Positions 1-64,000 are shown, counted from the first letter of the stretch. The stretch is 64,000 nucleotides of DNA from an uncultured Actinomycetes bacterium (GCA_903885505.1 CAISIU010000101.1:1-64000); one strand, 5' to 3'. The notes: a model not told the origin generated them from the letters alone. Numbers and translations are program-made.

Positions 1-2
1 CA

Positions 3-68
3 GAGCTCTTAGAACTCTTCCCCGCCTCGTTGGAACGCTTGCCGGCAAAGCATCTCTGTGCCCGTTAA
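3..68 (+). CDS. possible 3' end of a gene cut by the window edge
   Basis: Frame 3 is open from the window edge to a TAA and would encode about 21 residues ending in LPAKHLCAR. The next gene on the same strand starts 25 bases later, which fits a neighbouring gene end. Frame 2 is also open here, so the reading frame is not certain and no function can be given. Confidence 0.25.
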   Translation, partial: ELLELFPASLERLPAKHLCAR

Positions 69-80
69 TGGTGCGGGGGA

Positions 81-86
81 TACGCT
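81..86 (+). promoter_or_regulatory. -10 element (TACGCT), leaderless promoter of the YdeI-type gene
   Basis: TACGCT fits TANNNT and lies exactly 6 bases before the GTG at 93. There is no Shine-Dalgarno sequence, so the transcript probably begins at or next to the start codon. Confidence 0.55.
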
Positions 87-92
87 TCACCC

Positions 93-377
93 GTGGCAAA
101 TGAACTCCCGGGCGGTCCCGTCCATCCCCTTCCGCCCGATCTCCACGAGGGATTGCTGGCAAGTGACGTCGCTCACGCCGCCTGGCTGGACATCACTCCA
201 CTCGCTCGCAATGAGTTCATTTGCTGGGTGGAAGACGCCAAGCAGCCTGCCACTCGTGAACGACGTATCCGTCGCACCCGAGAAGAGCTAGAAGAGGGAA
301 TGCGCCGCCCCTGCTGTTGGCCCGGCTGTAAGCACCGCGAGCGCAACGGGAAATCGCCCCGCGAGTCACCTCGGTAG
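93..377 (+). CDS. YdeI/OmpD-associated family protein (short form)
   Basis: Small soluble protein of 94 residues. Residues 18-70 resemble the C-terminal helical domain of YdeI/OmpD-associated proteins, with the recognisable run ICWVEDAKQPATRERRI around residues 43-59. The family has been linked to stress and antimicrobial-peptide tolerance in other bacteria, but no biochemical role is established. The tail after residue 72 is Cys/Arg/Pro-rich and unlike the family core. The GTG start is chosen because a TANNNT hexamer sits 6 bases upstream. It could be a stand-alone domain of a longer ancestral protein. The family call is fairly sure and the function is unknown. Confidence 0.6.
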   Translation: MANELPGGPVHPLPPDLHEGLLASDVAHAAWLDITPLARNEFICWVEDAKQPATRERRIRRTREELEEGMRRPCCWPGCKHRERNGKSPRESPR

Positions 378-380
378 AGT
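375..380 (+). promoter_or_regulatory. -10 element (TAGAGT), leaderless promoter of the P-loop kinase gene
   Basis: TAGAGT ends 6 bases before the GTG at 387. This spacing favours GTG 387 over the ORF-track TTG at 381. Confidence 0.55.
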
Positions 381-386
381 TTGAAG

Positions 387-920
387 GTGGCAAACGGCGC
401 TCGCATCATCGTTATTGCCGGGCTGCCCGGCGCGGGGAAGAGCACTTTGAGCCGCCGCCTCGCTCAGCACGTCGATGTCGCCGCCCACGTCGAAGCCGAT
501 CGGCTGCAGGACCTCATCGTCTCCGGCGCGGTACACGGCGACGTCAACGGCATTAGTGACGAAGCGGCTCGCCAGATTCGTCTTCGTCTTCACCATGCCG
601 TGCTGCTCGCTCGCTCTTTTCGCGAGGCGGGCTTCACCGCCATCGTCGACGACATCATCACGGGGCCACGTTTTGACCATCTCCGCGATGAGCTCGGCGA
701 CACCCCTTTTTCTTTCGTCATGTTGTTACGCGATCTCGAGGTCATGAAGGAGTCGTGGCGGGCGATAGGTAGCCCCTTCGTCGACTCTTTCGATTGGATT
801 GACGATGAGATTCGCCATCACACCCCGCGAGTGGGCCTGTGGCTCGAGACCACTGGCCGCAGCGAAGATGAAACATTTGCTGAATTAGTGACGCGTCTCG
901 ATGAGGCGCGCGTTCAGTGA
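387..920 (+). CDS. AAA/P-loop kinase, chloramphenicol-phosphotransferase-like
   Basis: A 177-residue P-loop NTPase, probably a small-molecule phosphotransferase. The Walker A motif GLPGAGKST is at residues 12-20, and an aspartate-rich strand AIVDDI at 85-90 fits Walker B. The size and the short lid-like C-terminal half match the CPT/zeta-toxin-like kinases grouped as AAA_33 or CPT. The substrate cannot be read from the sequence. The start is moved from TTG 381 to GTG 387 on the leaderless-promoter spacing. The stop overlaps the GTG of the next gene (GTGA), so the two are probably cotranscribed and coupled. No antitoxin-like neighbour is present, which argues against a zeta toxin. Confidence 0.6.
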   Translation: MANGARIIVIAGLPGAGKSTLSRRLAQHVDVAAHVEADRLQDLIVSGAVHGDVNGISDEAARQIRLRLHHAVLLARSFREAGFTAIVDDIITGPRFDHLRDELGDTPFSFVMLLRDLEVMKESWRAIGSPFVDSFDWIDDEIRHHTPRVGLWLETTGRSEDETFAELVTRLDEARVQ

Positions 921-1471
921 CCATCAACTCGTCGCGTCGATGGCGTGTGGTCGCGCTCGCGATCATCATCGAGGCTCTCGTGGCGGTGGGGGTGATTTGG
1001 ATTATCCGACCCCATGACGCTGCACCCACGTTTGCCACCTTCCGCGCTCCAAGCACTGCCACCGGTGTCAGTTGGGCGACCGCCACCGTGACGAGCGGCC
1101 CGGCCCGTCATAACAGCGCGGTCTCGATGGTCGTGGTGAATGGCTCCGCTCACGCCATGGTGATCACCTCGATTTCTTCATCCGTCGCCGCGACGGGGAT
1201 GTTGCACGTGGATCGCAATCTCTGCGATCCTCACGAGGTGATGACCACGTTATCGACGATGGAAATTTCCGCACACCGGGGAGTCCATCTGGGCCTTCAC
1301 GGTGCGGGTGCGATGCTCATGAATGTGCAGTCGTCACTTCACCGAGGCGCGCACGTGACGCTCGTTGTCCGGTGGCTCGATGGCGCGGGCACGCGTCACG
1401 TATCGGAGGTGGACGCGACGGTTATCCCCGCCCCCGCCCACCTGCAGTACACCGCGCCTATGGCAATGTGA
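917..1471 (+). CDS. membrane-anchored PCuAC-like (DUF461) copper chaperone homologue
   Basis: A 184-residue protein with an N-terminal signal anchor (about residues 10-31) and an extracytoplasmic domain resembling PCu(A)C copper chaperones. The family-like part is the run from about residue 115 (MEISAHRGVHLGL) through GAGAMLMN (129-136) to HRGAHVTLVVRW. In the family, a His normally precedes the paired Met near this point (HxM motif), but here that position is Ala132. The Met residues remain, and His124 and His128 lie nearby. Copper binding is therefore uncertain. The GTG start overlaps the upstream stop. The 3' end overlaps the convergent hydrolase gene by 14 bases. Confidence 0.55.
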   Translation: MTINSSRRWRVVALAIIIEALVAVGVIWIIRPHDAAPTFATFRAPSTATGVSWATATVTSGPARHNSAVSMVVVNGSAHAMVITSISSSVAATGMLHVDRNLCDPHEVMTTLSTMEISAHRGVHLGLHGAGAMLMNVQSSLHRGAHVTLVVRWLDGAGTRHVSEVDATVIPAPAHLQYTAPMAM

Positions 1472-2144
1472 GAACAGTGTCGGCGATGAAGTGTGCCAAC
1501 TCTCGCGGCTTCGTGAATTGTGGCCAGTGGCCGGTCGGAAGTTCAATTACCGACACGTCCTCGATGATCTCGTCATCATTGTCCGACCACTCCCAGTACT
1601 GATCCGCGGTGAACTCGCAGGCAATCAGCGTGGCCGGGATGGCGAGCCGCGCGGCATTGGTGAGTGTCAGTGGTTCTCGAGCACAGCGAGCAGATTCGGG
1701 GTGCACCGACGACAACAAGAGCTCGGCCGCGTCGCCGACGAGGTCGCGAACATCGTCGGGGGTGAAGAAGTCAATACCCGGAAAAGGAATCTCCCCCTCC
1801 ACTTCTGGCAGTGAGTCATTAACGATGTGACCATTGGTCGGGGGAACAGTGTCCACCAACATCAGGTGACGAACGAGTTCGGGGCGCTGATCAGCAGCGC
1901 CATACGCAATATTGCCGCCCGCGGAGTGTCCCACGAGGACGGCGGGCTCACTCAATGCGTCCAGCCACTCGACCACGGCGTTGATTTGGTCAGTGAGTCC
2001 CACGTCACGGCGGTGAGGCCAATGGGCCCCGCGGCCCGGAAGGCCAATGGTGTCCGCCGTGATTCCATAGGTTGTCAGGATTTCCTGAACGGTCGCCCAC
2101 GAGTTGCCCGTCAGCCAAAAGCCAGGAATCAGGAGAATTCGCAC
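1458..2144 (-). CDS. alpha/beta-hydrolase fold protein
   Basis: A 228-residue single-domain alpha/beta hydrolase with no signal peptide. The N-terminal strand MRILLIPGFW carries the oxyanion-hole region. The nucleophile elbow is GHSAGG with Ser74, and a catalytic His is likely at 206 in TGHWPQFTKP. The size and short cap resemble salicylate-esterase or hydroxynitrile-lyase-like and other small esterases. The substrate is unknown. The GTG start is supported by TACAGT 6 bases upstream. The gene is monocistronic and convergent with the PCuAC-like gene. Confidence 0.75.
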   Translation of the reverse strand: MRILLIPGFWLTGNSWATVQEILTTYGITADTIGLPGRGAHWPHRRDVGLTDQINAVVEWLDALSEPAVLVGHSAGGNIAYGAADQRPELVRHLMLVDTVPPTNGHIVNDSLPEVEGEIPFPGIDFFTPDDVRDLVGDAAELLLSSVHPESARCAREPLTLTNAARLAIPATLIACEFTADQYWEWSDNDDEIIEDVSVIELPTGHWPQFTKPRELAHFIADTVLTLP

Positions 2145-2150
2145 AGTGGA

Positions 2151-2156
2151 ACTGTA
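2151..2156 (-). promoter_or_regulatory. -10 element (TACAGT), leaderless promoter of the hydrolase gene
   Basis: On the minus strand TACAGT lies 6 bases before the GTG at 2144, with no Shine-Dalgarno sequence between them. Confidence 0.55.
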
Positions 2157-2276
2157 GGGGATGGGGCCCTGATTCTTACGAGACTCTCATGTGCTCGACC
2201 GAGCTCTTCTTATGTGGCGATATCAAGATGATTCCCGTCGGGCAAGGTGCTCGATGCGTCAACGTAAGGAGAGTGG

Positions 2277-2732
2277 ATGAAGAATCCCTTGAAGCAAGTG
2301 ATCACCATCGCCGCCGTGGCCGCCGCCACGACCGGTGCGGGCGTCGCCCTGATGACGTCGGCCGGCGCCGCCTCCAAGGCGACCCCGCGACACTCGGCCA
2401 CGGCTCCGTATTCCAGCCGACCACATACGCCGCCCTCGGGACCGAAGGAAACTTCGCTCACTGGCACTGACCTCACGACGGCCACCGCCGCGGTGCAGGC
2501 GGCCCTGCCGAGCGGAGCGACCATCGTGCGCATCGAGTCCAACGCCCATGATTCGTACCCCTATGAGGCTCACGTAGTTCTCGCCGACGGCACTCGTGAG
2601 ATCGTGGAGCTGAACTCCACCTTCGAGGTCATCACGACCATCGCCGACCCGGGCCCCGGCCCGCGTGATGGTGGACCGGCCGATCACCAAGGTCCGCCAC
2701 CGGGCGGCCCGGAGGGTCGCGGCCACCACTAG
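2277..2732 (+). CDS. secreted PepSY-like protein with Gly/Pro/His-rich tail
   Basis: A 151-residue exported protein. Residues 1-32 form a signal peptide ending near AGA-AS. A PepSY-like alpha/beta unit covers about residues 62-122 (TTATAAVQAALPSGATIVRI, then YEAHVVLADGTREIVEL). PepSY domains are common in extracytoplasmic inhibitors or sensors of peptidases, but a partner cannot be named. The last 28 residues are Pro, Gly, Asp and His and end in RGHH, which suggests a flexible or metal-binding tail. The start is set by an AAGGAG sequence 5 bases before the ATG. Unlike its neighbours it has a conventional leader. Confidence 0.6.
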   Translation: MKNPLKQVITIAAVAAATTGAGVALMTSAGAASKATPRHSATAPYSSRPHTPPSGPKETSLTGTDLTTATAAVQAALPSGATIVRIESNAHDSYPYEAHVVLADGTREIVELNSTFEVITTIADPGPGPRDGGPADHQGPPPGGPEGRGHH

Positions 2733-2798
2733 AGGCCCCGTTGTTGCCACTCCCCCGCTGCGGTCCGGTGACCTCGGCGGGGGAGTGCTGCTGTCTCG

Positions 2799-2804
2799 TA
2801 GCCT
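2799..2804 (+). promoter_or_regulatory. -10 element (TAGCCT), leaderless promoter of the methyltransferase gene
   Basis: TAGCCT ends 6 bases before the ATG at 2811, and there is no Shine-Dalgarno sequence. Confidence 0.55.
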
Positions 2805-2810
2805 TCGATT

Positions 2811-3398
2811 ATGACGAGTGAGCACTGGGATTCGATGTATCGCGACAAGGGTCGCGTCAACGTCAGCTGGTTCGAAGAGCACCCCCAGCAATCACTCGAT
2901 CTCATCACTCGATTCGCGCCACCTACCGCGTCCGTCATTGATGTGGGCGGAGGTGCCTCCGACCTGGCGAGCGAGTTACTCGCCGCGAATTTCACCGACG
3001 TGACGGTGCTGGATCTCTCCAGCGAAGCCGTCGCTCACTACGCCGACTTAAAGGTGGCCACCGCCGTCGGCGACGTGCGGACCTGGCAACCCCCACGCAC
3101 CTATGACGTCTGGCACGACCGCGCAGTGGGGCATTTCATGACCTCGCCGGATGATCAACTCGGTTATCTGAGCACCTTGCGTGCCGCCATGGCTCCCTCC
3201 GGCATCGCCATCATCGAGGGCTTCGCCCCCGACGGGCCCGAGAGTTGTTCGGGATTGGCCGTGCGACGCGGATTTCCCACCTTGGCGTCGCAATTACTGA
3301 GTGACGAGTTCGACTGCCGAGCATCGGGTGGATTCATCCACGTGACCCCCTGGGGAGCCGAACAGGCTTTTGAATGGGTCGTTCTCGCGCGGGTCTAG
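2811..3398 (+). CDS. class I SAM-dependent methyltransferase
   Basis: A 195-residue soluble methyltransferase. The SAM-binding loop is VIDVGGGAS (residues 42-50), followed by an acidic strand end VLDLS. The N-terminus (HWDSMYRDKG...VSWFEEHP) matches small stand-alone methyltransferases close to the thiopurine/tellurite methyltransferase-like group. The acceptor substrate is unknown. The Rieske oxygenase gene begins 20 bases after the stop on the same strand, but that gene has its own promoter-like element, so a shared pathway is only a possibility. Confidence 0.7.
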   Translation: MTSEHWDSMYRDKGRVNVSWFEEHPQQSLDLITRFAPPTASVIDVGGGASDLASELLAANFTDVTVLDLSSEAVAHYADLKVATAVGDVRTWQPPRTYDVWHDRAVGHFMTSPDDQLGYLSTLRAAMAPSGIAIIEGFAPDGPESCSGLAVRRGFPTLASQLLSDEFDCRASGGFIHVTPWGAEQAFEWVVLARV

Positions 3399-3406
3399 TC
3401 CAGCGA

Positions 3407-3412
3407 TACGAT
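3407..3412 (+). promoter_or_regulatory. -10 element (TACGAT), leaderless promoter of the Rieske oxygenase gene
   Basis: TACGAT ends 6 bases before the GTG at 3419. It supports that start over the ORF-track start, which overlaps the preceding gene. Confidence 0.55.
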
Positions 3413-3418
3413 GCGCCG

Positions 3419-4435
3419 GTGACTACCCGCCTGCGTAATTGCGACCCCGCCCTTCGTCGTGCCTGGCACTCTTTGTGCCGCGACACCGAGATCGGACTTC
3501 AGCCCCGTGCCTTTCGACTCTTGGGTGAGGACTGGGTCGTGTGGCGCGATCTCGACGGAACGGCCCGCGTCTTTCGCGACCTCTGCCCCCACCGTCAGGC
3601 ACCCCTATCGCTGGGCAGTTGCACCGAGGGCACGTTGCGCTGCCCCTATCACGGCTGGTCTTTCAACGCGGAGGGTGCCTGCGTGGATATTCCCGCACTC
3701 GGCAGCGACGCGACCTACCCACCTCGCGCGAAGCTCACAGGCCCCGCGGGGGTGCATGAGTCACACGGCATCATCTTCATCGCGCCCGACGAGCCGCTAA
3801 CTCCGAAGCCGGTGGTCGCGGCGGCAAGTGATCCCACCATGATGCGCGGCGACGTGCCGGTGGAGACCACTCGCGGCGGTGCCGGATTACTGGCGGACAA
3901 CTTCCTCGACATGGCCCACTTCCCCTTCGTGCACGCGGGCACTTTTGGTGCCGATGAAGTCAGGGAAGTCCCGCCCTATACCGTCACGCGTGACGGCTAT
4001 CGCTTTGAGGCCGTCTACGAACACGACTTTGCGAATCGTGAAGATCCGAAAGTCGCGACGGGTGAGCACCCGCTCATCCAGCGCCGCCGCCTGACCTATC
4101 GCTACACCGCCCCCTTCCACCTCGAGCTCGACATTCATTTTCTGGAGACCGGTGGCACCAACGTCATTGGCTTCTTCTTGACGCCGGTCGATGACGACCA
4201 CGTGCGCGTCTATTCGTCGCTCTGGCGAAACGACATGAACGGTGACGAGACTTTGATGCAGGCCGCAGTGGATTTCGAAGTCGCGGTGATTGCGGAGGAC
4301 CTCGCTCTGCAGTCACGATTTGGGCAGCTGTCACTGCCGCTCGATCCCACCATCGAGGTGCACACCCGCGCGGACAAGACGACGATTGAATTACGTCGCA
4401 TTCTGTCCGAGTTCTGCACGGCCGCGTCGGCCTAA
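3419..4435 (+). CDS. Rieske non-heme iron oxygenase (ring-hydroxylase alpha-subunit type)
   Basis: A 338-residue oxygenase of the vanillate-demethylase/pheophorbide-oxygenase type. The Rieske cluster motif C-x-H-x16-C-x2-H is complete (CPHRQAPL...RCPYHGW, about residues 56-78). The mononuclear iron site is visible as DNFLDMAHFPFVHAG, with the usual Asp and two His. The substrate is unknown and could be an aromatic ether, an amine or a sterol-like compound. A reductase is needed but none is encoded next to it. The start is moved to GTG 3419, which removes a 25-base overlap with the methyltransferase gene and fits the leaderless promoter. Confidence 0.85.
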   Translation: MTTRLRNCDPALRRAWHSLCRDTEIGLQPRAFRLLGEDWVVWRDLDGTARVFRDLCPHRQAPLSLGSCTEGTLRCPYHGWSFNAEGACVDIPALGSDATYPPRAKLTGPAGVHESHGIIFIAPDEPLTPKPVVAAASDPTMMRGDVPVETTRGGAGLLADNFLDMAHFPFVHAGTFGADEVREVPPYTVTRDGYRFEAVYEHDFANREDPKVATGEHPLIQRRRLTYRYTAPFHLELDIHFLETGGTNVIGFFLTPVDDDHVRVYSSLWRNDMNGDETLMQAAVDFEVAVIAEDLALQSRFGQLSLPLDPTIEVHTRADKTTIELRRILSEFCTAASA

Positions 4436-4440
4436 CAAAA

Positions 4441-4470
4441 ACCCGGTCACCGAAGTGACCGGGTTTTTTG
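4441..4470 (+). terminator. bidirectional intrinsic terminator
   Basis: A perfect 10-bp stem ACCCGGTCAC/GTGACCGGGT with loop CGAA, flanked by A-run and T-run. It lies between the converging Rieske and giant surface-protein genes and can serve both strands. Confidence 0.9.
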
Positions 4471-4482
4471 TAGTTGAGCTGA

Positions 4483-7400
4483 TTAGTTAACGATCAGCTG
4501 ACCGTTGCTGTAGCGCATCCAGTTCGGCACGCGGGCCGGCGCGGAGCCACTAATGGCCAACGTGGAATTCACGTACTGACCGGAGAAGGACGCCAAGATT
4601 CCGAACACACCGGACAAGTCGGCATTCGTGAAGTTGGCGCCCGTCAACAGGTTGGGGTTCGTGAGGCCGGATCCGGGCAGGACCACCTGACCAAGGAAGG
4701 TCTGGTAGAAGACGTCGTTCGTAAAGTTGGCTCCACGCATGTCGTCGTTCAAGAAGGTGGCACCCGAGAGGTCAAGGTTCGAGAAGTCGAGTCCCGACAG
4801 GTTGGAGAACGCGATGACCACGTTCGGGCCAGCCAAGTAACCCGACACCACACGGTATCCATACGTCACCACTCCGGCTGATCCCGTCAGGCCCGTGGCG
4901 GTGGCGTGATACCACTGCGTGCCGCTGAAGTTTGCCCCGGTCACAATGTCCCCCTGGAGGGTGGCATTCGACAAGTCGGTACCCGAGAACGACGCGTTCG
5001 TCAGGTTGTCACCGGTGAATTGCGACATTGACATGTTCATGCCCGACACGTTCAGGCCCGAGAGGTCAACGTTCACTATCTTCACGCCTGCGGCAATAAG
5101 TGCACCCTTGTAGATGAAGCAGCTACTGGCTTCGTTCGCCAAGTCCGAGGTGGCCGGGTACTGCGTCCAGTTCGGGGTGATGCTGCTGGAGGTGGCGCAG
5201 AGGGCGTACGGCGTGCCGCTGATGCCCTTGTTGTCCGCCGCCAACCAGCTGGCGTTCACGAAGCGGGTGTTGGTTTCGTTGTTGTTCAGCCAGAACGAGC
5301 CAGTGAAGTCCGTTCCCCATGAGGAGAGGCCCGTCAGGTTGTCACCGATGAACTGGATGCCCAGCGCGTTGTCGGCGTTCAACGAGACGTTGGTCAAGTT
5401 CGAACTGTAGAAGCCCGCACCGCGAAGGTCGAGGCCCGACAGGTCCATGTTGACCAAGTTGCCGTTGTCCACGCGGTAGTAGGAACCCACGAGGTTGGAG
5501 CAGCGAATCTGACCATCGCCACAGTTGAGGTAGTAGAGGTTCATGACGTAGTTGTTCGAACCCGTCCGAACGCCCGCCACCGACTGAGTGACGTTGAAGG
5601 GGACGGACGCAATGGGCGTCTGCGGCGTGGCCGCCGGCGCCAGCGTCAAGTAGACACCGGTCTGCGCACAGCGAGTGACTTCCGACGCCTTACCCGAGCA
5701 AATCTGCTTGCCATTGACCGTGAGGACATAGTTGATCGACTCGGAGTTCACCGAGGGGATAACGCCCCAGGTCATGGTGTGTGCGTTGGCGTTGTAGGAA
5801 CCCTGCGCCGACGCGTTCAGGATCGGACCCGATGAGGACAGCTGGGTCGACACGGTGGCGCTGGAGCCGTTCGCGTTCGACGCGGACGCCGAAATGGTGT
5901 ACGTCGTGTACAGCGGCAGCGGGCCGAAGCTAAAGCTGCTGGTGTAGGTGAGCGTGCCGTCGGAGTTACGAGTCACCGGCGTTGAGCCCATGTACAACGT
6001 GCCCGTCGGGCTCTCGATGTCCAGGTTCAGGTTGCCGACATTGGAACCCGTCGTGAAGCCCCAGTCACTGGGGGCAACCACGTTCACGGTCATGGTGCCG
6101 TAGTAGTTGCCGTAGTAGTCCGGCTGAATGGTGATCGCCGAGGTACCCGAGATGGTCGGAACGGCCGGCGGGCCTGACGGGGTGATGCTGTTCGACGAGG
6201 TTGACGAGGGCGAGGTGCCCGCGGCGTTAATGGCGGCCACCGTGAAGCTGTAGGCGGTGCCAGCGCTGAGGCCGGTCACGGTCGTCGAGGTCGCGGGGTA
6301 GGCCACGGCGAAGGTGGCGTTGCCCGGTGACACGGTGACGACGTAGCTGGTCGGCGTCGAGCCACCGAAGTCGCCCGGAGCCGTCCACGACGCCGTGCCG
6401 TTGCCGTTGCCGTTGCTCACGAACGAAGGGTTCGTGGGTCGCCACGTGGTGGCCGCCGGGGTGGCGGAACCCGCAGCCGCGGCCACTGACGTGAGGCCGC
6501 TGTAGTTGGTGGCCGTAACTGCGAAGCGGTAGTTAGTGCCGTTGGTCAAATTACCGATCGTGCAACTTGTGCCGGAAGCGTCGGTGGTGCAAGTAGCGCC
6601 ACCAGGAGTTGCGGTCACGGAATAACGAGTAATCACTGTTCCACCATTCGACGCGGGCGATGACCACGAGATGGTGGCGGACTGATTGCCACTCGTCACC
6701 GACGCATTGCGGGGTGCGGACGGCGCGTCCAGCGGGCGCACGGTGCTGGTGAAGTTGGAGCGAGAGCTTTCGCCTACGGCATTGATGGCCGTGACGTAGA
6801 AGTTGTAAGTCGTGCCCAAGGTGTAGCCGGTCCAGGTGCAGCTCGTACCAGAGATATTCGAGCAGATCAGGAGGTTGCCCGAGGTGTACACGTTGTAACC
6901 GGTGATGGCGCTGCCGCCGTTCGACGACGGGACATTCCATGAAATCGACACCGTGCCCGCCGAGTATGACGCCGCGGCGCTAGCCGGAGATCCCGGCACC
7001 GCCACGAACGCAACGGGAGCCGAGGTGCCAGCTGCGGAATTCCCGAGGGCGCTCGTCGCGACGACAGAGGCGGTGTAGTTGGTGCCGTTCGACAGGCCAG
7101 AGATGGCGCAGCTCAGAACGTTCGGTAGAACTTGGCACGTCTTGCCACCGGGGCTAAGAGTGACCGTGTATCCCGTTACCGACGCACCACGTGCGCTCGA
7201 TGCGCTCCATGACGTGGTGATCCTCCCATTCGCACCGCTCGCGGAGACATTGGTCGGAGCGTTCGGCACGTCGCGCGGTGTGACGCTGTTAGTGGCCGAG
7301 GATGCCGAGCTGGTGCCGGCCGCGTTTATGGCCACCACCGTGAAGGTGTAGGCGACATTCCACGAGAAGGTGGTGATTTGGGCCGACGTACCCGTGACGC

Positions 7401-9123
7401 CGCTGGCGACGATGGTGTTGTTCGAAATCACGTTGTACGACGAGACGACGCCCAAGGGGGCGCGCCACGACACGGTGATGGCACCGTTCGAGTACGACGC
7501 GCTCGCGTTGGTCGGCGCGCTCGGTGCGCTGTAGGTCGCGGTGGCCGACGACGGTGACGACGGCGACGAGGTACCCGTTGAGTTCGTGGCGGTCACGGTG
7601 AAGGTGTAGGTCGTACCCACCGTCACACCAGTGATATTGCACGTCGTGTTGCTAGTGGCGGTGCAGGTCTTGTTACCCGGCGACGAGGTCACGGTGTAAC
7701 CGGTGATGGTGTCATTGCCGTTGTCTGACGGAGCGGTCCACGAGACCACAATCTTGTTGCCGCTCAACGTCGCGGTCACGCCGGTGGGCGCCTGAGGAAC
7801 GGCGGTGGACACGTAGGTCGAGCTCGTCGCGCCGGTGCTGTTGCCGGCGACATTGGTCGCCACCACGGTGAAGGTGTACGAGGTGCCCTTCGCCAGGTTG
7901 GTGATCTGACAGCTCGTGGCGCCGTTGCTCGCGGTGCAGGTCTTGCCACCGGGGGTCGAGGTCACGGTGTAGCTCGTAATGGCCGATCCACCGTTGTTGG
8001 CGGGGGCGGTCCAGCTAATCGTCACGTTGGTGTGCGGGTTACCAATGCCGTTGTTTTGACCGTTGGTGTTGGTAGTGGTCACCACGACATTGGTCGGTGC
8101 GTCGGGATTGTTCGGCGTCGTGCCGGCCGCGCTCGAGGCGGGTGCCGACGTGCCCGTGGAGTTCGTGGCGGTGACGCTGAAGGTGTACGACGTGCCCTTC
8201 GTGAGACCCGAGATGCTGCAGGACTTAGCCGTGGTGGTCGTGCAGGTCTTGTTACCCGGCGACGAGGTCACCGTGTAACCGGTGATGGGGTCGTTACCCG
8301 TGTTGGTGGGCGCGGTCCAGCTGATGGTTGCTGAGGTGGAGCTGAACGAGGCGGTGACGCCGGTCGGCGCACCGGGCGCCGTCGTTGTCGTGAACTTGCT
8401 CGGTGCCGATTCCTTACCTTCGCCGACGGCGTTGCGAGCCTTCACCGTGAAAGTGTGCTCTTTGCCCTTGGACAGACCAGTGATCTTGCAGCCCGTTGAA
8501 CCCGAGGTGGCCGTGCAGCTCTTGCCGTCCGGCTGCTCGTACACGGTGTAACCGGTGATGGAGGAACCACCGTCAGAGTCTGGCGTGGTCCACGTGATGG
8601 TGAGTTGGGTGCCGTCGGGTCCCGAGTTGCCGTTGTTCTCGTTGTCGCCCTTGTCCCCGCCGTTGCCGCTGCCGCTGGACGTACCGGGCGCCTCGTTGAT
8701 GTCCTTGGGCTCGCTGGGCTCACTCGGTGCCTTGTAGGAGGAGGAGACGCCGGCGACGCTGTTGCCGATCGCGTTCGTCGCGATGACGGAGAAGGTGTAG
8801 CTCGATCCCTTCGTCAGACCCGAGATGGCGCATGAGCGGGTAGAGGCGTTCGTTGAACATGTCTTGCCCGACGGTGTCGAGGTCACGGAGTATCCAGTGA
8901 TGGATGATCCACCGGTGGAGGACGGGGCCGACCACGTCAAGGTTCCGCTGAGGGGGCTGCCGGAAGTGGCGCTAAAGCTCACACTGGTCGGAGCACTCGG
9001 TGCGGTCGAGGCGTGAGCGACGACGCTGGCCGACGCCGCGCTAATGGGCGCGAGGAAGGCCGCGGCGGCAATGGCCAACGACGACATGATTTTGGGCGTG
9101 GAAAGACGTGAAATGTTCGGCAT
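4483..9123 (-). CDS. giant secreted fibronectin-III / pentapeptide-repeat surface protein
   Basis: A 1546-residue exported protein with an N-terminal signal peptide (about residues 1-38). About ten fibronectin type III domains of 85-95 residues follow (roughly residues 41-980), then one or two divergent Ig-like domains to about 1185. The C-terminal 350 residues contain three blocks of pentapeptide repeats (for example NMDLSGLDLRGAGF, NLTNASFSGTDLSNATL, NLSGLDFSNLDLSGATF). Many FN3 domains carry a Cys pair about 8-12 residues apart in a GGKTC...SC pattern, probably a disulfide. A low-complexity Gly/Asn/Asp linker separates domains 1 and 2. No LPXTG or C-terminal membrane anchor is seen. A role in adhesion or surface-layer structure is inferred from the architecture only. 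The start fits a leaderless promoter. Confidence 0.8.
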   Translation of the reverse strand: MPNISRLSTPKIMSSLAIAAAAFLAPISAASASVVAHASTAPSAPTSVSFSATSGSPLSGTLTWSAPSSTGGSSITGYSVTSTPSGKTCSTNASTRSCAISGLTKGSSYTFSVIATNAIGNSVAGVSSSYKAPSEPSEPKDINEAPGTSSGSGNGGDKGDNENNGNSGPDGTQLTITWTTPDSDGGSSITGYTVYEQPDGKSCTATSGSTGCKITGLSKGKEHTFTVKARNAVGEGKESAPSKFTTTTAPGAPTGVTASFSSTSATISWTAPTNTGNDPITGYTVTSSPGNKTCTTTTAKSCSISGLTKGTSYTFSVTATNSTGTSAPASSAAGTTPNNPDAPTNVVVTTTNTNGQNNGIGNPHTNVTISWTAPANNGGSAITSYTVTSTPGGKTCTASNGATSCQITNLAKGTSYTFTVVATNVAGNSTGATSSTYVSTAVPQAPTGVTATLSGNKIVVSWTAPSDNGNDTITGYTVTSSPGNKTCTATSNTTCNITGVTVGTTYTFTVTATNSTGTSSPSSPSSATATYSAPSAPTNASASYSNGAITVSWRAPLGVVSSYNVISNNTIVASGVTGTSAQITTFSWNVAYTFTVVAINAAGTSSASSATNSVTPRDVPNAPTNVSASGANGRITTSWSASSARGASVTGYTVTLSPGGKTCQVLPNVLSCAISGLSNGTNYTASVVATSALGNSAAGTSAPVAFVAVPGSPASAAASYSAGTVSISWNVPSSNGGSAITGYNVYTSGNLLICSNISGTSCTWTGYTLGTTYNFYVTAINAVGESSRSNFTSTVRPLDAPSAPRNASVTSGNQSATISWSSPASNGGTVITRYSVTATPGGATCTTDASGTSCTIGNLTNGTNYRFAVTATNYSGLTSVAAAAGSATPAATTWRPTNPSFVSNGNGNGTASWTAPGDFGGSTPTSYVVTVSPGNATFAVAYPATSTTVTGLSAGTAYSFTVAAINAAGTSPSSTSSNSITPSGPPAVPTISGTSAITIQPDYYGNYYGTMTVNVVAPSDWGFTTGSNVGNLNLDIESPTGTLYMGSTPVTRNSDGTLTYTSSFSFGPLPLYTTYTISASASNANGSSATVSTQLSSSGPILNASAQGSYNANAHTMTWGVIPSVNSESINYVLTVNGKQICSGKASEVTRCAQTGVYLTLAPAATPQTPIASVPFNVTQSVAGVRTGSNNYVMNLYYLNCGDGQIRCSNLVGSYYRVDNGNLVNMDLSGLDLRGAGFYSSNLTNVSLNADNALGIQFIGDNLTGLSSWGTDFTGSFWLNNNETNTRFVNASWLAADNKGISGTPYALCATSSSITPNWTQYPATSDLANEASSCFIYKGALIAAGVKIVNVDLSGLNVSGMNMSMSQFTGDNLTNASFSGTDLSNATLQGDIVTGANFSGTQWYHATATGLTGSAGVVTYGYRVVSGYLAGPNVVIAFSNLSGLDFSNLDLSGATFLNDDMRGANFTNDVFYQTFLGQVVLPGSGLTNPNLLTGANFTNADLSGVFGILASFSGQYVNSTLAISGSAPARVPNWMRYSNGQLIVN

Positions 9124-9131
9124 AGCCGTAC

Positions 9132-9137
9132 ATTGTA
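9132..9137 (-). promoter_or_regulatory. -10 element (TACAAT), leaderless promoter of the giant surface protein
   Basis: TACAAT on the minus strand lies 8 bases before the ATG at 9123, inside an AT-rich patch. No Shine-Dalgarno sequence is present. Confidence 0.55.
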
Positions 9138-9232
9138 AGAGAACTATTTTGCCGTCGTTATTCGCCTTTGAAAATAAAGGAGATTATGTCAATAATCCCT
9201 GATCAAAAGGGGTGGTTACCCAGAGGCGGAAA

Positions 9233-9664
9233 TTACGAGGTCACCAAGGGGGCGTTAAACATCCATCGGATGGAGAATTGGTCGAGACAGGTGCCCCAAT
9301 ACGTCCCCCAAAATTGCGGCGTCAACGGGTTGATGTCGCTGCCGTTGTCACTCAGTCGATCAAAGACGCGCTGAGCTTCCTCGAGGGTGTCGAACTCCAA
9401 CTGAATGGTGATGTTGTTGCCCACGCGCAAGTGGTGTCCCATGGAGCTGAGCATGTCCGTCGCCATCAACACGTGGCCGCCGAGAATGGGTAGCTCAATG
9501 TGCAGAATCTTTTGTTTGTCCTCGTCGCTGAGTGGCGGCATACCCTCGACGTCGCCAAAGCGTTGGATGGGTCCACGAAAGTCGCCGCCGAAAACGGAGC
9601 GATAGAAGGTGAACGCCTCCAGGGCTGTCCCCTCGAAATTGAGATACGTCGCGACGCCGGCCAT
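9233..9664 (-). CDS. VOC-family (PhnB/glyoxalase-like) protein
   Basis: A 143-residue protein of the vicinal oxygen chelate superfamily, PhnB/3-demethylubiquinone methyltransferase-like subgroup. The N-terminus (YLNFEGTALEAFTFYRSVFGG) and the end (QFWGTYWGTCLDQFSIRW) are typical of that subgroup. The reaction is not established. It begins 15 bases after the TetR gene on the same strand and is probably cotranscribed with it, so it may be controlled by that regulator. Confidence 0.75.
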   Translation of the reverse strand: MAGVATYLNFEGTALEAFTFYRSVFGGDFRGPIQRFGDVEGMPPLSDEDKQKILHIELPILGGHVLMATDMLSSMGHHLRVGNNITIQLEFDTLEEAQRVFDRLSDNGSDINPLTPQFWGTYWGTCLDQFSIRWMFNAPLVTS

Positions 9665-9679
9665 GTCCTACCCCTTTCG

Positions 9680-10273
9680 TTAACCGAAGAAGTAGTGGTC
9701 CACTATTTCCAGCATGAGATTATCCCAGGCCTCAGGATTGACCTCGCTACCAGGGATTTCAATGATGACGCGACCGGTAATCACGCTGAGATACCACGGT
9801 CCAATGGCCGCCGGATCGACGGTCTCGCGAATGAATCCTTTGGCCTTCACGTCGGTCCACAACTTTTCGGTGTCCGCGAACATTGAATTTTGTTCATCGG
9901 CGATGGCTCGCTGCAGGGCGGGCCGGGCGTATGCCGAACCGAGGACGTTCACGCGTGACCATCGCGCCTCGACGCGCGACGACGAGAAAACCTCCGTGAG
10001 AAAAGTCTTCAAATAGTTTCGGAGCTCGTCGCGACTCTGGCACGCGCGCACTTCCACCATGTGGCTCGCCATGAAGTCACGAGCGCTGCGGATGTAGCGC
10101 GCTGCTTGTGCCGCGGCAATGAGGCCGTCGCGATCGCCGTAGTAGTGGTACACCGCCGTCACGGCGAGTCCCGCATTTTGCGCGAGCTCGTTGACGCGCA
10201 CGGCCGCTTCGCCGCCCGATTCGATCATGTCGATCGCGGCGTTCAGAATTTTCTCGGCGCTCTCCTGGCTCAT
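9680..10273 (-). CDS. TetR-family transcriptional regulator
   Basis: A 197-residue regulator. The N-terminal helix-turn-helix spans about residues 8-55, with VRVNELAQNAGLAVTAVYHYYGDRDGL matching the TetR signature. The rest is a variable helical ligand domain. The upstream GNAT gene is divergent and the -10 elements of the two genes overlap, so binding here could control both directions. The VOC gene follows 15 bases downstream. The effector is unknown. Confidence 0.85.
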   Translation of the reverse strand: MSQESAEKILNAAIDMIESGGEAAVRVNELAQNAGLAVTAVYHYYGDRDGLIAAAQAARYIRSARDFMASHMVEVRACQSRDELRNYLKTFLTEVFSSSRVEARWSRVNVLGSAYARPALQRAIADEQNSMFADTEKLWTDVKAKGFIRETVDPAAIGPWYLSVITGRVIIEIPGSEVNPEAWDNLMLEIVDHYFFG

Positions 10274-10280
10274 GGGCGCC

Positions 10281-10286
10281 TACTCT
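10281..10286 (+). promoter_or_regulatory. -10 element (TACTCT) of the first GNAT gene, overlapping the opposing -10
   Basis: TACTCT ends 6 bases before the GTG at 10293. The same base pairs read on the other strand form TAGAGT for the TetR gene, offset by one base. Confidence 0.55.
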
Positions 10287-10287
10287 A
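10282..10287 (-). promoter_or_regulatory. -10 element (TAGAGT) of the TetR gene, overlapping the opposing -10
   Basis: TAGAGT on the minus strand lies 8 bases before the ATG at 10273 and overlaps the plus-strand element by five bases. Confidence 0.5.
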
Positions 10288-10292
10288 GAAGG

Positions 10293-10811
10293 GTGAATGG
10301 TAATGAGCCGCTAAACAAAGTTCGACAGGTTCACTACCGAGCTCTTTTACCTGATGATCACCTCATTTTCGCCTCCCTGCGCCAGGCCGCACTGACCGGT
10401 GAGCCCGATGCCTTCGGGGCCACGTGGGCCCTCGAGTCGCAGCGGTCTGAGGATGAATGGCGGGGATTCATCGCGAATCGGACGATTTTTGTGGCCTTTG
10501 ACGGTACCGAGGCGGTGGGTATCGCTGCCGGTGGTGATCGCGAGGCGCGGCCCGACGCTCGCGGGCTGTACTCCATGTGGGTGCACCCGTCGATGCGCGG
10601 TACCGGCGTGAGCGCTCGCCTCATCGCTCTGGTCGAGGACTGGGCGAGGACGTCGGGCGCAACCTATCTCGCGCTTGACGTGGTGACCCATCTCGAGCAT
10701 CCACGCGCCTTGTATCGACGATGTGGTTTCGTCGAAACGAGTCGCTTCTCGATGATGCAGCGTGACCCGTCGATCTCCCTCGTGGAAATGCAAAAGGACT
10801 TGAGATCGTGA
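10293..10811 (+). CDS. GNAT-family N-acetyltransferase
   Basis: A 172-residue acetyltransferase. The acetyl-CoA binding motif A is present in MWVHPSMRGTGVSARLIALVEDWA (RGTGVS loop), followed by a typical C-terminal ALYRRCGFVET motif. The substrate is unknown. The start is moved from 10191 to GTG 10293, because the longer ORF runs through the divergent TetR promoter and into the TetR gene. It overlaps the second GNAT gene by four bases (GTGA), so the two are one coupled unit. Confidence 0.8.
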   Translation: MNGNEPLNKVRQVHYRALLPDDHLIFASLRQAALTGEPDAFGATWALESQRSEDEWRGFIANRTIFVAFDGTEAVGIAAGGDREARPDARGLYSMWVHPSMRGTGVSARLIALVEDWARTSGATYLALDVVTHLEHPRALYRRCGFVETSRFSMMQRDPSISLVEMQKDLRS

Positions 10812-11266
10812 CCTTCCTCGTGCAGCACTTCTCTGACGCGACCGAACTACACGAACTGCGTCGCCGGATTTTGCGTCACAACGACCCCGCCATCTCGGTG
10901 CACGACCCTCGCGATGTCGAAGAGGCCGCCATCCACCTCGCCATCGTCCGTGACGAGCACGTCGTCGTCTGCGGTTCGCTCTACCCCTCGACCAGTCCCC
11001 TCGATGAGTCGGTTGACAGTTACCAGCTTCGCTACATGGCAGCTGATGACTCGGTTCGGGGCAGTGGTGGGGGCCGCGCACTCCTCGAGCGCGCCGGTGA
11101 CATCGTTCTGTCGCGCGGTGTCGAGCATCTGTGGGCTAACGCTCGCGACACGGCGCTTGGCTTTTACCTCGCGACCGGGTGGACGGCGGTGCCCGGCAGC
11201 GAACACTTGAGTAAGGAAACGCAACTACCTCACACCGTGGTAGTGAAGAGTCTGCGCTCGCACTAG
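10808..11266 (+). CDS. GNAT-family N-acetyltransferase
   Basis: A 152-residue acetyltransferase, second gene of a two-GNAT operon. Motif A is recognisable as RYMAADDSVRGSGGGRALLERA, and the C-terminus has the GFYLATGWTAV motif where an acetyl-CoA-contacting Tyr normally lies. The order and size resemble the ElaA/AttT-like group. The substrate is unknown. Its GTG start overlaps the upstream stop. The two GNATs are not close copies of each other. Confidence 0.78.
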   Translation: MTFLVQHFSDATELHELRRRILRHNDPAISVHDPRDVEEAAIHLAIVRDEHVVVCGSLYPSTSPLDESVDSYQLRYMAADDSVRGSGGGRALLERAGDIVLSRGVEHLWANARDTALGFYLATGWTAVPGSEHLSKETQLPHTVVVKSLRSH

Positions 11267-11286
11267 TCGCGTGCGAGACTGACAGA

Positions 11287-12297
11287 GTGAGTCGCATTGG
11301 AAATCTCTACGGACCGGACGCCACTTTTCTCGGCGTCCCCGCGGCCGATCCGGACGATCGCGCCAGTTGGGAACAGGCCCAGGCGGTCATCGTTGGTGCC
11401 CCCTTTGATGGCGGCACCTCGTATCGCTCCGGTTGTCGTTTTGGACCGCAGGCCATGCGTATCACCGACTACTTGCCGCACGATGGTTCGCGTCCCTCCC
11501 TCGCTCTCGGGGTTGACCCGCTGACGGAATTAGGCGTGGTCGACATCGGCGACGTGGAGATGCCCTCCGGCGACACCGAATTGTCGCTCACCCGTCTCGA
11601 AGCACAAGTCGCCGAGCTGGCGGCCGCGAACATCATCCCCATCATTCTCGGGGGCGACCACACCATCGCGTTGCCCGATGTCACGGGGATAGCTCGTCAC
11701 GTGGGATTTGGTCGCGTGTCGGTGATTCACTTTGACGCCCACGCCGACACGGCGGACATGCAGTTTGGCTCCCTCTACGGACACGGCACGCCCATGCGTC
11801 GCTTGATTGAGTCCGGTGCGTGCCGCGGCGATCGTTTCTTGCAGATCGGCCTTCGTGGATACTGGCCCGAAGACGACACCTTGCAGTGGATGGCCGATCA
11901 GGGCATGCGTAGTTTCGAGATGAGCGAAATCGTCGCCCGGGGATTGGATGCCGTGCTCGACGAGGCCTTCGCGATCGCCACCGATGACTGTGATGCGGTG
12001 TTCTTGTCGGTGGACGTCGACGTGGTCGACCCGGGCAGCGCACCCGGCACCGGCACGCCCGAGCCGGGCGGCCTCACGAGTCGACAGCTGCTTGATGCCG
12101 TGCGCCGCATTGCGATGGAGCTCCCGCTCGCGGGCATGGACGTGGTGGAAGTCGCTCCGCCCTATGACCACGCGGAGATCACGGCCTTCCTCGGTAATCG
12201 CGTGGTTCTCGAGGCCCTTGGCGGAATTGCGTGGCGCCGCGCGAAAGCAGCGGGACGCGCGGTGCGAGACCCCGCATCGCCGCTGCTGCAGCGTTAA
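11287..12297 (+). CDS. speB: agmatinase-type ureohydrolase
   Basis: A 336-residue ureohydrolase with a complete binuclear manganese site: GGDHTIALP, DAHADT and SVDVDVVDPGSAPGTGTPEPGG are all present. The last motif with its long loop is typical of agmatinases and related guanidino hydrolases rather than arginases. Agmatinase converts agmatine to putrescine and urea. A guanidinobutyrase or guanidinopropionase activity is also possible, and recent relatives act on guanidine. It starts at GTG 20 bases after the GNAT operon. It is convergent with a PLP decarboxylase, with which it shares a 4-base stop overlap. Confidence 0.8.
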   Translation: MSRIGNLYGPDATFLGVPAADPDDRASWEQAQAVIVGAPFDGGTSYRSGCRFGPQAMRITDYLPHDGSRPSLALGVDPLTELGVVDIGDVEMPSGDTELSLTRLEAQVAELAAANIIPIILGGDHTIALPDVTGIARHVGFGRVSVIHFDAHADTADMQFGSLYGHGTPMRRLIESGACRGDRFLQIGLRGYWPEDDTLQWMADQGMRSFEMSEIVARGLDAVLDEAFAIATDDCDAVFLSVDVDVVDPGSAPGTGTPEPGGLTSRQLLDAVRRIAMELPLAGMDVVEVAPPYDHAEITAFLGNRVVLEALGGIAWRRAKAAGRAVRDPASPLLQR

Positions 12298-13655
12298 CGC
12301 ATCGACGCGAGGATCTGTTCCACCAGTTCGTCGCTGGTGTCGGGGTGAAGGAAAGCCAAGCGCGCAATGGTTTCGCCCTCCCACTTGGTCGGTGTGACGA
12401 AAGCCACTTGATCGCGCAGCAGTTGGTGACTCCACTCGGTGTAATCCTCGTTCGTCCACCCTGGTCGGCGATACAGCACAATGGACAGCGACGGGTCGCG
12501 CACCAGTTCGACGTGATCGAGCGCCTCGATGCGCTCGGCAGCGCGAGTCGCCAAGTCAATCGCCGCCTCGACGGCGTGTTCGTATCGCTCGACACCGTGG
12601 GTCATGAGGGAGAACCAGAAGGGCAAGCCGCGCGCGCGACGTGACAGGTGGATGGCGAAGTCCGACGGGTTCCAGTCCACGTCACCGCTAGGCGATGAGT
12701 CGTGCAAGATGTCGAGGTATCCCGCTTCTTGCGTGTGGACCGCACGGGCCAGGGCCGGGTGTCGATACACGAGGGCCGCACAATCAAGCGGCGCGAAGAG
12801 CCACTTGTGGGGGTCGACGATGAAGCTGTCGGCGTGGCGAATGCCGCTCACCGTGTCGCGATAGCTCTCCGAGAAAATCGCCGCGCCGCCATACGCCCCA
12901 TCGACGTGGAACCACATGTCGTGGTCGCGGCAATACGAACCCAGGCCCTCGAGGTCATCGATGATGCCCGCATTGGTGGTGCCGCAAGTGGCGACGACAC
13001 CAATGACCGTTTCGGGGTGTGGGTCGGCCGCCAAAGCTGCCGTGAGGTTCTCGAGCGTGAAGCGGTGATCGTCCGGTTCCACGAGGAGAGCGCCAATGCC
13101 GAGCACGTGCAGGGCTCGACCCACACTGGAGTGAGCGTCGGCGCTGATGGCGAAACGCGCCTGATGGCGCTCCAGGCCCGGGCGACGAGCCACACCGACG
13201 TCGCGGCCCACCGTGAGGCCCGAGAGATTGCCAATAGATCCGCCGCTGACAAATGCGCCACCGGATCCCTGGGGCATGCCGGCACGCTCGGCAATGAACT
13301 CCAACGCTTGGTTTTCGGCGACGACGACGCCCTGGCTCTCCAGCCAGCTGGTGCCGTTCAGTCCGGAGCACGCGACCACCATGTCGAAGAGCAACGAGTT
13401 CTTGGTGGGGGCATTGGGAATAAAGGCTAAGAAGCCCGGTGAATCAATGGAGATGACGGCTGGGGCCATGTGCTCGCGGAAGTGCTGCAAGATGGTCTGC
13501 GGCGCGTGACCCTCAGAGGTGATGGGGATAACGGTGGTGTCATTCGCCATGGACCCGAGGTCGAGCGGGACCGGATTTTCACTGAGGCGCTCGCGGCAGT
13601 AATCGAAAATCTGCTGGGCGAGTTCAGTATCGAGTTGGAACATGGGGTCGCCCAT
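12294..13655 (-). CDS. PLP-dependent group II decarboxylase (aromatic amino acid/glutamate type)
   Basis: A 453-residue fold-type I decarboxylase of the DDC/TDC/GAD family. Visible residues are the PLP-stacking His175 (SADAHSS), Asp252 (HVDGAYGG) and the Schiff-base Lys284 in DPHKWLFAPL. These are the family hallmarks and the protein is full length. The substrate could be an aromatic L-amino acid. Kynureninase is nearby, while arginine is not the usual substrate of this subgroup. An AAGGAG sequence sits just before the ATG. The gene is convergent with the agmatinase gene, and their stop codons overlap. Confidence 0.8.
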   Translation of the reverse strand: MGDPMFQLDTELAQQIFDYCRERLSENPVPLDLGSMANDTTVIPITSEGHAPQTILQHFREHMAPAVISIDSPGFLAFIPNAPTKNSLLFDMVVACSGLNGTSWLESQGVVVAENQALEFIAERAGMPQGSGGAFVSGGSIGNLSGLTVGRDVGVARRPGLERHQARFAISADAHSSVGRALHVLGIGALLVEPDDHRFTLENLTAALAADPHPETVIGVVATCGTTNAGIIDDLEGLGSYCRDHDMWFHVDGAYGGAAIFSESYRDTVSGIRHADSFIVDPHKWLFAPLDCAALVYRHPALARAVHTQEAGYLDILHDSSPSGDVDWNPSDFAIHLSRRARGLPFWFSLMTHGVERYEHAVEAAIDLATRAAERIEALDHVELVRDPSLSIVLYRRPGWTNEDYTEWSHQLLRDQVAFVTPTKWEGETIARLAFLHPDTSDELVEQILASMR

Positions 13656-13746
13656 GGCTCTCCTTAAGTTGGTCGCCTCTGCCGGTGAGGACTGTCGATG
13701 TTAGGGGTGGCGTTGCCGCCACGGTGTCGATACCAGAAGTGACGGC

Positions 13747-14256
13747 TTAGTGAGACTTGGGCCCATTACTTTGCTCAATGGTCCGGTCACCAATGCGATG
13801 CAGCAAAGTGAGGCCAATCACCATCACGATGATGAGGCCACCGTTGATGCCCAATTCGATCATGGCTCGACGAAATTCGGTGTTCGAGCCCGCCGCCTCG
13901 GAACTGAGCGACGCGGAGATAGTCAGGATGTGGCGAACATTGGCGATGATGCCGATCACGAGGAAGGGCCCGACCTGAAAGCCGCCATCGCCGAAGTGGG
14001 CGGTGATCGTGCGCAGAATTTCCAAAATGATGACGACGAACAACACGTTGTTCAGCGACGTCAATAGCGCGCTGGGGAACAACGGGTGAATCGTGAAGAT
14101 CTGTCGAATCGACTCGTAGAGCACAGCACCGGCAATGCCGATGAGGGTCAACGACACGACCAGTTGAATGAGGTCCTCGCCGCCTTCCATGAGTAACTTC
14201 GGAAAAATCCGACCCATCGGACGAGGCTCGCGGTGGCTCGGCGTCGTGTCGCTCAT
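13747..14256 (-). CDS. PsiE-family integral membrane protein
   Basis: A 169-residue protein with four predicted membrane segments (roughly 32-52, 68-92, 98-118 and 138-160). It matches the phosphate-starvation-inducible PsiE family, with the central ILEILRTITAHFGDGGFQVGPFLVIGIIANVRHIL typical of it. The molecular function of PsiE is not established. A GGAGAGG sequence precedes the ATG. It follows the YczE-type gene on the same strand with a gap of about 60 bases. Confidence 0.75.
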   Translation of the reverse strand: MSDTTPSHREPRPMGRIFPKLLMEGGEDLIQLVVSLTLIGIAGAVLYESIRQIFTIHPLFPSALLTSLNNVLFVVIILEILRTITAHFGDGGFQVGPFLVIGIIANVRHILTISASLSSEAAGSNTEFRRAMIELGINGGLIIVMVIGLTLLHRIGDRTIEQSNGPKSH

Positions 14257-14315
14257 CTGACTATGTCCTCTCCACGATGTTGTTGCGCCGTCATCCTACC
14301 GACGACAACGCGCGA

Positions 14316-14993
14316 TTACGGGGTAGGCGCCGGCCATAGACGTCCGACTACTCGTAAGGTCACCGAGAGAATGGGCCCAATAGCCACGGCAAAGATGATG
14401 GTTCCCACCCCGAAGGCACCGCCCATCGCGATGCCCGCCAGCAACGCAGTTAATTCGATGGCCGTGCGCAGACGCGCAATAGGGAGGTTGAAGCGGCGAC
14501 CCATACCCACCATCAGACCATCGCGGGGTCCCGTGCCCATGGCGCAGGACAAATACAGCGCACCACCGATCCCAATGGCCGCGAGGCCACCCAGCATCAT
14601 GACGACGTGCATCATGCCACTGCGAGCGCCGGGTAGCACCAGGTATCCGAGTTCCAGAAAGACGGGAATAACGGTGAGGTTGGCGATAGTGCCGAATCCG
14701 GGTCGCTGACGCAGGGGCCACCATCCCGAAAAGACGCCGCAGGACACCACGAACGTGGCCCACCCCAAAGTCAATCCCGTGGCGTGGGCCAGTCCGGTGG
14801 CAAAGACCGTCCAAGGGGCCGCACCCGCGTTGCTGCGCACCATAAGAGCCTCGCCCGTGCCGAAGATGGCCAAGCCCCCGATCAATATGAACGCGGTAAG
14901 AGGTCGGGCTCGCCACGGCGAGGCCGCGCGAAAGGTGACCTCGTCGACGCGTGGGGCGAAGTATTTCCAGACGGGAGCTCCTCGAAGCGTCAT
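14316..14993 (-). CDS. YczE/YyaS/YitT-family membrane protein
   Basis: A 225-residue protein with about five to six membrane helices. The conserved patches GEALMVRSNAGAAPWTVFATGLA and SCAMGTGPRDGLMVGMGRR are characteristic of YczE-type proteins, whose function is unknown but which are often described as possible transporters. Its ATG overlaps the TAA of kynureninase (TAATG), so it is translationally coupled to that gene and may move a tryptophan-derived metabolite. That role is inference only. Confidence 0.75.
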   Translation of the reverse strand: MTLRGAPVWKYFAPRVDEVTFRAASPWRARPLTAFILIGGLAIFGTGEALMVRSNAGAAPWTVFATGLAHATGLTLGWATFVVSCGVFSGWWPLRQRPGFGTIANLTVIPVFLELGYLVLPGARSGMMHVVMMLGGLAAIGIGGALYLSCAMGTGPRDGLMVGMGRRFNLPIARLRTAIELTALLAGIAMGGAFGVGTIIFAVAIGPILSVTLRVVGRLWPAPTP

Positions 14994-16222
14994 TAGGTGA
15001 CCGGGTTCTTCTGGCGAAATGCGGGGTCATCGTATTCGCGATGGTGCATGACCTCGACAAGGTGAGAGACCGCGACGTCGACATCTCGAAACGAGAGGTA
15101 CAGCGGAGTGAATCCGAATCGTGCGATATTCGGCGCGCGAAAATCGCCAATGACGCCGCGAGCAATCAGGGCCTGCACGATGCCGTAGGCCTCGTCATGA
15201 CGCCAACTCACTTGACTCGCTCGACGATGGTGCTCTCGAGGAGTCACGAGTTCAAATACTCCGGGCAGACGTTCTTCCACTTCGGTGATAAAGAAGTCGG
15301 TGAGCGCGAGACTCTTGCGACGGAGGACATCGAGCGATATCCCCTCAAAGACGTCAAGTGCACCGGCGAGTGCCGAGAGGCCCACGACGGACGGAGACGA
15401 CGTGACCAAGGCGCGAATGCCGGGGGCTTTTTCGAAGGTGGGCTCAAAATCGAAGGGCCGGGCATGGCCGAGCCATCCCGGTAAGAAATTGGTGAGCGAG
15501 TCCAGCCACTGAGGCGCCACGTACGCAAACGCGGGGGCACCGGGGCCACCATTTAGATACTTGTATCCGCAGCCCGCCGCGAAGTCGGCCCCGTGTTCGT
15601 GCACGTGGAGCGGGACTGCGCCGGTGGAGTGGGCGAGGTCCCAGATCATGAGTGCACCATGCGCGTGGACGAGTGCCGACATGTCTGCCATGTCCAGCAG
15701 CTCGCCGGTGCGGTAGTCCACGTGGGTGAGCAGAACCACCGCCACATCATCATCGAGCGCCTCCGCGAGAGCCGCTCGCGTGGTTCGCCGCACCGTGATG
15801 TCGCGACGTGTGGCGGCGGCGACACCGTCGGCGATGTAAAAGTCGGAATGAAAGTTGTCACTGTCGGTCACGATGACGTGACGGTCGGGCCGAAGCGCGA
15901 GAGCGTTGGCGAGCAGTTTGGCGATGAGAATGGTCAAAGTGTCGGTGACGATGACGGTGTCGGCGGGCGCACCGATGAGCGGCGCGAGACGATTGCCGAG
16001 GGTGATGGGCAGATCCATCCAGCCTGCCGAGTTCCAACTACGAACGAGTCCGGCGGCCCACTCGTGAGTGACGGCGTGGTTGATGCGCGATATCGCCGTG
16101 TGCGAGACGGGCCCCAGTGAGTTGCCGTCAAGGTAGATCACCCCGTCGGGAAGGATGAATTTGTCACGGCGACTCGCGAGGGTGTCGGCACGATCGCGCT
16201 CGCCCGCAGAAATCTGTGTCAT
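14993..16222 (-). CDS. kynU: kynureninase
   Basis: A 409-residue PLP enzyme that hydrolyses L-kynurenine to anthranilate and alanine in tryptophan catabolism. The PLP lysine is Lys221 in CGYKYLNGGPG, the aspartate that holds the pyridine nitrogen is in IWDLAHSTG, and the substrate-binding motif GWLGHARPFDFEP is intact. The length matches bacterial kynureninases. Dioxygenase and formamidase genes for the earlier steps are not in the window. A GAGG-like Shine-Dalgarno precedes the ATG. The gene is coupled to the downstream YczE-type membrane protein. Confidence 0.9.
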   Translation of the reverse strand: MTQISAGERDRADTLASRRDKFILPDGVIYLDGNSLGPVSHTAISRINHAVTHEWAAGLVRSWNSAGWMDLPITLGNRLAPLIGAPADTVIVTDTLTILIAKLLANALALRPDRHVIVTDSDNFHSDFYIADGVAAATRRDITVRRTTRAALAEALDDDVAVVLLTHVDYRTGELLDMADMSALVHAHGALMIWDLAHSTGAVPLHVHEHGADFAAGCGYKYLNGGPGAPAFAYVAPQWLDSLTNFLPGWLGHARPFDFEPTFEKAPGIRALVTSSPSVVGLSALAGALDVFEGISLDVLRRKSLALTDFFITEVEERLPGVFELVTPREHHRRASQVSWRHDEAYGIVQALIARGVIGDFRAPNIARFGFTPLYLSFRDVDVAVSHLVEVMHHREYDDPAFRQKNPVT

Positions 16223-16337
16223 GGCACCTCACTAAGAACGTCACTTCCCGTTCCGGTGACGGACAGGTCGTGGGGAGAAAATTCAGTCGTCAAACTACGT
16301 TGAGTACCCACGAGTCCGCACGTGAGAGTCCCATGAG

Positions 16338-16377
16338 AAAAATTCCCCCTCGGCGCAGTAGGCGGAGGGGGAATTTT
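16338..16377 (-). terminator. intrinsic terminator after tRNA-Ser(TGA)
   Basis: A 13-bp inverted repeat (AAAATTCCCCCTC with GAGGGGGAATTTT) with a 13-base loop. On the minus strand it ends in a T run just downstream of the tRNA. Confidence 0.8.
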
Positions 16378-16379
16378 CG

Positions 16380-16467
16380 TGGCGGAGGGAGTGGGATTTG
16401 AACCCACGGTGAGTTGCCCCACGACGGTTTTCAAGACCGTTGCATTCGTCCGCTCTGCCATCCCTCC
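16380..16467 (-). tRNA. tRNA-Ser (anticodon TGA), CCA encoded
   Basis: On the minus strand the gene starts GGAGGGA and ends TCCCTCC-G-CCA, closing the acceptor stem. The anticodon arm is ACGGT-CTTGAAA-ACCGT, which reads TGA for serine. A long variable arm (GTGGGGCAACTCAC) and the T arm GTGGG-TTCAAAT-CCCAC are present. The 3' CCA is encoded. A terminator follows immediately. Confidence 0.97.
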
Positions 16468-16475
16468 AGCCGTAC

Positions 16476-16481
16476 ACGCTA
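16476..16481 (-). promoter_or_regulatory. possible -10 element (TAGCGT) for tRNA-Ser(TGA)
   Basis: TAGCGT on the minus strand lies 8 bases before the mature 5' end of the tRNA, implying little or no 5' leader. There is no convincing -35 box. Confidence 0.35.
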
Positions 16482-16511
16482 CCAATTAGCGACAGGGGTC
16501 TCTCCGAGGGC

Positions 16512-18137
16512 TTAGGCGCGCGTGGCGCGTAAGCGTCGTCGCAGCGATTCCGGCAAGGCGCGAAAGACGGCCGCGCCCACGGGGCGAAGTGGCGCAAGGA
16601 TTCGAACAGCGTGTCGCGTCAGCTTCAACCACCACGTGCGCCTTCCCAGCTGCTCTCGCCGAACGAGCCAGGCGTCGCTGAGAGTCACGTCACTGAGAGC
16701 ACCCACAATCTCACCTGCGGCGTCATGGTCGTGTTGTAGTCGTTGGCGAATGGAGTTGCCCTGTGCTCGCGCTGCGTCACGGGGCATGACGAGCGCGTGG
16801 CGAAGTTGCTCGGCGGCGACGGCAATATCGGGATCTCCCCACCACGCATCATCGGGATAGGGAGTGTTGTCGTAGCCCGAGTCGCCGACTCGCACCATGG
16901 TGACCGGCACGGGGAAGAAAGCTCCGTGGAAGTTGTCGTGCAGCCCGGAATAGTCGCTGTAGACCACCGGAATGCCATGAACGGCGGCCTCCAGTGGCGT
17001 TAGTCCCAAGCCTTCTGAACGGGGCAAGGTCACGTACGCCGCGGCGTTCGCGACCAGATCGCGATACTCCTCATCGCTCAGGTGATCATCAATCAACCTG
17101 GTACGCGGGCTACGCGCGATGAGTTCCATCAACTCTTCGCTTGCCTCGCCCGCGAGTGCCATGGTCTTGAGTACCAATGAGTGCCCCGGGAAGTCGTCCG
17201 CCACGGCCGCCCACGCCCGCAGCACCGCTTCGGGATTCTTTCGGCCCAGTCGACTACGGGCATCAAGAATTGATAAGACGTAGGGCCCGCGCGACGACTG
17301 AGTGGTCGCCTCATTGTCCGCGAGATACGCCGGATTAGTCAGAGCGAGCACGCCGACGGAACACGAGAGTGCCGAACTAAAGGCGCTCGCCGACCAGGGT
17401 GACAAGGCGTAGACCGTATCGATGTTGAAGTCGCGCGCCACGGCCACGGCAAGCGGTGGGACCTGCTCGAGTTCCCACGCCCACAACACGTGGAGTCGGC
17501 GAGGGGCGTGTCGCAGGAGGGGAGCGAGATCTCCCTGCGCAAAGAAGTTGACGACGGCGAAGGTGTCCGCATCGCTGCTCGCCATGGGCCAGCGGGCGGC
17601 GAGCAGTGGCGACAGGTACGACGGCCGATTGGTGGGTAGGTCAATAACGTCGATGGCGACGTAGCGTCCTTGTTGCGTGAGCAGATCGTGCGACCATCGG
17701 GTGAGGAGTCCCATCGATGCCTCATACGCGTGGTATCCCACCAGTCGAAACGCGACGGCACCCTCGACAGCAGTGCGAACGAGATCACGAAGTTCGTGGC
17801 TCCAGGGAGCGGGGTCGAGGAGTGCCCGCGAATCACTCGACAGCGCCCAGTCGGCCATGTCGGTTGCCGAGCGATCAAAGGTGGTGGGCGACGCGCGAAA
17901 GAATGCGGCGACACCGTTCGGAATGCCACAGAGCGAGGGGTGTGTGGCCCAGGCGCGTACCACGTCGTCGATATTCGATACGTCGGCGGGATACATCGAC
18001 GAGAAAATCTCCTCGTGAGACGACCCAGCACGTATGTGAATCTCGATATCGGTCGCTAACCAGCGCCGCCACGATTCGGGCCAACGAGCCTGCGACAAAG
18101 CGTCGGTCAGGCGTGGGCCCACACTCGGGTCGTCCAT
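16512..18137 (-). CDS. GT-B glycosyltransferase (GT4-like)
   Basis: A 541-residue protein whose C-terminal half is a glycosyltransferase family 4 domain. The sugar-nucleotide site is recognisable as PRSEGLGLTPLEAAVHGIPVVYSDYSG, with the E-x7-E pattern of retaining GT4 enzymes. The N-terminal 230 residues are poorly recognisable and may bind the acceptor. The C-terminus is very basic (LPESLRRRLRATRA) and could touch the membrane. Acceptor and donor are unknown. The start is moved from GTG 18143 to ATG 18137, because TAGGCT lies exactly 6 bases before that ATG. Confidence 0.75.
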   Translation of the reverse strand: MDDPSVGPRLTDALSQARWPESWRRWLATDIEIHIRAGSSHEEIFSSMYPADVSNIDDVVRAWATHPSLCGIPNGVAAFFRASPTTFDRSATDMADWALSSDSRALLDPAPWSHELRDLVRTAVEGAVAFRLVGYHAYEASMGLLTRWSHDLLTQQGRYVAIDVIDLPTNRPSYLSPLLAARWPMASSDADTFAVVNFFAQGDLAPLLRHAPRRLHVLWAWELEQVPPLAVAVARDFNIDTVYALSPWSASAFSSALSCSVGVLALTNPAYLADNEATTQSSRGPYVLSILDARSRLGRKNPEAVLRAWAAVADDFPGHSLVLKTMALAGEASEELMELIARSPRTRLIDDHLSDEEYRDLVANAAAYVTLPRSEGLGLTPLEAAVHGIPVVYSDYSGLHDNFHGAFFPVPVTMVRVGDSGYDNTPYPDDAWWGDPDIAVAAEQLRHALVMPRDAARAQGNSIRQRLQHDHDAAGEIVGALSDVTLSDAWLVRREQLGRRTWWLKLTRHAVRILAPLRPVGAAVFRALPESLRRRLRATRA

Positions 18138-18143
18138 AGTCAC

Positions 18144-18149
18144 AGCCTA
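18144..18149 (-). promoter_or_regulatory. -10 element (TAGGCT), leaderless promoter of the glycosyltransferase gene
   Basis: TAGGCT on the minus strand ends 6 bases before the ATG at 18137, with no Shine-Dalgarno sequence. Confidence 0.55.
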
Positions 18150-18168
18150 CCGACGACCCGAAAGTGAT

Positions 18169-20001
18169 TTAGGCGTTGCGATTCTTTTCGCTCTTAATGA
18201 GACGAGCACGCGTGTTGGCGTCGAGGACGACCTTGCGCAGTCGAATGGTCTTCGGCGTCACTTCGACGGCTTCGTCATCCGCGATGAACTCCAAGGCCTG
18301 CTCCAGCGACAAGACGGTCGGTGGGGACATGCGCTCGGTGTTGTCGGAACCCGAGGCTCGCATGTTCGTGAGCTTCTTTTCCTTGGTGGGGTTCACGTTC
18401 ATTTCGTCGGCACGTGAGTTCTCACCAATGATCATGCCTTCGTACACGTCAACACCCGCGTCGACGAACAAGATGCCGCGCGCTTCGAGGTCAATCAAGC
18501 AGTACGGGGTCGTCACACCGGAACGGTCCGCCACCATGGTGCCCTTGAGGCGGTGACGAATTTCGCCGACCCAGGGGGAGTAACCGTCAAAGACGCTGTT
18601 CAAGATGCCGGTGCCGCGCGTTTCGGTCATGAATTCGGTGCGCACGCCGACGAGGCCGCGAGCGGGGATACGCCATTCGAGGCGCACCCAGCCGGTGCCG
18701 TGGTTGACCATGTCGAGCATGGAGCCGCGACGCTGGCTGAGAAGAGCGGTGACGTTACCGACGAATTCTTCAGGGATGTCGACGGTAACGCGCTCGAAGG
18801 GCTCGTTCAGCACACCATCGACTTCCTTGGTCACCACGCGGGGCTTGCCGATGGTGAGTTCGAAGCCTTCACGGCGCATCGTTTCAATCAAGATGGCGAG
18901 TTGGAGTTCACCACGACCCTGGACCTCCCAGGCGTCGGGACGGTCGGTGTTCAAGACGCGCAAGGACACGTTGCCGATGAGCTCCTTGTCGAGGCGGTCC
19001 TTGACGACGCGCGCCGTGAGGAGCTTGCCTTCGCGACCGGCGAGGGGCGAGGTGTTGATACCAATCGTCATGGACAAGCTGGGCTCATCCACGGTGATCA
19101 ACGGCAAAGGCTGAGGGTTCTCGGGGTCGGCCAAGGTTTCACCAATGGTGATCTCCTCGAATCCCGCGACGGCGACGATGTCACCGGGACCGGCCGATTC
19201 GGCCGGCACACGCTCGAGCGCTTCGGTGATGAATAGTTCGGTGACCTTGGCGTGCTCGATGGTGCCATCTCGACGGCACCACGCAACGCGAGCGCCACGC
19301 TGCAGCGTGCCATTGACCACGCGGCACAGGGCCAAGCGACCGAGGTAGGGCGAGGCGTCGAGGTTGCAGACGAGGGCCTGCAGGCCGTGGCCTTCTTCGT
19401 ATTCCGGCGCCGGAATGGCGTCGTGAATCAACTGGAAGAGCGGCTCGAGGGTGCCCTCGCCGGCGGTCCAGTCACTGCCGGCCCAGCCCTGCTTGGCCGA
19501 GGCGTACATCACGGGGAAACTGATCTGGTCTTCATCGGCGTCGAGGTCCAAGAAGAGTTCTTCGACTTCGCTGACGACTTCCTCGACGCGAGCGTCGGGA
19601 CGATCCACCTTATTGATGAGCAAAATCACCGGCAGGCGACGAGCCAAGGTCTTACGCAGCACGAAACGGGTTTGCGGCAACGGGCCTTCAGCCGCGTCGA
19701 CCAGCAAAATCACGCCGTCCACCATCGCCAGTCCGCGCTCGACTTCGCCACCGAAGTCGGCGTGGCCGGGGGTGTCGATGATGTTGATCGTGGTGCCGTT
19801 CCAGTTCACGGCCGTGTTCTTGGCCAAGATGGTGATGCCCTTTTCGCGCTCCAAGTCGCCAGAGTCCATGACGCGGTCCACGGCGTCGCCGTGGGTCGCG
19901 AAGGAACCGGTTTGGCGCAGCATGGCGTCGACCAAGGTGGTCTTGCCGTGGTCAACGTGGGCGATAATGGCAATGTTTCGAAGAGAGTCGCGAAGTGTCA
20001 T
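18169..20001 (-). CDS. typA: ribosome-associated translational GTPase TypA/BipA
   Basis: A 610-residue GTPase of the elongation-factor family. The G1 loop is [11 protein letters not shown]3 is [11 protein letters not shown] and G4 is NKVDR. After the G domain come an EF-Tu-like beta-barrel domain, two alpha/beta domains as in EF-G domains III and V, and the TypA-specific C-terminal domain ([23 protein letters not shown]). TypA acts on ribosomes in assembly and stress or cold adaptation. It starts 7 bases after the upstream unknown gene. A TAGCCT hexamer 9 bases before the ATG could give it its own promoter. Confidence 0.95.
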
Positions 20002-20008
20002 GAACGCT

Positions 20009-20818
20009 TCAGGCTAGTTGGCGCTCGCCCTCCCGAGGGGAGCCCACGGCACCAGCCAGCACTTTGGACGCCGCCGTGAGGTCACGAATACCCGCGGCAA
20101 TGGTGATTTCGTCGCTATTGAGGGCCAGGGCCATGCCCGCCTGCGGCCAAATACCCACGATTCGTGCGGGTCCCGCCTCGCCACGTGCCGCCACGGTGGC
20201 CATCGCGAGGTCCGCTCGCAGTCCGGCGCCGGCCGTCGAAGAGGGCGCACCGCCACGCACCCGCACCATCACCGACCCGTCCTCGGTCAGCAGATCGCGG
20301 CGCGCGCGCCACGACGTGCGACAGGTGGGCAGGTCGAGATAGAGGTCAGACGACGCGGTGAATCGTGCGAGTGAACGCTCGGCGAGGTCGCAGATATCCG
20401 AGGCCCACGCGACCGCTTCAGCTGTGATGATGCCTTGAGCCACGGGTGACTGCTCGGCTATCCACCACGACAAGGTGCCGCGATTCGCCCAGCCGCGAGC
20501 GGCGAGCTCTAGGTGACGCCCCATTTCTGAGCGCACGGCGGCCGCGACGGTGCGCTGCCGGCCACTGATGACGAGACTGGCGGCCGCATTACCCAAGGTG
20601 CGGCGCGTCTTTCGCACCGACCAGACGAAGGGGGTCGGTGGGGTGCCGGCTTGTTCAATGGTCCACGCGTCGACGCGACGTGGGGTGGTGCCGTGGCGAC
20701 GGTGCGACTCGATGATGGCGGCGAAGCGCGCGTCATCGATCACGACGCCCTCGTGGGTGGGCTCACCGGTAGCGGCCATGAGCTCCGCAGTGTCGAGGCG
20801 ATACGAGATGAGGTTCAT
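20009..20818 (-). CDS. conserved-looking protein of unknown function
   Basis: A 269-residue soluble protein that I do not recognise. It has no signal peptide or membrane segment. It is rich in Arg and Ala, with a long helical N-terminal half and a strand-rich C-terminal third ([29 protein letters not shown]). That last part loosely recalls nuclease-like cores, but no catalytic signature can be fixed. Its ATG overlaps the stop of the upstream unknown gene (20815-20818), and typA follows after 7 bases, so the three are likely one operon. Confidence 0.6.
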
Positions 20819-21528
20819 GAGGGGCCAACTCCCGGAAGTTCAGACACGGCGAGGCGAAGTGACTCGTGGGTCACGGGGTACAGAGCACTGTCACCGGTGG
20901 CGGTAGACAATCCCGCGACGCAGGTGGGGGCGACGCCACTGCGCAGGGTTTCCACGAGGGCGTGGTAGCGCAGGCGTCGTTCGAAACGCTCGTCGAGTTC
21001 GGCGGTGGTGACGTCGACGAGGGCGAGTCCCGTCGCCACGGTGCCGACGACGAGGTCGTTCACGTCACGAAGGGTGAGATAACCCACGCGCGCGGCGGAA
21101 CGCACCGCGGCGCGCGGACGCCACCCGTCGGGAATGTGTCCCAGCCGTTCGGCGAGGACCTGAGAGTGCGACGAGAGATCGGCGTGCAGGCGCGCCCGTT
21201 CGTCCGCGCTGAGGTGACGCAAGAATTCCACGAGGTCGCCCTCGCCGTCGTAGCTCTCGAGGGCATCGATGGCGTCACGCACGGCGTGCGTGGAGTGCAG
21301 GCCCACCGAGCGAAGGCGAACGAGCTGCGTAATGAGTGCGCCGCGCAACATGGCCAGTGACGGGCCACTCGGCCCTCCATAGCCATCAATGTCACGCGGA
21401 AAAATCGTGCGACACGGTCCGGGGAGCCCCTCGACTACATCGCGAATCTGCAGAATCTGCTCGCCCGACATGGTCGCGTCGTCGTGGCGCGCGGCACGCA
21501 GGAGATCGGTCACGGTGGGGGAGGTCAT
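20815..21528 (-). CDS. protein of unknown function, coupled to the following unknown gene
   Basis: A 237-residue soluble, mostly helical protein (MTSPTVTDLLRAARHDDATM at the N-terminus). I do not recognise it. A central run LVEFLRHLSADERARLHADLSSHS looks helical and amphipathic. The start is taken at ATG 21528 rather than the ORF-track TTG at 21549, but neither has a clear Shine-Dalgarno or leaderless spacing, so it is uncertain. The 3' end overlaps the next gene by four bases. It is divergent from the small membrane protein and lhr. Confidence 0.55.
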   Translation of the reverse strand: MTSPTVTDLLRAARHDDATMSGEQILQIRDVVEGLPGPCRTIFPRDIDGYGGPSGPSLAMLRGALITQLVRLRSVGLHSTHAVRDAIDALESYDGEGDLVEFLRHLSADERARLHADLSSHSQVLAERLGHIPDGWRPRAAVRSAARVGYLTLRDVNDLVVGTVATGLALVDVTTAELDERFERRLRYHALVETLRSGVAPTCVAGLSTATGDSALYPVTHESLRLAVSELPGVGPS

Positions 21529-21570
21529 CAGCAGCACACCGACAGCCAACTGCGTGGCTGTGACACGCCC

Positions 21571-21576
21571 TAGTCT
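21571..21576 (+). promoter_or_regulatory. -10 element (TAGTCT), leaderless promoter of the small protein-lhr unit
   Basis: TAGTCT ends 6 bases before the ATG at 21583. This spacing independently supports the 47-residue gene as real. Confidence 0.55.
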
Positions 21577-21582
21577 GGGTTG

Positions 21583-21726
21583 ATGTTCGCCGTCACCACC
21601 GCTTTCGCCATTGTTTTCGGGGTTTTCTGCGTGGCGATTGCTGTCTGGGCAGTTCTGACTGTTCGATGGGCGATTCGCCGTGATCGCGCCTCGCGCGTGT
21701 CACAGCCATCTGATGAACTGACCTGA
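21583..21726 (+). CDS. 47-residue single-pass membrane protein upstream of lhr
   Basis: Too short for the ORF track. It reads MFAVTTAFAIVFGVFCVAIAV onward and ends in SQPSDELT. Residues 4-28 form one membrane helix, followed by a positively charged stretch (RWAIRRDRASR) that predicts a cytoplasmic C-terminus. Its TGA overlaps the ATG of lhr (TGATG), so the two are translationally coupled. A TANNNT hexamer sits 6 bases before its ATG. No homologous family is recognised, and a link to Lhr function is suggested only by the coupling. Confidence 0.65.
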   Translation: MFAVTTAFAIVFGVFCVAIAVWAVLTVRWAIRRDRASRVSQPSDELT

Positions 21727-24700
21727 TGGTCATCGCTTCGTCGACGCTGCACCCCGTCATCAGCCGCTGGCTGGACGTGCGCTTTCCCGATGGCCCGACG
21801 CTGCCACAGCGAGAGACCTGGCCCCTGTTTGACACCCCGGGCGACATTTTGGTGGCGGCTCCCACCGGTAGTGGCAAGACCCTGACCGCCTTCGTCCCGC
21901 TGCTCGATCAACTATGGCGCCGCGAGACGGTGTCGCCGGGGTATCGCGTGCTCTATCTCTCCCCGCTTCGCGCCCTTGCCACCGACATTCGCGACAACCT
22001 GGTGCGACCCCTCGAGGAGATGACGCAGCTCGCGATGGAGATGGGCGAGCCCGTGGTCGATATTCGCGTCGACGTGCGTACCGGGGACACGGACCGCGCC
22101 GAGCGCGATCGACAACGGCGAAAGCCCGGACAGATTTTGGTGACGACACCGGAGACTCTGGCCATCTTGATGAGCAGTGACTCGGGTCGTGAATCACTGC
22201 GACACCTCGAGACGGTGGTCATCGACGAAATTCACGCGCTGTGTCGCGATAAGCGCGGCAGTCACATGTCCTTGGCGCTCGAACGACTCGATCGCTTCGT
22301 GAGCGAAACCACGGGTCGTCCCCCGCGACGGGTGGGTCTATCGGCGACGCAAAAGCCCCTCTCGCTGGTGGCGAACTTCTTAAGTGGCCACCATGACGGA
22401 CGGCCCGACACGCGCATCGTCGATGCCGCCGCGCCTCGTCACGTCGACCTCGACATCATGTTGCCGGGTACCGACCTCGACTCGATCATGTCGCAGGAGC
22501 AATTTGCGGACGTGCTGACATCGTTGATGCAGGTCATCATCGAGAACCGCACCACGTTGATTTTCGTGGGCTCACGACGATTCGCGGAACGCTTGGCCTA
22601 TCGCCTGGCGGAGCAGTTGGAAAATGACGGCATCATGGCCGATGCGAGTTCCGTCGTGGCTGCGCATCACGGCTCACTCGCCCACCCCAAGCGAAAAGAA
22701 CTAGAACGTCGCCTTAAGGCCGGCGAGCTCAAGGCGCTCGTGGCGACGGCTTCACTAGAACTCGGCATTGACGTGGGTCCGGTGGACATGGTCTGTCAGA
22801 TTGGCTCGTCGCGGTCCATCGCGACCTTCTTGCAACGCATTGGTCGCGCGAATCACCGTGTCGGGGGGACGCCGCGCGGACGCCTCTATCCCCTGACGAG
22901 GTCGGAATTGGTCGAAATGGTGGCCATGCTCGATTGCGTGCAGCGCGGGGAGCTGGATGCGGTGGAGATCTACCCCCAACCGCTGGACGTCATGATTCAA
23001 CACCTCGTGGGTGAAGTGGGCGCTCGCGGCGAAGACACCCCGCAGGCCTTGATGTCCATGGTGCGAAGCGCGCACCCCTATCGAGATCTCACCGACGACG
23101 ACTTTGCGAAGGCCCTAGAGCTCACCGCGCACGGCATCACTCTCGGCCACGGGGTGAAGGGGGCTCACCTCTTTCATGACGAGGTCAATCATCTGGTGCG
23201 GCCACGCCGCTCGGCACGCATGACGGCACTTAATAATTCGGGCACCATTCCCGACACCGGTGACTACGCCGTCGTCGTGAGTGACACCGAACAAAAAGTC
23301 GGTGCGGTGAGCGAAGAGTTCGCCGTGGAGTCCAGCCCCGGTGACATCTTCGTGCTGGGGTCCCAGTCGTGGCGTATCGAACGAGTGGAGACCGGCAAGG
23401 TGCGCGTGAGCGACGCCGGCACCGCGACGCCCACGGTGCCCATCTGGTTTGGAGAATCACCCGCGCGCAGCGTGGAACTGTCCCAGTCAGTGGCGCGCCT
23501 CTATGAAGAGCTCACCGAGCCTCTGGCAGCGCGCGACCTCGAGGCGGCGATGGACTACCTCACGCGCATCAGTGGGGTCAATCGTGAGGCGGCGCGACAA
23601 GTGGCCGCCTACGTCTCGCAGGCGCTGCAAGAACTCGGTTCCTTGCCAGCTCGCGACCGATTGGTGGTGGAGCGCTTCTTTGACGAGACGGGCTCCGCGC
23701 ACCTCGTGGTGCACAGTCCTCGCGGCGCGCGAGTGAACCGCGCGCTCGGCCTCGCGATGCGCAAGAAGTTTTGCGTGACTTTTGACTTCGAACTTCAAGC
23801 CGCTGCGGATGATGACGCTTTCATGATCGCGCTCGGCCCGCACCACTCCTTCACTCTCGACACGGTGATGCCCATGGTGCGCTCGTATCACGCCCGCGAC
23901 ACCTTGGTGCAGGCGGTGCTGCTCTTGCCCATGCTGCAAAGTCGCTGGCGCTGGAACTGCGGCCGCTCTTTCGTGATGCGCGTGCGTAGCAATGGCGCCG
24001 CGGTCCCCATCAACATTCAGCGCATGGCGGCGGTGGACTTGATGGCGGCCGTGTGGCCGTCACTGGCCGCGTGCCAGGAAAATGCTCCCGCCGGGCCCGT
24101 GCCGGTGCCCGATCACGTCTTGGTGCGCCAGACCGTCGAGGATGTGCTGCACGAACCACTCGATATTGATGGACTCATGACTTTGCTCGCGGAGATTGAG
24201 TCAGGTGCGGTGACCGCGCATCTGGTCGATCGACCCACCGCGTCGGTGCTCTCGCACGGCATCGTGAACGGCAAGTCCTTCACCTTCCTCGACGACACCG
24301 AGGCCGCGGAGCGTCGCAGTCGCGAGGTCTACACCCCCCGCGGAACCGCGGCGCTCGGCGCTGATGGTCTGCCCCTGGTGCAGGAGCGCTCCGCGCTGGA
24401 ACCCGATGTCGTCACTGACGTCATGAGCAACCTGACGCCGCTCGTTCGCTCGAGTGACGAGCTGGCGGAGCTCATTCGTGATGCCGGAGCGATACGTGCG
24501 GTGGACGCGTGGGAAGAGTTCGCCCACCACCTGGTGGCCACTGATCGACTCCTCGTTCGTGACGACCTGTGGATTGACGCTCGCCGGCCCTCAGTTATCG
24601 AAGACCTCGCGATGGACGATGCTCTGGCCATCGCCATGATGCGTAGCCACCTGCAAGCGGCCGGCCCGGTCGACGTGGCCACGTTGATCGGCGACTCTCC

Positions 24701-25919
24701 CTTCGCCTTCTCGCCACTGCGCGGTGCACCTATGACTCTGGCGCGCGCCAAGACCGCCCTGGCGGCCCTCGAGGCCGACGGCTTTGCCATCGTTGTGGGC
24801 GGCAGCGAGTGGTGCGCACGTTTCACCTGGGTGCGCTGTAACGACGTGGCCCGCCGTCAGCGACGCGCCAGCTATCCGGTTATTGACGCGACGACCTACC
24901 TGCGCTTTATGGCGCAGTGGCAGGGCGTGCACCAAGAACACTCGCTCAGTGGTCGCGACCGTTTAGCCGAGGTGCTGCACCAGTTGGCGGGTTTTGAAGT
25001 CGCGGCCGGTGAGTGGGACCACGTCTTGGCCTCGCGCGTGGCGGACTATCGCCCCGAGTGGCTGGACGAACTGTGCCTGTCGGGTGAATTCACCTGGGCG
25101 CGCCTCAGTCTGCGTGCGGGCGACGACGAGTCGTCACGCGGATCGGCCACGCCGTCAGCCGTCACGCCGGTGGCGTTTTTCCCGCGTCGTGAACGCCGTG
25201 AGTTTCAGCGCGCGGTGCGACTCGCAAATGCGCCGCGCGTGCCGGAAGCGGGGGCGTCACGCGACGTCTACGACGCCTTATCGCGTGGCGCGGCATTTCG
25301 CTTTGACCTTCCCGAGCTGGCGCGTCGTTTGCCCCCCGAGGTCGATGAAGGGGTGTGGGACCTCGTCGCTCGCGGTCTCGTGCACGCCGACGCGTTCGCG
25401 GCGGTGCGCTCGTTGTTGCGCGTGAGTTCGCGCGCCGCGACGCCCGCGGGGCGCCGCAAATTACGTGACGTGCAGCGCGCCTCAGTGAACTCGGGTGTGG
25501 GTGAAGGCCGATGGGACGTGGTCGCGAGCAGCGACGCGCCGGTCGAGCGGGCCGAGCTCGAGGAATTGGCCGAGTTGGTCGCGGTGCAGTTACTCGAGCG
25601 CTGGGGCATCGTGTGCTTCGACCTCTATGAACTCGAAGCGTTCAAGGTGCCGTGGCGAGAGGTGTTGCGCGCTCTTCGTCGTCTCGAAGTTCGAGGTGAA
25701 GTTGTTGGTGCGCGCGTCGTCACCGGGGTGGCGGGTGAACAGTTCATCCATCCGCGCGCCCTCGCATTACTGCGCGAGGAGCGCGTGGACATTGACGCTG
25801 ACCTCTCGACCTACGACCCGCTTAATTTCTCGGGTCTTATCGTCGGTGAGGAGCGAGTCGCCAAGCGCTCCAAGGCGCGCGTGCACTTCGCCAATGGAGC
25901 GTTGACGCCCGCGTCTTAA
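21726..25919 (+). CDS. lhr: Lhr-type ATP-dependent DNA helicase
   Basis: A 1397-residue superfamily 2 helicase of the full-length Lhr group, which in mycobacteria is a 3'-to-5' DNA helicase linked to DNA repair. The N-terminal core has motif I APTGSGKT (residues 45-52), motif II DEIH in VIDEIHAL, motif III LSATQ and motif VI QRIGRANHR. A winged-helix and Lhr core region follows, and a C-terminal domain completes the usual 1400-1500 residue length. Its start overlaps the stop of the 47-residue membrane protein. Its stop interlocks with that of the convergent GH25-like gene. Confidence 0.92.
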   Translation: MVIASSTLHPVISRWLDVRFPDGPTLPQRETWPLFDTPGDILVAAPTGSGKTLTAFVPLLDQLWRRETVSPGYRVLYLSPLRALATDIRDNLVRPLEEMTQLAMEMGEPVVDIRVDVRTGDTDRAERDRQRRKPGQILVTTPETLAILMSSDSGRESLRHLETVVIDEIHALCRDKRGSHMSLALERLDRFVSETTGRPPRRVGLSATQKPLSLVANFLSGHHDGRPDTRIVDAAAPRHVDLDIMLPGTDLDSIMSQEQFADVLTSLMQVIIENRTTLIFVGSRRFAERLAYRLAEQLENDGIMADASSVVAAHHGSLAHPKRKELERRLKAGELKALVATASLELGIDVGPVDMVCQIGSSRSIATFLQRIGRANHRVGGTPRGRLYPLTRSELVEMVAMLDCVQRGELDAVEIYPQPLDVMIQHLVGEVGARGEDTPQALMSMVRSAHPYRDLTDDDFAKALELTAHGITLGHGVKGAHLFHDEVNHLVRPRRSARMTALNNSGTIPDTGDYAVVVSDTEQKVGAVSEEFAVESSPGDIFVLGSQSWRIERVETGKVRVSDAGTATPTVPIWFGESPARSVELSQSVARLYEELTEPLAARDLEAAMDYLTRISGVNREAARQVAAYVSQALQELGSLPARDRLVVERFFDETGSAHLVVHSPRGARVNRALGLAMRKKFCVTFDFELQAAADDDAFMIALGPHHSFTLDTVMPMVRSYHARDTLVQAVLLLPMLQSRWRWNCGRSFVMRVRSNGAAVPINIQRMAAVDLMAAVWPSLAACQENAPAGPVPVPDHVLVRQTVEDVLHEPLDIDGLMTLLAEIESGAVTAHLVDRPTASVLSHGIVNGKSFTFLDDTEAAERRSREVYTPRGTAALGADGLPLVQERSALEPDVVTDVMSNLTPLVRSSDELAELIRDAGAIRAVDAWEEFAHHLVATDRLLVRDDLWIDARRPSVIEDLAMDDALAIAMMRSHLQAAGPVDVATLIGDSPFAFSPLRGAPMTLARAKTALAALEADGFAIVVGGSEWCARFTWVRCNDVARRQRRASYPVIDATTYLRFMAQWQGVHQEHSLSGRDRLAEVLHQLAGFEVAAGEWDHVLASRVADYRPEWLDELCLSGEFTWARLSLRAGDDESSRGSATPSAVTPVAFFPRRERREFQRAVRLANAPRVPEAGASRDVYDALSRGAAFRFDLPELARRLPPEVDEGVWDLVARGLVHADAFAAVRSLLRVSSRAATPAGRRKLRDVQRASVNSGVGEGRWDVVASSDAPVERAELEELAELVAVQLLERWGIVCFDLYELEAFKVPWREVLRALRRLEVRGEVVGARVVTGVAGEQFIHPRALALLREERVDIDADLSTYDPLNFSGLIVGEERVAKRSKARVHFANGALTPAS

Positions 25920-28150
25920 CGCGGGCAGTACACGCCGCCGTTGAGCTGCAGCGTGTTGTACAGACCATTCCAGGGCGCGTTACTTAAGAAGTTTTCTTGC
26001 GTCTGCGCGGGCCCACACCACGAGCCCAGCCCGAAGGCGATGTAACCGAGGATGTTCGATCCGGTGGTGCTCGGCAACTTGTAGGGCGGGGTCAAGACGT
26101 TGACCACCGTGCCGGCGGGATGACTGATGGTGAGTGGGGCGGTGAGTGGCACGGTGAGTGAGGTGCCGTTGTAGCTGCTCGCGATGGTGGCGGTGGCACT
26201 TTGCGTGCCCGCCGAGAAGTAGATGGTCTCGTTCGCGTTTACCCCGACATTGCTCGAGACCTGAATGCTGCTGGCTCCCACCGGCGCGGCCGCGGTCAGC
26301 GACACGGACTTCCAGAGATAGGCAATGGCCGGGAACACGGGAATGGGCAGGTTTGCGAGGTTGCCGTTTTTGAATTCGTATTGACTGGCGTAGATGGCGG
26401 GGTGCAGTTTTGGATCCACCGAGGCCAAGCCGTCTTCCCAACCCGCCACCATCTGTGCCCAGTTCGCGGGGTTCGACGGCGGGCAGGCGCTGCTGCCGCC
26501 TTGACCATCGAGGCAGGAGTGGTAGTCCGGGTACCCCTCGGGGTCAAGGGCCACCCAGTCGGGCTGCAGGCCGAGGCCCGCCGCGCGATATCGATCAATG
26601 GTGGTCGCCACCGCGGCCCCCGAGGCGAAGCCGTGGGTATAAAAGGTCGCGGGCGTCGTGGGCTCACCACGAAGTGGCCCACTCACGGTCCAGAAACTGA
26701 TCCAGGTCACTCGCTTGTGGCTCTTGGCGATATCGCGACCCACGATGAAATCGAAGCTGCTCGTGATGGCAGTGGCCGCGGGGACCCAGACCCACGGCGA
26801 ACTCGTGGTGCCGAGGCCACCGGTATCAGAGATCACCGGCCACCCGTCAGAAATTGCTTGCGGGTAGGTGCTGAGGGGAATGGCGTACAGGCCGGTGCCG
26901 GTGGGGGCGGGCTGCGCCACGCCACCGGCGAGGAAGGTGGGAACCGCATTCAGGCTGACACTGGCGGTGAAGCCATTGATGCTCTGCGCACTACTCCCAC
27001 CGGTGGCTGACGCGTCGGTGGCTTTGAAACTGTTTGCGCGACCCGTGGTGCTTGTCAGCACGAAGAAGTCGCCCCAGTTGGCCGCGGCCGCACCGAAGGT
27101 AACCGCACTGCCCGAGAGCGACACGGTGGGTTGGCCCGTTAGTGCTGGCGCGGTGCTGCCCACCGTCACGTCCACCGCACTCCAGCTGGTGAGTGCCGGC
27201 AAGGTCGATTTGAGCAGTAGGCCGTGACCGAGAGTGGTAATCGCGGCGAGGTACAGCGTGTTGCCACTGCTGGCGCTGGCGAGGGCCGGCAGAGAGTTAC
27301 TCGCGGAGGTAGCGGCAGTGAGGTCGCGGGCGGCACAGGTCGTAGCGCAACTAATGAGATCAATGTGGGTCACCCCGTTAGTGATCACGCTGGTGGCGTA
27401 AGTGGACGTGGCGGCGTCGACGAGTATCGGCGAACCCGTGGCCAGTGCTCCGGTCGGCGCGAGTGGGAGGGCCACCAGCGGTGACGGGGTGAGTGACGAA
27501 ATCGTCATTCCGAGTGACCACAGGCTGCCGGCGCTGCTCGTCACCACCAGTTGTGGGACATCGTTCACGACGCTCAGCGTGGGTTGACCCACGAAGGTCG
27601 TGGCCGTGGGCGCCGCCACCGTGGCGATATCCAGTGGTGCCGGTGCGGACTGCGCCGAGCCGTCGTGCCAGGTCGACAGCGCGGTATCAAATTGCGTGCG
27701 CGCCACGATGAGTTGCCCGTTAGAGACGTAGGCCACGACGAGGCGTCCCGCACTATCGACCGCAATGGCGGGATCGCCCGTGGCGAGAGGTACGCGATCG
27801 CCCAGTGCGGCCAGCGTGGTCGGTGTCGAGAACATGGTGGGATCGGCAATTTCAATATCGCCATTGGCCGAGCGAGTGGCGATCACCGTGGTGCCGGTCT
27901 GGTCGAGGGCAGTGGCGATGGCACCTACCGCCGTCAGTCCCATCAGAGCGGCGGGGAGGGGCACCGCGTCATAGGGCAAGGCACCGCTATTGGTAACGGC
28001 ATACGCGACGACCGGGGCCGCCACGAGGGGAGGTGCAGTGACCTGCGGCGAGACGCTGGCCAGCGCCCCACCGGAGACGGTGACCGCGGTCACCAGGCTG
28101 AGGGCGAGAATTCGACGAATCCCGACGTGGCGTCGACGTGGCGGCGTCAT
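25916..28150 (-). CDS. secreted protein: propeller-like N-terminal region plus GH25-like barrel
   Basis: A 744-residue exported protein. An N-terminal signal peptide (about 1-32) is followed by some 430 residues of short beta repeats that look propeller-like. After about residue 470 comes an alpha/beta barrel resembling GH25-like lysozyme or DUF1906 domains, with GRDIAKSHKRVTWISFW, an acidic DWVALDPEGYPDYHSC and PKLHPAIYASQYEF. A beta-rich insert of about 70 residues (SVSLTAAAPVGASSIQVSS...) interrupts it before a Cys-containing end. The acidic pair suggests a wall-active glycosidase, but this is inference. The start is preceded by TACACT with 9 bases of spacing. Confidence 0.6.
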   Translation of the reverse strand: MTPPRRRHVGIRRILALSLVTAVTVSGGALASVSPQVTAPPLVAAPVVAYAVTNSGALPYDAVPLPAALMGLTAVGAIATALDQTGTTVIATRSANGDIEIADPTMFSTPTTLAALGDRVPLATGDPAIAVDSAGRLVVAYVSNGQLIVARTQFDTALSTWHDGSAQSAPAPLDIATVAAPTATTFVGQPTLSVVNDVPQLVVTSSAGSLWSLGMTISSLTPSPLVALPLAPTGALATGSPILVDAATSTYATSVITNGVTHIDLISCATTCAARDLTAATSASNSLPALASASSGNTLYLAAITTLGHGLLLKSTLPALTSWSAVDVTVGSTAPALTGQPTVSLSGSAVTFGAAAANWGDFFVLTSTTGRANSFKATDASATGGSSAQSINGFTASVSLNAVPTFLAGGVAQPAPTGTGLYAIPLSTYPQAISDGWPVISDTGGLGTTSSPWVWVPAATAITSSFDFIVGRDIAKSHKRVTWISFWTVSGPLRGEPTTPATFYTHGFASGAAVATTIDRYRAAGLGLQPDWVALDPEGYPDYHSCLDGQGGSSACPPSNPANWAQMVAGWEDGLASVDPKLHPAIYASQYEFKNGNLANLPIPVFPAIAYLWKSVSLTAAAPVGASSIQVSSNVGVNANETIYFSAGTQSATATIASSYNGTSLTVPLTAPLTISHPAGTVVNVLTPPYKLPSTTGSNILGYIAFGLGSWCGPAQTQENFLSNAPWNGLYNTLQLNGGVYCPR

Positions 28151-28159
28151 GGTTGTTCC

Positions 28160-28165
28160 AGTGTA
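28160..28165 (-). promoter_or_regulatory. -10 element (TACACT) of the GH25-like gene
   Basis: TACACT on the minus strand lies 9 bases before the ATG at 28150. The spacing is longer than the common 6, so this call is weaker. Confidence 0.4.
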
Positions 28166-28179
28166 CGAAGCCCGTTCAC

Positions 28180-31100
28180 CTAAATGACGAGATTCACTGA
28201 TCCTGAATTGATGACGGGAATTGCCCCCGCGACCGACAGGCTGTACGCCCCCGTCAGGCCGACGAGGGGGGCGAGGGGGCGCAGCATGTCAAGTGAGGTA
28301 CCACTCGCGAGAACGAGTGAACCCGACTGAATGACAATGACGTCCGCGCCCGTGGTGCCCGCGACCAGGCCCACCAGCCCACTGGTGTAGTGAGTGGGAG
28401 TCGCCGTCGTCACCGTCGCGCGTAGTGATCCGGTGAGCGTGCTCAGGTCCACGGAGAACACGCTGACGCGTGAACTCGTGGGTAGGGCGACGGTGAGTGT
28501 GTTTCCCATCGCGAGCACCGCGGCGGTCCCGGTGGTGCTGGCGGGGGCAGACCCGATGACGACCTGACGCCAATTGCCCGCCGACCAGACGTCGAGCACG
28601 CTCGACGTCGCGGTGCGCGTGGCCACGATGATCTTGGCGCCGACCGTGATGGCCGACGGTGCACCCGTGATGGGCGTGGCCCTGATGCTGCTCGTCACGT
28701 CGCGAACGGTGCCGACGAGGCCACTGGCATTCACCGTGGCGGCCATGAGGTGATTGGACGCATTTCGCCAGGTCACCAGCCACTGGCCCGCGGTGGGCAG
28801 TGCGCTGATGGTGGGCACACCCATGAGGTTCATGGGCTGCTTGGCGGTCGCGGTGATGTTGATGACGCGAGGCGAACTGGTGGCGTTGAGGTCCACCACC
28901 ACGCTGCCACCGGCATTGATGGCCACCGAGCAGGTCGCCGCGCAGCTGAGCGCGGGGTTCACGTTGCTGGTGGGCAGGTGCTGCGAACTCGTGAGGTCAA
29001 TCGTTGAACTTCCCGACGCGGTGGCGAGAAAGAGGTGGCCTTGGGCGCCGCGTCCCGCGATGTAGAGGGTGCCCGAACTGCTCAAAGCATCAACAGCCGG
29101 TAGATACGACAAGAGTCGAGCCAGACCTAACGACGCCGAGACGGGGGCGGGGAAGGGCGACGTGGCCGTCAGCGTCGTGGTGGCGAGGGCCACGTTTCCC
29201 GCCTGGACACTGAGGGTGACGGTGCCGGCCTGAGTGGGACTCACTGTGAAGGTCGTGGTGCCGTTACTCGTGGTGGAGCTCACGGCCAGCCCCGATGAGG
29301 GCGACGACGTGAGCGTCGGGGTCAGGGTCGTGATCACCGTGCCGTCGTACGTGCGAGGCGTGACTGAGACGATGAGTGGGGCACCGTCCACCGACGTCGA
29401 GGAAGTCGACGCCGTCACGCTGGAGGTGCGGGCGACGGCGACCGCGTCACCCACCGTGATGGTGGAGGTGGAAATGTTGCGACCCGCCACGACGATGCTG
29501 AGCTGATAGGTGCCGGCCTGCGTGGCCGAGAGCGCGAAGGTGCTGCGGCCCGCACTGACGGACACAGCGTTGCCAACAATGAGTCCCGTGGCCGGCGTCA
29601 CCGAGACCACCGGGGTCACGGTGGTCATGAGCGCATTGGCAAAGTTGCGCGCCGTCACGGAGAGGGTGCCGGGTGCGCCATGGACGGTCAAGCTGCTGGG
29701 GGCACTGACCGTGGAGTTTGTGGCGGAGGCAACGAGCGGGCAGATGGCGTTATAGAACGTCGCCGGATCGATGGTGCCCAGTCCCGAGGCGGGGTCGTAG
29801 CCCACGGTGGCGTCGAAGGCCCCGAGACCCAGCGTGTCGTTGTTGCCTCGGGTGATATCGATCAGGCCGCCACCGGAGGTGTTCATCGCGTAGAGCTGCG
29901 TGTTGAGATTGCCGAAGCCCGTCGTCACGCCGCAGTTTTGACTCGCGACGGCGATGATGGACGCCACGAGGGGTGAGCCAATGGACGTGCCCCCGATGCC
30001 ACCCCACGATCCTTGGTAGCGAAAAAGAAAGCCGCGACTGGGGTCGCCGACCACGGAGATGTCGGGCACTGCTCGACAGGTCTGGTCCCCGGTGACCCCA
30101 CAGGTCGTCGGACTCAGCGAGAGAGCCCCCGACGCGACGAGGGCGCTTTGTTGCCAGGCGGGGGTGGCGAAGGTCTGCGAGAAGCCACCGCCACTACCCA
30201 CGGTGGTGCCGATGCCGTCATTCCACACTGACGCGGCGAGGGGGGAGAAGCTCGTGACGCTGAGGCCGCCGACACCGGTCACCGTGGGCTGACCGGCGGG
30301 GTCGTCGACAGCCAAGACGGAGGTGGCAAAAGAATTGGAGGAGTCGTAACAGTCCGCCGAACCGGAATCACCGGAAGCGGCGATGAGGGACTGCCCTTGG
30401 GCCACCATCTGCTGGAAGATGGGCACCTCGGCGCTTTGATCAAGCTGACTTTCGCAGATGCCCCACGACGAACTGATAATGGACGCACTGTCATCGGCGG
30501 CCATTTGTGCGTACACGTCGGTGGGCCCCACGTCATTGTTGGGACCGAGATACACGATGACGTGCGCACCCGGACTCATGGCGATGATCTCTTGGAGGTC
30601 AAGAGTGGGCTCCGCACCGGTTGCGGGATCAAAGGGGCCGGCACCACCATCAACAGTGACGGTTGAGACCGACGGCGTGATCCCGAAACAGTTGGCGTAG
30701 GCGGTGATGTCGGAGTTTCGATACGCGGCTAATTCGTAGAGGGCAATGGTCTGGCCGACACCCGTGTTGCCCGCCGCCCACTGCGAGGTGAGGCCGTAGC
30801 CCGCTGCTTCGGCCTGCGGTGACCACGCACCACCACTTTGGATGGACGGCTGTGCCCCACTACAGCCACTCGTGACCGTGGGCACACTGTGCGCGACGAG
30901 TGACGTGTGGACGCGCTCGCCGCTGATGCCGGTGACGGCAGCAATGACACGGCTGAGTGAGAGTGGCACCGAGGCGGGAGTGTTAACGAGGGTTTGCCAG
31001 CGTGACCCCACGTGACGCTGGACGAAGTGCGTGCTCAGCGCGCGCGAGAGATCTGAGATCTGGCCGCGAGCGGTCACCACCAGGCCACCATCACGAGGCG

Positions 31101-31443
31101 CGTCGAGGTGAACGTGAAACGAGCGGAAGTAGGCGCGCACCGCGGCCAGAGCCGACGCGGACGGGGCGAAACGGCGCGCGAAGTCACCGCGACGAAGAAA
31201 GTGGCGATACTGCGGCGATGACGGATTGTTCACCGCGTCCACGAGTCGCTGCAGCTCCACGGGGTGCGAGGGACGAAGAACGACGTTGATGGCCAATGTG
31301 CCATGGGCGGCGCGGGCGTGCACCGTCGTGACGAGCGGGGTGGCGACGACCACTCGAGGTTCACTCGCCGCGACCGATATCGCAGGCACTACTGAGGCCG
31401 CGAGAAGGCCCGCACTCGCGAGGAATATGCGGCCCATTTTCAT
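28180..31443 (-). CDS. secreted S53 (sedolisin/kumamolisin-type) serine peptidase
   Basis: A 1087-residue exported peptidase. A signal peptide (1-26) precedes an activation prodomain (about 40-185, with HFLRRGDFARRFAPS). The catalytic domain has Glu278 and Asp282 (AEPTLDLQE), oxyanion Asp359 (ASGDSGS) and nucleophile Ser487 (GGTSIGSP), so the S53 site is complete. The calcium site near GLGTIDPATF is also visible. S53 enzymes usually work at acid pH. After about residue 565 come two Ig-like repeats and a 300-residue propeller-like region that resembles part of the neighbouring secreted protein. The leaderless start is supported by TAGAGT. Confidence 0.9.
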   Translation of the reverse strand: MKMGRIFLASAGLLAASVVPAISVAASEPRVVVATPLVTTVHARAAHGTLAINVVLRPSHPVELQRLVDAVNNPSSPQYRHFLRRGDFARRFAPSASALAAVRAYFRSFHVHLDAPRDGGLVVTARGQISDLSRALSTHFVQRHVGSRWQTLVNTPASVPLSLSRVIAAVTGISGERVHTSLVAHSVPTVTSGCSGAQPSIQSGGAWSPQAEAAGYGLTSQWAAGNTGVGQTIALYELAAYRNSDITAYANCFGITPSVSTVTVDGGAGPFDPATGAEPTLDLQEIIAMSPGAHVIVYLGPNNDVGPTDVYAQMAADDSASIISSSWGICESQLDQSAEVPIFQQMVAQGQSLIAASGDSGSADCYDSSNSFATSVLAVDDPAGQPTVTGVGGLSVTSFSPLAASVWNDGIGTTVGSGGGFSQTFATPAWQQSALVASGALSLSPTTCGVTGDQTCRAVPDISVVGDPSRGFLFRYQGSWGGIGGTSIGSPLVASIIAVASQNCGVTTGFGNLNTQLYAMNTSGGGLIDITRGNNDTLGLGAFDATVGYDPASGLGTIDPATFYNAICPLVASATNSTVSAPSSLTVHGAPGTLSVTARNFANALMTTVTPVVSVTPATGLIVGNAVSVSAGRSTFALSATQAGTYQLSIVVAGRNISTSTITVGDAVAVARTSSVTASTSSTSVDGAPLIVSVTPRTYDGTVITTLTPTLTSSPSSGLAVSSTTSNGTTTFTVSPTQAGTVTLSVQAGNVALATTTLTATSPFPAPVSASLGLARLLSYLPAVDALSSSGTLYIAGRGAQGHLFLATASGSSTIDLTSSQHLPTSNVNPALSCAATCSVAINAGGSVVVDLNATSSPRVINITATAKQPMNLMGVPTISALPTAGQWLVTWRNASNHLMAATVNASGLVGTVRDVTSSIRATPITGAPSAITVGAKIIVATRTATSSVLDVWSAGNWRQVVIGSAPASTTGTAAVLAMGNTLTVALPTSSRVSVFSVDLSTLTGSLRATVTTATPTHYTSGLVGLVAGTTGADVIVIQSGSLVLASGTSLDMLRPLAPLVGLTGAYSLSVAGAIPVINSGSVNLVI

Positions 31444-31449
31444 ATGGCC

Positions 31450-31455
31450 ACTCTA
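31450..31455 (-). promoter_or_regulatory. -10 element (TAGAGT), leaderless promoter of the S53 peptidase gene
   Basis: TAGAGT on the minus strand ends 6 bases before the ATG at 31443. The same hexamer precedes three other genes in the window. Confidence 0.55.
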
Positions 31456-31486
31456 CGAAGCCCGGTGGACCCCGCGTCGGTCGCCC

Positions 31487-31978
31487 CTAGGGCGTAGGGC
31501 GCAGGCGACGAGAAATGTCCGCGCAGTCGAGGCATACCGATTCGGGAACCAGACCCACCTTCATTAACTTGGCGAACATCCAGCAGCCCAGACAAAAGCC
31601 GGCGAAGGCCTCGAGCGAGGCGGCGAAGATCAGCGCGAGGAGGACCCATCGACCGGCACCCCAGCCCGCGGTCAGGGTGACGATGCCCGCGGCAGCCGAC
31701 ACGGCCAAACCCACCGCTTGGGCAAATCGCTTCGGCGGACCGGCCACGAACGTGGCGTGCCTCTCGAGGCGCGGCGCGACCAGGCGAGTGGCGATCTGAC
31801 CCAAGGGCGAGAAGCGGGGGCCACTGGCGACGCGAGCCGCAAAGCCCAGCGTCAGGGGAATCAGAATCCAGCTCCAATTCGTCACCAGGGCGATCACGCT
31901 CATGAGCACGACGCCGGTCGCGACGGTGCGGGCGGCAACTTCGTTGACCGGGTTCGGAAAGGAGAAGAAGCGGCGCAT
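31487..31978 (-). CDS. DUF4395 membrane protein with a Cys-rich C-terminus
   Basis: A 163-residue protein with about four membrane helices in two hairpins (roughly 15-48 and 85-125). The FPNPVNEVAARTVA start and the FAGFCLGCWMF motif are characteristic of DUF4395 proteins, and a second Cys pair lies in SVCLDCAD. Members often sit beside rhodanese, thioredoxin or sulfur-transfer genes. Here the neighbour is a TauE/SafE permease, which fits a sulfur or thiol theme, but the function is unknown. It starts with its own leaderless promoter. Confidence 0.8.
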   Translation of the reverse strand: MRRFFSFPNPVNEVAARTVATGVVLMSVIALVTNWSWILIPLTLGFAARVASGPRFSPLGQIATRLVAPRLERHATFVAGPPKRFAQAVGLAVSAAAGIVTLTAGWGAGRWVLLALIFAASLEAFAGFCLGCWMFAKLMKVGLVPESVCLDCADISRRLRPTP

Positions 31979-31984
31979 TCGTTA

Positions 31985-31990
31985 ATCCTA
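31985..31990 (-). promoter_or_regulatory. -10 element (TAGGAT), leaderless promoter of the DUF4395 gene
   Basis: TAGGAT on the minus strand ends 6 bases before the ATG at 31978, within a short AT-rich gap. Confidence 0.55.
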
Positions 31991-32019
31991 CCACTTCACT
32001 AGGAATAGTGGCAGTCGGC

Positions 32020-32787
32020 CTACGCGGTGACGAGGCGAACCACCGTGGCGAGGCCCGTCGCCACAATGAGGCCTCGCACCACCTTGACCGACAGACGCTG
32101 AATGAGCAAGGTGCCGAGGATGCCCCCGATCAGCGTGCCGATGAGCAGACAGCCGACGGCGGAGCCCACCAGGTGGCCACGCAGGGAAAAGATGATGGCG
32201 GCGGTGCCGTTCATGATGATGGAAATCGCCGACCGAAGACCTTGATAGGTCGCCATGTCGGCGTCCAAGGTCAGGGCGAAGAGGGCGAGGAGCAAGATGC
32301 CGACCCCCGCGCCGAAATATCCGCCGTAGACCGCGATGGCAAAGTTGCCGAGCTGTAGCGCCGCCTTGCGCTGACCGTGGGTGGTGCGGTGCGCCAGGCG
32401 ACTGGTGAGCCAGGGGGCCGCGGCGAAGAGAAGGGTCCCCACCAAAATCAGCCACGGCACGATGGAACGAAACGCGGCGGAGCTGGAGTGCAGCAAGATC
32501 TCGGTGCCGAGGGCGACGCCGAGGATGGAACCTGGAATTAATTCGGCAATGGCGCGACCCTGCGTGGCGAGTTGGCGACGAAAGCCCCCGAGGCCTCCGG
32601 TGTAGGAGGCCACGACGCCCACCGATGAGGTGACATTGGCTTGTAGGGCGGGGATGCCGGCCGCCAAGAGCGTCGGGAAGGTGATGAAGGTCCCCCCGCC
32701 GGCGATGCCGTTACTGATGCCCGCGGCGACGCCCGCGATGAGGTAGGCCACGATGCGGCCGGGTGAGTTCAAATTGACCGCGAGCAT
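32020..32787 (-). CDS. TauE/SafE (TSUP) family permease
   Basis: A 255-residue integral membrane protein with about eight helices, typical of the TSUP family that exports or imports sulfite, sulfonates or other small organic anions. The N-terminal repeat is recognisable as GVAAGISNGIAGGGTFITFPTLLAAGIPALQANVTSSVG, and the second repeat as YGGYFGAGVGILLLALF. The substrate is not readable. The DUF4395 protein downstream makes a sulfur compound plausible. The ATG is preceded by TAGAGT at 6 bases. The NUDIX gene is divergent. Confidence 0.85.
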   Translation of the reverse strand: MLAVNLNSPGRIVAYLIAGVAAGISNGIAGGGTFITFPTLLAAGIPALQANVTSSVGVVASYTGGLGGFRRQLATQGRAIAELIPGSILGVALGTEILLHSSSAAFRSIVPWLILVGTLLFAAAPWLTSRLAHRTTHGQRKAALQLGNFAIAVYGGYFGAGVGILLLALFALTLDADMATYQGLRSAISIIMNGTAAIIFSLRGHLVGSAVGCLLIGTLIGGILGTLLIQRLSVKVVRGLIVATGLATVVRLVTA

Positions 32788-32793
32788 TTCATT

Positions 32794-32799
32794 ACTCTA
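32794..32799 (-). promoter_or_regulatory. -10 element (TAGAGT), leaderless promoter of the TSUP permease gene
   Basis: TAGAGT on the minus strand ends 6 bases before the ATG at 32787. Confidence 0.55.
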
Positions 32800-32862
32800 C
32801 GGAGGTGCCCTTTACCCCTCGGCCAACTCTCGCCCATCCCTCAACTTGCTCTCGGTGCTTTG

Positions 32863-32868
32863 TACCGT
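32863..32868 (+). promoter_or_regulatory. -10 element (TACCGT), leaderless promoter of the NUDIX gene
   Basis: TACCGT ends 7 bases before the GTG at 32876. It supports that start over the ORF-track start at 32753, which lies inside the divergent gene. Confidence 0.5.
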
Positions 32869-32875
32869 GGGCGGC

Positions 32876-33331
32876 GTGACCCTCATGACTGGTGAACTTC
32901 TCGTTCCAGACGATGCCCCCACTGACCTCATTCGTGCGGCCGGTGGCGTGATTCTTCGTCGCACCAGCCAGGGCCTCGAAGTGGCGTGCATCTATCGCGA
33001 GGCGCGCAAGGACTGGACCTTCCCCAAGGGCAAGCTCGATGACGATGAAACCTTTGAGCAGGCGGCGCTTCGCGAAGTGGTCGAAGAGACCGGCCTCACC
33101 TGCGAGATTGTGCGCTTCATCGGTACCACGAACTACACCCACCGCAAGGGCCGTCCGAAGATCGTCGCCTACTACCTCATGACGCCACTACGTGGTGAGT
33201 TTGAGAAGAACGATGAAGTCGATGAACTTCGTTGGGTGAATGTTGACGACGTGGCGCCGCGTCTCACCTGGGATCGCGACCGGGAGCTCTTCGAGCTGTT
33301 GCTCGCGGGTCCCGACTTGTCGTTGATTTAG
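32876..33331 (+). CDS. NUDIX hydrolase
   Basis: A 151-residue NUDIX hydrolase. The Nudix box G-x5-E-x7-R-E-x2-E-E-x-G is complete (GKLDDDETFEQAALREVVEETG). The WTFPKGKLD lead-in resembles ApA/diadenosine-polyphosphate and MutT-like enzymes that act on nucleoside polyphosphates. The exact substrate is open. The start is taken at GTG 32876 from the leaderless spacing, with ATG 32885 as an alternative. The stop interlocks by four bases with the stop of the convergent ABC ATPase gene. Confidence 0.85.
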   Translation: MTLMTGELLVPDDAPTDLIRAAGGVILRRTSQGLEVACIYREARKDWTFPKGKLDDDETFEQAALREVVEETGLTCEIVRFIGTTNYTHRKGRPKIVAYYLMTPLRGEFEKNDEVDELRWVNVDDVAPRLTWDRDRELFELLLAGPDLSLI

Positions 33332-34059
33332 TTCACGCGCGATAAGAACGCCGCGGTGGCTGCGTCGCGTGGCTGATCAAAGATCTGCTGCGGCGTGCCG
33401 CTTTCGACGATCTCACCGTCATGCAAGAAAATCACTCGGTCGGCGACATTGCGCGCGAAGTTCATTTCGTGCGTCGCAATCAGCATGGTGGTGCCACCAC
33501 GCGCGAGGTCGGTCAGCAGATCGAGAACTTCGCCCACCAAGGTGGGGTCAAGGGCGCTGGTGACTTCGTCGAGCAAGAGCACGTCGGGCTTCATCGCGAG
33601 GGAGCGCACGATGGCGACACGCTGCTGCTGGCCGCCCGAGAGGCGGTCAGGAAATTCGAGAGCTCGCTGCGCGAGGCCAATGCGCTCGAGAAGCTGCATC
33701 GCCTCCGCCTTCACCTCGTCGCGAGGGCGACCGAGGGCGCGAACCGGACCCAGCATCACGTTGTCAAGTACGGAGAGGTGCGGAAAGAGGTTGAAGGCCT
33801 GAAAGACGATGGAGATGTGTCGACGCACCAGGTTGGGGTCGATGCGCGCGTCGGTCAAGCTCTGACCGCGAAACACGATGTCACCCTCATCGATGGTCTC
33901 GAGCAGATTGAGGCAGCGCAGCAAGGTTGACTTGCCCGAGCCCGAGGCGCCAATCAGGCAGACCACCTCGTGCTCCGCGAGGTCGACGCTGATGCCGCGC
34001 AATACCTCGTGGTCACCAAAGCGCTTGCGAACATTCTGAGCGGAGATCACGGTGCTCAT
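33328..34059 (-). CDS. polar amino-acid ABC transporter, ATP-binding subunit (GlnQ type)
   Basis: A 243-residue ABC ATPase, last gene of a three-gene importer operon. Walker A is GASGSGKST, the signature is LSGGQQQR and Walker B is VLLLDEVTSALD, followed by the H-loop LIATHEMNFARNV that is typical of the GlnQ/HisP group. It powers uptake through the permease encoded just upstream, with which it overlaps by four bases (ATGA). The substrate, likely glutamine, glutamate or a related polar amino acid, is inferred from the family. Confidence 0.92.
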   Translation of the reverse strand: MSTVISAQNVRKRFGDHEVLRGISVDLAEHEVVCLIGASGSGKSTLLRCLNLLETIDEGDIVFRGQSLTDARIDPNLVRRHISIVFQAFNLFPHLSVLDNVMLGPVRALGRPRDEVKAEAMQLLERIGLAQRALEFPDRLSGGQQQRVAIVRSLAMKPDVLLLDEVTSALDPTLVGEVLDLLTDLARGGTTMLIATHEMNFARNVADRVIFLHDGEIVESGTPQQIFDQPRDAATAAFLSRVN

Positions 34060-34949
34060 GCGGCACCTCCGGCGAGTCGACGACGACGGTCCTTGGCGAT
34101 GAGGTGGTCGGTGTAACGCGTCATCGGAATGGTGAGGGCGAGAAAGAGAAGCGCGGCCACGGTGTAGCCGGTGTAGTTGAACTCCATGGAGCCAAAGACG
34201 TGGGCCGCCTGGTTGGCTTCGACGATGCCCAGCGTGCCGACGAGGGCCGTGTCTTTTTGCAAACTGATGAAGTCATTCAGAAGTGGCGGAATGACGTTGC
34301 GGATTGCCTGCGGCAAAATCACACGACGCATGGTTTGTACGTCAGACAGGCCCAGTGACTTGGCGGCCATGACTTGACCATTCGGCACGGAGTTCATGCC
34401 GGCGCGGTACACCTCGGCGACGTACGCGCTGTAGGTGATGACCAAGGTGGCACAGGCGTAGGTAATGGGGGTGCGCTGCGAAATCCAGCCCGCCTGCATG
34501 CCCGGTACGCCGTAGCCGACGGCGAAGAGGACCAAGATGATGGGAATGCCACGAAACACGTCGGTGTAGATGGCCGAGGCGACGCGCAGCGGCGCCAAAA
34601 TCGGCGTGCGGCTGAGTCGCAACCACGCCAGACCAAGGCCGAAAATAAGAACGAGAACTTCGCACAGCATGAACATCCACACGTTCGTCTCAAAGCAGCG
34701 AAGGATGGAAAAGAGGCTGCGGCTCGGGTCACCCGTGAGGTTGATCCAAAACGAATGCGGGTCTAAGAAGAAGTGGCGCACGTTGGCGCCGTTCGGGGCT
34801 CGCCAGAAAAACCACACCACGAGGCCGACGATGAGCGCCGACGAGAGGGAGCTCGCCACCGCGGCGCGCCGACCCACAAAGAGTCGGCGACGCCGCGGAG
34901 CGAACAAAGATGGCAAAGACGCCGAAGCGTCTGAAACCGTTGTATCCAC
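34056..34949 (-). CDS. polar amino-acid ABC transporter permease (HisM/GlnP type)
   Basis: A 297-residue permease with a charged N-terminal cytoplasmic stretch and about five to six membrane helices. The conserved EAA-loop region is AEVYRAGMNSVPNGQVMAAKSLG, the contact site for the ATPase. Only one permease gene is present, so it probably works as a homodimer, as in GlnP-type systems. It lies 3 bases after the binding-protein gene and overlaps the ATPase gene. Confidence 0.9.
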   Translation of the reverse strand: MDTTVSDASASLPSLFAPRRRRLFVGRRAAVASSLSSALIVGLVVWFFWRAPNGANVRHFFLDPHSFWINLTGDPSRSLFSILRCFETNVWMFMLCEVLVLIFGLGLAWLRLSRTPILAPLRVASAIYTDVFRGIPIILVLFAVGYGVPGMQAGWISQRTPITYACATLVITYSAYVAEVYRAGMNSVPNGQVMAAKSLGLSDVQTMRRVILPQAIRNVIPPLLNDFISLQKDTALVGTLGIVEANQAAHVFGSMEFNYTGYTVAALLFLALTIPMTRYTDHLIAKDRRRRLAGGAA

Positions 34950-34952
34950 TCG

Positions 34953-35852
34953 TTAGGGCTGGATAGGGGTCAGCTTCGGCACCTTGGTGTAGATGCCGAG
35001 GTACTGACTCTGCAGGGACTTGATGGTGCCCTTGGTGGTCAAGTCGGCGATGGCCGCGTTGACGCAACCAACCAACGTGTTGCCCTTCTGGAAGAGCAAG
35101 CCGTAGTGCTCACCGGTCGACGGGAACTGTCCGACCTGGGTAGCGAGGGGCTTGTTCTTCGAGTCGACAATCTGCGCGGCTGCCATGTACTGGCCCGTGG
35201 GGGTGTCCACGACAATCGCGTCAACCTGTCCAGCCGTCAAGGCGGCAACGGCTTCGTCCAGCGTGTTGTACACGTGGACTTGCTTCGTCGGCTTGATGTG
35301 GTTGTTGATGTAGTCCAGGCCGGTGGTGCCGATCTGGTCTCCATAGGTGTAATTCTTCAGCTCAGTCGCGCTGTGGTGCTTGACGATCGCATTGGTCTTC
35401 AAGGCCACGATGGACTGCTGAACGTTGTAGTAGCTGTTGGAAAAGTCAACAACTTGCGCACGGTCCGTCGTCACCGAGATTTCGTTGATGTCGAAATCAA
35501 AGTTCTTGGATCCGGGGGCGAAGCTGCTGTCAAAAGCCTCAGCAGTCCACTTGACATTCTTGGAAGTGATGCCGAGGTCCTTCGCGATGGCGTACGCGAG
35601 GGCAGACTCGTAACCCTTTCCGGTGCTCGGGTTGCCATTGGCACCAAACCAAGGCTGGTACAGCCCGTTGTTGATGTCGGAAGCAACGGTCAACTTGCCC
35701 GCGGAAACGAGCGGAAGGTGACCGGACTTGAATGACGCCTGGCACTGCGCGATGGTCGTCGTCGCGGTGGCGGAACTAGTCGAAGCGACCAGTCCGGACA
35801 ACACGAGGGCGGAACCGGCAGCGAGTGACGTCAGTGACTTAAGTCCACGCAT
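34953..35852 (-). CDS. polar amino-acid ABC transporter substrate-binding protein
   Basis: A 299-residue family 3 solute-binding protein, first gene of its operon. The signal peptide covers about residues 1-30. The mature part has the family features KGYESALAYAIAKDLG, FDFDINEISVTTDRAQVVDFSNSYY and GTTGLDYI. The signal lacks a lipobox cysteine, so membrane tethering by lipidation is not predicted. That is unusual for a Gram-positive binding protein. A good AAGGAG Shine-Dalgarno precedes the ATG. Confidence 0.9.
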   Translation of the reverse strand: MRGLKSLTSLAAGSALVLSGLVASTSSATATTTIAQCQASFKSGHLPLVSAGKLTVASDINNGLYQPWFGANGNPSTGKGYESALAYAIAKDLGITSKNVKWTAEAFDSSFAPGSKNFDFDINEISVTTDRAQVVDFSNSYYNVQQSIVALKTNAIVKHHSATELKNYTYGDQIGTTGLDYINNHIKPTKQVHVYNTLDEAVAALTAGQVDAIVVDTPTGQYMAAAQIVDSKNKPLATQVGQFPSTGEHYGLLFQKGNTLVGCVNAAIADLTTKGTIKSLQSQYLGIYTKVPKLTPIQP

Positions 35853-35978
35853 GGATTCTCCTTATGGATGTGGTCGGCTTGTTCCTCCCACGAGCCGAAT
35901 CCTATAGGGGGTGCGGGAGCAACGTTCCTGCAACCTGTTCGCGTTAAGGGCTAGGTAGTCAATAGGCTGAGAACGTTT

Positions 35979-35994
35979 CCGTCACCGTTGACGG
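35979..35994 (+). promoter_or_regulatory. short inverted repeat upstream of the SGNH hydrolase gene
   Basis: CCGTCA-CCGT-TGACGG is a perfect 6-bp inverted repeat in the 5' region between the divergent binding-protein and SGNH genes. It could be an operator or an mRNA hairpin. Nothing else supports a role. Confidence 0.3.
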
Positions 35995-36012
35995 TTTATT
36001 AAGGGGATGCAA

Positions 36013-36915
36013 ATGAAAATGTCACTTCGACGCATCGTCATGGCCGGCGCCCTCCTCGGCACTGCCACCATGTCGATCACGGCCGCGGGTGCGACCACGG
36101 CTCACAAGGCGAAGACACCCATGTATTACGTCGCGTTGGGCGACAGCTACGCCATGGGCTACCAGCCGGGATACTCCGACACGTCCGAGACCGTGCATGG
36201 CTACGTGCAGCAGTTGCCGGCCCTCGTGAAGGCCAAGGCCAAGCTGGTGGTGGTGAACTTCGGTTGTGGCGGCGCGACCTCCACGTCGATTCTCCAGCAG
36301 GTCGGCTGTGCCTCCTTGGCGACGTCGCTCGGTGGCCAGACCTACCCGACCCAGACGCAGGAGCAGGCCGCTATCGCCTTCATCAACGCGCACCGGAGCC
36401 AGATTGGTCTCATCACCATTTCTATTGGTGGTAACGACTTCGACGCCTGCGTGAACTCGAATGACGCCATCGGTTGCGTGAGCACCTCGATGCCGCAGAT
36501 GAAGACCAACATCACGACCCTGGCTTCCGACCTGCGCGCCGCGGCGGGCCCGACGGTACCAATGATTGCGACCACCTACCCAGATGTGGTTCTTGGCATG
36601 TACGTCACGACGCCGCCGAACCCGGGTTTTGCGAACTTGTCGCTCATTGCGTTCAAGTCCATCATCAACCCCGACATGGTGCAGGCCTACACGCCGTCCA
36701 ACGTGGCCTTCATTGACGTGACTACCGCGACCGGTGCGTATACCCCGCTCAAGAAGACCACAAAGCTGGCGCCCTACGGCAAGATTCCGGTCGCCGTGGC
36801 CACCGTCTGCAAGCTCACGTGGTTCTGCGAGCGTAAGGACATCCACCCCAAGACCGCGGGTTACACCTTCATCGCCCAGTTGGTGGCGAAGCAGTACTTG
36901 AAGATGGTGAAGTAA
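36013..36915 (+). CDS. secreted SGNH/GDSL-family hydrolase
   Basis: A 300-residue exported esterase/lipase-type hydrolase. A signal peptide (about 1-33) is followed by block I YVALGDSYAMGY with the nucleophile Ser, a block II Gly in NFGCGGATSTS, block III GGNDFDAC with the oxyanion Asn, and block V KDIHPKTAGY with the Asp-His pair. Paired Cys residues suggest disulfides, as in actinobacterial secreted SGNH enzymes. The start is set at ATG 36013 because AAGGGG (36001-36006) would abut the ORF-track ATG at 36007. A strong terminator follows, so the gene is monocistronic. Confidence 0.88.
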   Translation: MKMSLRRIVMAGALLGTATMSITAAGATTAHKAKTPMYYVALGDSYAMGYQPGYSDTSETVHGYVQQLPALVKAKAKLVVVNFGCGGATSTSILQQVGCASLATSLGGQTYPTQTQEQAAIAFINAHRSQIGLITISIGGNDFDACVNSNDAIGCVSTSMPQMKTNITTLASDLRAAAGPTVPMIATTYPDVVLGMYVTTPPNPGFANLSLIAFKSIINPDMVQAYTPSNVAFIDVTTATGAYTPLKKTTKLAPYGKIPVAVATVCKLTWFCERKDIHPKTAGYTFIAQLVAKQYLKMVK

Positions 36916-36939
36916 CTCTCACCACTTCGTCCACGAAGT

Positions 36940-36979
36940 GACACTGCCGGGTGCCGCGAGGCACCCGGCAGTGTCTTTT
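36940..36979 (+). terminator. intrinsic terminator after the SGNH hydrolase gene
   Basis: A 16-bp perfect stem GACACTGCCGGGTGCC/GGCACCCGGCAGTGTC with a GCGA loop, followed by TTTT. Confidence 0.92.
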
Positions 36980-36990
36980 CGTATCGACGT

Positions 36991-37575
36991 CTAATGACCC
37001 GCGAGCTTCTCGGGGTAGCGGAACCAGCCCTCGGGCGTTTCGTACGTGCGCAGCACCTTGGCGGGAGCGCCGGCCACGATGCAGTTCGCGGGGATGTCCT
37101 TGTTAACCACCGCGCGCGCACCCACGACGACGTTGTCACCGATGGTGACGCCCGGCATGATCATGGCGCCGTTGCCGATCAGGCAGTTACGACCAATGAC
37201 CACCGGAGCGGTGAAGGTTTCTTCGCCGGGCAAAGTGGGGTGATACATCGAGTCGTAGATGGTCACGTAGTCGCTAATCAAGGTGTGGTCGCCAATGGTG
37301 ATGGAGTTGAGCGCCACAATTGACACGCCTTGATTGATGCCGATCCAGTTACCCATCGTGAGGGTGGCGCCCTTGCGGGCACCGAGGTTGATGGCGGTCA
37401 GCACCCCCTCGAATGACAGTCGCCCCAGAGTGACGCGGCCCGCGAGTTCAAGGCGGGGGAACTTGGCGGAACAGACCAAGAGGCCGTTCACCGTGCAGTT
37501 GCGATGGATTTTTACCCAGGTGGTGAGGAGGGCGGTCAGAAAAAGGGCACGAAAGCGTCGATAGATATTGGTCAC
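36991..37575 (-). CDS. left-handed beta-helix acyltransferase (WbbJ/maltose-acetyltransferase-like)
   Basis: A 194-residue hexapeptide-repeat acyltransferase. Repeats such as IGDHTLISDYVTIY and IGRNCLIGNGAMIMPGVTIGDNVVVGA build the beta-helix. The loop His in YDSMYHPTLPGE is in the position of the catalytic base of this family. The short N-terminal segment has a hydrophobic helix (ALFLTALLTTWV) that may attach to the membrane. It likely O-acetylates a sugar or cell-surface glycan. Acceptor unknown. Translation starts at GTG with GGGAG upstream. It is monocistronic. Confidence 0.8.
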   Translation of the reverse strand: MTNIYRRFRALFLTALLTTWVKIHRNCTVNGLLVCSAKFPRLELAGRVTLGRLSFEGVLTAINLGARKGATLTMGNWIGINQGVSIVALNSITIGDHTLISDYVTIYDSMYHPTLPGEETFTAPVVIGRNCLIGNGAMIMPGVTIGDNVVVGARAVVNKDIPANCIVAGAPAKVLRTYETPEGWFRYPEKLAGH

Positions 37576-37635
37576 AACTCCAATTCTCCCACTTCTACTT
37601 CCTCGAAGGTGCCCACCAACGATACGACCGGCGTT

Positions 37636-37664
37636 TTGGCAGTCGGGAACTCCTTTGGTAGGAT
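37636..37664 (+). promoter_or_regulatory. sigma70-type promoter of tRNA-Ser(GCT) and probably rimO
   Basis: TTGGCA, a 17-base spacer and TAGGAT form a near-canonical promoter. The expected start is about 37 bases before the tRNA. This is one of the few sites in the window with a clear -35 box. Confidence 0.7.
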
Positions 37665-37707
37665 TAAGAGCCTTATCGCGGTTCCCTCGGGAATTTCGCT
37701 AAGACTC

Positions 37708-37799
37708 GGAGAGGTGCGAGAGCGGCCGAATCGGACTCACTGCTAATGAGTTGACTGGGGAAACTTGGTCCGAGGGTTCAAATCCCTCCCTCTCCGCCA
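37708..37799 (+). tRNA. tRNA-Ser (anticodon GCT), CCA encoded
   Basis: The acceptor stem GGAGAGG pairs with CCTCTCC, followed by G and an encoded CCA. The anticodon arm ACTCA-CTGCTAA-TGAGT reads GCT for serine. A long variable arm and a T arm GAGGG-TTCAAAT-CCCTC complete a class II tRNA of 92 bases. rimO follows 37 bases later on the same strand. Confidence 0.97.
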
Positions 37800-37836
37800 C
37801 GGTGGTGGGTATCTGCCCACCACAAAAAGGAGCACA

Positions 37837-39135
37837 GTGCGTTACTGGATTGAGACGCTGGGCTGCCCGAAGAACCACGTGGACTCCGACAAGTTGGAAG
37901 GTCTCCTCGGCAGCGACGGCTATTCGCCCGCCGACAGCGCCGAAGAGGCCGACATCGTCGTCGTGAACACCTGCGCTTTCATCGAAGCCGCTCGCGCTGA
38001 ATCCATCGAAACGATCTTGGATCTCGAAGAGCGTCGCAAGAAGGGTGCCCGTCTGGTGGTGACCGGCTGCATGGCCGAGCGTTACGGGGATGAACTCGCC
38101 GCCGCGCTGCCGGAAGTCGACCAAGTGGCGCGCTTTGACGAGAGCTTCGTGGCACCGACGCCGGTGGGTATTCCCTCGCGTCGCACCAACGCCTTCGACC
38201 TGCTCAATCTGCCACGTCCGGCCGCTCGCGCGCCCTGGGCCTACCTCAAGATCGCCGAAGGCTGCGACCGTCGCTGCGGCTTTTGCGCTATCCCGTCATT
38301 TCGCGGTGACCAGCGCTCACGTTCCTTCGACGAGTTGGTGAGTGAAGCCGAAGGCCTCGTCGCCAGTGGCGTGAAGGAAATCGTTCTCATCGCTCAGGAC
38401 CTCGCCAGCTACGGCCATGACCGCCGTCGCCGTGGTGCCGGTGAAGCTATTGAGGTGCTCGATGATGGTGGCGATCAGCCTCTCATCGCCTTGGTGAATC
38501 GCTTGACGCCCATTGTGGAGCGCGTGCGCCTGCTGTATCTCTACCCGTCGGGTCTCACGCCGCAATTGATCGACACGATCTTGGCCACCAACGTCCCCTA
38601 CTTCGACCTGTCCCTCCAGCACGTGTCGCGTCCCCTCCTGCGCAATATGAAGCGTTGGGGTGATGGTGAGCGTTTCCTCGAGCGCATCGCCGCCATTCGC
38701 ACCGCGCAGCCGTTGGCCGCGTTTCGCTCCTCTTTCATTGTGGGCTACCCCGGCGAGACCGAGGAAGACCAGCGCCTGCTCGTGGAATTCCTCGAAGCGG
38801 CGCAACTCGACTGGGCGGGTTTCTTTACCTACTCGCCCGAAGACGGCACCGTGGGGGCGACCCTGCCCAACCCCGTGGACCCGCAGCTCGCCATGGAACG
38901 TCTCCGCGAACTCACCGAAGTGCAAGACCGCATCACTGCCGCGAAGCGAGATGCCCGCGTCGGCACCCGCCACGTGGTGCTGGCGGACACCGCCACCACC
39001 GGCCGCAGCACGGCCGAGGCACCAGAGATTGACGGCGTCATTTACTTTGATACCCCGCAAGTGCCCGGTTCACTGCTTATCTGTGAGATAACGGGAAGCC
39101 GTGGGGTGGACCTGGAAGCGACGGTGATTAAGTGA
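37837..39135 (+). CDS. rimO: ribosomal protein S12 methylthiotransferase RimO
   Basis: A 432-residue radical-SAM enzyme that methylthiolates the conserved aspartate of ribosomal protein S12. The N-terminal UPF0004 domain holds Cys10 (LGCPKN), Cys46 (NTCAF) and Cys78 (TGCMAE) for the auxiliary cluster. The radical-SAM cluster motif is CDRRCGFC (143-150). A C-terminal TRAM domain follows. The LGCPKNHVDSD start distinguishes RimO from MiaB. The start is moved to GTG 37837, with AAGGAG 4 bases upstream, because the ORF-track start lies inside the tRNA. It overlaps pgsA (GTGA). Confidence 0.95.
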   Translation: MRYWIETLGCPKNHVDSDKLEGLLGSDGYSPADSAEEADIVVVNTCAFIEAARAESIETILDLEERRKKGARLVVTGCMAERYGDELAAALPEVDQVARFDESFVAPTPVGIPSRRTNAFDLLNLPRPAARAPWAYLKIAEGCDRRCGFCAIPSFRGDQRSRSFDELVSEAEGLVASGVKEIVLIAQDLASYGHDRRRRGAGEAIEVLDDGGDQPLIALVNRLTPIVERVRLLYLYPSGLTPQLIDTILATNVPYFDLSLQHVSRPLLRNMKRWGDGERFLERIAAIRTAQPLAAFRSSFIVGYPGETEEDQRLLVEFLEAAQLDWAGFFTYSPEDGTVGATLPNPVDPQLAMERLRELTEVQDRITAAKRDARVGTRHVVLADTATTGRSTAEAPEIDGVIYFDTPQVPGSLLICEITGSRGVDLEATVIK

Positions 39136-39689
39136 GCGAGTCCACTCGGAAATACGGCGAAAGCGCCCTACTGACGCCCGCCAACTTGCTCACCCTCTTT
39201 CGCTTCGCCGTCACGCCGCTGTTTATTTGGTTGATCGTGACCCACGGCGCGTCGTGGTGGTCCACCGTGGTGGGTGCCACAGCGGCGTTCACCGACTACT
39301 TCGACGGCATCGTGGCGCGCAAGCACGGCACGACCACCTCCGGTGCCTTCCTTGACCCCTTGGCCGACAAGGTCGTCGTGCTCGGCTCGCTCTACACCCT
39401 CGTCATTCGTGGCTTCATGTGGTGGTTGCCAGTGGTCATCATCACGGTGCGCGAAGCCTGGATGAGTATCTACCGCTCGCGCATGAGCCGCCACGGGGTG
39501 TCGATTCCCGCCAGCAAGTTGGCGAAGTACAAGACCTTGGTGCAAGACCTCGCCATTGCCTTCTGCGTGATTCCCGGCGTGACTCATCAGCACTGGTTGT
39601 TAGTGACCACCTTGTGGGTGGCCATGGTCCTCACGATCTATACCGGCTGGCAGTACTTCCGCGATGGCCGACAGGCGGCGACGAAATGA
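39132..39689 (+). CDS. pgsA: CDP-diacylglycerol-glycerol-3-phosphate 3-phosphatidyltransferase
   Basis: A 185-residue membrane enzyme for phosphatidylglycerol-phosphate synthesis. The CDP-alcohol phosphotransferase motif D-G-x2-A-R-x8-G-x3-D-x3-D is complete in DYFDGIVARKHGTTTSGAFLDPLADK. About five membrane helices are seen. The GTG start overlaps the rimO stop, and its stop overlaps the cinA start (ATGA), so rimO-pgsA-cinA are coupled. This order is common in Actinobacteria. A related CDP-alcohol transferase activity cannot be fully excluded. Confidence 0.9.
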   Translation: MSESTRKYGESALLTPANLLTLFRFAVTPLFIWLIVTHGASWWSTVVGATAAFTDYFDGIVARKHGTTTSGAFLDPLADKVVVLGSLYTLVIRGFMWWLPVVIITVREAWMSIYRSRMSRHGVSIPASKLAKYKTLVQDLAIAFCVIPGVTHQHWLLVTTLWVAMVLTIYTGWQYFRDGRQAATK

Positions 39690-40942
39690 ACGTCGACATC
39701 GTCGCGGTCGGCACGGAGCTTCTGCTCGGCCAGATCCCTGACACCAATTCGCAGTGGCTCGGCCAAGAGCTCGCCGCGCACGGACTCTCGTCATATTTTC
39801 ATCAGCACGTCGGCGACAACGGCCCACGCATCGTGACTGCCATTCGCACCGCCCTCGCACGCGCGGACGCAGTGATTATTTGTGGCGGACTTGGACCCAC
39901 CCAAGACGACATCACTCGTGAAGCGGTCGCCGAAGTCATGAACGTGCCCTTGGTGCGAGACCCGCAGATCGTCGAATTCATCACCACTTTGTTCGCCGAG
40001 CGTGGTCGCGTGATGTCCCCGAATAATGCGCGTCAAGCCGACGTGCCGCAAGGGGCCTCGATCATTCCCCAGCGTCGTGGCACGGCCCCCGGCCTTATTT
40101 GTCCCGTGGGCCACAAGGTCATCTACTGCGTGCCGGGCGTCCCTTACGAAATGCAGGAGATGTTCGAGCGTGCGATTTTGCCGGACCTCGAGGCACGTGC
40201 GGCCGCCCGCGGCGAAACCGCGGTCATTCGTAGTCGCGTGCTGCGCACCTGGGGGGCGGCTGAATCCACGTTGGCCGAGGTTCTCGACGCGCACGTGCAG
40301 GAACTCGAAAACTCCTCGAACGTCACCTTGGCCTACCTCGCCTCGGGCATCGAGGGCATCAAGGTGCGCCTCACCGCTCGCGCGGCCGATGAAGCCGCGG
40401 CGCTCGAGGTTCTCGCTCGCGAAGAAGCGCGCGTGCGCGACATCTTGACCTCACGACTGGGCGACATCGTCTTTGGCGTCGACGACGAAACCATGGAACA
40501 CGCGGTGGCTCGTCAGCTCATTGATCGAGGCCTCACCCTCGCGGTGGCGGAATCGGTCACGGGTGGACTCATTGCTAGTCGTCTGGTGGCGGTCAGTGGC
40601 GCCAGCCAGTGGTTCCGCGGCGGCATCGTCAGTTACGCCAGTGACGTGAAGTTCGACTTGCTGAATGTTGATCGCGGCCCCGTGGTCAGTGGTCGCGCGG
40701 CCGAGCAGATGGCCGTCGGCGTGCGCGAGCGTCTCGGTGCGGACGTGGGTCTCGGCATTACCGGAGTGGCCGGCCCCGACAGTCAAGACGGGGAAGCCCC
40801 GGGCACGGTCTTTGTCGGTTGGGCCGTCGGTGACGTCATCGAGCACGTGCGCCTGCACTTGCCGGGCGATCGTCCGCGCGTGCGTCAGTATTCCGCGATC
40901 AGCGCGCTCGATGCGCTTCGTCGCCAACTCGACCAGATCTGA
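39686..40942 (+). CDS. cinA: CinA-family protein (NMN deamidase / competence-damage-inducible type)
   Basis: A 418-residue two-domain protein. The N-terminal MoCF-like domain carries AVGTELLLGQIPDTNSQWL and GGLGPTQDDITREA, which correspond to the ADP-ribose pyrophosphatase part in characterised homologues. The C-terminal domain carries AESVTGGLIASRLV and TGVAGPDSQDGEAPGTVF, the PncC-type NMN amidohydrolase. It fits pyridine-nucleotide recycling. The ORF-track start at 39419 lies inside pgsA, so ATG 39686 is chosen, where ATGA overlaps the pgsA stop. alkB follows one base after its stop. Confidence 0.93.
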   Translation: MNVDIVAVGTELLLGQIPDTNSQWLGQELAAHGLSSYFHQHVGDNGPRIVTAIRTALARADAVIICGGLGPTQDDITREAVAEVMNVPLVRDPQIVEFITTLFAERGRVMSPNNARQADVPQGASIIPQRRGTAPGLICPVGHKVIYCVPGVPYEMQEMFERAILPDLEARAAARGETAVIRSRVLRTWGAAESTLAEVLDAHVQELENSSNVTLAYLASGIEGIKVRLTARAADEAAALEVLAREEARVRDILTSRLGDIVFGVDDETMEHAVARQLIDRGLTLAVAESVTGGLIASRLVAVSGASQWFRGGIVSYASDVKFDLLNVDRGPVVSGRAAEQMAVGVRERLGADVGLGITGVAGPDSQDGEAPGTVFVGWAVGDVIEHVRLHLPGDRPRVRQYSAISALDALRRQLDQI

Positions 40943-40943
40943 C

Positions 40944-41555
40944 GTGAGCCACTCGCAGCCGGACCATCACTGGTTTCCGGGTTTTCTGGCGCCACCGGTC
41001 ACGACGGAGATGATGGCGGCGATCTGTCGTGACACGCCGTGGCGACACGACACCATCACCTTGTTCGGGCAGACCCACGATGTCCCACGCCTCACGGCAC
41101 TCATGGGCGATGAGGGCGTGACCTATCGCTATTCGCGCATCACCATGGAGGCCATTGCCTGGAGCGCGCCGGTCGCAGAATTGCGGCGTGGGGTCGAGGA
41201 GAAAAGTGAAACACGCTTTAACTCGGTGCTGCTCAATTGGTATCGCGACGGACGCGACTCGAACGGCTGGCACGCCGATGACGAACCCGAACTCGGCGAG
41301 GAGCCGGTTATCGCCTCACTGTCACTGGGGGTGACCCGAACGATGCGCTTTCGTCGCCGCGACGGTGAGGCGACATTCGCCATTGACCTCGCCGACGGTG
41401 ACGTACTCGTGATGTACGGCGACTCTCAGCGCGACTGGCTGCACACGGTGGCGAAGTCCACTCGCGTCACTCGCGATCGACTTAATTTGACGTTCCGCCT
41501 GATGGGGCCGCGCTCGAACGACGCAGCACCGACAACACCTTCTCGTCGTCAATAA
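40944..41555 (+). CDS. alkB: AlkB-like 2-oxoglutarate/Fe(II) dioxygenase
   Basis: A 203-residue dioxygenase of the AlkB type, which directly repairs alkylated nucleic-acid bases by oxidative demethylation. The iron ligands H-x-D (GWHADDEPELG) and a distal His (DWLHTVAKS) are present. The 2-oxoglutarate- and substrate-binding Arg residues lie in RVTRDRLNLTFR. The sequence NWYRDGRDSNGWH resembles ALKBH2/3-like bacterial homologues. It begins at GTG just after cinA, so it is likely in the same operon. Its last 74 bases overlap the convergent MFS gene. Confidence 0.88.
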   Translation: MSHSQPDHHWFPGFLAPPVTTEMMAAICRDTPWRHDTITLFGQTHDVPRLTALMGDEGVTYRYSRITMEAIAWSAPVAELRRGVEEKSETRFNSVLLNWYRDGRDSNGWHADDEPELGEEPVIASLSLGVTRTMRFRRRDGEATFAIDLADGDVLVMYGDSQRDWLHTVAKSTRVTRDRLNLTFRLMGPRSNDAAPTTPSRRQ

Positions 41556-42987
41556 ACCACGCGCTGATTGCGCCGGCGAAGGCGAAGAGGCAGACCCACA
41601 AGAAGGGCTGGTGGTAGGCGTCGGAGAAGTGCTGCGCGATGTGCGCGGGCGCAATCTGGTGCTGGGCGACCTGAGCCGTGACGCGGTCAATCTGCGTCGT
41701 GAGGATGGAAATGAGCACCGCAATGCCGAGCGAGCTGGCGACTTGACGCTGAGTGGAAAACAGTGCGGACGCGCGACCCGTGTCGGCAAAGCCAATCTGT
41801 GAGAAGGCGGCGGCTTGCAGCGGAATGAAGACGAAGGCCCAACACAGTCCGCGGCCGAACAAGATGGCGCGATAGGTCCACAGGCTGGTGTCGAGGTGCG
41901 TGCCGAGCAGCAACATCATCACCGCACCGGCGACCGTGAGGCCCACCATCACCATGCGTCGAGGTCCAATTACGGGATAGAGCTTGCGGGCGACTTGGCT
42001 CATGATCATCACGCCGACGGCTTGCGGGAAGGTGGTGAGTCCCGAGCTCGCCGGTGACAGACCGCGCACGCCTTGCAGCATGAGCGGCATAAGTAGGACG
42101 AGGCCGAAGAAGCTGGCGGTGGCGAACGCGCTGGTGATGTTGGTGGCGGTAAAGACGCGATCTTTGAACAGTCGCAGCGCCAAGATGGGCTCGGCAATCT
42201 TGCTCTCGACCACGACGAGGGCCACGCCGGCGACGACACCGACGGCGAGTCCCGTAATGACTTTGGTCGAGCCCCAGCCGGACAGTTCCACTTGGTTCAG
42301 GCCATAGAGCAATCCACCCAAGGAGAGCGCGGACAAGGTGAAGCCCCAGGGGTCGAAGCGATTTTCCGCGTGGTGCTGATATTCCTTCAGCTTCCACCAG
42401 CCGAAGAGGAAAGTGAGAATGCCGAAGGGCAGGTTGACGTAGAAAATCCAGCGCCATCCCCAGCCGTCGGTGATGTAGCCACCGAGGACGGGGCCACTGG
42501 CGGGTGCGAGCAAGGTCGGAATGGCCAAGATGGCACCGGCCTTGGCGCGCAGGTGTGGCGGATACGCGCGATAGAGCATGGCGGTGCCCACCGGCGTCAT
42601 CATGCCGCCACCGATGCCCTGCAGAAATCGAAACGCGGTCAACTGATCGATGCTGTGGGCGAATCCGCACAGGGCGGAACTCGCGGTGAAGATGAACAGT
42701 GCCGCCAGGAAGACTTTCTTCGTGCCGAAGCGGTCACCCAACCACCCCGACGCCGGGATGAAAATGGCGAGTGACATCAAGTAGCCCAGAACAATCCACG
42801 CGAGGTCGCTCGGCGACCCGTGATGAAAGGCGTTGCCAATAGCCGGCAGCGCGGTGTTCACGATGGTGCCGTCCATGATGTCCATGAACATGGCGACCAC
42901 GAAGACCGTGGCCACGATGTGCTGTTCGCTCATGCGGTTAAAGAAGGTGCCGCGCGACGACATGGGGGTAAGAGCCGTATCGCTCAT
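41482..42987 (-). CDS. MFS drug exporter, DHA2 (EmrB/QacA) family, 14 helices
   Basis: A 501-residue efflux-type transporter. Motif A is ASGWLGDRFGTKKVF, the first helix holds DIMDGTIVNTALPAIG, characteristic of DHA2 exporters, and motif C-like LLAPASGPVLGGYITDGWGWRWIFYVN follows. It probably exports hydrophobic or cationic compounds with protons. The start is set at ATG 42987 with GGAGG upstream, not the longer ORF-track start. The C-terminal tail overlaps the end of alkB by 74 bases on the other strand. It is divergent from the esterase gene. Confidence 0.88.
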   Translation of the reverse strand: MSDTALTPMSSRGTFFNRMSEQHIVATVFVVAMFMDIMDGTIVNTALPAIGNAFHHGSPSDLAWIVLGYLMSLAIFIPASGWLGDRFGTKKVFLAALFIFTASSALCGFAHSIDQLTAFRFLQGIGGGMMTPVGTAMLYRAYPPHLRAKAGAILAIPTLLAPASGPVLGGYITDGWGWRWIFYVNLPFGILTFLFGWWKLKEYQHHAENRFDPWGFTLSALSLGGLLYGLNQVELSGWGSTKVITGLAVGVVAGVALVVVESKIAEPILALRLFKDRVFTATNITSAFATASFFGLVLLMPLMLQGVRGLSPASSGLTTFPQAVGVMIMSQVARKLYPVIGPRRMVMVGLTVAGAVMMLLLGTHLDTSLWTYRAILFGRGLCWAFVFIPLQAAAFSQIGFADTGRASALFSTQRQVASSLGIAVLISILTTQIDRVTAQVAQHQIAPAHIAQHFSDAYHQPFLWVCLFAFAGAISAWFIDDEKVLSVLRRSSAAPSGGTSN

Positions 42988-43054
42988 GTCGGCCTCCGAT
43001 CGGAGCCAGACTACGGGAGGCAGGCCTCGGTAATCTGCCTCTCGAGGAGACCAC

Positions 43055-44272
43055 ATGCACATCTCACACGAACCTGAAGATCTGGGCTTTTCCACCGAGC
43101 GACTCGAGCGCATCGACGAGTTCTTCAATAACTGGATCGCCGCGGACAAGTACGCCGGGTGGCTGGTGACCGTGGCGCGTGGTGGCGAACTGGCCTACGT
43201 GTCGCACGGTGGCTACGCGAATAAGGAAGAGGGTGCACCGGTGAGCCACGACACCTTGTGGCGCATCTTCTCGATGACCAAGCCGGTGACGGCGGTGGCC
43301 GCGATGATGCTCTACGAGCGTGGCGTCTTCGATCTCTATGACCCCATCGACAAGTGGCTGCCGGAGTTCGCGAACCCGCAGGTGTACGTGTCCGGGCCCG
43401 CGACCGACATGGTGACCGAGCCGTCTCGCGAGCCCATTCGCGTGTGGCACCTGTTGACGCACACCGCAGGCCTCACCTACGGCTTTAACTACCTGCACCC
43501 CGTCGATGAGGCGTATCGCCTCGCGGGTTACGAGTGGGCGGCCCCGAAAGGTTCGACCAACGAGACGGTCATGGCCGCCCTCGCCCAGATGCCTCTTCGT
43601 CACGAGCCGGGCTCGGCCTTTAATTACTCCGTCGCCACCGACGTCGTGGGTCGTCTCATCGAAGTGTGGTCGGGTCAGAGTCTCGGGGAGTTCTTTCGCG
43701 AGAACATCCTGTTGCCGCTGAAGATGTACGACACCGACTTTGGGGTGTCTGACGACAAGCTCGAGCGCGTGGCGCAGGTCTACGTGCCCGGACCCACGGG
43801 CATCGTCGCCATGCCCCAGCTCGGACGTGGCCTCAAGAGCCCGACCTACCAGTCCGGTGGTGGTGGACTCATCTCGTCGGCTCACGACTATCACCGCTTC
43901 ACGACCATGCTGTTGCGTGGTGGCGAACTCGACGGCGTGCGCCTGCTGGCGCCGGCCACGGTGGCCTTAATGAGTGAGAACCACTTGCCCGGTGGTGGGG
44001 ACATTGAGAGCCTGGCGCTCGACAGTTTCAAGGAACCGGCGTCGCGCGGCATGGGTCACGGCCTCGGCCTCGCGGTGGTGTCCTCGCGGGCTGGTCAGAA
44101 GTTGCCGCTGTCGGAGGGCAGCCTGCTGTGGGGTGGAGCGGCCTCGACGACGTTCTGGGTGGACCCCGCTCAAGATCTCACGGCCAGTTTCTATACCCAG
44201 CTGATCCCGAGCAGCACCTATCCAATCCGGCGCATGTTGGCGCCGCTGGTGTATCAAGCGCTCCTCGACTAG
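43055..44272 (+). CDS. serine hydrolase of the beta-lactamase fold (EstB-like esterase)
   Basis: A 405-residue family VIII-type esterase. The nucleophile motif S-x-x-K is Ser73-Met-Thr-Lys76 (FSMTKPVTA). The catalytic Tyr191 is in FNYSVATDV, which has the esterase form Y-S-x and lacks the Asn of true class C beta-lactamases. The WGGAAST motif near the C-terminus matches EstB-like enzymes. No signal peptide is present, so it is cytoplasmic, which also argues against a beta-lactamase role. GAGGAG sits in front of the ATG. Confidence 0.82.
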   Translation: MHISHEPEDLGFSTERLERIDEFFNNWIAADKYAGWLVTVARGGELAYVSHGGYANKEEGAPVSHDTLWRIFSMTKPVTAVAAMMLYERGVFDLYDPIDKWLPEFANPQVYVSGPATDMVTEPSREPIRVWHLLTHTAGLTYGFNYLHPVDEAYRLAGYEWAAPKGSTNETVMAALAQMPLRHEPGSAFNYSVATDVVGRLIEVWSGQSLGEFFRENILLPLKMYDTDFGVSDDKLERVAQVYVPGPTGIVAMPQLGRGLKSPTYQSGGGGLISSAHDYHRFTTMLLRGGELDGVRLLAPATVALMSENHLPGGGDIESLALDSFKEPASRGMGHGLGLAVVSSRAGQKLPLSEGSLLWGGAASTTFWVDPAQDLTASFYTQLIPSSTYPIRRMLAPLVYQALLD

Positions 44273-44324
44273 GCCACCATTCTGCGTAAAAGTCCCCAGA
44301 TTCGGCTTATTCCCCTAAATATCC

Positions 44325-44353
44325 TTGATACGAACATTTGTTCGTAGTACGGT
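44325..44353 (+). promoter_or_regulatory. recA promoter (TTGATA-17-TACGGT)
   Basis: TTGATA and TACGGT with 17 bases between them bracket the LexA box, so LexA bound there would block polymerase. The expected transcript starts near 44360 and carries the Shine-Dalgarno for ATG 44434. Confidence 0.55.
44329..44346 (+). promoter_or_regulatory. LexA (SOS) box of recA
   Basis: TACGAAC-ATTT-GTTCGTA has perfect 7-base arms and matches the Gram-positive/actinobacterial SOS operator consensus GAAC-N4-GTTC. It lies inside the recA promoter. Confidence 0.9.
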
Positions 44354-44392
44354 TCGGTCAGCACTACTGCGACCGATGTCACAGCGGGTACT

Positions 44393-44398
44393 TAGCGT
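44393..44398 (+). promoter_or_regulatory. possible second, leaderless recA promoter (-10 TAGCGT)
   Basis: TAGCGT ends 8 bases before an in-frame ATG at 44407, nine codons upstream of the chosen recA start. It lies downstream of the LexA box and could give LexA-independent transcription. Confidence 0.35.
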
Positions 44399-44433
44399 GC
44401 CCACCTATGGCAAAGACAACGAAGGAGATCACG

Positions 44434-45498
44434 ATGGCGACGGACGATCGAGCAAAGGCCCTTGACCTGGCCCTCGGGGCAATTGAGAAGCAGTTCGGTA
44501 AGGGTGCCGTCATGCGCATGGGCGAGAACCTGCACATGAACATCGAGACCATCTCGACCGGTGCGCTGGCCCTCGACATGGCCCTCGGCGTGGGCGGTCT
44601 ACCCCGCGGTCGAATCGTCGAAGTCTTCGGACCGGAATCGTCCGGTAAGTCCACCTTGGCCATGCACGTCGTGGCCGAAGCGCAGCGTCGAGGTGGCATT
44701 TGCGCCTACATCGACGCCGAGCACGCCATGGACCCCATCTACGCCCGCGCCATTGGCGTGAACGTCGACAACCTCTACATCGCTCAGCCCGACACCGGTG
44801 AGCAGGCGCTTGAGATTGCGGACATGTTGATTCGCTCCGGCGCCCTTGATGTGCTGGTCATCGACTCCGTCGCGGCCTTGACGCCGCGTGCGGAAATCGA
44901 AGGCGAAATGGGTGACAGCCACGTTGGCCTCCAGGCTCGCCTCATGAGCCAGGCGCTGCGCAAGCTCACCGCGAACCTCAGCAAGTCCAACACCATCGCC
45001 ATCTTCATCAACCAGTTGCGCGAAAAGATTGGCGTGATGTACGGCAGCCCCGAGACCACCCCGGGTGGTAAGGCGCTGAAGTTCTACAGCTCCGTTCGTA
45101 TCGACATCCGTCGTGTGGAGTCCATCAAGGACGGCACCGAGATCGTCGGTAACCGCACCCGTACCAAGGTCGTGAAGAACAAGGTGGCCGCGCCGTTCAA
45201 GCAGGCCGAGTTCGACATCATGTACGGCAAGGGCATCAGCCGCGAAGGTTCGATCCTGGACGTAGCGGTGGAGCTGGGCTTCGTGAAGAAGGCCGGAGCG
45301 TGGTTCACCTATGAGGGTGAGCAGCTCGGCCAGGGCCGCGAAAACGTGAAGAACTTCCTGCGCGAGAATCCGCAGATGATGACGGAAATCGACGGTCGTG
45401 TGCGCGAGAAGCTCGCCGCGGATGCGCTAGCTCTCGCGGCCAAGCGTGCGGGCGAACTCGCACCCGACGCCGAGACCGAAGACGTCGTTCTGGATTAG
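44434..45498 (+). CDS. recA: recombinase A
   Basis: A 354-residue recombinase for homologous recombination and SOS induction. Walker A is GPESSGKST (residues 66-74). The family signature [14 protein letters not shown] and the strand-exchange loop regions are intact. The start is ATG 44434, with AAGGAG (44422-44427) 6 bases upstream and the usual actinobacterial [15 protein letters not shown]-terminus. An upstream in-frame ATG at 44407 would add MAKTTKEIT. recX, often directly downstream in Actinobacteria, is absent. Instead a convergent monooxygenase gene overlaps the stop by four bases. Confidence 0.98.
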
Positions 45499-46958
45499 TG
45501 CGTTGCCACGTGGTGGGGCGATGGCGCCACCACGTGGTCGGCGGGCTTGTAGCTCGCGATTGCGCGGCGATATTCAAAGGTGAAGCCCGGCCAGGTAATC
45601 GTGTTGATGCCCTGGTCGTTGAGGTACCAACTCTGACAGCCGGCTCCCCACACGGTGCTCGGCAACTTGTCGCGAACCGTCTGAGTCCACGCACGCGCCG
45701 CGTCACGGGTGGGTTCGACCGCGGCCTGCTTGTCGAGAGCCACTTCGATGGATCTCGTGATGTAGGGGTACTGGCTCTCCATCATGAAGACCATGGACGA
45801 GTGCCCGAGGGCCGTATTGGGGCCGGTCACCACGTACATGTTCGGGAAGCCCGGCACGCTGGTGCCGTAGAGGTGGTCAATCTCGCCGCGATACGCCGCG
45901 GCCAAGGTGACGTCGTCACGGCCGTAGATGATCTCCGCCAAGGGGTTGTCGGCGACCATAAAGCCGGTGGCCATCACGATGACGTCGTAGTCGCGAGCCG
46001 TGCCGTCTCGGCTGACAATTCCCGTCGGCGTCACGCGGGCAATGCCGTCGGAGACGAGTTCGACGTTCAGTCGAGTGAAGGTTCGTAGGTAGTCATTCGA
46101 GATCATGACGCGCTTGCAACCCATGCGATAGGTCGGCGTCAGCTTCTTGCGAAGCGCGGGGTCGGCAATCTCCTGGGCAATGAATTCACGCGATTGCTCT
46201 TCACCACGGGTCATGCGCTCGGGTTGACGCACGAAGGCCAAGACCAAGAGCTCGCGCGTGAGGTACACCCAGCCGCGAACCAGCTTGGCCGCACCGGGAA
46301 TCAACTTGAAGACTCGGCGCGTGAACGGTCGCGTGGGATGTCCGCTGTGCGGCAAGATCCACGCGGCGGTGCGCTGATAGACGTCCAGCTGAGTGGCGTC
46401 GTTGGCAATGTGCGGAATGGCCTGGACGGCACTCGCGCCGGTGCCGATGACGGCAACTTTCTTGCCGGTGAGATCGAGGTCATCTGGCCAAGTGGCGGTG
46501 TGAACCAGTTGACCCGCAAACGAGTCGATGCCCTCGATGTCGGGTCGACGAGGTTCCATCAGGAAGCCACCGGCCATGATGAAGCAGCGAGCCTCCACGG
46601 GGCCGTGATTGGTCTGCAGCACCCAGCGGTCGTCGACCCAGCGCGCGTCGGTCACCGTGTGATCAAAACGAATCTGGGGGAGCACGTTGAAGTCGCGCGC
46701 CACCTTGTCGAGGTACTGCCAAATCTCACCGCGGAAGCTGTAGGTGTTGGACCACTCGGGATTGGGCGCAAAGGAAAAGGAGTAGAGCGCACTCGGCACG
46801 TCACAGCGACAACCGGGGTAGCGGTTCTCTCGCCACGTGCCACCCACCTGCGTGGCCTTCTCTAAAATGACGACGTCGGCAATGCCGGCGCGTCGCAAAT
46901 TGATGGCGTGGCCGAGGCCGCCAAATCCCGATCCGATGATCACCACGTCGTGAAGCAT
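45495..46958 (-). CDS. Baeyer-Villiger flavin monooxygenase
   Basis: A 487-residue FAD/NADPH monooxygenase that likely inserts oxygen into ketones or oxidises heteroatoms. The FAD-binding motif is GSGFGG (residues 9-14). The Baeyer-Villiger fingerprint F-x-G-x3-H-x3-W-P is present as [12 protein letters not shown] (147-158), and the NADPH motif is GTGASA (172-177). A FATGF-type motif (MATGF) is also seen. The substrate is unknown. It starts from a leaderless promoter, divergent from the acyltransferase gene. Its stop overlaps that of recA. Confidence 0.9.
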
Positions 46959-46964
46959 GGGAGC

Positions 46965-46970
46965 ACCCTA
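46965..46970 (-). promoter_or_regulatory. -10 element (TAGGGT), leaderless promoter of the BVMO gene
   Basis: TAGGGT on the minus strand ends 6 bases before the ATG at 46958. Confidence 0.55.
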
Positions 46971-46981
46971 CGCCGACTGAC

Positions 46982-46987
46982 TAGCGT
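46982..46987 (+). promoter_or_regulatory. -10 element (TAGCGT), leaderless promoter of the acyltransferase-MFS operon
   Basis: TAGCGT ends 6 bases before the GTG at 46994. The two divergent start codons are only 35 bases apart. Confidence 0.55.
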
Positions 46988-46993
46988 GACAAC

Positions 46994-47638
46994 GTGTCTG
47001 TGCCGCCTCGCCTGCGACCCCTACTTGGTCGAATCATTCGTCGATGGCGCCGGCAGCTCAATGAGTGGGCGATTATTGGCTCCGACGACCGCGAAGCGGC
47101 CACTTTTGCGCACTTTGGTTTCGGGGCCGCCATCTTGGCGCCGCAGGGCGTGATGTACAACGAGAAGGACATTTCCATCGGCGAGGGCACGATGATTGGG
47201 CCCCAGGTCACCTTGACCGCGGGCATGGGTCCGGGCCAAGAGATGCTGTCAACGCCCGTCGTCACCCTTGGCAAGAAGTGCATCATTGGCCGTGGCTCGC
47301 ACATCATCGGTCACTGGAACATCACCTTGGGTGACGAAATCCAAACCGGCCCCTACGTCTACATCACTGACCAAAATCACGGCTACGAGGACCCCGACGC
47401 CGCCATTGGTTGGCAGGCCACCACCGAAAAGCCAGTGTTCATTGGGTCGGGAAGTTGGCTCGGCACCGGTGTGGTGATTTTGCCCGGCACGCACCTCGGA
47501 CGTAACACCGTGGTGGCGGCGGGAGCAGTGGTGAGTGGCACCTTCCCCGACCATGTCGTTCTCGGCGGCGTACCCGCGCGCATCTTGCGTCACTACAGCG
47601 CCGACCACGGCTGGCAGTCCGGGGCACCCGCCTCGTGA
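46994..47638 (+). CDS. left-handed beta-helix acyltransferase
   Basis: A 214-residue hexapeptide-repeat transferase. Repeats such as ISIGEGTMIGPQVTLTAG, IIGRGSHIIGHWNITLGDEIQTGP and ILPGTHLGRNTVVAAGAVVSG form the helix. The loop His in ITDQNHGYEDP is the probable catalytic residue. It should transfer an acetyl or other acyl group to a sugar or polyketide-like hydroxyl. It is not a close copy of the acyltransferase at 37 kb. The GTGA overlap with the MFS gene suggests modification and export of one compound, which is inference. Confidence 0.8.
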   Translation: MSVPPRLRPLLGRIIRRWRRQLNEWAIIGSDDREAATFAHFGFGAAILAPQGVMYNEKDISIGEGTMIGPQVTLTAGMGPGQEMLSTPVVTLGKKCIIGRGSHIIGHWNITLGDEIQTGPYVYITDQNHGYEDPDAAIGWQATTEKPVFIGSGSWLGTGVVILPGTHLGRNTVVAAGAVVSGTFPDHVVLGGVPARILRHYSADHGWQSGAPAS

Positions 47639-48861
47639 GTCGCTCCGCCCTTGACTTTCGTCCACTGCGCGAATCGCAGTCGTACCGGCGTCTCTACGCA
47701 TCGGGGTTTGTGACCTCCATCGGATCACAGGCCTCGGCCGTGGCCCTCGCGTGGCAGCTCAAGAATCTCACCCACTCCGCACTCGCTGTGGGTGCGCTGG
47801 GACTGGTCGAAGTGCTCCCACTGATTCTGGCCGGCCTCTATGGCGGCGTGGTGGCCGATCACTTCGACCGAAAGACCATCGTGGTCGCCACCGAAATCCT
47901 CATGTTGCTGATTTCGGCGGGCCTTGCCGTGAACGCCCTCGTGGCGCACCCCATGGCCTGGGTGATTTACGTCGGCGCGCCCCTCGCCATGGTGGGGGCG
48001 GCGCTGCAGAGCCCGAGTTTGGGGGCGCTCAGTCAGCAATATCTCACCCCCGAACTGCAGCGACCGGCGGCCAGCCTGCAGACCTTCATGCGAAGTGCGG
48101 TGTCGCTCATCGGTCCGGCCATTGGCGGACTGTTGGTGGTAAGTACGAACGCCGCGACGGTGTATCTCATCGACGTCGTGACCTTCCTGTGCTCTCTCGT
48201 TTTTCTCGTTCGCATTTCGTCCATGGGCCGCCAGCGCGACGAGGGTCGACCGACCTGGGCGGACTTTCGATTCGGAGCCAGCTACGCCTGGTCGCGTCCC
48301 GACATTCTGGGTAGTTACGTCGTGGACACCGCCGCGATGGTGTTCGCCTACCCCGTGTTGATGCTGCCCTTCGTGGCGGACACTTTTCATTCGCCATCGG
48401 CCTTGGCGCTGATGTATGCGGCAATGCCCGCCGGCGCACTGCTCGCCAGTCTGTCGTCGAATCTCTTTCGACACGTCACCCATTACGGCCGCGCCATCGT
48501 GGTGGCCGCGACGGCCTGGGGCCTCGGGATTGCCCTTTTCGGGGCCGTGCACCAATTGGCGATCGCCGTGGTGGGATTAGTGATTGCCGGTGGTGCCGAT
48601 GGCTACAGCGGGATCTACCGAATGTCGCTGTGGAACGAAACCATCCCGAATGATGTTCGCGGCCGCATGGGGGGCATCGAAGTTCTTAGCTATTCCGTCG
48701 GTCCGACCATGGGTCAATTCCGCGGTGGCTGGTCCATCTCGCGCTGGGGTGTGCGCACCGCCATGGCCGGCGGTGGTCTGGTCTCGGCGCTGCTCACGGG
48801 AGCGACGCCACTGGCCTTCCGGTCGCTGTGGAAGTTCGAATCCACGGTCACTAACTCCTAA
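47635..48861 (+). CDS. MFS transporter (EntS/MFS_3-like exporter)
   Basis: A 408-residue protein with about 12 membrane helices. The N-terminus (FRPLRESQSYRRLYASGFVTSIGSQASAVALAWQL) and the motif YGGVVADHFDRKTIVV place it with MFS_3/EntS-like exporters of siderophores or macrolides. The C-terminal half has RGRMGGIEVLSYSVGPTMGQFRGG, also typical of this group. The substrate is unknown. It overlaps the acyltransferase gene by four bases and is therefore coupled to it. Confidence 0.85.
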   Translation: MSRSALDFRPLRESQSYRRLYASGFVTSIGSQASAVALAWQLKNLTHSALAVGALGLVEVLPLILAGLYGGVVADHFDRKTIVVATEILMLLISAGLAVNALVAHPMAWVIYVGAPLAMVGAALQSPSLGALSQQYLTPELQRPAASLQTFMRSAVSLIGPAIGGLLVVSTNAATVYLIDVVTFLCSLVFLVRISSMGRQRDEGRPTWADFRFGASYAWSRPDILGSYVVDTAAMVFAYPVLMLPFVADTFHSPSALALMYAAMPAGALLASLSSNLFRHVTHYGRAIVVAATAWGLGIALFGAVHQLAIAVVGLVIAGGADGYSGIYRMSLWNETIPNDVRGRMGGIEVLSYSVGPTMGQFRGGWSISRWGVRTAMAGGGLVSALLTGATPLAFRSLWKFESTVTNS

Positions 48862-48864
48862 CCT
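48859..48864 (+). promoter_or_regulatory. -10 element (TAACCT), leaderless promoter of serB
   Basis: TAACCT ends 6 bases before the ATG at 48871. It overlaps the TAA stop of the preceding MFS gene. Confidence 0.5.
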
Positions 48865-48870
48865 GCAGCA

Positions 48871-50055
48871 ATGGCTGAGACCGCACTACTCGTCACCGTG
48901 AGTGGACCCGACCGTCCCGGTATCGCGACGGCCGTGTTTGGTGCGCTCGCCGAATTCGAACCCAGCCTCGCCATTACTGATGTCGGCCAGGTGACCATCC
49001 ACGGTCATCTCGTGCTCTGTGTCGAAGTCACCATCGACAGTGCTACGGCGCCGGAAGTATTGCGCCGCCGAATTCTCGACCGGGGAGTCGGCGACGACAA
49101 CGTCTCGGTCACCGTGACGCACGTCTCGGGTGAGGACACCTTGGCCGACCGCACCAAGCGCCTCATGGTGACCTTGGTGGCCCCCGCGATTTCCAGTGAC
49201 GCGCTCAGCGAAGTCTTCGCCGCGATGGCGCGAAGTGGCGCGACGTGTGAACGCATTGTTCACCTCGCGAGCTACCCGGTCGATTGCTACGAACTCGTGG
49301 TGCGCACCATGCGACGCCAGGAACTGCGCGAAGAGCTCACCCGCGTCGCCCTGGCCGCGGGACTTGACGTGGCGGTGCAGCGTGCTGGGCTTCACCGTCG
49401 CGCCAAGCACCTGGTCGTCGTCGATGCGGACTCGACCTTGCTGCAAGAAGAAGTGATTGACCTCCTGGCCGCGAAAGCCGGCGTGGCGGAACAGGTCAGC
49501 GACATCACGCACCGCGCCATGATCGGCGAGTTGGGATTCGGCGAGGCACTGCGCGAACGCGTGGCACTTCTCAAGGGTCTTCCCGAGAGCATCTTTGATG
49601 AGGTGCGCCGCGAAGTCACCTTGACGCCCGGAGCCCAGACTTTCTTGCGTACCTTGAAGCGCCTCGGTTACGTGACCGCGGTGGTCTCGGGCGGCTTTGA
49701 AGAAATTCTGGCGCCGCTCGTCGCGGAGCTGGGCGTTGATCATTTGGCCGCGAACAGCCTGGTTGTGCGCGACGGCTTTCTCACCGGCGAGGTGGCCTCG
49801 GCCGCGGTCGACCGTGAAGGCAAGGCCGCGGCTCTCGAGCGCTTGGCGCGTGAGGTGGGTGTCCCGCTTGAGCAGACGGTGGCCATTGGCGACGGCGCCA
49901 ATGACATTGACATGTTGGCCCTGGCGGGCCTGGGGATTGCCTTTAACGCCAAGGCGGTGGTGCGCGAGCACGCGGACGCCACTTTGAACGTCCCCTACCT
50001 CGACGCCGCCCTTAATTTCATGGGTATCAGCCGCGACGAAATCGACGCCGGTTAG
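48871..50055 (+). CDS. serB: phosphoserine phosphatase with N-terminal ACT domains
   Basis: A 394-residue enzyme for the last step of serine synthesis. Two ACT-like regulatory domains cover about residues 5-85 and 95-172 (LLVTVSGPDRPGIATAVFGAL at the start). The HAD phosphatase follows, with the catalytic D-x-D-x-T motif at 185-189 (VDADSTL), the Thr/Ser motif VVSGGFEE, the Lys in REGKAAAL and the metal motif GDGANDIDML. This architecture matches mycobacterial SerB2-type enzymes, whose ACT domains respond to serine. It carries its own leaderless promoter. Confidence 0.95.
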   Translation: MAETALLVTVSGPDRPGIATAVFGALAEFEPSLAITDVGQVTIHGHLVLCVEVTIDSATAPEVLRRRILDRGVGDDNVSVTVTHVSGEDTLADRTKRLMVTLVAPAISSDALSEVFAAMARSGATCERIVHLASYPVDCYELVVRTMRRQELREELTRVALAAGLDVAVQRAGLHRRAKHLVVVDADSTLLQEEVIDLLAAKAGVAEQVSDITHRAMIGELGFGEALRERVALLKGLPESIFDEVRREVTLTPGAQTFLRTLKRLGYVTAVVSGGFEEILAPLVAELGVDHLAANSLVVRDGFLTGEVASAAVDREGKAAALERLAREVGVPLEQTVAIGDGANDIDMLALAGLGIAFNAKAVVREHADATLNVPYLDAALNFMGISRDEIDAG

Positions 50056-50136
50056 GACTTTTGCCTTCTCGCACACTCCCTCGACGTGAGACAGTTTGAC
50101 TGTTAGTGTCTCACCAACGAACCAAGGGGGGTCCTC

Positions 50137-50337
50137 GTGAAGGTAACTATCGACGCGGCGCGATGCCAAGGTCAAGGTCGCTGCTTCGGCATTGCGCCCG
50201 AGATTTTTGACTTCGACGATCTCGGAAATGGTGTGGTCATTGGTGACGGCATCGTGGACGACGAGGAACTCAAGGCCAAGGCGCGTCTCGCGCAAGCCAA
50301 CTGCCCCGAGCACGCCATCAACATTGAGGGGAACTAA
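50137..50337 (+). CDS. [3Fe-4S]-type ferredoxin partner of the P450
   Basis: A 66-residue ferredoxin with only three conserved Cys: Cys10 and Cys16 in CQGQGRC and Cys56 in NCPEHAI. This is the C-x5-C...C-P pattern of actinobacterial P450 ferredoxins that usually bind a [3Fe-4S] cluster. The variable residue three after the first Cys is Gln13. It should pass electrons to the P450 encoded directly downstream, with which it shares a TAATG overlap. The GTG start has a strong Shine-Dalgarno (AAGGGGGG). No ferredoxin reductase gene is in the window. Confidence 0.9.
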   Translation: MKVTIDAARCQGQGRCFGIAPEIFDFDDLGNGVVIGDGIVDDEELKAKARLAQANCPEHAINIEGN

Positions 50338-51548
50338 TGACCATCAAGCCGCCCGTTGACGATTTCGCCACTGACTGGGACCACACGGACCCGCAGTGGG
50401 TCGCGAACCCCTATCCGATTTGGGAAGACCTTCGTGGTCGTTGCCCCGTGGCGCACACTGACCGCTACGGCGGCGGTTGGTTCCCCTCCACCTACGAAGG
50501 TGTCGCGGCCGTGGCCAACGACACCGAGAACTTCACCAGTCGCACCGTGGTCATCGGCAACGGCCGACCCGGCGAGGACGCCCCGCCGGCCCCGATTGGT
50601 GTGGCTCCGCCGATTAGCTCGGACCCGCCCTTTCACCAAATCGCTCGTCGCCTCATCCTGCCGGCCTTCGCACCCGGCCCGGTGAACGCCCTCGAGCCGC
50701 AGATTCGCGAACTGTGTAACCACCTCCTCGACGAGATGGGTGCCGGTCCGAACATCAATGCCGGTGACGACTTCGCGGCGCACATCCCCGTGTGGGTGAT
50801 CGCCAAGATGCTGGGCTTCCCGGACGACGACCGCGACCTCTTCCGCGAATTCGTGCACATCGTGCTCGAAGGCGTCGACGAGCCGCAGGAGCAGCGCATT
50901 GTGTCCTTCCAGCCGGTGCTCGAGTACATCGAACGTCAGATCGAGGACCACGTCGCTAACCCGCGTGACGACCTCACGAGCTACATGCTGAACGTGGAGC
51001 TGCCGAACGGCGAGAAGTTGCTGCCCGAGCACATCTTCGGCACCATCATCTTGACGCTGATTGCGGGTATCGACACCACCTGGTCGGCGATCAGCTCGTC
51101 CATCTGGCACCTCGCCTCGCACCCGGCCGACCTTGAGCGTCTCGTGAACGAGCCCGAACTCATGCCGCTAGCGGTGGAGGAGTTCCTCCGCTTCTACGCC
51201 CCGGTCTCGATGGCCCGCTTGGTCAAGGAAGACATGGACTACCTCGGTTGTCCGATGAAGAAGGACGACTGGATTCTGCTCGGCTTCCCCGCCGCGAACC
51301 GCGACCCGGCCGTCTTTGAGAATGCCGACCAGTTCATCGTTGACCGCGAGGTCAACCGTCACGTGACCTTCGGCCTCGGCATTCACCGCTGCGCCGGATC
51401 GAACTTGGCGCGCCTGGAACTGCGCGTCGCGCTGGAAGAGTTCATCAAGCGCTTCCCGAAGTTTGAGCTGTCAGACCCCGCCGCCGTGACCTTCTCGCAG
51501 GGTCAGGTGCGCGGCGCGCGCTTCTTGCCGCTGACCGTTCTGAACTAG
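50337..51548 (+). CDS. cytochrome P450
   Basis: A 403-residue soluble bacterial P450. The heme-binding loop is FGLGIHRCAG, with the proximal Cys352. The I-helix has AGIDTTWSAI, with the acid-alcohol pair for oxygen activation. The K-helix E-x-x-R is EEFLRF. The substrate is unknown. Its ATG overlaps the ferredoxin stop, which gives a coupled electron-transfer pair. Its TAG overlaps the stop of the convergent aminopeptidase gene in a CTAG palindrome. Confidence 0.95.
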   Translation: MTIKPPVDDFATDWDHTDPQWVANPYPIWEDLRGRCPVAHTDRYGGGWFPSTYEGVAAVANDTENFTSRTVVIGNGRPGEDAPPAPIGVAPPISSDPPFHQIARRLILPAFAPGPVNALEPQIRELCNHLLDEMGAGPNINAGDDFAAHIPVWVIAKMLGFPDDDRDLFREFVHIVLEGVDEPQEQRIVSFQPVLEYIERQIEDHVANPRDDLTSYMLNVELPNGEKLLPEHIFGTIILTLIAGIDTTWSAISSSIWHLASHPADLERLVNEPELMPLAVEEFLRFYAPVSMARLVKEDMDYLGCPMKKDDWILLGFPAANRDPAVFENADQFIVDREVNRHVTFGLGIHRCAGSNLARLELRVALEEFIKRFPKFELSDPAAVTFSQGQVRGARFLPLTVLN

Positions 51549-53017
51549 TTCGACAACAGGCCCTGGGTGGCGTTGGCCGTGAGCCGCGCCATCCAGGCCT
51601 CAATGTCCGCCACCGTGCGCGGCAGGCCCGCCGACAGGTTCACCGGACCATTCTCGGTCACCAAGATGTCGTCTTCGATGCGCACCCCGATGCCGCGAAG
51701 TTCTTCGGGCACAGTGAGGTCGTTGATCTGGAAGTAGAGGCCCGGCTCGACGGTGAGCACGTAGCCCGCCTTAAGCTCGCCCATGTACATCTCGTTGCGG
51801 CTCTGAGCGCAGTCGTGCACGTCGATACCCAGCATGTGGCTGGTGCCGTGCAGGGTGTAGCGACGGTGCAGTTGACGATCGGGTCGAAGCGCCGTCTCGG
51901 CATCTTCATTGATGATGCCGAGTTCATTCAGGCCCCGCGCTAACACCGCCATGGCGGCCTTGTGCGGGTCGCCGAAGGACGCACCCACCACGCAGGCGGC
52001 AATGCCGGCCTCTTGCGCCTCGAGCACGAGCTCGTAGAGGCGACGCTGGGTGGCGGTGAACTTTCCGTTAATCGGCAAAGTACGCGTCACGTCAGCGGTG
52101 TAGAGGGTGTGCCACTCGACACCGGCATCGAGGAGCAGCATCTCGCCATCCTTGATCTCGCCGTCATTTCGAGTCCAGTGAAGGACGGTGGCGTGCGAAC
52201 CGGAAGCGGCAATGGTGTTGTAACCAATGTCATTGCCCTCCACGCGGGCACGCAGATTGAAGATGCCCTCAACCACGCGCTCGTTTCGACCCATCGCGGT
52301 CGGTAGGGCGCGCACGACGTCTTCGAAGCCGCGCACCGTGGAGTTAATAGCTTCCTGCAGCTGAGTGATTTCGTAGTCGCTCTTCACGAGGCGCTGTTCG
52401 GCCAAGAAGGTGTGTAGCGCCGAGTCGGTGTCACTGGCGGCCACGGTGGCATCGAGATGCGCGTCATAGCCACGAACAAGGGCGACGGAGGACTGTTGCG
52501 CCAAGAAGGCATCGAGCTGGTCAAGGGGTGCGGTGTTGATCGCGTAGTACGACGCCGCTTCCACGGTGCCGCGTCGCGCCCCTACCCATACCTCGCCGTG
52601 AGTGCCGTTGGTGAAGAACTCGTGCGTGGACGCGTCGCGGCGCTCGGGAATGAACAAGGTGGACGATGATCCGTTGATCACGAGAACCGCGTCCGGCTCG
52701 CTGCATCCAGTGAGGTAGAAGAACTCGGTGCCGGGTCGGAAGTTGTATTCCGTGTCATGGGTGCGGCTCTTGAGGCCACCGGAGGGGATGACGAGGGTCT
52801 GGCCCGGAAACTCGGCGCCGACGGCATCACGACGGGGGCCACAGTGGGTGGCCATCTCGAGCACGCCTCCGCCAAAGTCCACCGGGGCCCAGTTGTTCGT
52901 CATCTGGTCGACGAGGACGCGTGGCACCGGCGGGCGGTGAGCGGAGACCCACACCCAGTGGTCGCTAATGGGGTTCTCCGCGGAAACGTCGGGCTCAGGA
53001 AGTTGGTCGGTTGCCAT
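51545..53017 (-). CDS. pepP: Xaa-Pro aminopeptidase (aminopeptidase P, M24B)
   Basis: A 490-residue metallopeptidase that removes N-terminal residues in front of proline. The N-terminal creatinase-like domain covers about residues 30-180. The catalytic pita-bread domain has the five metal ligands in LLDAGVEWHTLYTADVTRT (two Asp), HGTSHMLGIDVHD (His), LTVEPGLYFQ (Glu) and GVRIEDDILV (Glu). The start is set to ATG 53017, because TATCGT lies 7 bases upstream. GTG 53026 would sit inside the presumed promoter. Confidence 0.92.
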   Translation of the reverse strand: MATDQLPEPDVSAENPISDHWVWVSAHRPPVPRVLVDQMTNNWAPVDFGGGVLEMATHCGPRRDAVGAEFPGQTLVIPSGGLKSRTHDTEYNFRPGTEFFYLTGCSEPDAVLVINGSSSTLFIPERRDASTHEFFTNGTHGEVWVGARRGTVEAASYYAINTAPLDQLDAFLAQQSSVALVRGYDAHLDATVAASDTDSALHTFLAEQRLVKSDYEITQLQEAINSTVRGFEDVVRALPTAMGRNERVVEGIFNLRARVEGNDIGYNTIAASGSHATVLHWTRNDGEIKDGEMLLLDAGVEWHTLYTADVTRTLPINGKFTATQRRLYELVLEAQEAGIAACVVGASFGDPHKAAMAVLARGLNELGIINEDAETALRPDRQLHRRYTLHGTSHMLGIDVHDCAQSRNEMYMGELKAGYVLTVEPGLYFQINDLTVPEELRGIGVRIEDDILVTENGPVNLSAGLPRTVADIEAWMARLTANATQGLLSN

Positions 53018-53024
53018 AGGTGAC

Positions 53025-53030
53025 ACGATA
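53025..53030 (-). promoter_or_regulatory. -10 element (TATCGT), leaderless promoter of pepP
   Basis: TATCGT on the minus strand ends 7 bases before the ATG at 53017. Confidence 0.5.
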
Positions 53031-53066
53031 GTGACTCGTGAAACGGCCTTGAAGCCGAGCGCGCTC

Positions 53067-53072
53067 TAACCT
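53067..53072 (+). promoter_or_regulatory. -10 element (TAACCT), leaderless promoter of the first hydratase gene
   Basis: TAACCT ends 7 bases before the ATG at 53080 and is the same hexamer as in front of serB. Confidence 0.5.
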
Positions 53073-53079
53073 TCTACGC

Positions 53080-53736
53080 ATGCTGGACATCACACAACAT
53101 GACCAGGTCGCCGTGCTGCGCTGGTGCGATGGAGAAAACCGCATCAATCTCGATTCGTTGGCGGCGCTAAACGGCGCCCTGGACGACTTGTCGCAGACCG
53201 AGGGACCGCTCGCGCTCGTTCTCACCGGTGACGGAAAGTTCTTCTCCAACGGCCTGGACCTCGCTCGATTCGCCACCGACGCGGATCAGTTTGCCGCCAC
53301 GGTGATCGAACTCGACCACTTGTTCGGCCGACTTCTTGACTTTCCGGCGTACGTGGTCGGCGCGCTGAACGGGCACTGTTTCGCGGGGGGCGCCATGATT
53401 TCGTCCACCGTGGACTATCGCATCATGCGCAGTGACCGCGGTTACTGGTGCATGAATGAAGCGGAGTTGTCGTTACCCCTGTCGCCGTCAATGATGGCCG
53501 TCTTGCTCGCTCGTCTGCCGCAGCCCACCGTGCTCGAGGCCATCAACACGGCCCACCGCTACTCGGCCACCGAGGCCCTCGCGGCCGGCATCGTGAATGA
53601 GATTGCTCCCGACGAGGACGTGCTGACGCGCGCCATCGCCAAGGCGGCGGAAGTGGCCACGAAGGATCGCCGCGTGATCGCGAATCACAAGCGCCAAGTC
53701 TTCGGAGAATTGGCCACCCGACTTCGCGCGAGCTAA
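53080..53736 (+). CDS. enoyl-CoA hydratase/isomerase-family protein (copy A)
   Basis: A 218-residue crotonase-fold protein. The first oxyanion-hole segment is GKFFSNGLDLARF, the second is GHCFAGGAM, and the acidic position is in MNEAELSLPL. The F-F-S-N-G-L-D-L form resembles the delta3,delta2-enoyl-CoA isomerase (PECI-like) branch, so double-bond isomerisation or hydration of acyl-CoA is likely. It is clearly paralogous to the gene at 55565. The sigma-factor gene starts 6 bases after its stop, so the two may be cotranscribed. Confidence 0.82.
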   Translation: MLDITQHDQVAVLRWCDGENRINLDSLAALNGALDDLSQTEGPLALVLTGDGKFFSNGLDLARFATDADQFAATVIELDHLFGRLLDFPAYVVGALNGHCFAGGAMISSTVDYRIMRSDRGYWCMNEAELSLPLSPSMMAVLLARLPQPTVLEAINTAHRYSATEALAAGIVNEIAPDEDVLTRAIAKAAEVATKDRRVIANHKRQVFGELATRLRAS

Positions 53737-53742
53737 CGCGCC

Positions 53743-54294
53743 ATGGCTCGTTCTCGTCACGACCGCGGCGACCACGTCGCCGAGGACGCATTTCGAGCCT
53801 TTGCCATCACGATGGCACCGACCCTCGCCGGATACTTTCGTCGACGCCTGTACCCACTCTCGGCTGCCGACGTTGACGAGCTCGTCAATGACACCTTGTT
53901 AGTGATTTGGCGTCGGTGGTCAGACGTGCCGGCCGGTGCTGAGGTTCCCTGGTCGCTCGGCGTCGCCCGACACATCTTGGGAAATGCCCGCCGCGGCAAT
54001 CGCCGCCGGGTGGCCATGGAAAGTCGTCTCGCCCCCGATCCGAATGGCCTGGCGGCCGAGGACATCGTGGTGGCCGACGTGGCTCTCTCCGAAGCTCTGG
54101 CTGCCGTGTCGGAGGGGGACCGAGAGATCATCGTCTTATCGGCGTGGGATGGCCTGTCCATTGCGGAGTTGGCTGTCCATTTCGACATTTCGGAGAATGC
54201 CGCCACCGTTCGTCTGAGTCGAGCCCACACTCGGCTGCAAGAAATTCTCGAATCTGCTGAAAGAAGTGGCGATCACCGGACAGGAGAACAGTGA
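53743..54294 (+). CDS. ECF-type RNA polymerase sigma factor
   Basis: A 183-residue sigma factor. Region 2 is at about residues 20-85 (ADVDELVNDTLLVIWRRW for core binding and -10 recognition). Region 4 is at about 115-170 with the helix-turn-helix SIAELAVHFDISENAATVRLSRA. There is no extended C-terminal domain. Its stop overlaps the ATG of a membrane protein, the usual arrangement for a sigma/anti-sigma pair. It has no obvious leaderless element and starts 6 bases after hydratase copy A. Confidence 0.88.
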   Translation: MARSRHDRGDHVAEDAFRAFAITMAPTLAGYFRRRLYPLSAADVDELVNDTLLVIWRRWSDVPAGAEVPWSLGVARHILGNARRGNRRRVAMESRLAPDPNGLAAEDIVVADVALSEALAAVSEGDREIIVLSAWDGLSIAELAVHFDISENAATVRLSRAHTRLQEILESAERSGDHRTGEQ

Positions 54295-55535
54295 TGCACG
54301 ATTCTTCCTTTGACGACCTTCCCGCCCGGCTGGCGGCGTCGGACCCGGCTCGCGGGATTACCTATCGTCACGCCAATCTCGCTGCGGCCCTCGATGTCAT
54401 TGTCGCCGACCAACCGGCACCCATTCGTGTGATGCGCTCGTTCCAGCTCAAGATGGCGTCGGCCGCGGCCGCGGCCGTGGTCGTGACGACGAGCGCCATT
54501 GCTGCCCTCTCGGGGGCGGGCAGCACTCTGCCCATCTTGAACTTCGCGGCCGCCACGGCGACCACCCTGTCGGCACCCGGCCTCAAGGTCGGCGCGATGG
54601 CCATCAGTCCCTACGCCTCGTCTAACTACACCTTTACCGCCGGTGCGTCGCTGTCATCCGATGTGCCGTCGGCCTCGGTCTACACCCAGGCATCAGAACC
54701 GTCCGCGGCACACATTCGTGACCTCGCGTCGTACTTCGCCGACCTTGACCACACGACGATCTCGAGCGAGTCCACCAGCGACGCCACCACCACGGTGACG
54801 TACGCGAACGGCGACAGTTTCACCTACAGCGCGTTTGCCGGCTCTCTCCCCACCTTTTCCTTCTCGCCTAATGCCTCCGCAACGGGGGGCATTGCCATCG
54901 CCACCCCGATGGCCAGTGACAGCACGAACACCACTATTCCCACCCCTGTAGACACGCCACCGGTCAGCGTGTATGGCACCCCCACTGACGCCCAGATGTC
55001 GGTCTTGACGAAACTTGACTCGTTGGCGTCGCTGATCGGCACCAATGCACTGCACTTCACCACGGAGAACGCATCGGCATCCGACACGTCGCTGAACGCG
55101 TGGACGCAAGAAACTCTCGACGGACTTCCCGTCTTTTACGCCCAGCTCAATGTGGAGGCGACCAATGGCGTCATCACCTCGGTCTCAGGGTCCGACATGA
55201 CGGGCCTGAGCGCAATCGCCTACCCGCTCCTGAGCGCCGCCGATGACGTCGCGAATGTGGGTTCGTGGAGTCCGGGCTACTCCCTCGGTGCCGGTGGTGC
55301 CGGTGGTGCCTGCGAGGCCTGCATGGGTGGATTAGTAACGACCACCTCGACGGCGCCGACTCGCGTGACCTTAGATTCGGCCACCTTGTGGCTGGTGCCA
55401 CGTACTGCGACGTCAGCGTCCGGCACTGACATCGCCACCTTGCTCCCGGCCTGGGAATACTCGGGCCAAGTGGACACCTGGACGGGCAGCTTCTGGGCCA
55501 TCGCGGTTGATCCGCAGTATCTCGCATCTCACTAA
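54294..55535 (+). CDS. single-pass membrane protein coupled to the ECF sigma factor (possible anti-sigma)
   Basis: A 413-residue protein with a cytoplasmic N-terminal part (about 1-45), one membrane helix (about 48-75, ASAAAAAVVVTTSAIAALS) and a 330-residue extracytoplasmic Ser/Thr-rich region. No zinc-binding anti-sigma motif (H-x3-C-x2-C) is present. A CEACMG pair near the C-terminus may form a disulfide. The gene order suggests that it restrains the sigma factor and senses an external signal, but no domain proves this. The start is ATG 54294, with AGGAG upstream and overlap with the sigma stop, rather than the ORF-track GTG. Confidence 0.6.
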   Translation: MHDSSFDDLPARLAASDPARGITYRHANLAAALDVIVADQPAPIRVMRSFQLKMASAAAAAVVVTTSAIAALSGAGSTLPILNFAAATATTLSAPGLKVGAMAISPYASSNYTFTAGASLSSDVPSASVYTQASEPSAAHIRDLASYFADLDHTTISSESTSDATTTVTYANGDSFTYSAFAGSLPTFSFSPNASATGGIAIATPMASDSTNTTIPTPVDTPPVSVYGTPTDAQMSVLTKLDSLASLIGTNALHFTTENASASDTSLNAWTQETLDGLPVFYAQLNVEATNGVITSVSGSDMTGLSAIAYPLLSAADDVANVGSWSPGYSLGAGGAGGACEACMGGLVTTTSTAPTRVTLDSATLWLVPRTATSASGTDIATLLPAWEYSGQVDTWTGSFWAIAVDPQYLASH

Positions 55536-55551
55536 GTTTCCCGAGGTCACC

Positions 55552-55557
55552 TAGTCT
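55552..55557 (+). promoter_or_regulatory. -10 element (TAGTCT), leaderless promoter of the second hydratase gene
   Basis: TAGTCT ends 7 bases before the ATG at 55565. Confidence 0.5.
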
Positions 55558-55564
55558 CGAGGCC

Positions 55565-56221
55565 ATGACCGTAGATATTTCTCGACACGACTCCGTGGCC
55601 GTCATCACCTGGCGCGACGGAGAGAACCGCATCAATCTCGAATCCCTGGCGGAGTTGCACGCGGCTCTCGACGAGGTGCAGGCCATTGAGGGTCCCCTGT
55701 CGGTGGTCTTTACCGCGGAGGGCAAGTTCTTCTCGAACGGCCTCGACCTCGAAAAGTTGGGTACCGAAGGTCCGGCCTTGGAGGCAATGTTCGTCGAGCT
55801 GGATCGACTGTGTGGACGCCTGCTGACCTTCCCCGCGTACACCATTGGCGCTATTAACGGTCACGCCTTTGCCGGTGGGGCGATTTTGTCGATGACCTTC
55901 GACCACCGCATCATGCGCACCGAGCGCGGCTTTTGGTGCTTGAACGAAGCCGAGATCGGCTTTCCGTTGACCGAGAACTTGTCCAAGGTGATTTTAGCGC
56001 GCCTGCCGCGCCCTCTCGCGCTTCGCGCCATGTTGACGGCTGATCGCTGGAATGCCGACGGCGCAGTGGCGGCGGGACTGGTCGAGCAGATGGTGCCCGA
56101 AGAAGAGTTGCTCTCGGCCGCGATTGCCTGGGGTGAGCACATGGCGACGCGCAGTCGTGCGGTCATCACGGAGCACAAGCGTCTCGTCTACGGCGAGCTC
56201 GCAGCTTCCCTCGGCGCGTAA
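55565..56221 (+). CDS. enoyl-CoA hydratase/isomerase-family protein (copy B)
   Basis: A 218-residue crotonase-fold protein, the same length as copy A and similar along its whole length by eye. Shared blocks include GENRINL, GKFFSNGLDL and an FAGGA oxyanion segment, and the acidic position here is LNEAEIGFPL. It is probably an acyl-CoA isomerase or hydratase. The pair looks like a duplication with the sigma-factor/membrane-protein genes lying between the copies. A strong bidirectional terminator follows. Confidence 0.82.
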   Translation: MTVDISRHDSVAVITWRDGENRINLESLAELHAALDEVQAIEGPLSVVFTAEGKFFSNGLDLEKLGTEGPALEAMFVELDRLCGRLLTFPAYTIGAINGHAFAGGAILSMTFDHRIMRTERGFWCLNEAEIGFPLTENLSKVILARLPRPLALRAMLTADRWNADGAVAAGLVEQMVPEEELLSAAIAWGEHMATRSRAVITEHKRLVYGELAASLGA

Positions 56222-56230
56222 GGAGTCAAT

Positions 56231-56269
56231 AAAAAACCCCCGCCGGCCTTGCGGCCGGCGGGGGTTTTT
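56231..56269 (+). terminator. bidirectional intrinsic terminator
   Basis: A long stem AAAAACCCCCGCCGGCC/GGCCGGCGGGGGTTTTT with loop TTGC between the convergent hydratase B and livJ genes. A and T runs on both sides let it serve both strands. Confidence 0.93.
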
Positions 56270-56280
56270 AGTTACTGCGA

Positions 56281-57648
56281 CTACTTGAACTCAGACGGCA
56301 CCGCAGCGTTGGTCAGCTTGCTGGTGGTCAGAGCCTGGGTGGTCGGGTTGACGCTGTAGACAGTCGTGTTGACAGCCTTGGTCGCACCCGTGCTCACGCC
56401 CGTTGCGGTCACCTTCACGAGGTAACCACCGGTCAGACCCTGGTGGTTCGTGCTGCTGTACTGCAGCGGCACGATGGCCGGGGTGCTGAGAGTGTTGCTG
56501 GTGAGAGCGCTCACGAAGTTCGAGCGGGTGGGGGTGCCACCGTTCGCCGTCACCTTGTTGAGGGCCTCAATGAATCCCGCCGCGATGGCGACACCGTAGA
56601 GCTGGTTGCCCGACAGGATCGACTTCGAGGTGAAGGTCGCCAACTTGACGCCATTAACGGTCTTGCCGCTCTCGGCGGTCAGGACCTTCGACGCCCACGC
56701 GTTCCACGCGCTGGCCTTGTTGCTGGTCGAGTTGGTCGCGTTGAAGAACGTGAAGGTGATCGCGTTCTTTTCGTTGACGTCATTCACGGTCTGCGGGTCA
56801 GAGCCCACGCCCGAAATAATGAACTGCGGCTTGAAGCCCAAGGACTTCGCGGCGTCAAGAGCCAACTTGGTGGCCTGCGGGATGGTGTCGAGCACCACGA
56901 CCGCAACCTTGTCGCTCTGCAGCTTGGCCATGGAGGTACGGAAAGTGCCCTGGTTGAACACGACGTCAGTCGAGTTGTAGGTCAACTGGTCCGCCGTCGC
57001 GGGGGTCACGCCACCGTTCTTGAGGCCCTGCAGTCCGTCCTGACCGAAGTCGTCGTTCTGACCGAGGAAGCCGACCTTCTTGCCCTTGAACTTCGACGAA
57101 ATGTAAGTTCCGAAGATCTTTCCCTCAGCGAGGTAGTTGGTCTGGAAACCGAACAGGTTCGGGTTGCTCGTCGGGTCGTTCCAGTAGTGCGCGCCCGAGG
57201 ACACGAACAGCTGGGGGGTGTTGTTGGTCTTGAGGTAGCTGATCTCGCCCTGCTGGGTCGCGGTACCGAGCGAACCGACGGTCGCGAAGACCGGCGTGTT
57301 CACCAGCGCCTGAGTCTGCGCGTCGGTGTTCTTACCGGCACCACAGACACCGAGGTTGTAGCAGTCGTCAAGAACCTTGTAGTCGACGCTCCAGCCGTTC
57401 ACCTGGCCGTGGCTGTTGACGTAGTCGAAGGTCGCGAGTGCAGCCTTGGCCACGTCCTGGAAGCCCGCAGATGCGAGGCCGGACAGCGGGAAGGTTCCAC
57501 CGATCGAGATCGTCTTGCTCGAAGTGTTGACGCCATCCGTACCCGAGGCACCCGCGGACAACACCGAGGCACCTGAGGCCACGAGGCCCAAGGTCAAGGT
57601 GGTGGCCGAGAGGGCGGCGAGGCGGCGACGCATGTTCATGTGCTTCAT
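56281..57648 (-). CDS. livJ: branched-chain amino-acid ABC transporter substrate-binding protein
   Basis: A 455-residue family 5 (Leu/Ile/Val-type) binding protein, last gene of the liv cluster. The signal peptide covers about residues 1-35, and the mature protein opens with TISIGGTFPLSGLASAGFQD, typical of the family. No lipobox Cys is present, so it is not predicted to be lipid-anchored. The ligand could be a branched-chain amino acid or another small amide. The 100-base gap to livM and its own AAGGAAA Shine-Dalgarno suggest separate control and higher expression. Confidence 0.9.
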   Translation of the reverse strand: MKHMNMRRRLAALSATTLTLGLVASGASVLSAGASGTDGVNTSSKTISIGGTFPLSGLASAGFQDVAKAALATFDYVNSHGQVNGWSVDYKVLDDCYNLGVCGAGKNTDAQTQALVNTPVFATVGSLGTATQQGEISYLKTNNTPQLFVSSGAHYWNDPTSNPNLFGFQTNYLAEGKIFGTYISSKFKGKKVGFLGQNDDFGQDGLQGLKNGGVTPATADQLTYNSTDVVFNQGTFRTSMAKLQSDKVAVVVLDTIPQATKLALDAAKSLGFKPQFIISGVGSDPQTVNDVNEKNAITFTFFNATNSTSNKASAWNAWASKVLTAESGKTVNGVKLATFTSKSILSGNQLYGVAIAAGFIEALNKVTANGGTPTRSNFVSALTSNTLSTPAIVPLQYSSTNHQGLTGGYLVKVTATGVSTGATKAVNTTVYSVNPTTQALTTSKLTNAAVPSEFK

Positions 57649-57748
57649 TGCCCATTTTCCTTTCGTGTGGGGATTTCCCCAGCCCTCACACTAATAAGAG
57701 TTGGCGACACGAAGGTAAGCGGCAACGCCGCGAGCCCACGGTCAGGAG

Positions 57749-58810
57749 TTACCGACGAGTAACCGAAATGAGTTTCTGGCGCAGGCCGGTGGCGAGGCCC
57801 ACGATGCCGCGGGGGGCGAAAATCATGGTGACGATGAGCAAGATCCCAAAGAGGATGTTCTCCATGTTGGGAGCCAAGTTCGGCAGCTTGGCGCTGACCC
57901 ATGAATCAGGACCAAGTCCGGTGTGATCGGTGATCCAGGTCGTGATTTGCAGTGAGTACACGCCGAGTAAGGCGGCGATGATGGCGCCACTCAGCGAACC
58001 GATGCCACCGAGAACCATGAGGGTCAACAGCGCGATCGAGAAGGTAAATCCAAATTCGTAGGTGCTGGGTGAAGCAGTGCCTGACACCATGACGAGCAGA
58101 GCTCCCGCCAATCCGCTCAAGGCGGCGGTGAGGACGAACGCCTGAGCGCGAGTGCGACCCAGGTGAAGCCCGACGAGCTCGGCCGCCACATCGTTGTCGC
58201 GAACGAGGCGCATGGCCCGACCCGTCTTACTCGTGAAGAGGTTGGACATCAGCCACAGCACGAGTGCCGCAATGACGACCGACACCATCGCCGTGAAGCG
58301 ACTGTTGATGACCACGGGCAACGTGTTGTTCGTGTCAAAAAGGTTGAAGAACCATTGCGGCGCGCTGAGCGGCGTGATGGTGAGACCCTGCGATCCGCCC
58401 AAGGTGCTCACGGCAAACGACTGGGGAACGTAGGGAAGGGCGACCGCGAAGGCCAAGGTCATGCCCGCGAGGTACGGGCCGCGAAGGCGGGTGGCCGGCA
58501 TGCCGATGATGAGTCCGACAAACGCAGAGACCGCGATCGCCACGATCATAGAAATGGCGACGGGTTCGCCGGGGTGATGCAGCGTCCAAAACGCGGCGCT
58601 GTAACCACCTACCAACATGAAGCCCGAGTTGCCGATGGAGATTTGTCCGCTCCATCCGGTGAGGAACGAGAGCCCCACCAACGCGATGCAGTAGGCACCG
58701 GCCTTCGTAAGGTTGGCGGCATCGGTACCCGACTGAATAGAGGCGACGGCGATCGCCGCCACGAGGCCACCGAGGACCCACGCCAGACGCTTGAACGTAC
58801 CGGACATCAC
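57749..58810 (-). CDS. livM: branched-chain amino-acid ABC transporter permease (LivM type)
   Basis: A 353-residue permease with about ten membrane helices. The conserved segments YCIALVGLSFLTGWSGQISIGNSGFMLVGGYSAA and MRLVRDNDVAAELVGLHLGRTRAQAFVLTAALSGLAGAL are typical of LivM. It pairs with LivH to form the translocation channel. Its ATG overlaps the livH stop by four bases, so translation is coupled. Confidence 0.92.
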   Translation of the reverse strand: MMSGTFKRLAWVLGGLVAAIAVASIQSGTDAANLTKAGAYCIALVGLSFLTGWSGQISIGNSGFMLVGGYSAAFWTLHHPGEPVAISMIVAIAVSAFVGLIIGMPATRLRGPYLAGMTLAFAVALPYVPQSFAVSTLGGSQGLTITPLSAPQWFFNLFDTNNTLPVVINSRFTAMVSVVIAALVLWLMSNLFTSKTGRAMRLVRDNDVAAELVGLHLGRTRAQAFVLTAALSGLAGALLVMVSGTASPSTYEFGFTFSIALLTLMVLGGIGSLSGAIIAALLGVYSLQITTWITDHTGLGPDSWVSAKLPNLAPNMENILFGILLIVTMIFAPRGIVGLATGLRQKLISVTRR

Positions 58811-59706
58811 ACCCTCCGAGTCGAGTTCTTGGTGAAGATGCCCTGGGGGCGAAGCATCAACACGACAACCAACAGCACGACCGCCACCATGTCGGCGTAA
58901 TTTGAATTCCAGTAGTCATTGATGAGCTGCATGACGACGCCGATGACGATTCCAGAAACCAGGGCTCCAAGGGGGCTGTCGAGGCCACCAATGGCCGCGG
59001 CGATAAAGCCGAGAATGAACATCGCGTCGAGCATGTTGGGGGCGAGGCCACCGGGGTTGAGCGAAATAACCACACCGGCCACCGCACCCACTGCTCCGGC
59101 AATTCCCCATCCAAGTGTGAGAAGTCGACCTACGCGAATCCCCAACAACTTGGAGACTTCGGGGGCCAGCGCGGAGGCTCGCAATTTGAGACCCAGCGAG
59201 GTGTAGTTAAAGAGAATGGCGACGAGCGTCATGATGGCTAACGCTGCTCCGATTTGAAAAGTGGAGAGTGGACTAAGGCCCGTGGGGTTCCCCTCTGATT
59301 GAAAGTTGATGCTGGAAAATGGAGCCGTGGGGTAGCGAGGGATGTTGGTCCACACGGCGCTCGCCACTGCCTCGAGCAACGTGAACATACCGACCATCAC
59401 CACGATGGGATTGATTTCCGCCTTGTGATAGAGCGGCTTTACGATCACGATTTCCGTGAGGGCCGAGAAAATGAAGCCCACGGCGACCGAGATCGCGGCG
59501 GCCACCCAGAAGTTCGCGTGGTGGTCCATTTGGGTCATGCCGATGTAGGTGACGAACATGGCCATGGGGCCCTGCGCGAAGTTTAAGACACGCGTGGCGC
59601 GCCAGACCAGCACGAGACAGAGGGCGACCAGTCCGATGATGACACCTTGAGCGGTGCCACCGGCAATGTCGTTGACGATGCGGTTGGTCAGGATGTTGGC
59701 AATCAT
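58807..59706 (-). CDS. livH: branched-chain amino-acid ABC transporter permease (LivH type)
   Basis: A 299-residue permease with about eight membrane helices. The LivH features are GLVALCLVLVWRATRVLNFAQGPMAMF near the N-terminus and LGIRVGRLLTLGWGIAGAVGAVAGV in the ATPase-contact region. It forms a heterodimer with LivM. It overlaps livF upstream and livM downstream by four bases each. Confidence 0.92.
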   Translation of the reverse strand: MIANILTNRIVNDIAGGTAQGVIIGLVALCLVLVWRATRVLNFAQGPMAMFVTYIGMTQMDHHANFWVAAAISVAVGFIFSALTEIVIVKPLYHKAEINPIVVMVGMFTLLEAVASAVWTNIPRYPTAPFSSINFQSEGNPTGLSPLSTFQIGAALAIMTLVAILFNYTSLGLKLRASALAPEVSKLLGIRVGRLLTLGWGIAGAVGAVAGVVISLNPGGLAPNMLDAMFILGFIAAAIGGLDSPLGALVSGIVIGVVMQLINDYWNSNYADMVAVVLLVVVLMLRPQGIFTKNSTRRV

Positions 59707-60410
59707 TCGGCCATCCCCAAGTAGTACGAGCGCAGCGACTCATCGGCGGCCACCTCGGCCGCGGGTCGCACCGCAATGGATTTGCCGACGTGCAACACGG
59801 CGGCGTAGTCGGAAATCTTGAGCGCGCTCTTCGCGTTCTGCTCCACCAAAATCACCGTCAGGCCAGAGTTGGCACACAGCGTCTTGATCGTGTTCATGAT
59901 GTCTTGAGTCACCAGTGGCGCGAGGCCGAGCGACGGCTCGTCAAGCAACAAAATCTGCGGGTTCGCGATCATGGCGCGGCCGAGAGCCAACATCTGACGT
60001 TCACCACCCGACAGCTGTGCGGCGTACTGCTTGCGACGTTCCTTGAGAACGGGGAACAAGGTGTACTGCTCCTCGAGCCCCGCGGTCACGTTGGTCTTGG
60101 CCCCCAGCGCACCGAGGCGGAGGTTTTCCTCCACCGTGAATTCAGCAATCACTCCTCGTCCTTCAGGAACGTGAGCAATACCGAGGCGAGCAATGGTGTC
60201 GGGACGTTCGCCGATGAGGGCGTGTCCATTGGCAGTAATGCTGCCGGAACGAGGCTTAACGAGACCACTGATGGTGCGCAGCAAGGTGGTCTTGCCGGCA
60301 CCGTTGGCTCCGAGGACGGCGGTGATGGCACCTGTCGGTGCCTCAATGCTGACGTCATCGAGCGCCACGATGGCGCCGTAGGCGACGGAGAGGTGAGAGA
60401 TGGAGATCAT
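59703..60410 (-). CDS. livF: branched-chain amino-acid ABC transporter ATPase (LivF type)
   Basis: A 235-residue ABC ATPase. Walker A is GANGAGKTT, the signature is LSGGERQMLALGRAM and Walker B is ILLLDEPSLGLAP, all typical of LivF. It powers transport together with LivG. It overlaps livG upstream and livH downstream by four bases (ATGA). Confidence 0.93.
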   Translation of the reverse strand: MISISHLSVAYGAIVALDDVSIEAPTGAITAVLGANGAGKTTLLRTISGLVKPRSGSITANGHALIGERPDTIARLGIAHVPEGRGVIAEFTVEENLRLGALGAKTNVTAGLEEQYTLFPVLKERRKQYAAQLSGGERQMLALGRAMIANPQILLLDEPSLGLAPLVTQDIMNTIKTLCANSGLTVILVEQNAKSALKISDYAAVLHVGKSIAVRPAAEVAADESLRSYYLGMAE

Positions 60411-61186
60411 TCGTCGACTCCCAGGTAGGCCTCAATCACGGCGGGGTTCTGACGTACCTCGGACGGCGTGCCGGTCGCAATGACTTTGCCGAAGCTGAGC
60501 ACGACCAGGCGGTCCACCAGCGGCATGACGAAGTCCATGTTGTGCTCGACGAGCAGCACGCCCATCTCGCTGCGCAGGCCGCGAATCAGTTCAGCAAAGG
60601 CATCGAGCTCAGCCTCGTCGAGGCCGGAGGCCGGTTCGTCCAGAAGAAGTAGTGACGGGCGCGCAATCAGGGCACGCGCCACGGCCACGCGCTTGGCAAT
60701 GCCGTAGGGAATGGCCGTGGGCATTTGGGCGGCGTAGTCCGCGACGCCCAGGCGGTCGAGGACGGAGAGGGCTTCGGCCTTCAGTTCTTTTTGTCCGTGC
60801 GGCAGACCCAGCAGTGAGGTCCAGAAGCGACCCCCGGGGCGACTCTGCGCGCCCGCCATCACGTTTTCCAACACCGTGCAGTTCTCGAAGAGCCCAACGC
60901 CCTGCAAGGTGCGTGCCACGCCGGCGCGAGCGAGTTGACTCGGCTGAGGGTTGGTGAGACCAGATTTGGGAAGACGCACCGATCCCTCGGTGGGCTCGAC
61001 GAAACCGCAGGCCACGTTGAACGCGGTGGTCTTGCCGGCACCGTTCGGACCAATGAGGCCCACAATCTCTCCGGGGTTGACCGAAAAGCTGACGTCAGTC
61101 AGTGCGGCGAGACCGCCGAAACGGACGGAAATGGCATCGAGCTCCAAAAGAGTGCTCGATGTCGTGGCGACGGGGGTAGACGACAT
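60407..61186 (-). CDS. livG: branched-chain amino-acid ABC transporter ATPase (LivG type)
   Basis: A 259-residue ABC ATPase, first gene of the liv operon. Walker A is GPNGAGKTT and Walker B is LLLLDEPASGLDEAE. The signature position reads IPYGIAKRVAVARAL, the relaxed form usual in LivG proteins. The start is taken at ATG 61186, with GGAAAG upstream, rather than the ORF-track TTG at 61198. A TAATTT hexamer 10 bases before it could be the -10. The gene is divergent from the membrane-protein operon. Confidence 0.92.
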   Translation of the reverse strand: MSSTPVATTSSTLLELDAISVRFGGLAALTDVSFSVNPGEIVGLIGPNGAGKTTAFNVACGFVEPTEGSVRLPKSGLTNPQPSQLARAGVARTLQGVGLFENCTVLENVMAGAQSRPGGRFWTSLLGLPHGQKELKAEALSVLDRLGVADYAAQMPTAIPYGIAKRVAVARALIARPSLLLLDEPASGLDEAELDAFAELIRGLRSEMGVLLVEHNMDFVMPLVDRLVVLSFGKVIATGTPSEVRQNPAVIEAYLGVDE

Positions 61187-61250
61187 AACTCTTTCCAAAT
61201 TAGTCGGCGCGCACTCGCTCGATTAACCCCGTCCCCCGAGGAGAGGTGAC

Positions 61251-61261
61251 GTAACCGTTAC
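61251..61261 (+). promoter_or_regulatory. palindrome GTAACCGTTAC overlapping the -10 of the membrane-protein operon
   Basis: A perfect 5-base-arm inverted repeat overlaps the first three bases of the -10 hexamer at 61259 and is an operator candidate. It lies in the liv divergent region, so it might affect both directions. Confidence 0.35.
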
Positions 61262-61264
61262 ATT
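61259..61264 (+). promoter_or_regulatory. -10 element (TACATT), leaderless promoter of the membrane-protein operon
   Basis: TACATT ends 6 bases before the ATG at 61271, and no Shine-Dalgarno sequence lies between. Confidence 0.55.
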
Positions 61265-61270
61265 GGTCGC

Positions 61271-61999
61271 ATGTTGGCCACCACCACCGCGTTTCCCTAC
61301 GCGCTGGTCGTGGCCGTTTTTCTCGCCGCCCTTGTGGAGATGGTGGAAGCCCTCACCATCGTGGTGGCGGTGGGTCACGCGCGGTCGTGGCGATCAGCCC
61401 TCGAGGGAACGGGTCTCGCTCTTCTATGCCTCACCATCCTCGTGGCGATCGTGGGTCCGGCTATCAGTCACGTGCCCTTGACGCCGATGCGCGTCATTGT
61501 CGGCGCCATTTTGCTCGTCTTTGGCTTGCAGTGGCTGCGCAAGGCTGTTCTTCGAGCATCGGGTCATAAGGCCCTTCACGACGAAGATGAGATTTATCGC
61601 GACACCGTGGCGCAGCTGCGTGCGGCTGGTCAACCCGTGGGCCGCGATCGCCTCGCGGTGGTGACGAGTTTCAAGGGAGTCTTCCTCGAGGGGCTTGAAG
61701 TCGTCATCATGGTGGTCACCTTGGGGGCGCAGCGACACCAGATCTTGATTGCTACGGCCTCGGCCGTGTCGGCCACGGTGCTCGTTGCCATCGTCGGTGC
61801 CATCGTGGCGAAGCAACTCAACAACGTGCCCGAGAATTTCATGAAGGCCACCGTGGGCGTGCTACTCGTCACGTACGGCGTCTTTTGGTCCGGTGAAGGC
61901 GTCGGGGTGGTGTGGCCGCACGGCGACGTGATGTTGCTGGCCATTGCCGGTCTCGTGGCCGCGGGCGTCTGGGTCCAGATACAGGTGGCGCGCCGATGA
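61271..61999 (+). CDS. COG4280-like membrane protein with FTR1-like repeated acidic motifs
   Basis: A 242-residue protein with about seven membrane helices. Two halves each contain an acidic helix motif: ALVEMVEALTIVVAVG near residue 25 and VFLEGLEVVIMVVTLG in the middle. The second resembles the R-E-x-x-E helices of FTR1 iron permeases, and the first is a variant. The overall pattern matches the COG4280 group of predicted membrane proteins and hints at a cation transporter. The substrate is unknown. Its stop overlaps the ATG of the next gene (ATGA). Confidence 0.6.
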   Translation: MLATTTAFPYALVVAVFLAALVEMVEALTIVVAVGHARSWRSALEGTGLALLCLTILVAIVGPAISHVPLTPMRVIVGAILLVFGLQWLRKAVLRASGHKALHDEDEIYRDTVAQLRAAGQPVGRDRLAVVTSFKGVFLEGLEVVIMVVTLGAQRHQILIATASAVSATVLVAIVGAIVAKQLNNVPENFMKATVGVLLVTYGVFWSGEGVGVVWPHGDVMLLAIAGLVAAGVWVQIQVARR

Positions 62000-62232
62000 G
62001 ATTCGTCCGTCTTCTTGGATCCGCCGTGGCGGGTACCGGGCGTTTCCTCTGGGACTTCTTGGTGGGCGATACTCCCGAAATATTCGTGGCGGTATGCGTC
62101 GCTCTCGCGGCTGTGGCCGTGATCTCGCATCATCGACACTCGTCTCTCGGCGGGTGGGTGCTGCTCGTGGCGACCTTCGTGATTTTGGGCGGCAGCGTGA
62201 TGAAGGCCATCCGAACGTCAAAGAAGAAGTAA
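61996..62232 (+). CDS. small two-helix membrane protein
   Basis: A 78-residue protein whose N-terminal part contains WDFLVGDTPEIFVAVCV. It has two predicted helices (about 28-46 and 53-68) and a lysine-rich C-terminus (RTSKKK). The charged end suggests a cytoplasmic tail. The ORF-track start lies in the previous gene, and ATG 61996 overlaps its stop. Its TAA overlaps the next ATG (TAATG), so it is the middle gene of a tightly coupled operon. No family is assigned. Confidence 0.7.
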   Translation: MRFVRLLGSAVAGTGRFLWDFLVGDTPEIFVAVCVALAAVAVISHHRHSSLGGWVLLVATFVILGGSVMKAIRTSKKK

Positions 62233-63998
62233 TGCGCGCTCGTCGAGCGCCATGGTGGTGGTACGGACTTGGCACCACCCTGGTCGCCCTCGCGCTCTAT
62301 CAGCGAGTCGTCGCACACCCCACATCGACGGTGCTCGGCTGGGGAATAGATGACCCGATTCAGCAGACGTGGTTCGTGGCGTGGTCCGCACACGCTGCCG
62401 CACACGGACTCAATCCTTTCTTTAGTGGCGCGATGAACGCCCCGCACGGGATCAACCTGATGACCAATACATCCCTGTTGGCGGTGGGCTATCTCGTCGC
62501 GCCACTGACGTGGTTGGTGGGACCCGTGTTCTCACTCAACGTCATCTTCGTGGGCGGCGTCGTGGCCACTGCGCTCTCGGCTGCTCTCGTCATGCATCGC
62601 CAAGGGCTGGAGCGCGGGCCCGCGATGTTCGGTGGCGCACTGGTGGCCCTGGGGCCCGCCCTCCTCATTCATGGGCAGAACCACGCCTTCATGGTCGCGA
62701 GTGCGGGTCTCTGTTGGTGGATCGACGCCGTTCTCCAATCGCTGTCGGGCCGTTGGTCGCTTCGTCGCGCCGCCTTATCGACGTCACTGTGGACCGCGTG
62801 GTGCTTCCTGGTGTCGTTGGAAACCTTCTTTATCGTGGGCGTTTTCTTGCTGGGTGCCCTCGTCGTCGTGGCGATCACACGGGTTAGTCGTCGTGATCGA
62901 GTTCGCGAACTCATGTTGTATGTCCTGGGTGTCGGCGCTGTCAGCGCCGTGCTACTTGCCGCTCCGCTCTACGCGTTGATGGCGGGCCGACAGCACATCG
63001 CGGGCCCACCCCACGCATGGGTCACTCAACTAACGACGACGTGGTCGCAATTGATCAGACCAGGAACCTGGGTGGCAATCGCACCGCTCGGTCGCGACCC
63101 GCGTCACCACGTCTTTTTGTCGGGGTCGTTCTTTAATGGCGGCTACCTCGGTGTCTTCTTTCTCCTGGCGGTGCTGGTGGCACTGGCCGTGACGTGGTCG
63201 CGACGTCGCACTCGCGTGGCATTGCTTGTCGCCGTCATCGCACTTCTCGCCTCAGGTGGCGCCCACCCTCAATTACCGGGACTGGGCTCCGTGTGGTCGC
63301 CCTACCGACTCGTGGTTGGCCTCCCCGGTTTCTCATCGGTGATGCCGCGCAATTTTTCGGTGGTGGTGCTGGCGGCACTCGCGTGGATTATCGCTGACGC
63401 AGTTCAGGAACTCTCTCATCGTTCGCGGATGACATCGCGTGGTGCGGCGGTGGCGATCGCGGTGCTCGCCGTCGTCGGCTTCGTCCCGAACCAGGCCTAC
63501 GCCGCTCGCTACGTGAAGGTCGAACGGTGGTATTCCTCGCCGGCGGGAACGCACGCGGTTCCCGACAACTCTCTCGTGCTCGCCTACCCCTACCCCGAGG
63601 GCGTGAGAAACGTCTCGTTGTTAGATCAGGCTGACGCTGCCCTGCGCTATCGACTGGTGGGTGGTCAGGCCATCGTGCCGAGTGTCACGGGATCGGCGCA
63701 GCAAGTTCCCGTCGGCCCCTACCGCCCCTTTTACGACCTCTTCGTTCGCTCCTACGAACGTCCGACTTTCGCCTTCGGTATCTATCCCGAACCGGTAGGG
63801 CCGCTACCGCCCGACACGCCCGCCACCTGGCACCAACTCGCCGCCGTGGCGACAACCGCCCACATCAATCGCATTGTGGTGACACCGCGAGGTCATGACC
63901 CCGCGCAGGTACGGCGCTACCTCACCCACGCTTTTGGGTCGGGCCACCACGATGCCAGTGGCGTGTGGTGGTGGGACATTCCCCGGTCGAAAAGTTAA
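62232..63998 (+). CDS. polytopic membrane protein, GT-C glycosyltransferase-like
   Basis: A 588-residue protein with 9-11 membrane helices in the first 450 residues and a soluble C-terminal domain of about 130 residues. The first loop has an acidic GWGIDDPIQQTW segment and a later DAVLQSL helix, an arrangement like the acidic first loop of GT-C enzymes that use lipid-linked sugars. No precise family is recognised. The C-terminal part (VLAYPYPEGVRNVSLLDQADAALRYRLVGG) resembles the extracytoplasmic tail of large membrane sugar transferases. The start at ATG 62232 overlaps the previous stop. The gene ends 2 bases before the window edge. Confidence 0.65.
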   Translation: MRARRAPWWWYGLGTTLVALALYQRVVAHPTSTVLGWGIDDPIQQTWFVAWSAHAAAHGLNPFFSGAMNAPHGINLMTNTSLLAVGYLVAPLTWLVGPVFSLNVIFVGGVVATALSAALVMHRQGLERGPAMFGGALVALGPALLIHGQNHAFMVASAGLCWWIDAVLQSLSGRWSLRRAALSTSLWTAWCFLVSLETFFIVGVFLLGALVVVAITRVSRRDRVRELMLYVLGVGAVSAVLLAAPLYALMAGRQHIAGPPHAWVTQLTTTWSQLIRPGTWVAIAPLGRDPRHHVFLSGSFFNGGYLGVFFLLAVLVALAVTWSRRRTRVALLVAVIALLASGGAHPQLPGLGSVWSPYRLVVGLPGFSSVMPRNFSVVVLAALAWIIADAVQELSHRSRMTSRGAAVAIAVLAVVGFVPNQAYAARYVKVERWYSSPAGTHAVPDNSLVLAYPYPEGVRNVSLLDQADAALRYRLVGGQAIVPSVTGSAQQVPVGPYRPFYDLFVRSYERPTFAFGIYPEPVGPLPPDTPATWHQLAAVATTAHINRIVVTPRGHDPAQVRRYLTHAFGSGHHDASGVWWWDIPRSKS

Positions 63999-64000
63999 AG

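Follow-up and report, generated by a model that had tools for sequence, protein, structure and literature searches.

TANNNT hexamers stand just ahead of the start codons of many genes in a 64,000-nucleotide stretch of DNA (hereafter the window) from an uncultured Actinomycetes bacterium, raising the question of whether they are promoter -10 elements that give rise to leaderless mRNAs, as a first-pass annotation had proposed. The window, contig C101, belongs to an assembly of 1.66 Mb in 165 contigs (94.6% complete), and its TypA protein is closest to those of Acidimicrobiales/Acidimicrobiaceae metagenome genomes. Gene-by-gene analysis covered 572 kb, about one third, of this 1.66-Mb Acidimicrobiales genome. 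Gene finding that took no account of upstream motifs called 55 genes in the window; gene starts were then refined by a mixture model, and refined and motif-blind starts were counted separately. Shuffled upstream sequences, internal in-frame ATG/GTG codons, and E. coli K-12 treated identically served as controls. The best DNA relative (L002) shares 87% identity over 7.9 kb, and one relative of 75% GC (G020) was left out because of poor gene calling.

TANNNT boxes in the window

The boxes identified in the window are listed below, where the gap is the number of bases between the end of TANNNT and the ATG or GTG start codon.

81..86, plus strand: -10 box TACGCT, gap 6 to GTG 93 (94-aa OmdA/YdeI-like protein)
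375..380, plus strand: -10 box TAGAGT, gap 6 to GTG 387 (P-loop kinase-like)
2151..2156, minus strand: -10 box TACAGT, gap 6 to GTG 2144 (alpha/beta hydrolase)
2799..2804, plus strand: -10 box TAGCCT, gap 6 to ATG 2811
3407..3412, plus strand: -10 box TACGAT, gap 6 to GTG 3419
9132..9137, minus strand: -10 box TACAAT, gap 8 to ATG 9123
10281..10287, both strands: TACTCTA, in which the -10 boxes of a divergent pair 19 bp apart overlap; plus box TACTCT, gap 6 to GTG 10293; minus box TAGAGT, gap 8 to ATG 10273 (weakly supported)
18144..18149, minus strand: -10 box TAGGCT, gap 6 to ATG 18137
20011..20016, minus strand: -10 box TAGCCT, gap 9 to ATG 20001 (TypA)
21571..21576, plus strand: -10 box TAGTCT, gap 6 to ATG 21583 (47-aa conserved small membrane protein)
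28160..28165, minus strand: -10 box TACACT, gap 9 to ATG 28150
31450..31455, minus strand: -10 box TAGAGT, gap 6 to ATG 31443
31985..31990, minus strand: -10 box TAGGAT, gap 6 to ATG 31978 (DUF4395)
32794..32799, minus strand: -10 box TAGAGT, gap 6 to ATG 32787 (TauE family)
46965..46970, minus strand: -10 box TAGGGT, gap 6 to ATG 46958 (flavin monooxygenase-like)
46982..46987, plus strand: -10 box TAGCGT, gap 6 to GTG 46994 (hexapeptide-repeat transferase)
48859..48864, plus strand: -10 box TAACCT, gap 6 to ATG 48871 (SerB)
53025..53030, minus strand: -10 box TATCGT, gap 7 to ATG 53017
53067..53072, plus strand: -10 box TAACCT, gap 7 to ATG 53080
55552..55557, plus strand: -10 box TAGTCT, gap 7 to ATG 55565
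61259..61264, plus strand: -10 box TACATT, gap 6 to ATG 61271 (OFeT_1 iron-permease-like)

The first-pass annotation had counted 22 genes with TANNNT at gaps 6-9, a total that we recovered as 20 called genes plus two missed by the gene caller (starts 93 and 21583). At each of the 15 gap-6 starts that it listed, TANNNT ends exactly six bases before the ATG or GTG; nine of these sites lie on the plus strand and six on the minus strand (2144, 18137, 31443, 31978, 32787, and 46958). Thirteen coincide with starts in the gene models, nine of these being motif-blind starts as well, and the remaining two belong to the genes absent from the calls. The product of gene 93 matches Pfam family OmdA (PF13376, E 2.5e-17), and the 47-aa protein at 21583 is conserved in related genomes, with its box at gap 6 in L002. 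The split that had been given as 15/4/2/1 at gaps 6/7/8/9 is correct for gap 6 and otherwise becomes 15/3/2/2: gap 7 at 53017, 53080, and 55565, gap 8 at 9123 and 10273 (the latter start having a posterior of 0.57), and gap 9 at 20001 and 28150.

TANNNT at gaps 6-9 precedes 20 of the 55 called genes when refined starts are used and 17 of 55 when motif-blind starts are used. Shuffling the upstream sequences of the 55 called genes gave a mean of 1.7 and a maximum of 7 in 2000 trials, against 20 observed. The chance rate of roughly 1% per offset that had been estimated is slightly high: shuffles gave approximately 0.8%, and internal in-frame ATG/GTG codons approximately 0.05% (gap 6).

Genome-wide profile and gene classes

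The predicted enrichment at offset 6 is borne out beyond the window. Across 572 kb, TANNNT occurs at gap 6 before 14.7% of motif-blind starts, against approximately 0.05% of internal codons, and at gaps 7, 8, and 9 before 5.1%, 2.7%, and 1.8%, respectively; it is near background at gaps of 5 or less and just above 9. E. coli K-12, processed identically, gave a flat TANNNT profile with no peak. The box consensus in the genome sample is TA[G>C,A]NNT. A pattern count over the whole genome gave 180 occurrences against 114 for a reversed-pattern control, an excess that is modest because the scan was not tied to genes.

A three-class model assigned 34-35% of genes as leaderless, 49-53% as Shine-Dalgarno (SD)-led (AGGAGG), and 13-17% as neither. 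The 34-35% fraction is an upper estimate, since the same model places 47% of E. coli in a diffuse 'TANNNT' class without a peak; the E. coli mixture fractions are meaningless, and its flat profile alone was used. Confident leaderless calls comprise 126 of 484 genes (approximately 26%). The share of genes with TANNNT 6-9 bases before the start thus lies between about one quarter and one third. The anti-SD sequence CCTCC is intact at the 16S 3' end (L001, near 510), which fits the coexistence of an SD-led class.

Leaderless genes are distributed over gaps 6, 7, 8, and 9 at approximately 58%, 24%, 8%, and 8%, respectively, so that gap 6 is indeed the commonest spacing and its claimed uniformity slightly overstated. 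The proposal that the box provides a start-site rule is similarly good, if not absolute: 169 in-frame ATG/GTG codons within their own ORFs carry TANNNT at gaps 6-9, of which 109 are motif-blind starts, 39 lie within 90 bases of one, and 21 lie deeper inside the ORF.

Gene context, initiator base, and the -35 region

In the genome sample, the SD core was found at 7% of leaderless genes, 8% of internal controls, and 62% of SD-led genes, in line with the reported lack of an SD sequence at TANNNT genes. The TANNNT signal is concentrated at transcription-unit starts and is near absent at overlapping operon genes, with confident leaderless starts at 58 of 136 divergent genes versus 5 of 98 same-strand overlapping genes (Fisher p = 1e-11).

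At gap 6, the base at -1 is a pyrimidine in 84% of genes (purine 16%), compared with 62% (purine 38%) for SD-led genes. Genes of this genome at gap 7 have a purine at -1 in 26% and at -2 in 29%; those at gaps 7-9 are purine-poor at -2, and those at gaps 8 and 9 have none there. The purine pattern at gap 7 was not seen when other members of the genus were sampled together (0.50/0.56). We infer that the profile has a hard lower edge at gap 6 because a shorter gap would set the transcription start inside the codon.

Alignment of 292 genus promoters on the box revealed no TTGACA excess, with counts of 11, 13, and 9 at spacers 16-18, like those at other spacers. Upstream of SD-led genes, TTGACA-like counts peak at spacers 17-18 (14 and 12, against approximately 5 elsewhere), indicating that the method can detect a -35 element where one is present. 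A hidden -35 element of different consensus was rejected, as a free motif search of the 292 promoters returned no hexamer above control ranges. For the housekeeping sigma factor, matches to the RpoD_Cterm profile scored below the cut-off, and one of these lay close to a contig end.

Conservation in relatives

Upstream of SerB (48871), TANNNT is kept in 16 of 16 same-genus loci covering the start (own locus included), at gap 6 in all but one locus, where the gap is 7, while NNN varies freely and the flanks have diverged. Gene 46994 is preceded by TA[G/A/T]CGT at gap 6 or 7 in 30 of 30 same-genus loci, again including its own, and the TypA box retains its gap of 9 in L002-L007. Among reciprocal best hits in two genus samples, leaderless-leaderless orthologue pairs numbered 29 versus 16 expected and 14 versus 8 expected. 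The box, its spacing, the absence of SD and -35 elements, the gene context, and this conservation are direct observations.

Proposed mechanism and alternative explanations

The sequence-level predictions of the leaderless reading that were tested all hold, and we put at roughly 0.94 the probability that the TANNNT boxes are sigma-70-type -10 elements giving leaderless mRNAs, with ribosomes binding the 5'-terminal AUG or GUG. RNA polymerase, positioned by the TANNNT element, would begin on the first base of the ATG or GTG at gaps 6-7, while at gaps 8-9 the start codon would be preceded by between zero and three leader bases. Both the transcription start at the codon and the mode of mRNA translation are deduced from sequence: ribosomes would engage the 5'-terminal AUG or GUG instead of an SD sequence. 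No -35 element is detectable at these promoters in this genus. Between 26% (confident calls) and 34% (mixture) of genes may take this route, with about half using AGGAGG-type leaders.

Of the alternatives, the one that survives best, although we consider it unlikely, is that many of these promoters yield very short leaders (1-5 nt) and not strictly leaderless mRNA. Approximately 40% of boxes lie at gaps 7-9, and the gap-9 TypA promoter often reads GTC-ATG, in which a start at the usual gap-6 distance would fall on the G located three bases ahead of the ATG. At the majority gap of 6, however, transcription would normally begin on the codon, and the gap-8 and gap-9 genes of this genome lack a purine at -2. 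At gaps 8-9, a leader of 1-3 nt is possible.

Much less probable is a non-SD translation-initiation element acting on leadered mRNA, with no promoter function. TANNNT does replace SD at the same genes, and its positional profile alone does not separate DNA from RNA signals. Against this, TANNNT matches a -10 element in consensus and in discriminator length, gathers at divergent starts and not inside operons, and has a pyrimidine-purine initiator after it; the identical signal is a proven promoter in M. tuberculosis and D. radiodurans (PMC3898074, PMC12340547). Chance, or an artefact of picking box-bearing starts aided by upstream TAA/TAG stops, draws on the ambiguity of GC-rich starts and on the 9 of 58 same-strand boxes that are the upstream gene's stop codon, but was rejected as having almost no probability, because the peak is present with motif-blind starts and absent at internal ATG/GTG codons, the box is most frequent at divergent genes, which have no upstream stop, and orthologues keep it.

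Stop codons within predicted -10 boxes

In the window, the TAA of the SerB box TAACCT is the stop of gene 47635-48861, and by inspection the TAG of the box TAGAGT ahead of start 387 is the stop of gene 93-377. A distance of 9 bp between same-strand genes was tested because a stop codon there coincides with the leading three bases of a gap-6 box. With motif-blind starts, 9 bp is the commonest same-strand spacing within 3-24 bp; 20 of the 21 pairs exactly 9 bp apart have TAA or TAG stops, and 14 of these 20 continue with NNT to give TARNNT, versus 6 of 74 at other distances of 3-24 bp (Fisher p = 6e-8).

The overlap was observed in three samples of one genus; a comparator, Rhodococcus plasmid pRHL1, yielded three leaderless genes, too few for the comparison, and the remaining actinobacterial samples were likewise too small for it. 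Stop codons that overlap the next gene's SD sequence are known to bias stop choice and spacing (PMC2784483). In both systems the stop codon would serve twice, as part of the downstream gene's expression signal; here it would be half of a promoter -10 element, there it is part of a ribosome-binding site. A full-text literature search found no published report of a stop codon as a promoter -10 half, which is weak evidence of novelty. The putative stop-codon/-10 fusion is statistically strong and looks less familiar than the rest of the pattern. If this reading is true, stop-codon choice and spacing would be set partly by promoter function; if upheld by RNA mapping, the fusion would show leaderless transcription letting genes pack tightly and yet keep separate promoters.

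Predicted back-to-back divergent promoters

In the genome sample, both genes are confidently called leaderless in 13 of 68 divergent pairs, and in six of these pairs the start codons are only 34-40 bp apart. The window contains one such arrangement at 46958/46994, with 35 bp between starts and 11 bp between boxes. At 10273/10293, starts lie 19 bp apart and TACTCTA provides overlapping boxes in both directions, the minus-strand call being the weaker. A constant one-turn (10-13 bp) box spacing, drawn from the six pairs of this genome, was rejected as absent in relatives; the start-to-start distance of 46958/46994 orthologues varies from 35 to 59 bp, and we therefore claim no fixed geometry. A palindrome at the L085 divergent pair was likewise rejected, as orthologue upstream regions do not look palindromic. 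Symmetric bidirectional promoters are a known type (PMC12825309, PMC10268837); the back-to-back leaderless arrangement, in divergent gaps of 19-40 bp, looks like a less familiar extension. Together, tandem genes in this compact genus may evolve stop-fused leaderless promoters (TARNNT-N6-RTG, distance 9), with divergent genes sharing 19-40-bp back-to-back -10-only promoters, a combined proposal whose prospects we regard as evenly balanced.

Comparison with known systems

The first-pass annotation noted that leaderless mRNA is familiar in mycobacteria, streptomycetes, and Deinococcus, and it has been published for Actinobacteria in exactly this form. TA-led genes of Actinobacteria and Deinococcus-Thermus have the first T of TANNNT approximately 12 bp before the start, make up more than 20% of genes alongside SD-led genes in the same genome, and, where genomic GC is high, have boxes that are only loosely constrained in the middle (Zheng et al. 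2011, PMC3160421). The present genome shares the consensus, the approximately 12-bp distance, the share above 20%, the coexistence with SD-led genes, and the loose middle. It differs in being from an uncultured Acidimicrobiales genus; the term Acidimicrobi- is absent from the text of that paper, and our literature search found no report of leaderless promoters in an uncultured Acidimicrobiales genus. The pattern is, with good support, the known actinobacterial phenomenon in a new lineage. The gene finder GeneMarkS-2 already models a leaderless pattern (as described in PMC9581028).

In M. tuberculosis, a TANNNT -10 element with no -35 motif precedes a purine start that follows a pyrimidine, and 22-26% of genes are leaderless, a share confirmed through 5'-end mapping (Cortes et al. 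2013, PMC3898074). The -10 element, the lack of a -35, and the pyrimidine-purine start recur here, at a share as high or higher, the leaderless state in our case being predicted from sequence alone. Cortes et al. found no leaderless ribosomal-protein or elongation-factor genes in M. tuberculosis (PMC3898074), whereas TypA, a translation GTPase, has a box in this genome. In Deinococcus-Thermus -10-motif genes, TANNNT adjoins the ORF at a specific spacing, as tested by mutation, and most such Deinococcus genes are without a -35 (PMC12340547); the ORF-adjoining TANNNT, specific spacing, and absence of a -35 are the same here, in a different phylum. Comparative evidence thus carries the leaderless-promoter rule into an uncultured genus of Acidimicrobiales, and the box offers a practical means of revising start-codon assignments in metagenome genomes of this kind.

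Sequence context of the predicted leaderless boxes

In three samples of the genus, fusion of an upstream gene's TAA or TAG stop codon with the first half of the next gene's -10 box (TARNNT) was in excess at an intergenic distance of exactly 9 bp: such stops were followed by NNT in 14 of 20 gene pairs at this distance, versus 6 of 74 at other short spacings.

Among predicted leaderless boxes of the genus, taken from the genome under study and the sampled stretches L177–L196 and L217–L236, an A directly 3' of the box was rare (18 of 293), and the symmetric TANNNTA is uncommon for this reason. This scarcity may stem from a preference within the discriminator or from a tendency to avoid initiating transcription antisense. 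At 10271–10295, a divergent gap of 19 bp contains TACTCTA, in which a -10 box on one strand overlaps a -10 box on the other; support for the minus-strand start is weak. In L085, a stretch beyond the window, thiD-like and thiG-like genes (named solely by protein-sequence reading) diverge across a 36-bp gap. The GTG start codons and -10 boxes of the two genes all fall within L085:2502–2543, an inverted repeat whose arms are 17 bp long; the palindrome was not apparent in the orthologous upstream regions of one relative.

The gene at 21583–21726, preceded by a gap-6 box, encodes a 47-residue small membrane protein kept in relatives, and lies directly upstream of a large helicase-like gene (start 21726).

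Sigma-factor genes in stretches L270 and L271, one near a contig end, scored below the RpoD cut-off. Within the window, a sigma-70 region 4 match (53743–54294, 27 bits), directly downstream of the predicted gap-7 leaderless gene at 53080, possibly encodes an ECF-type sigma factor.
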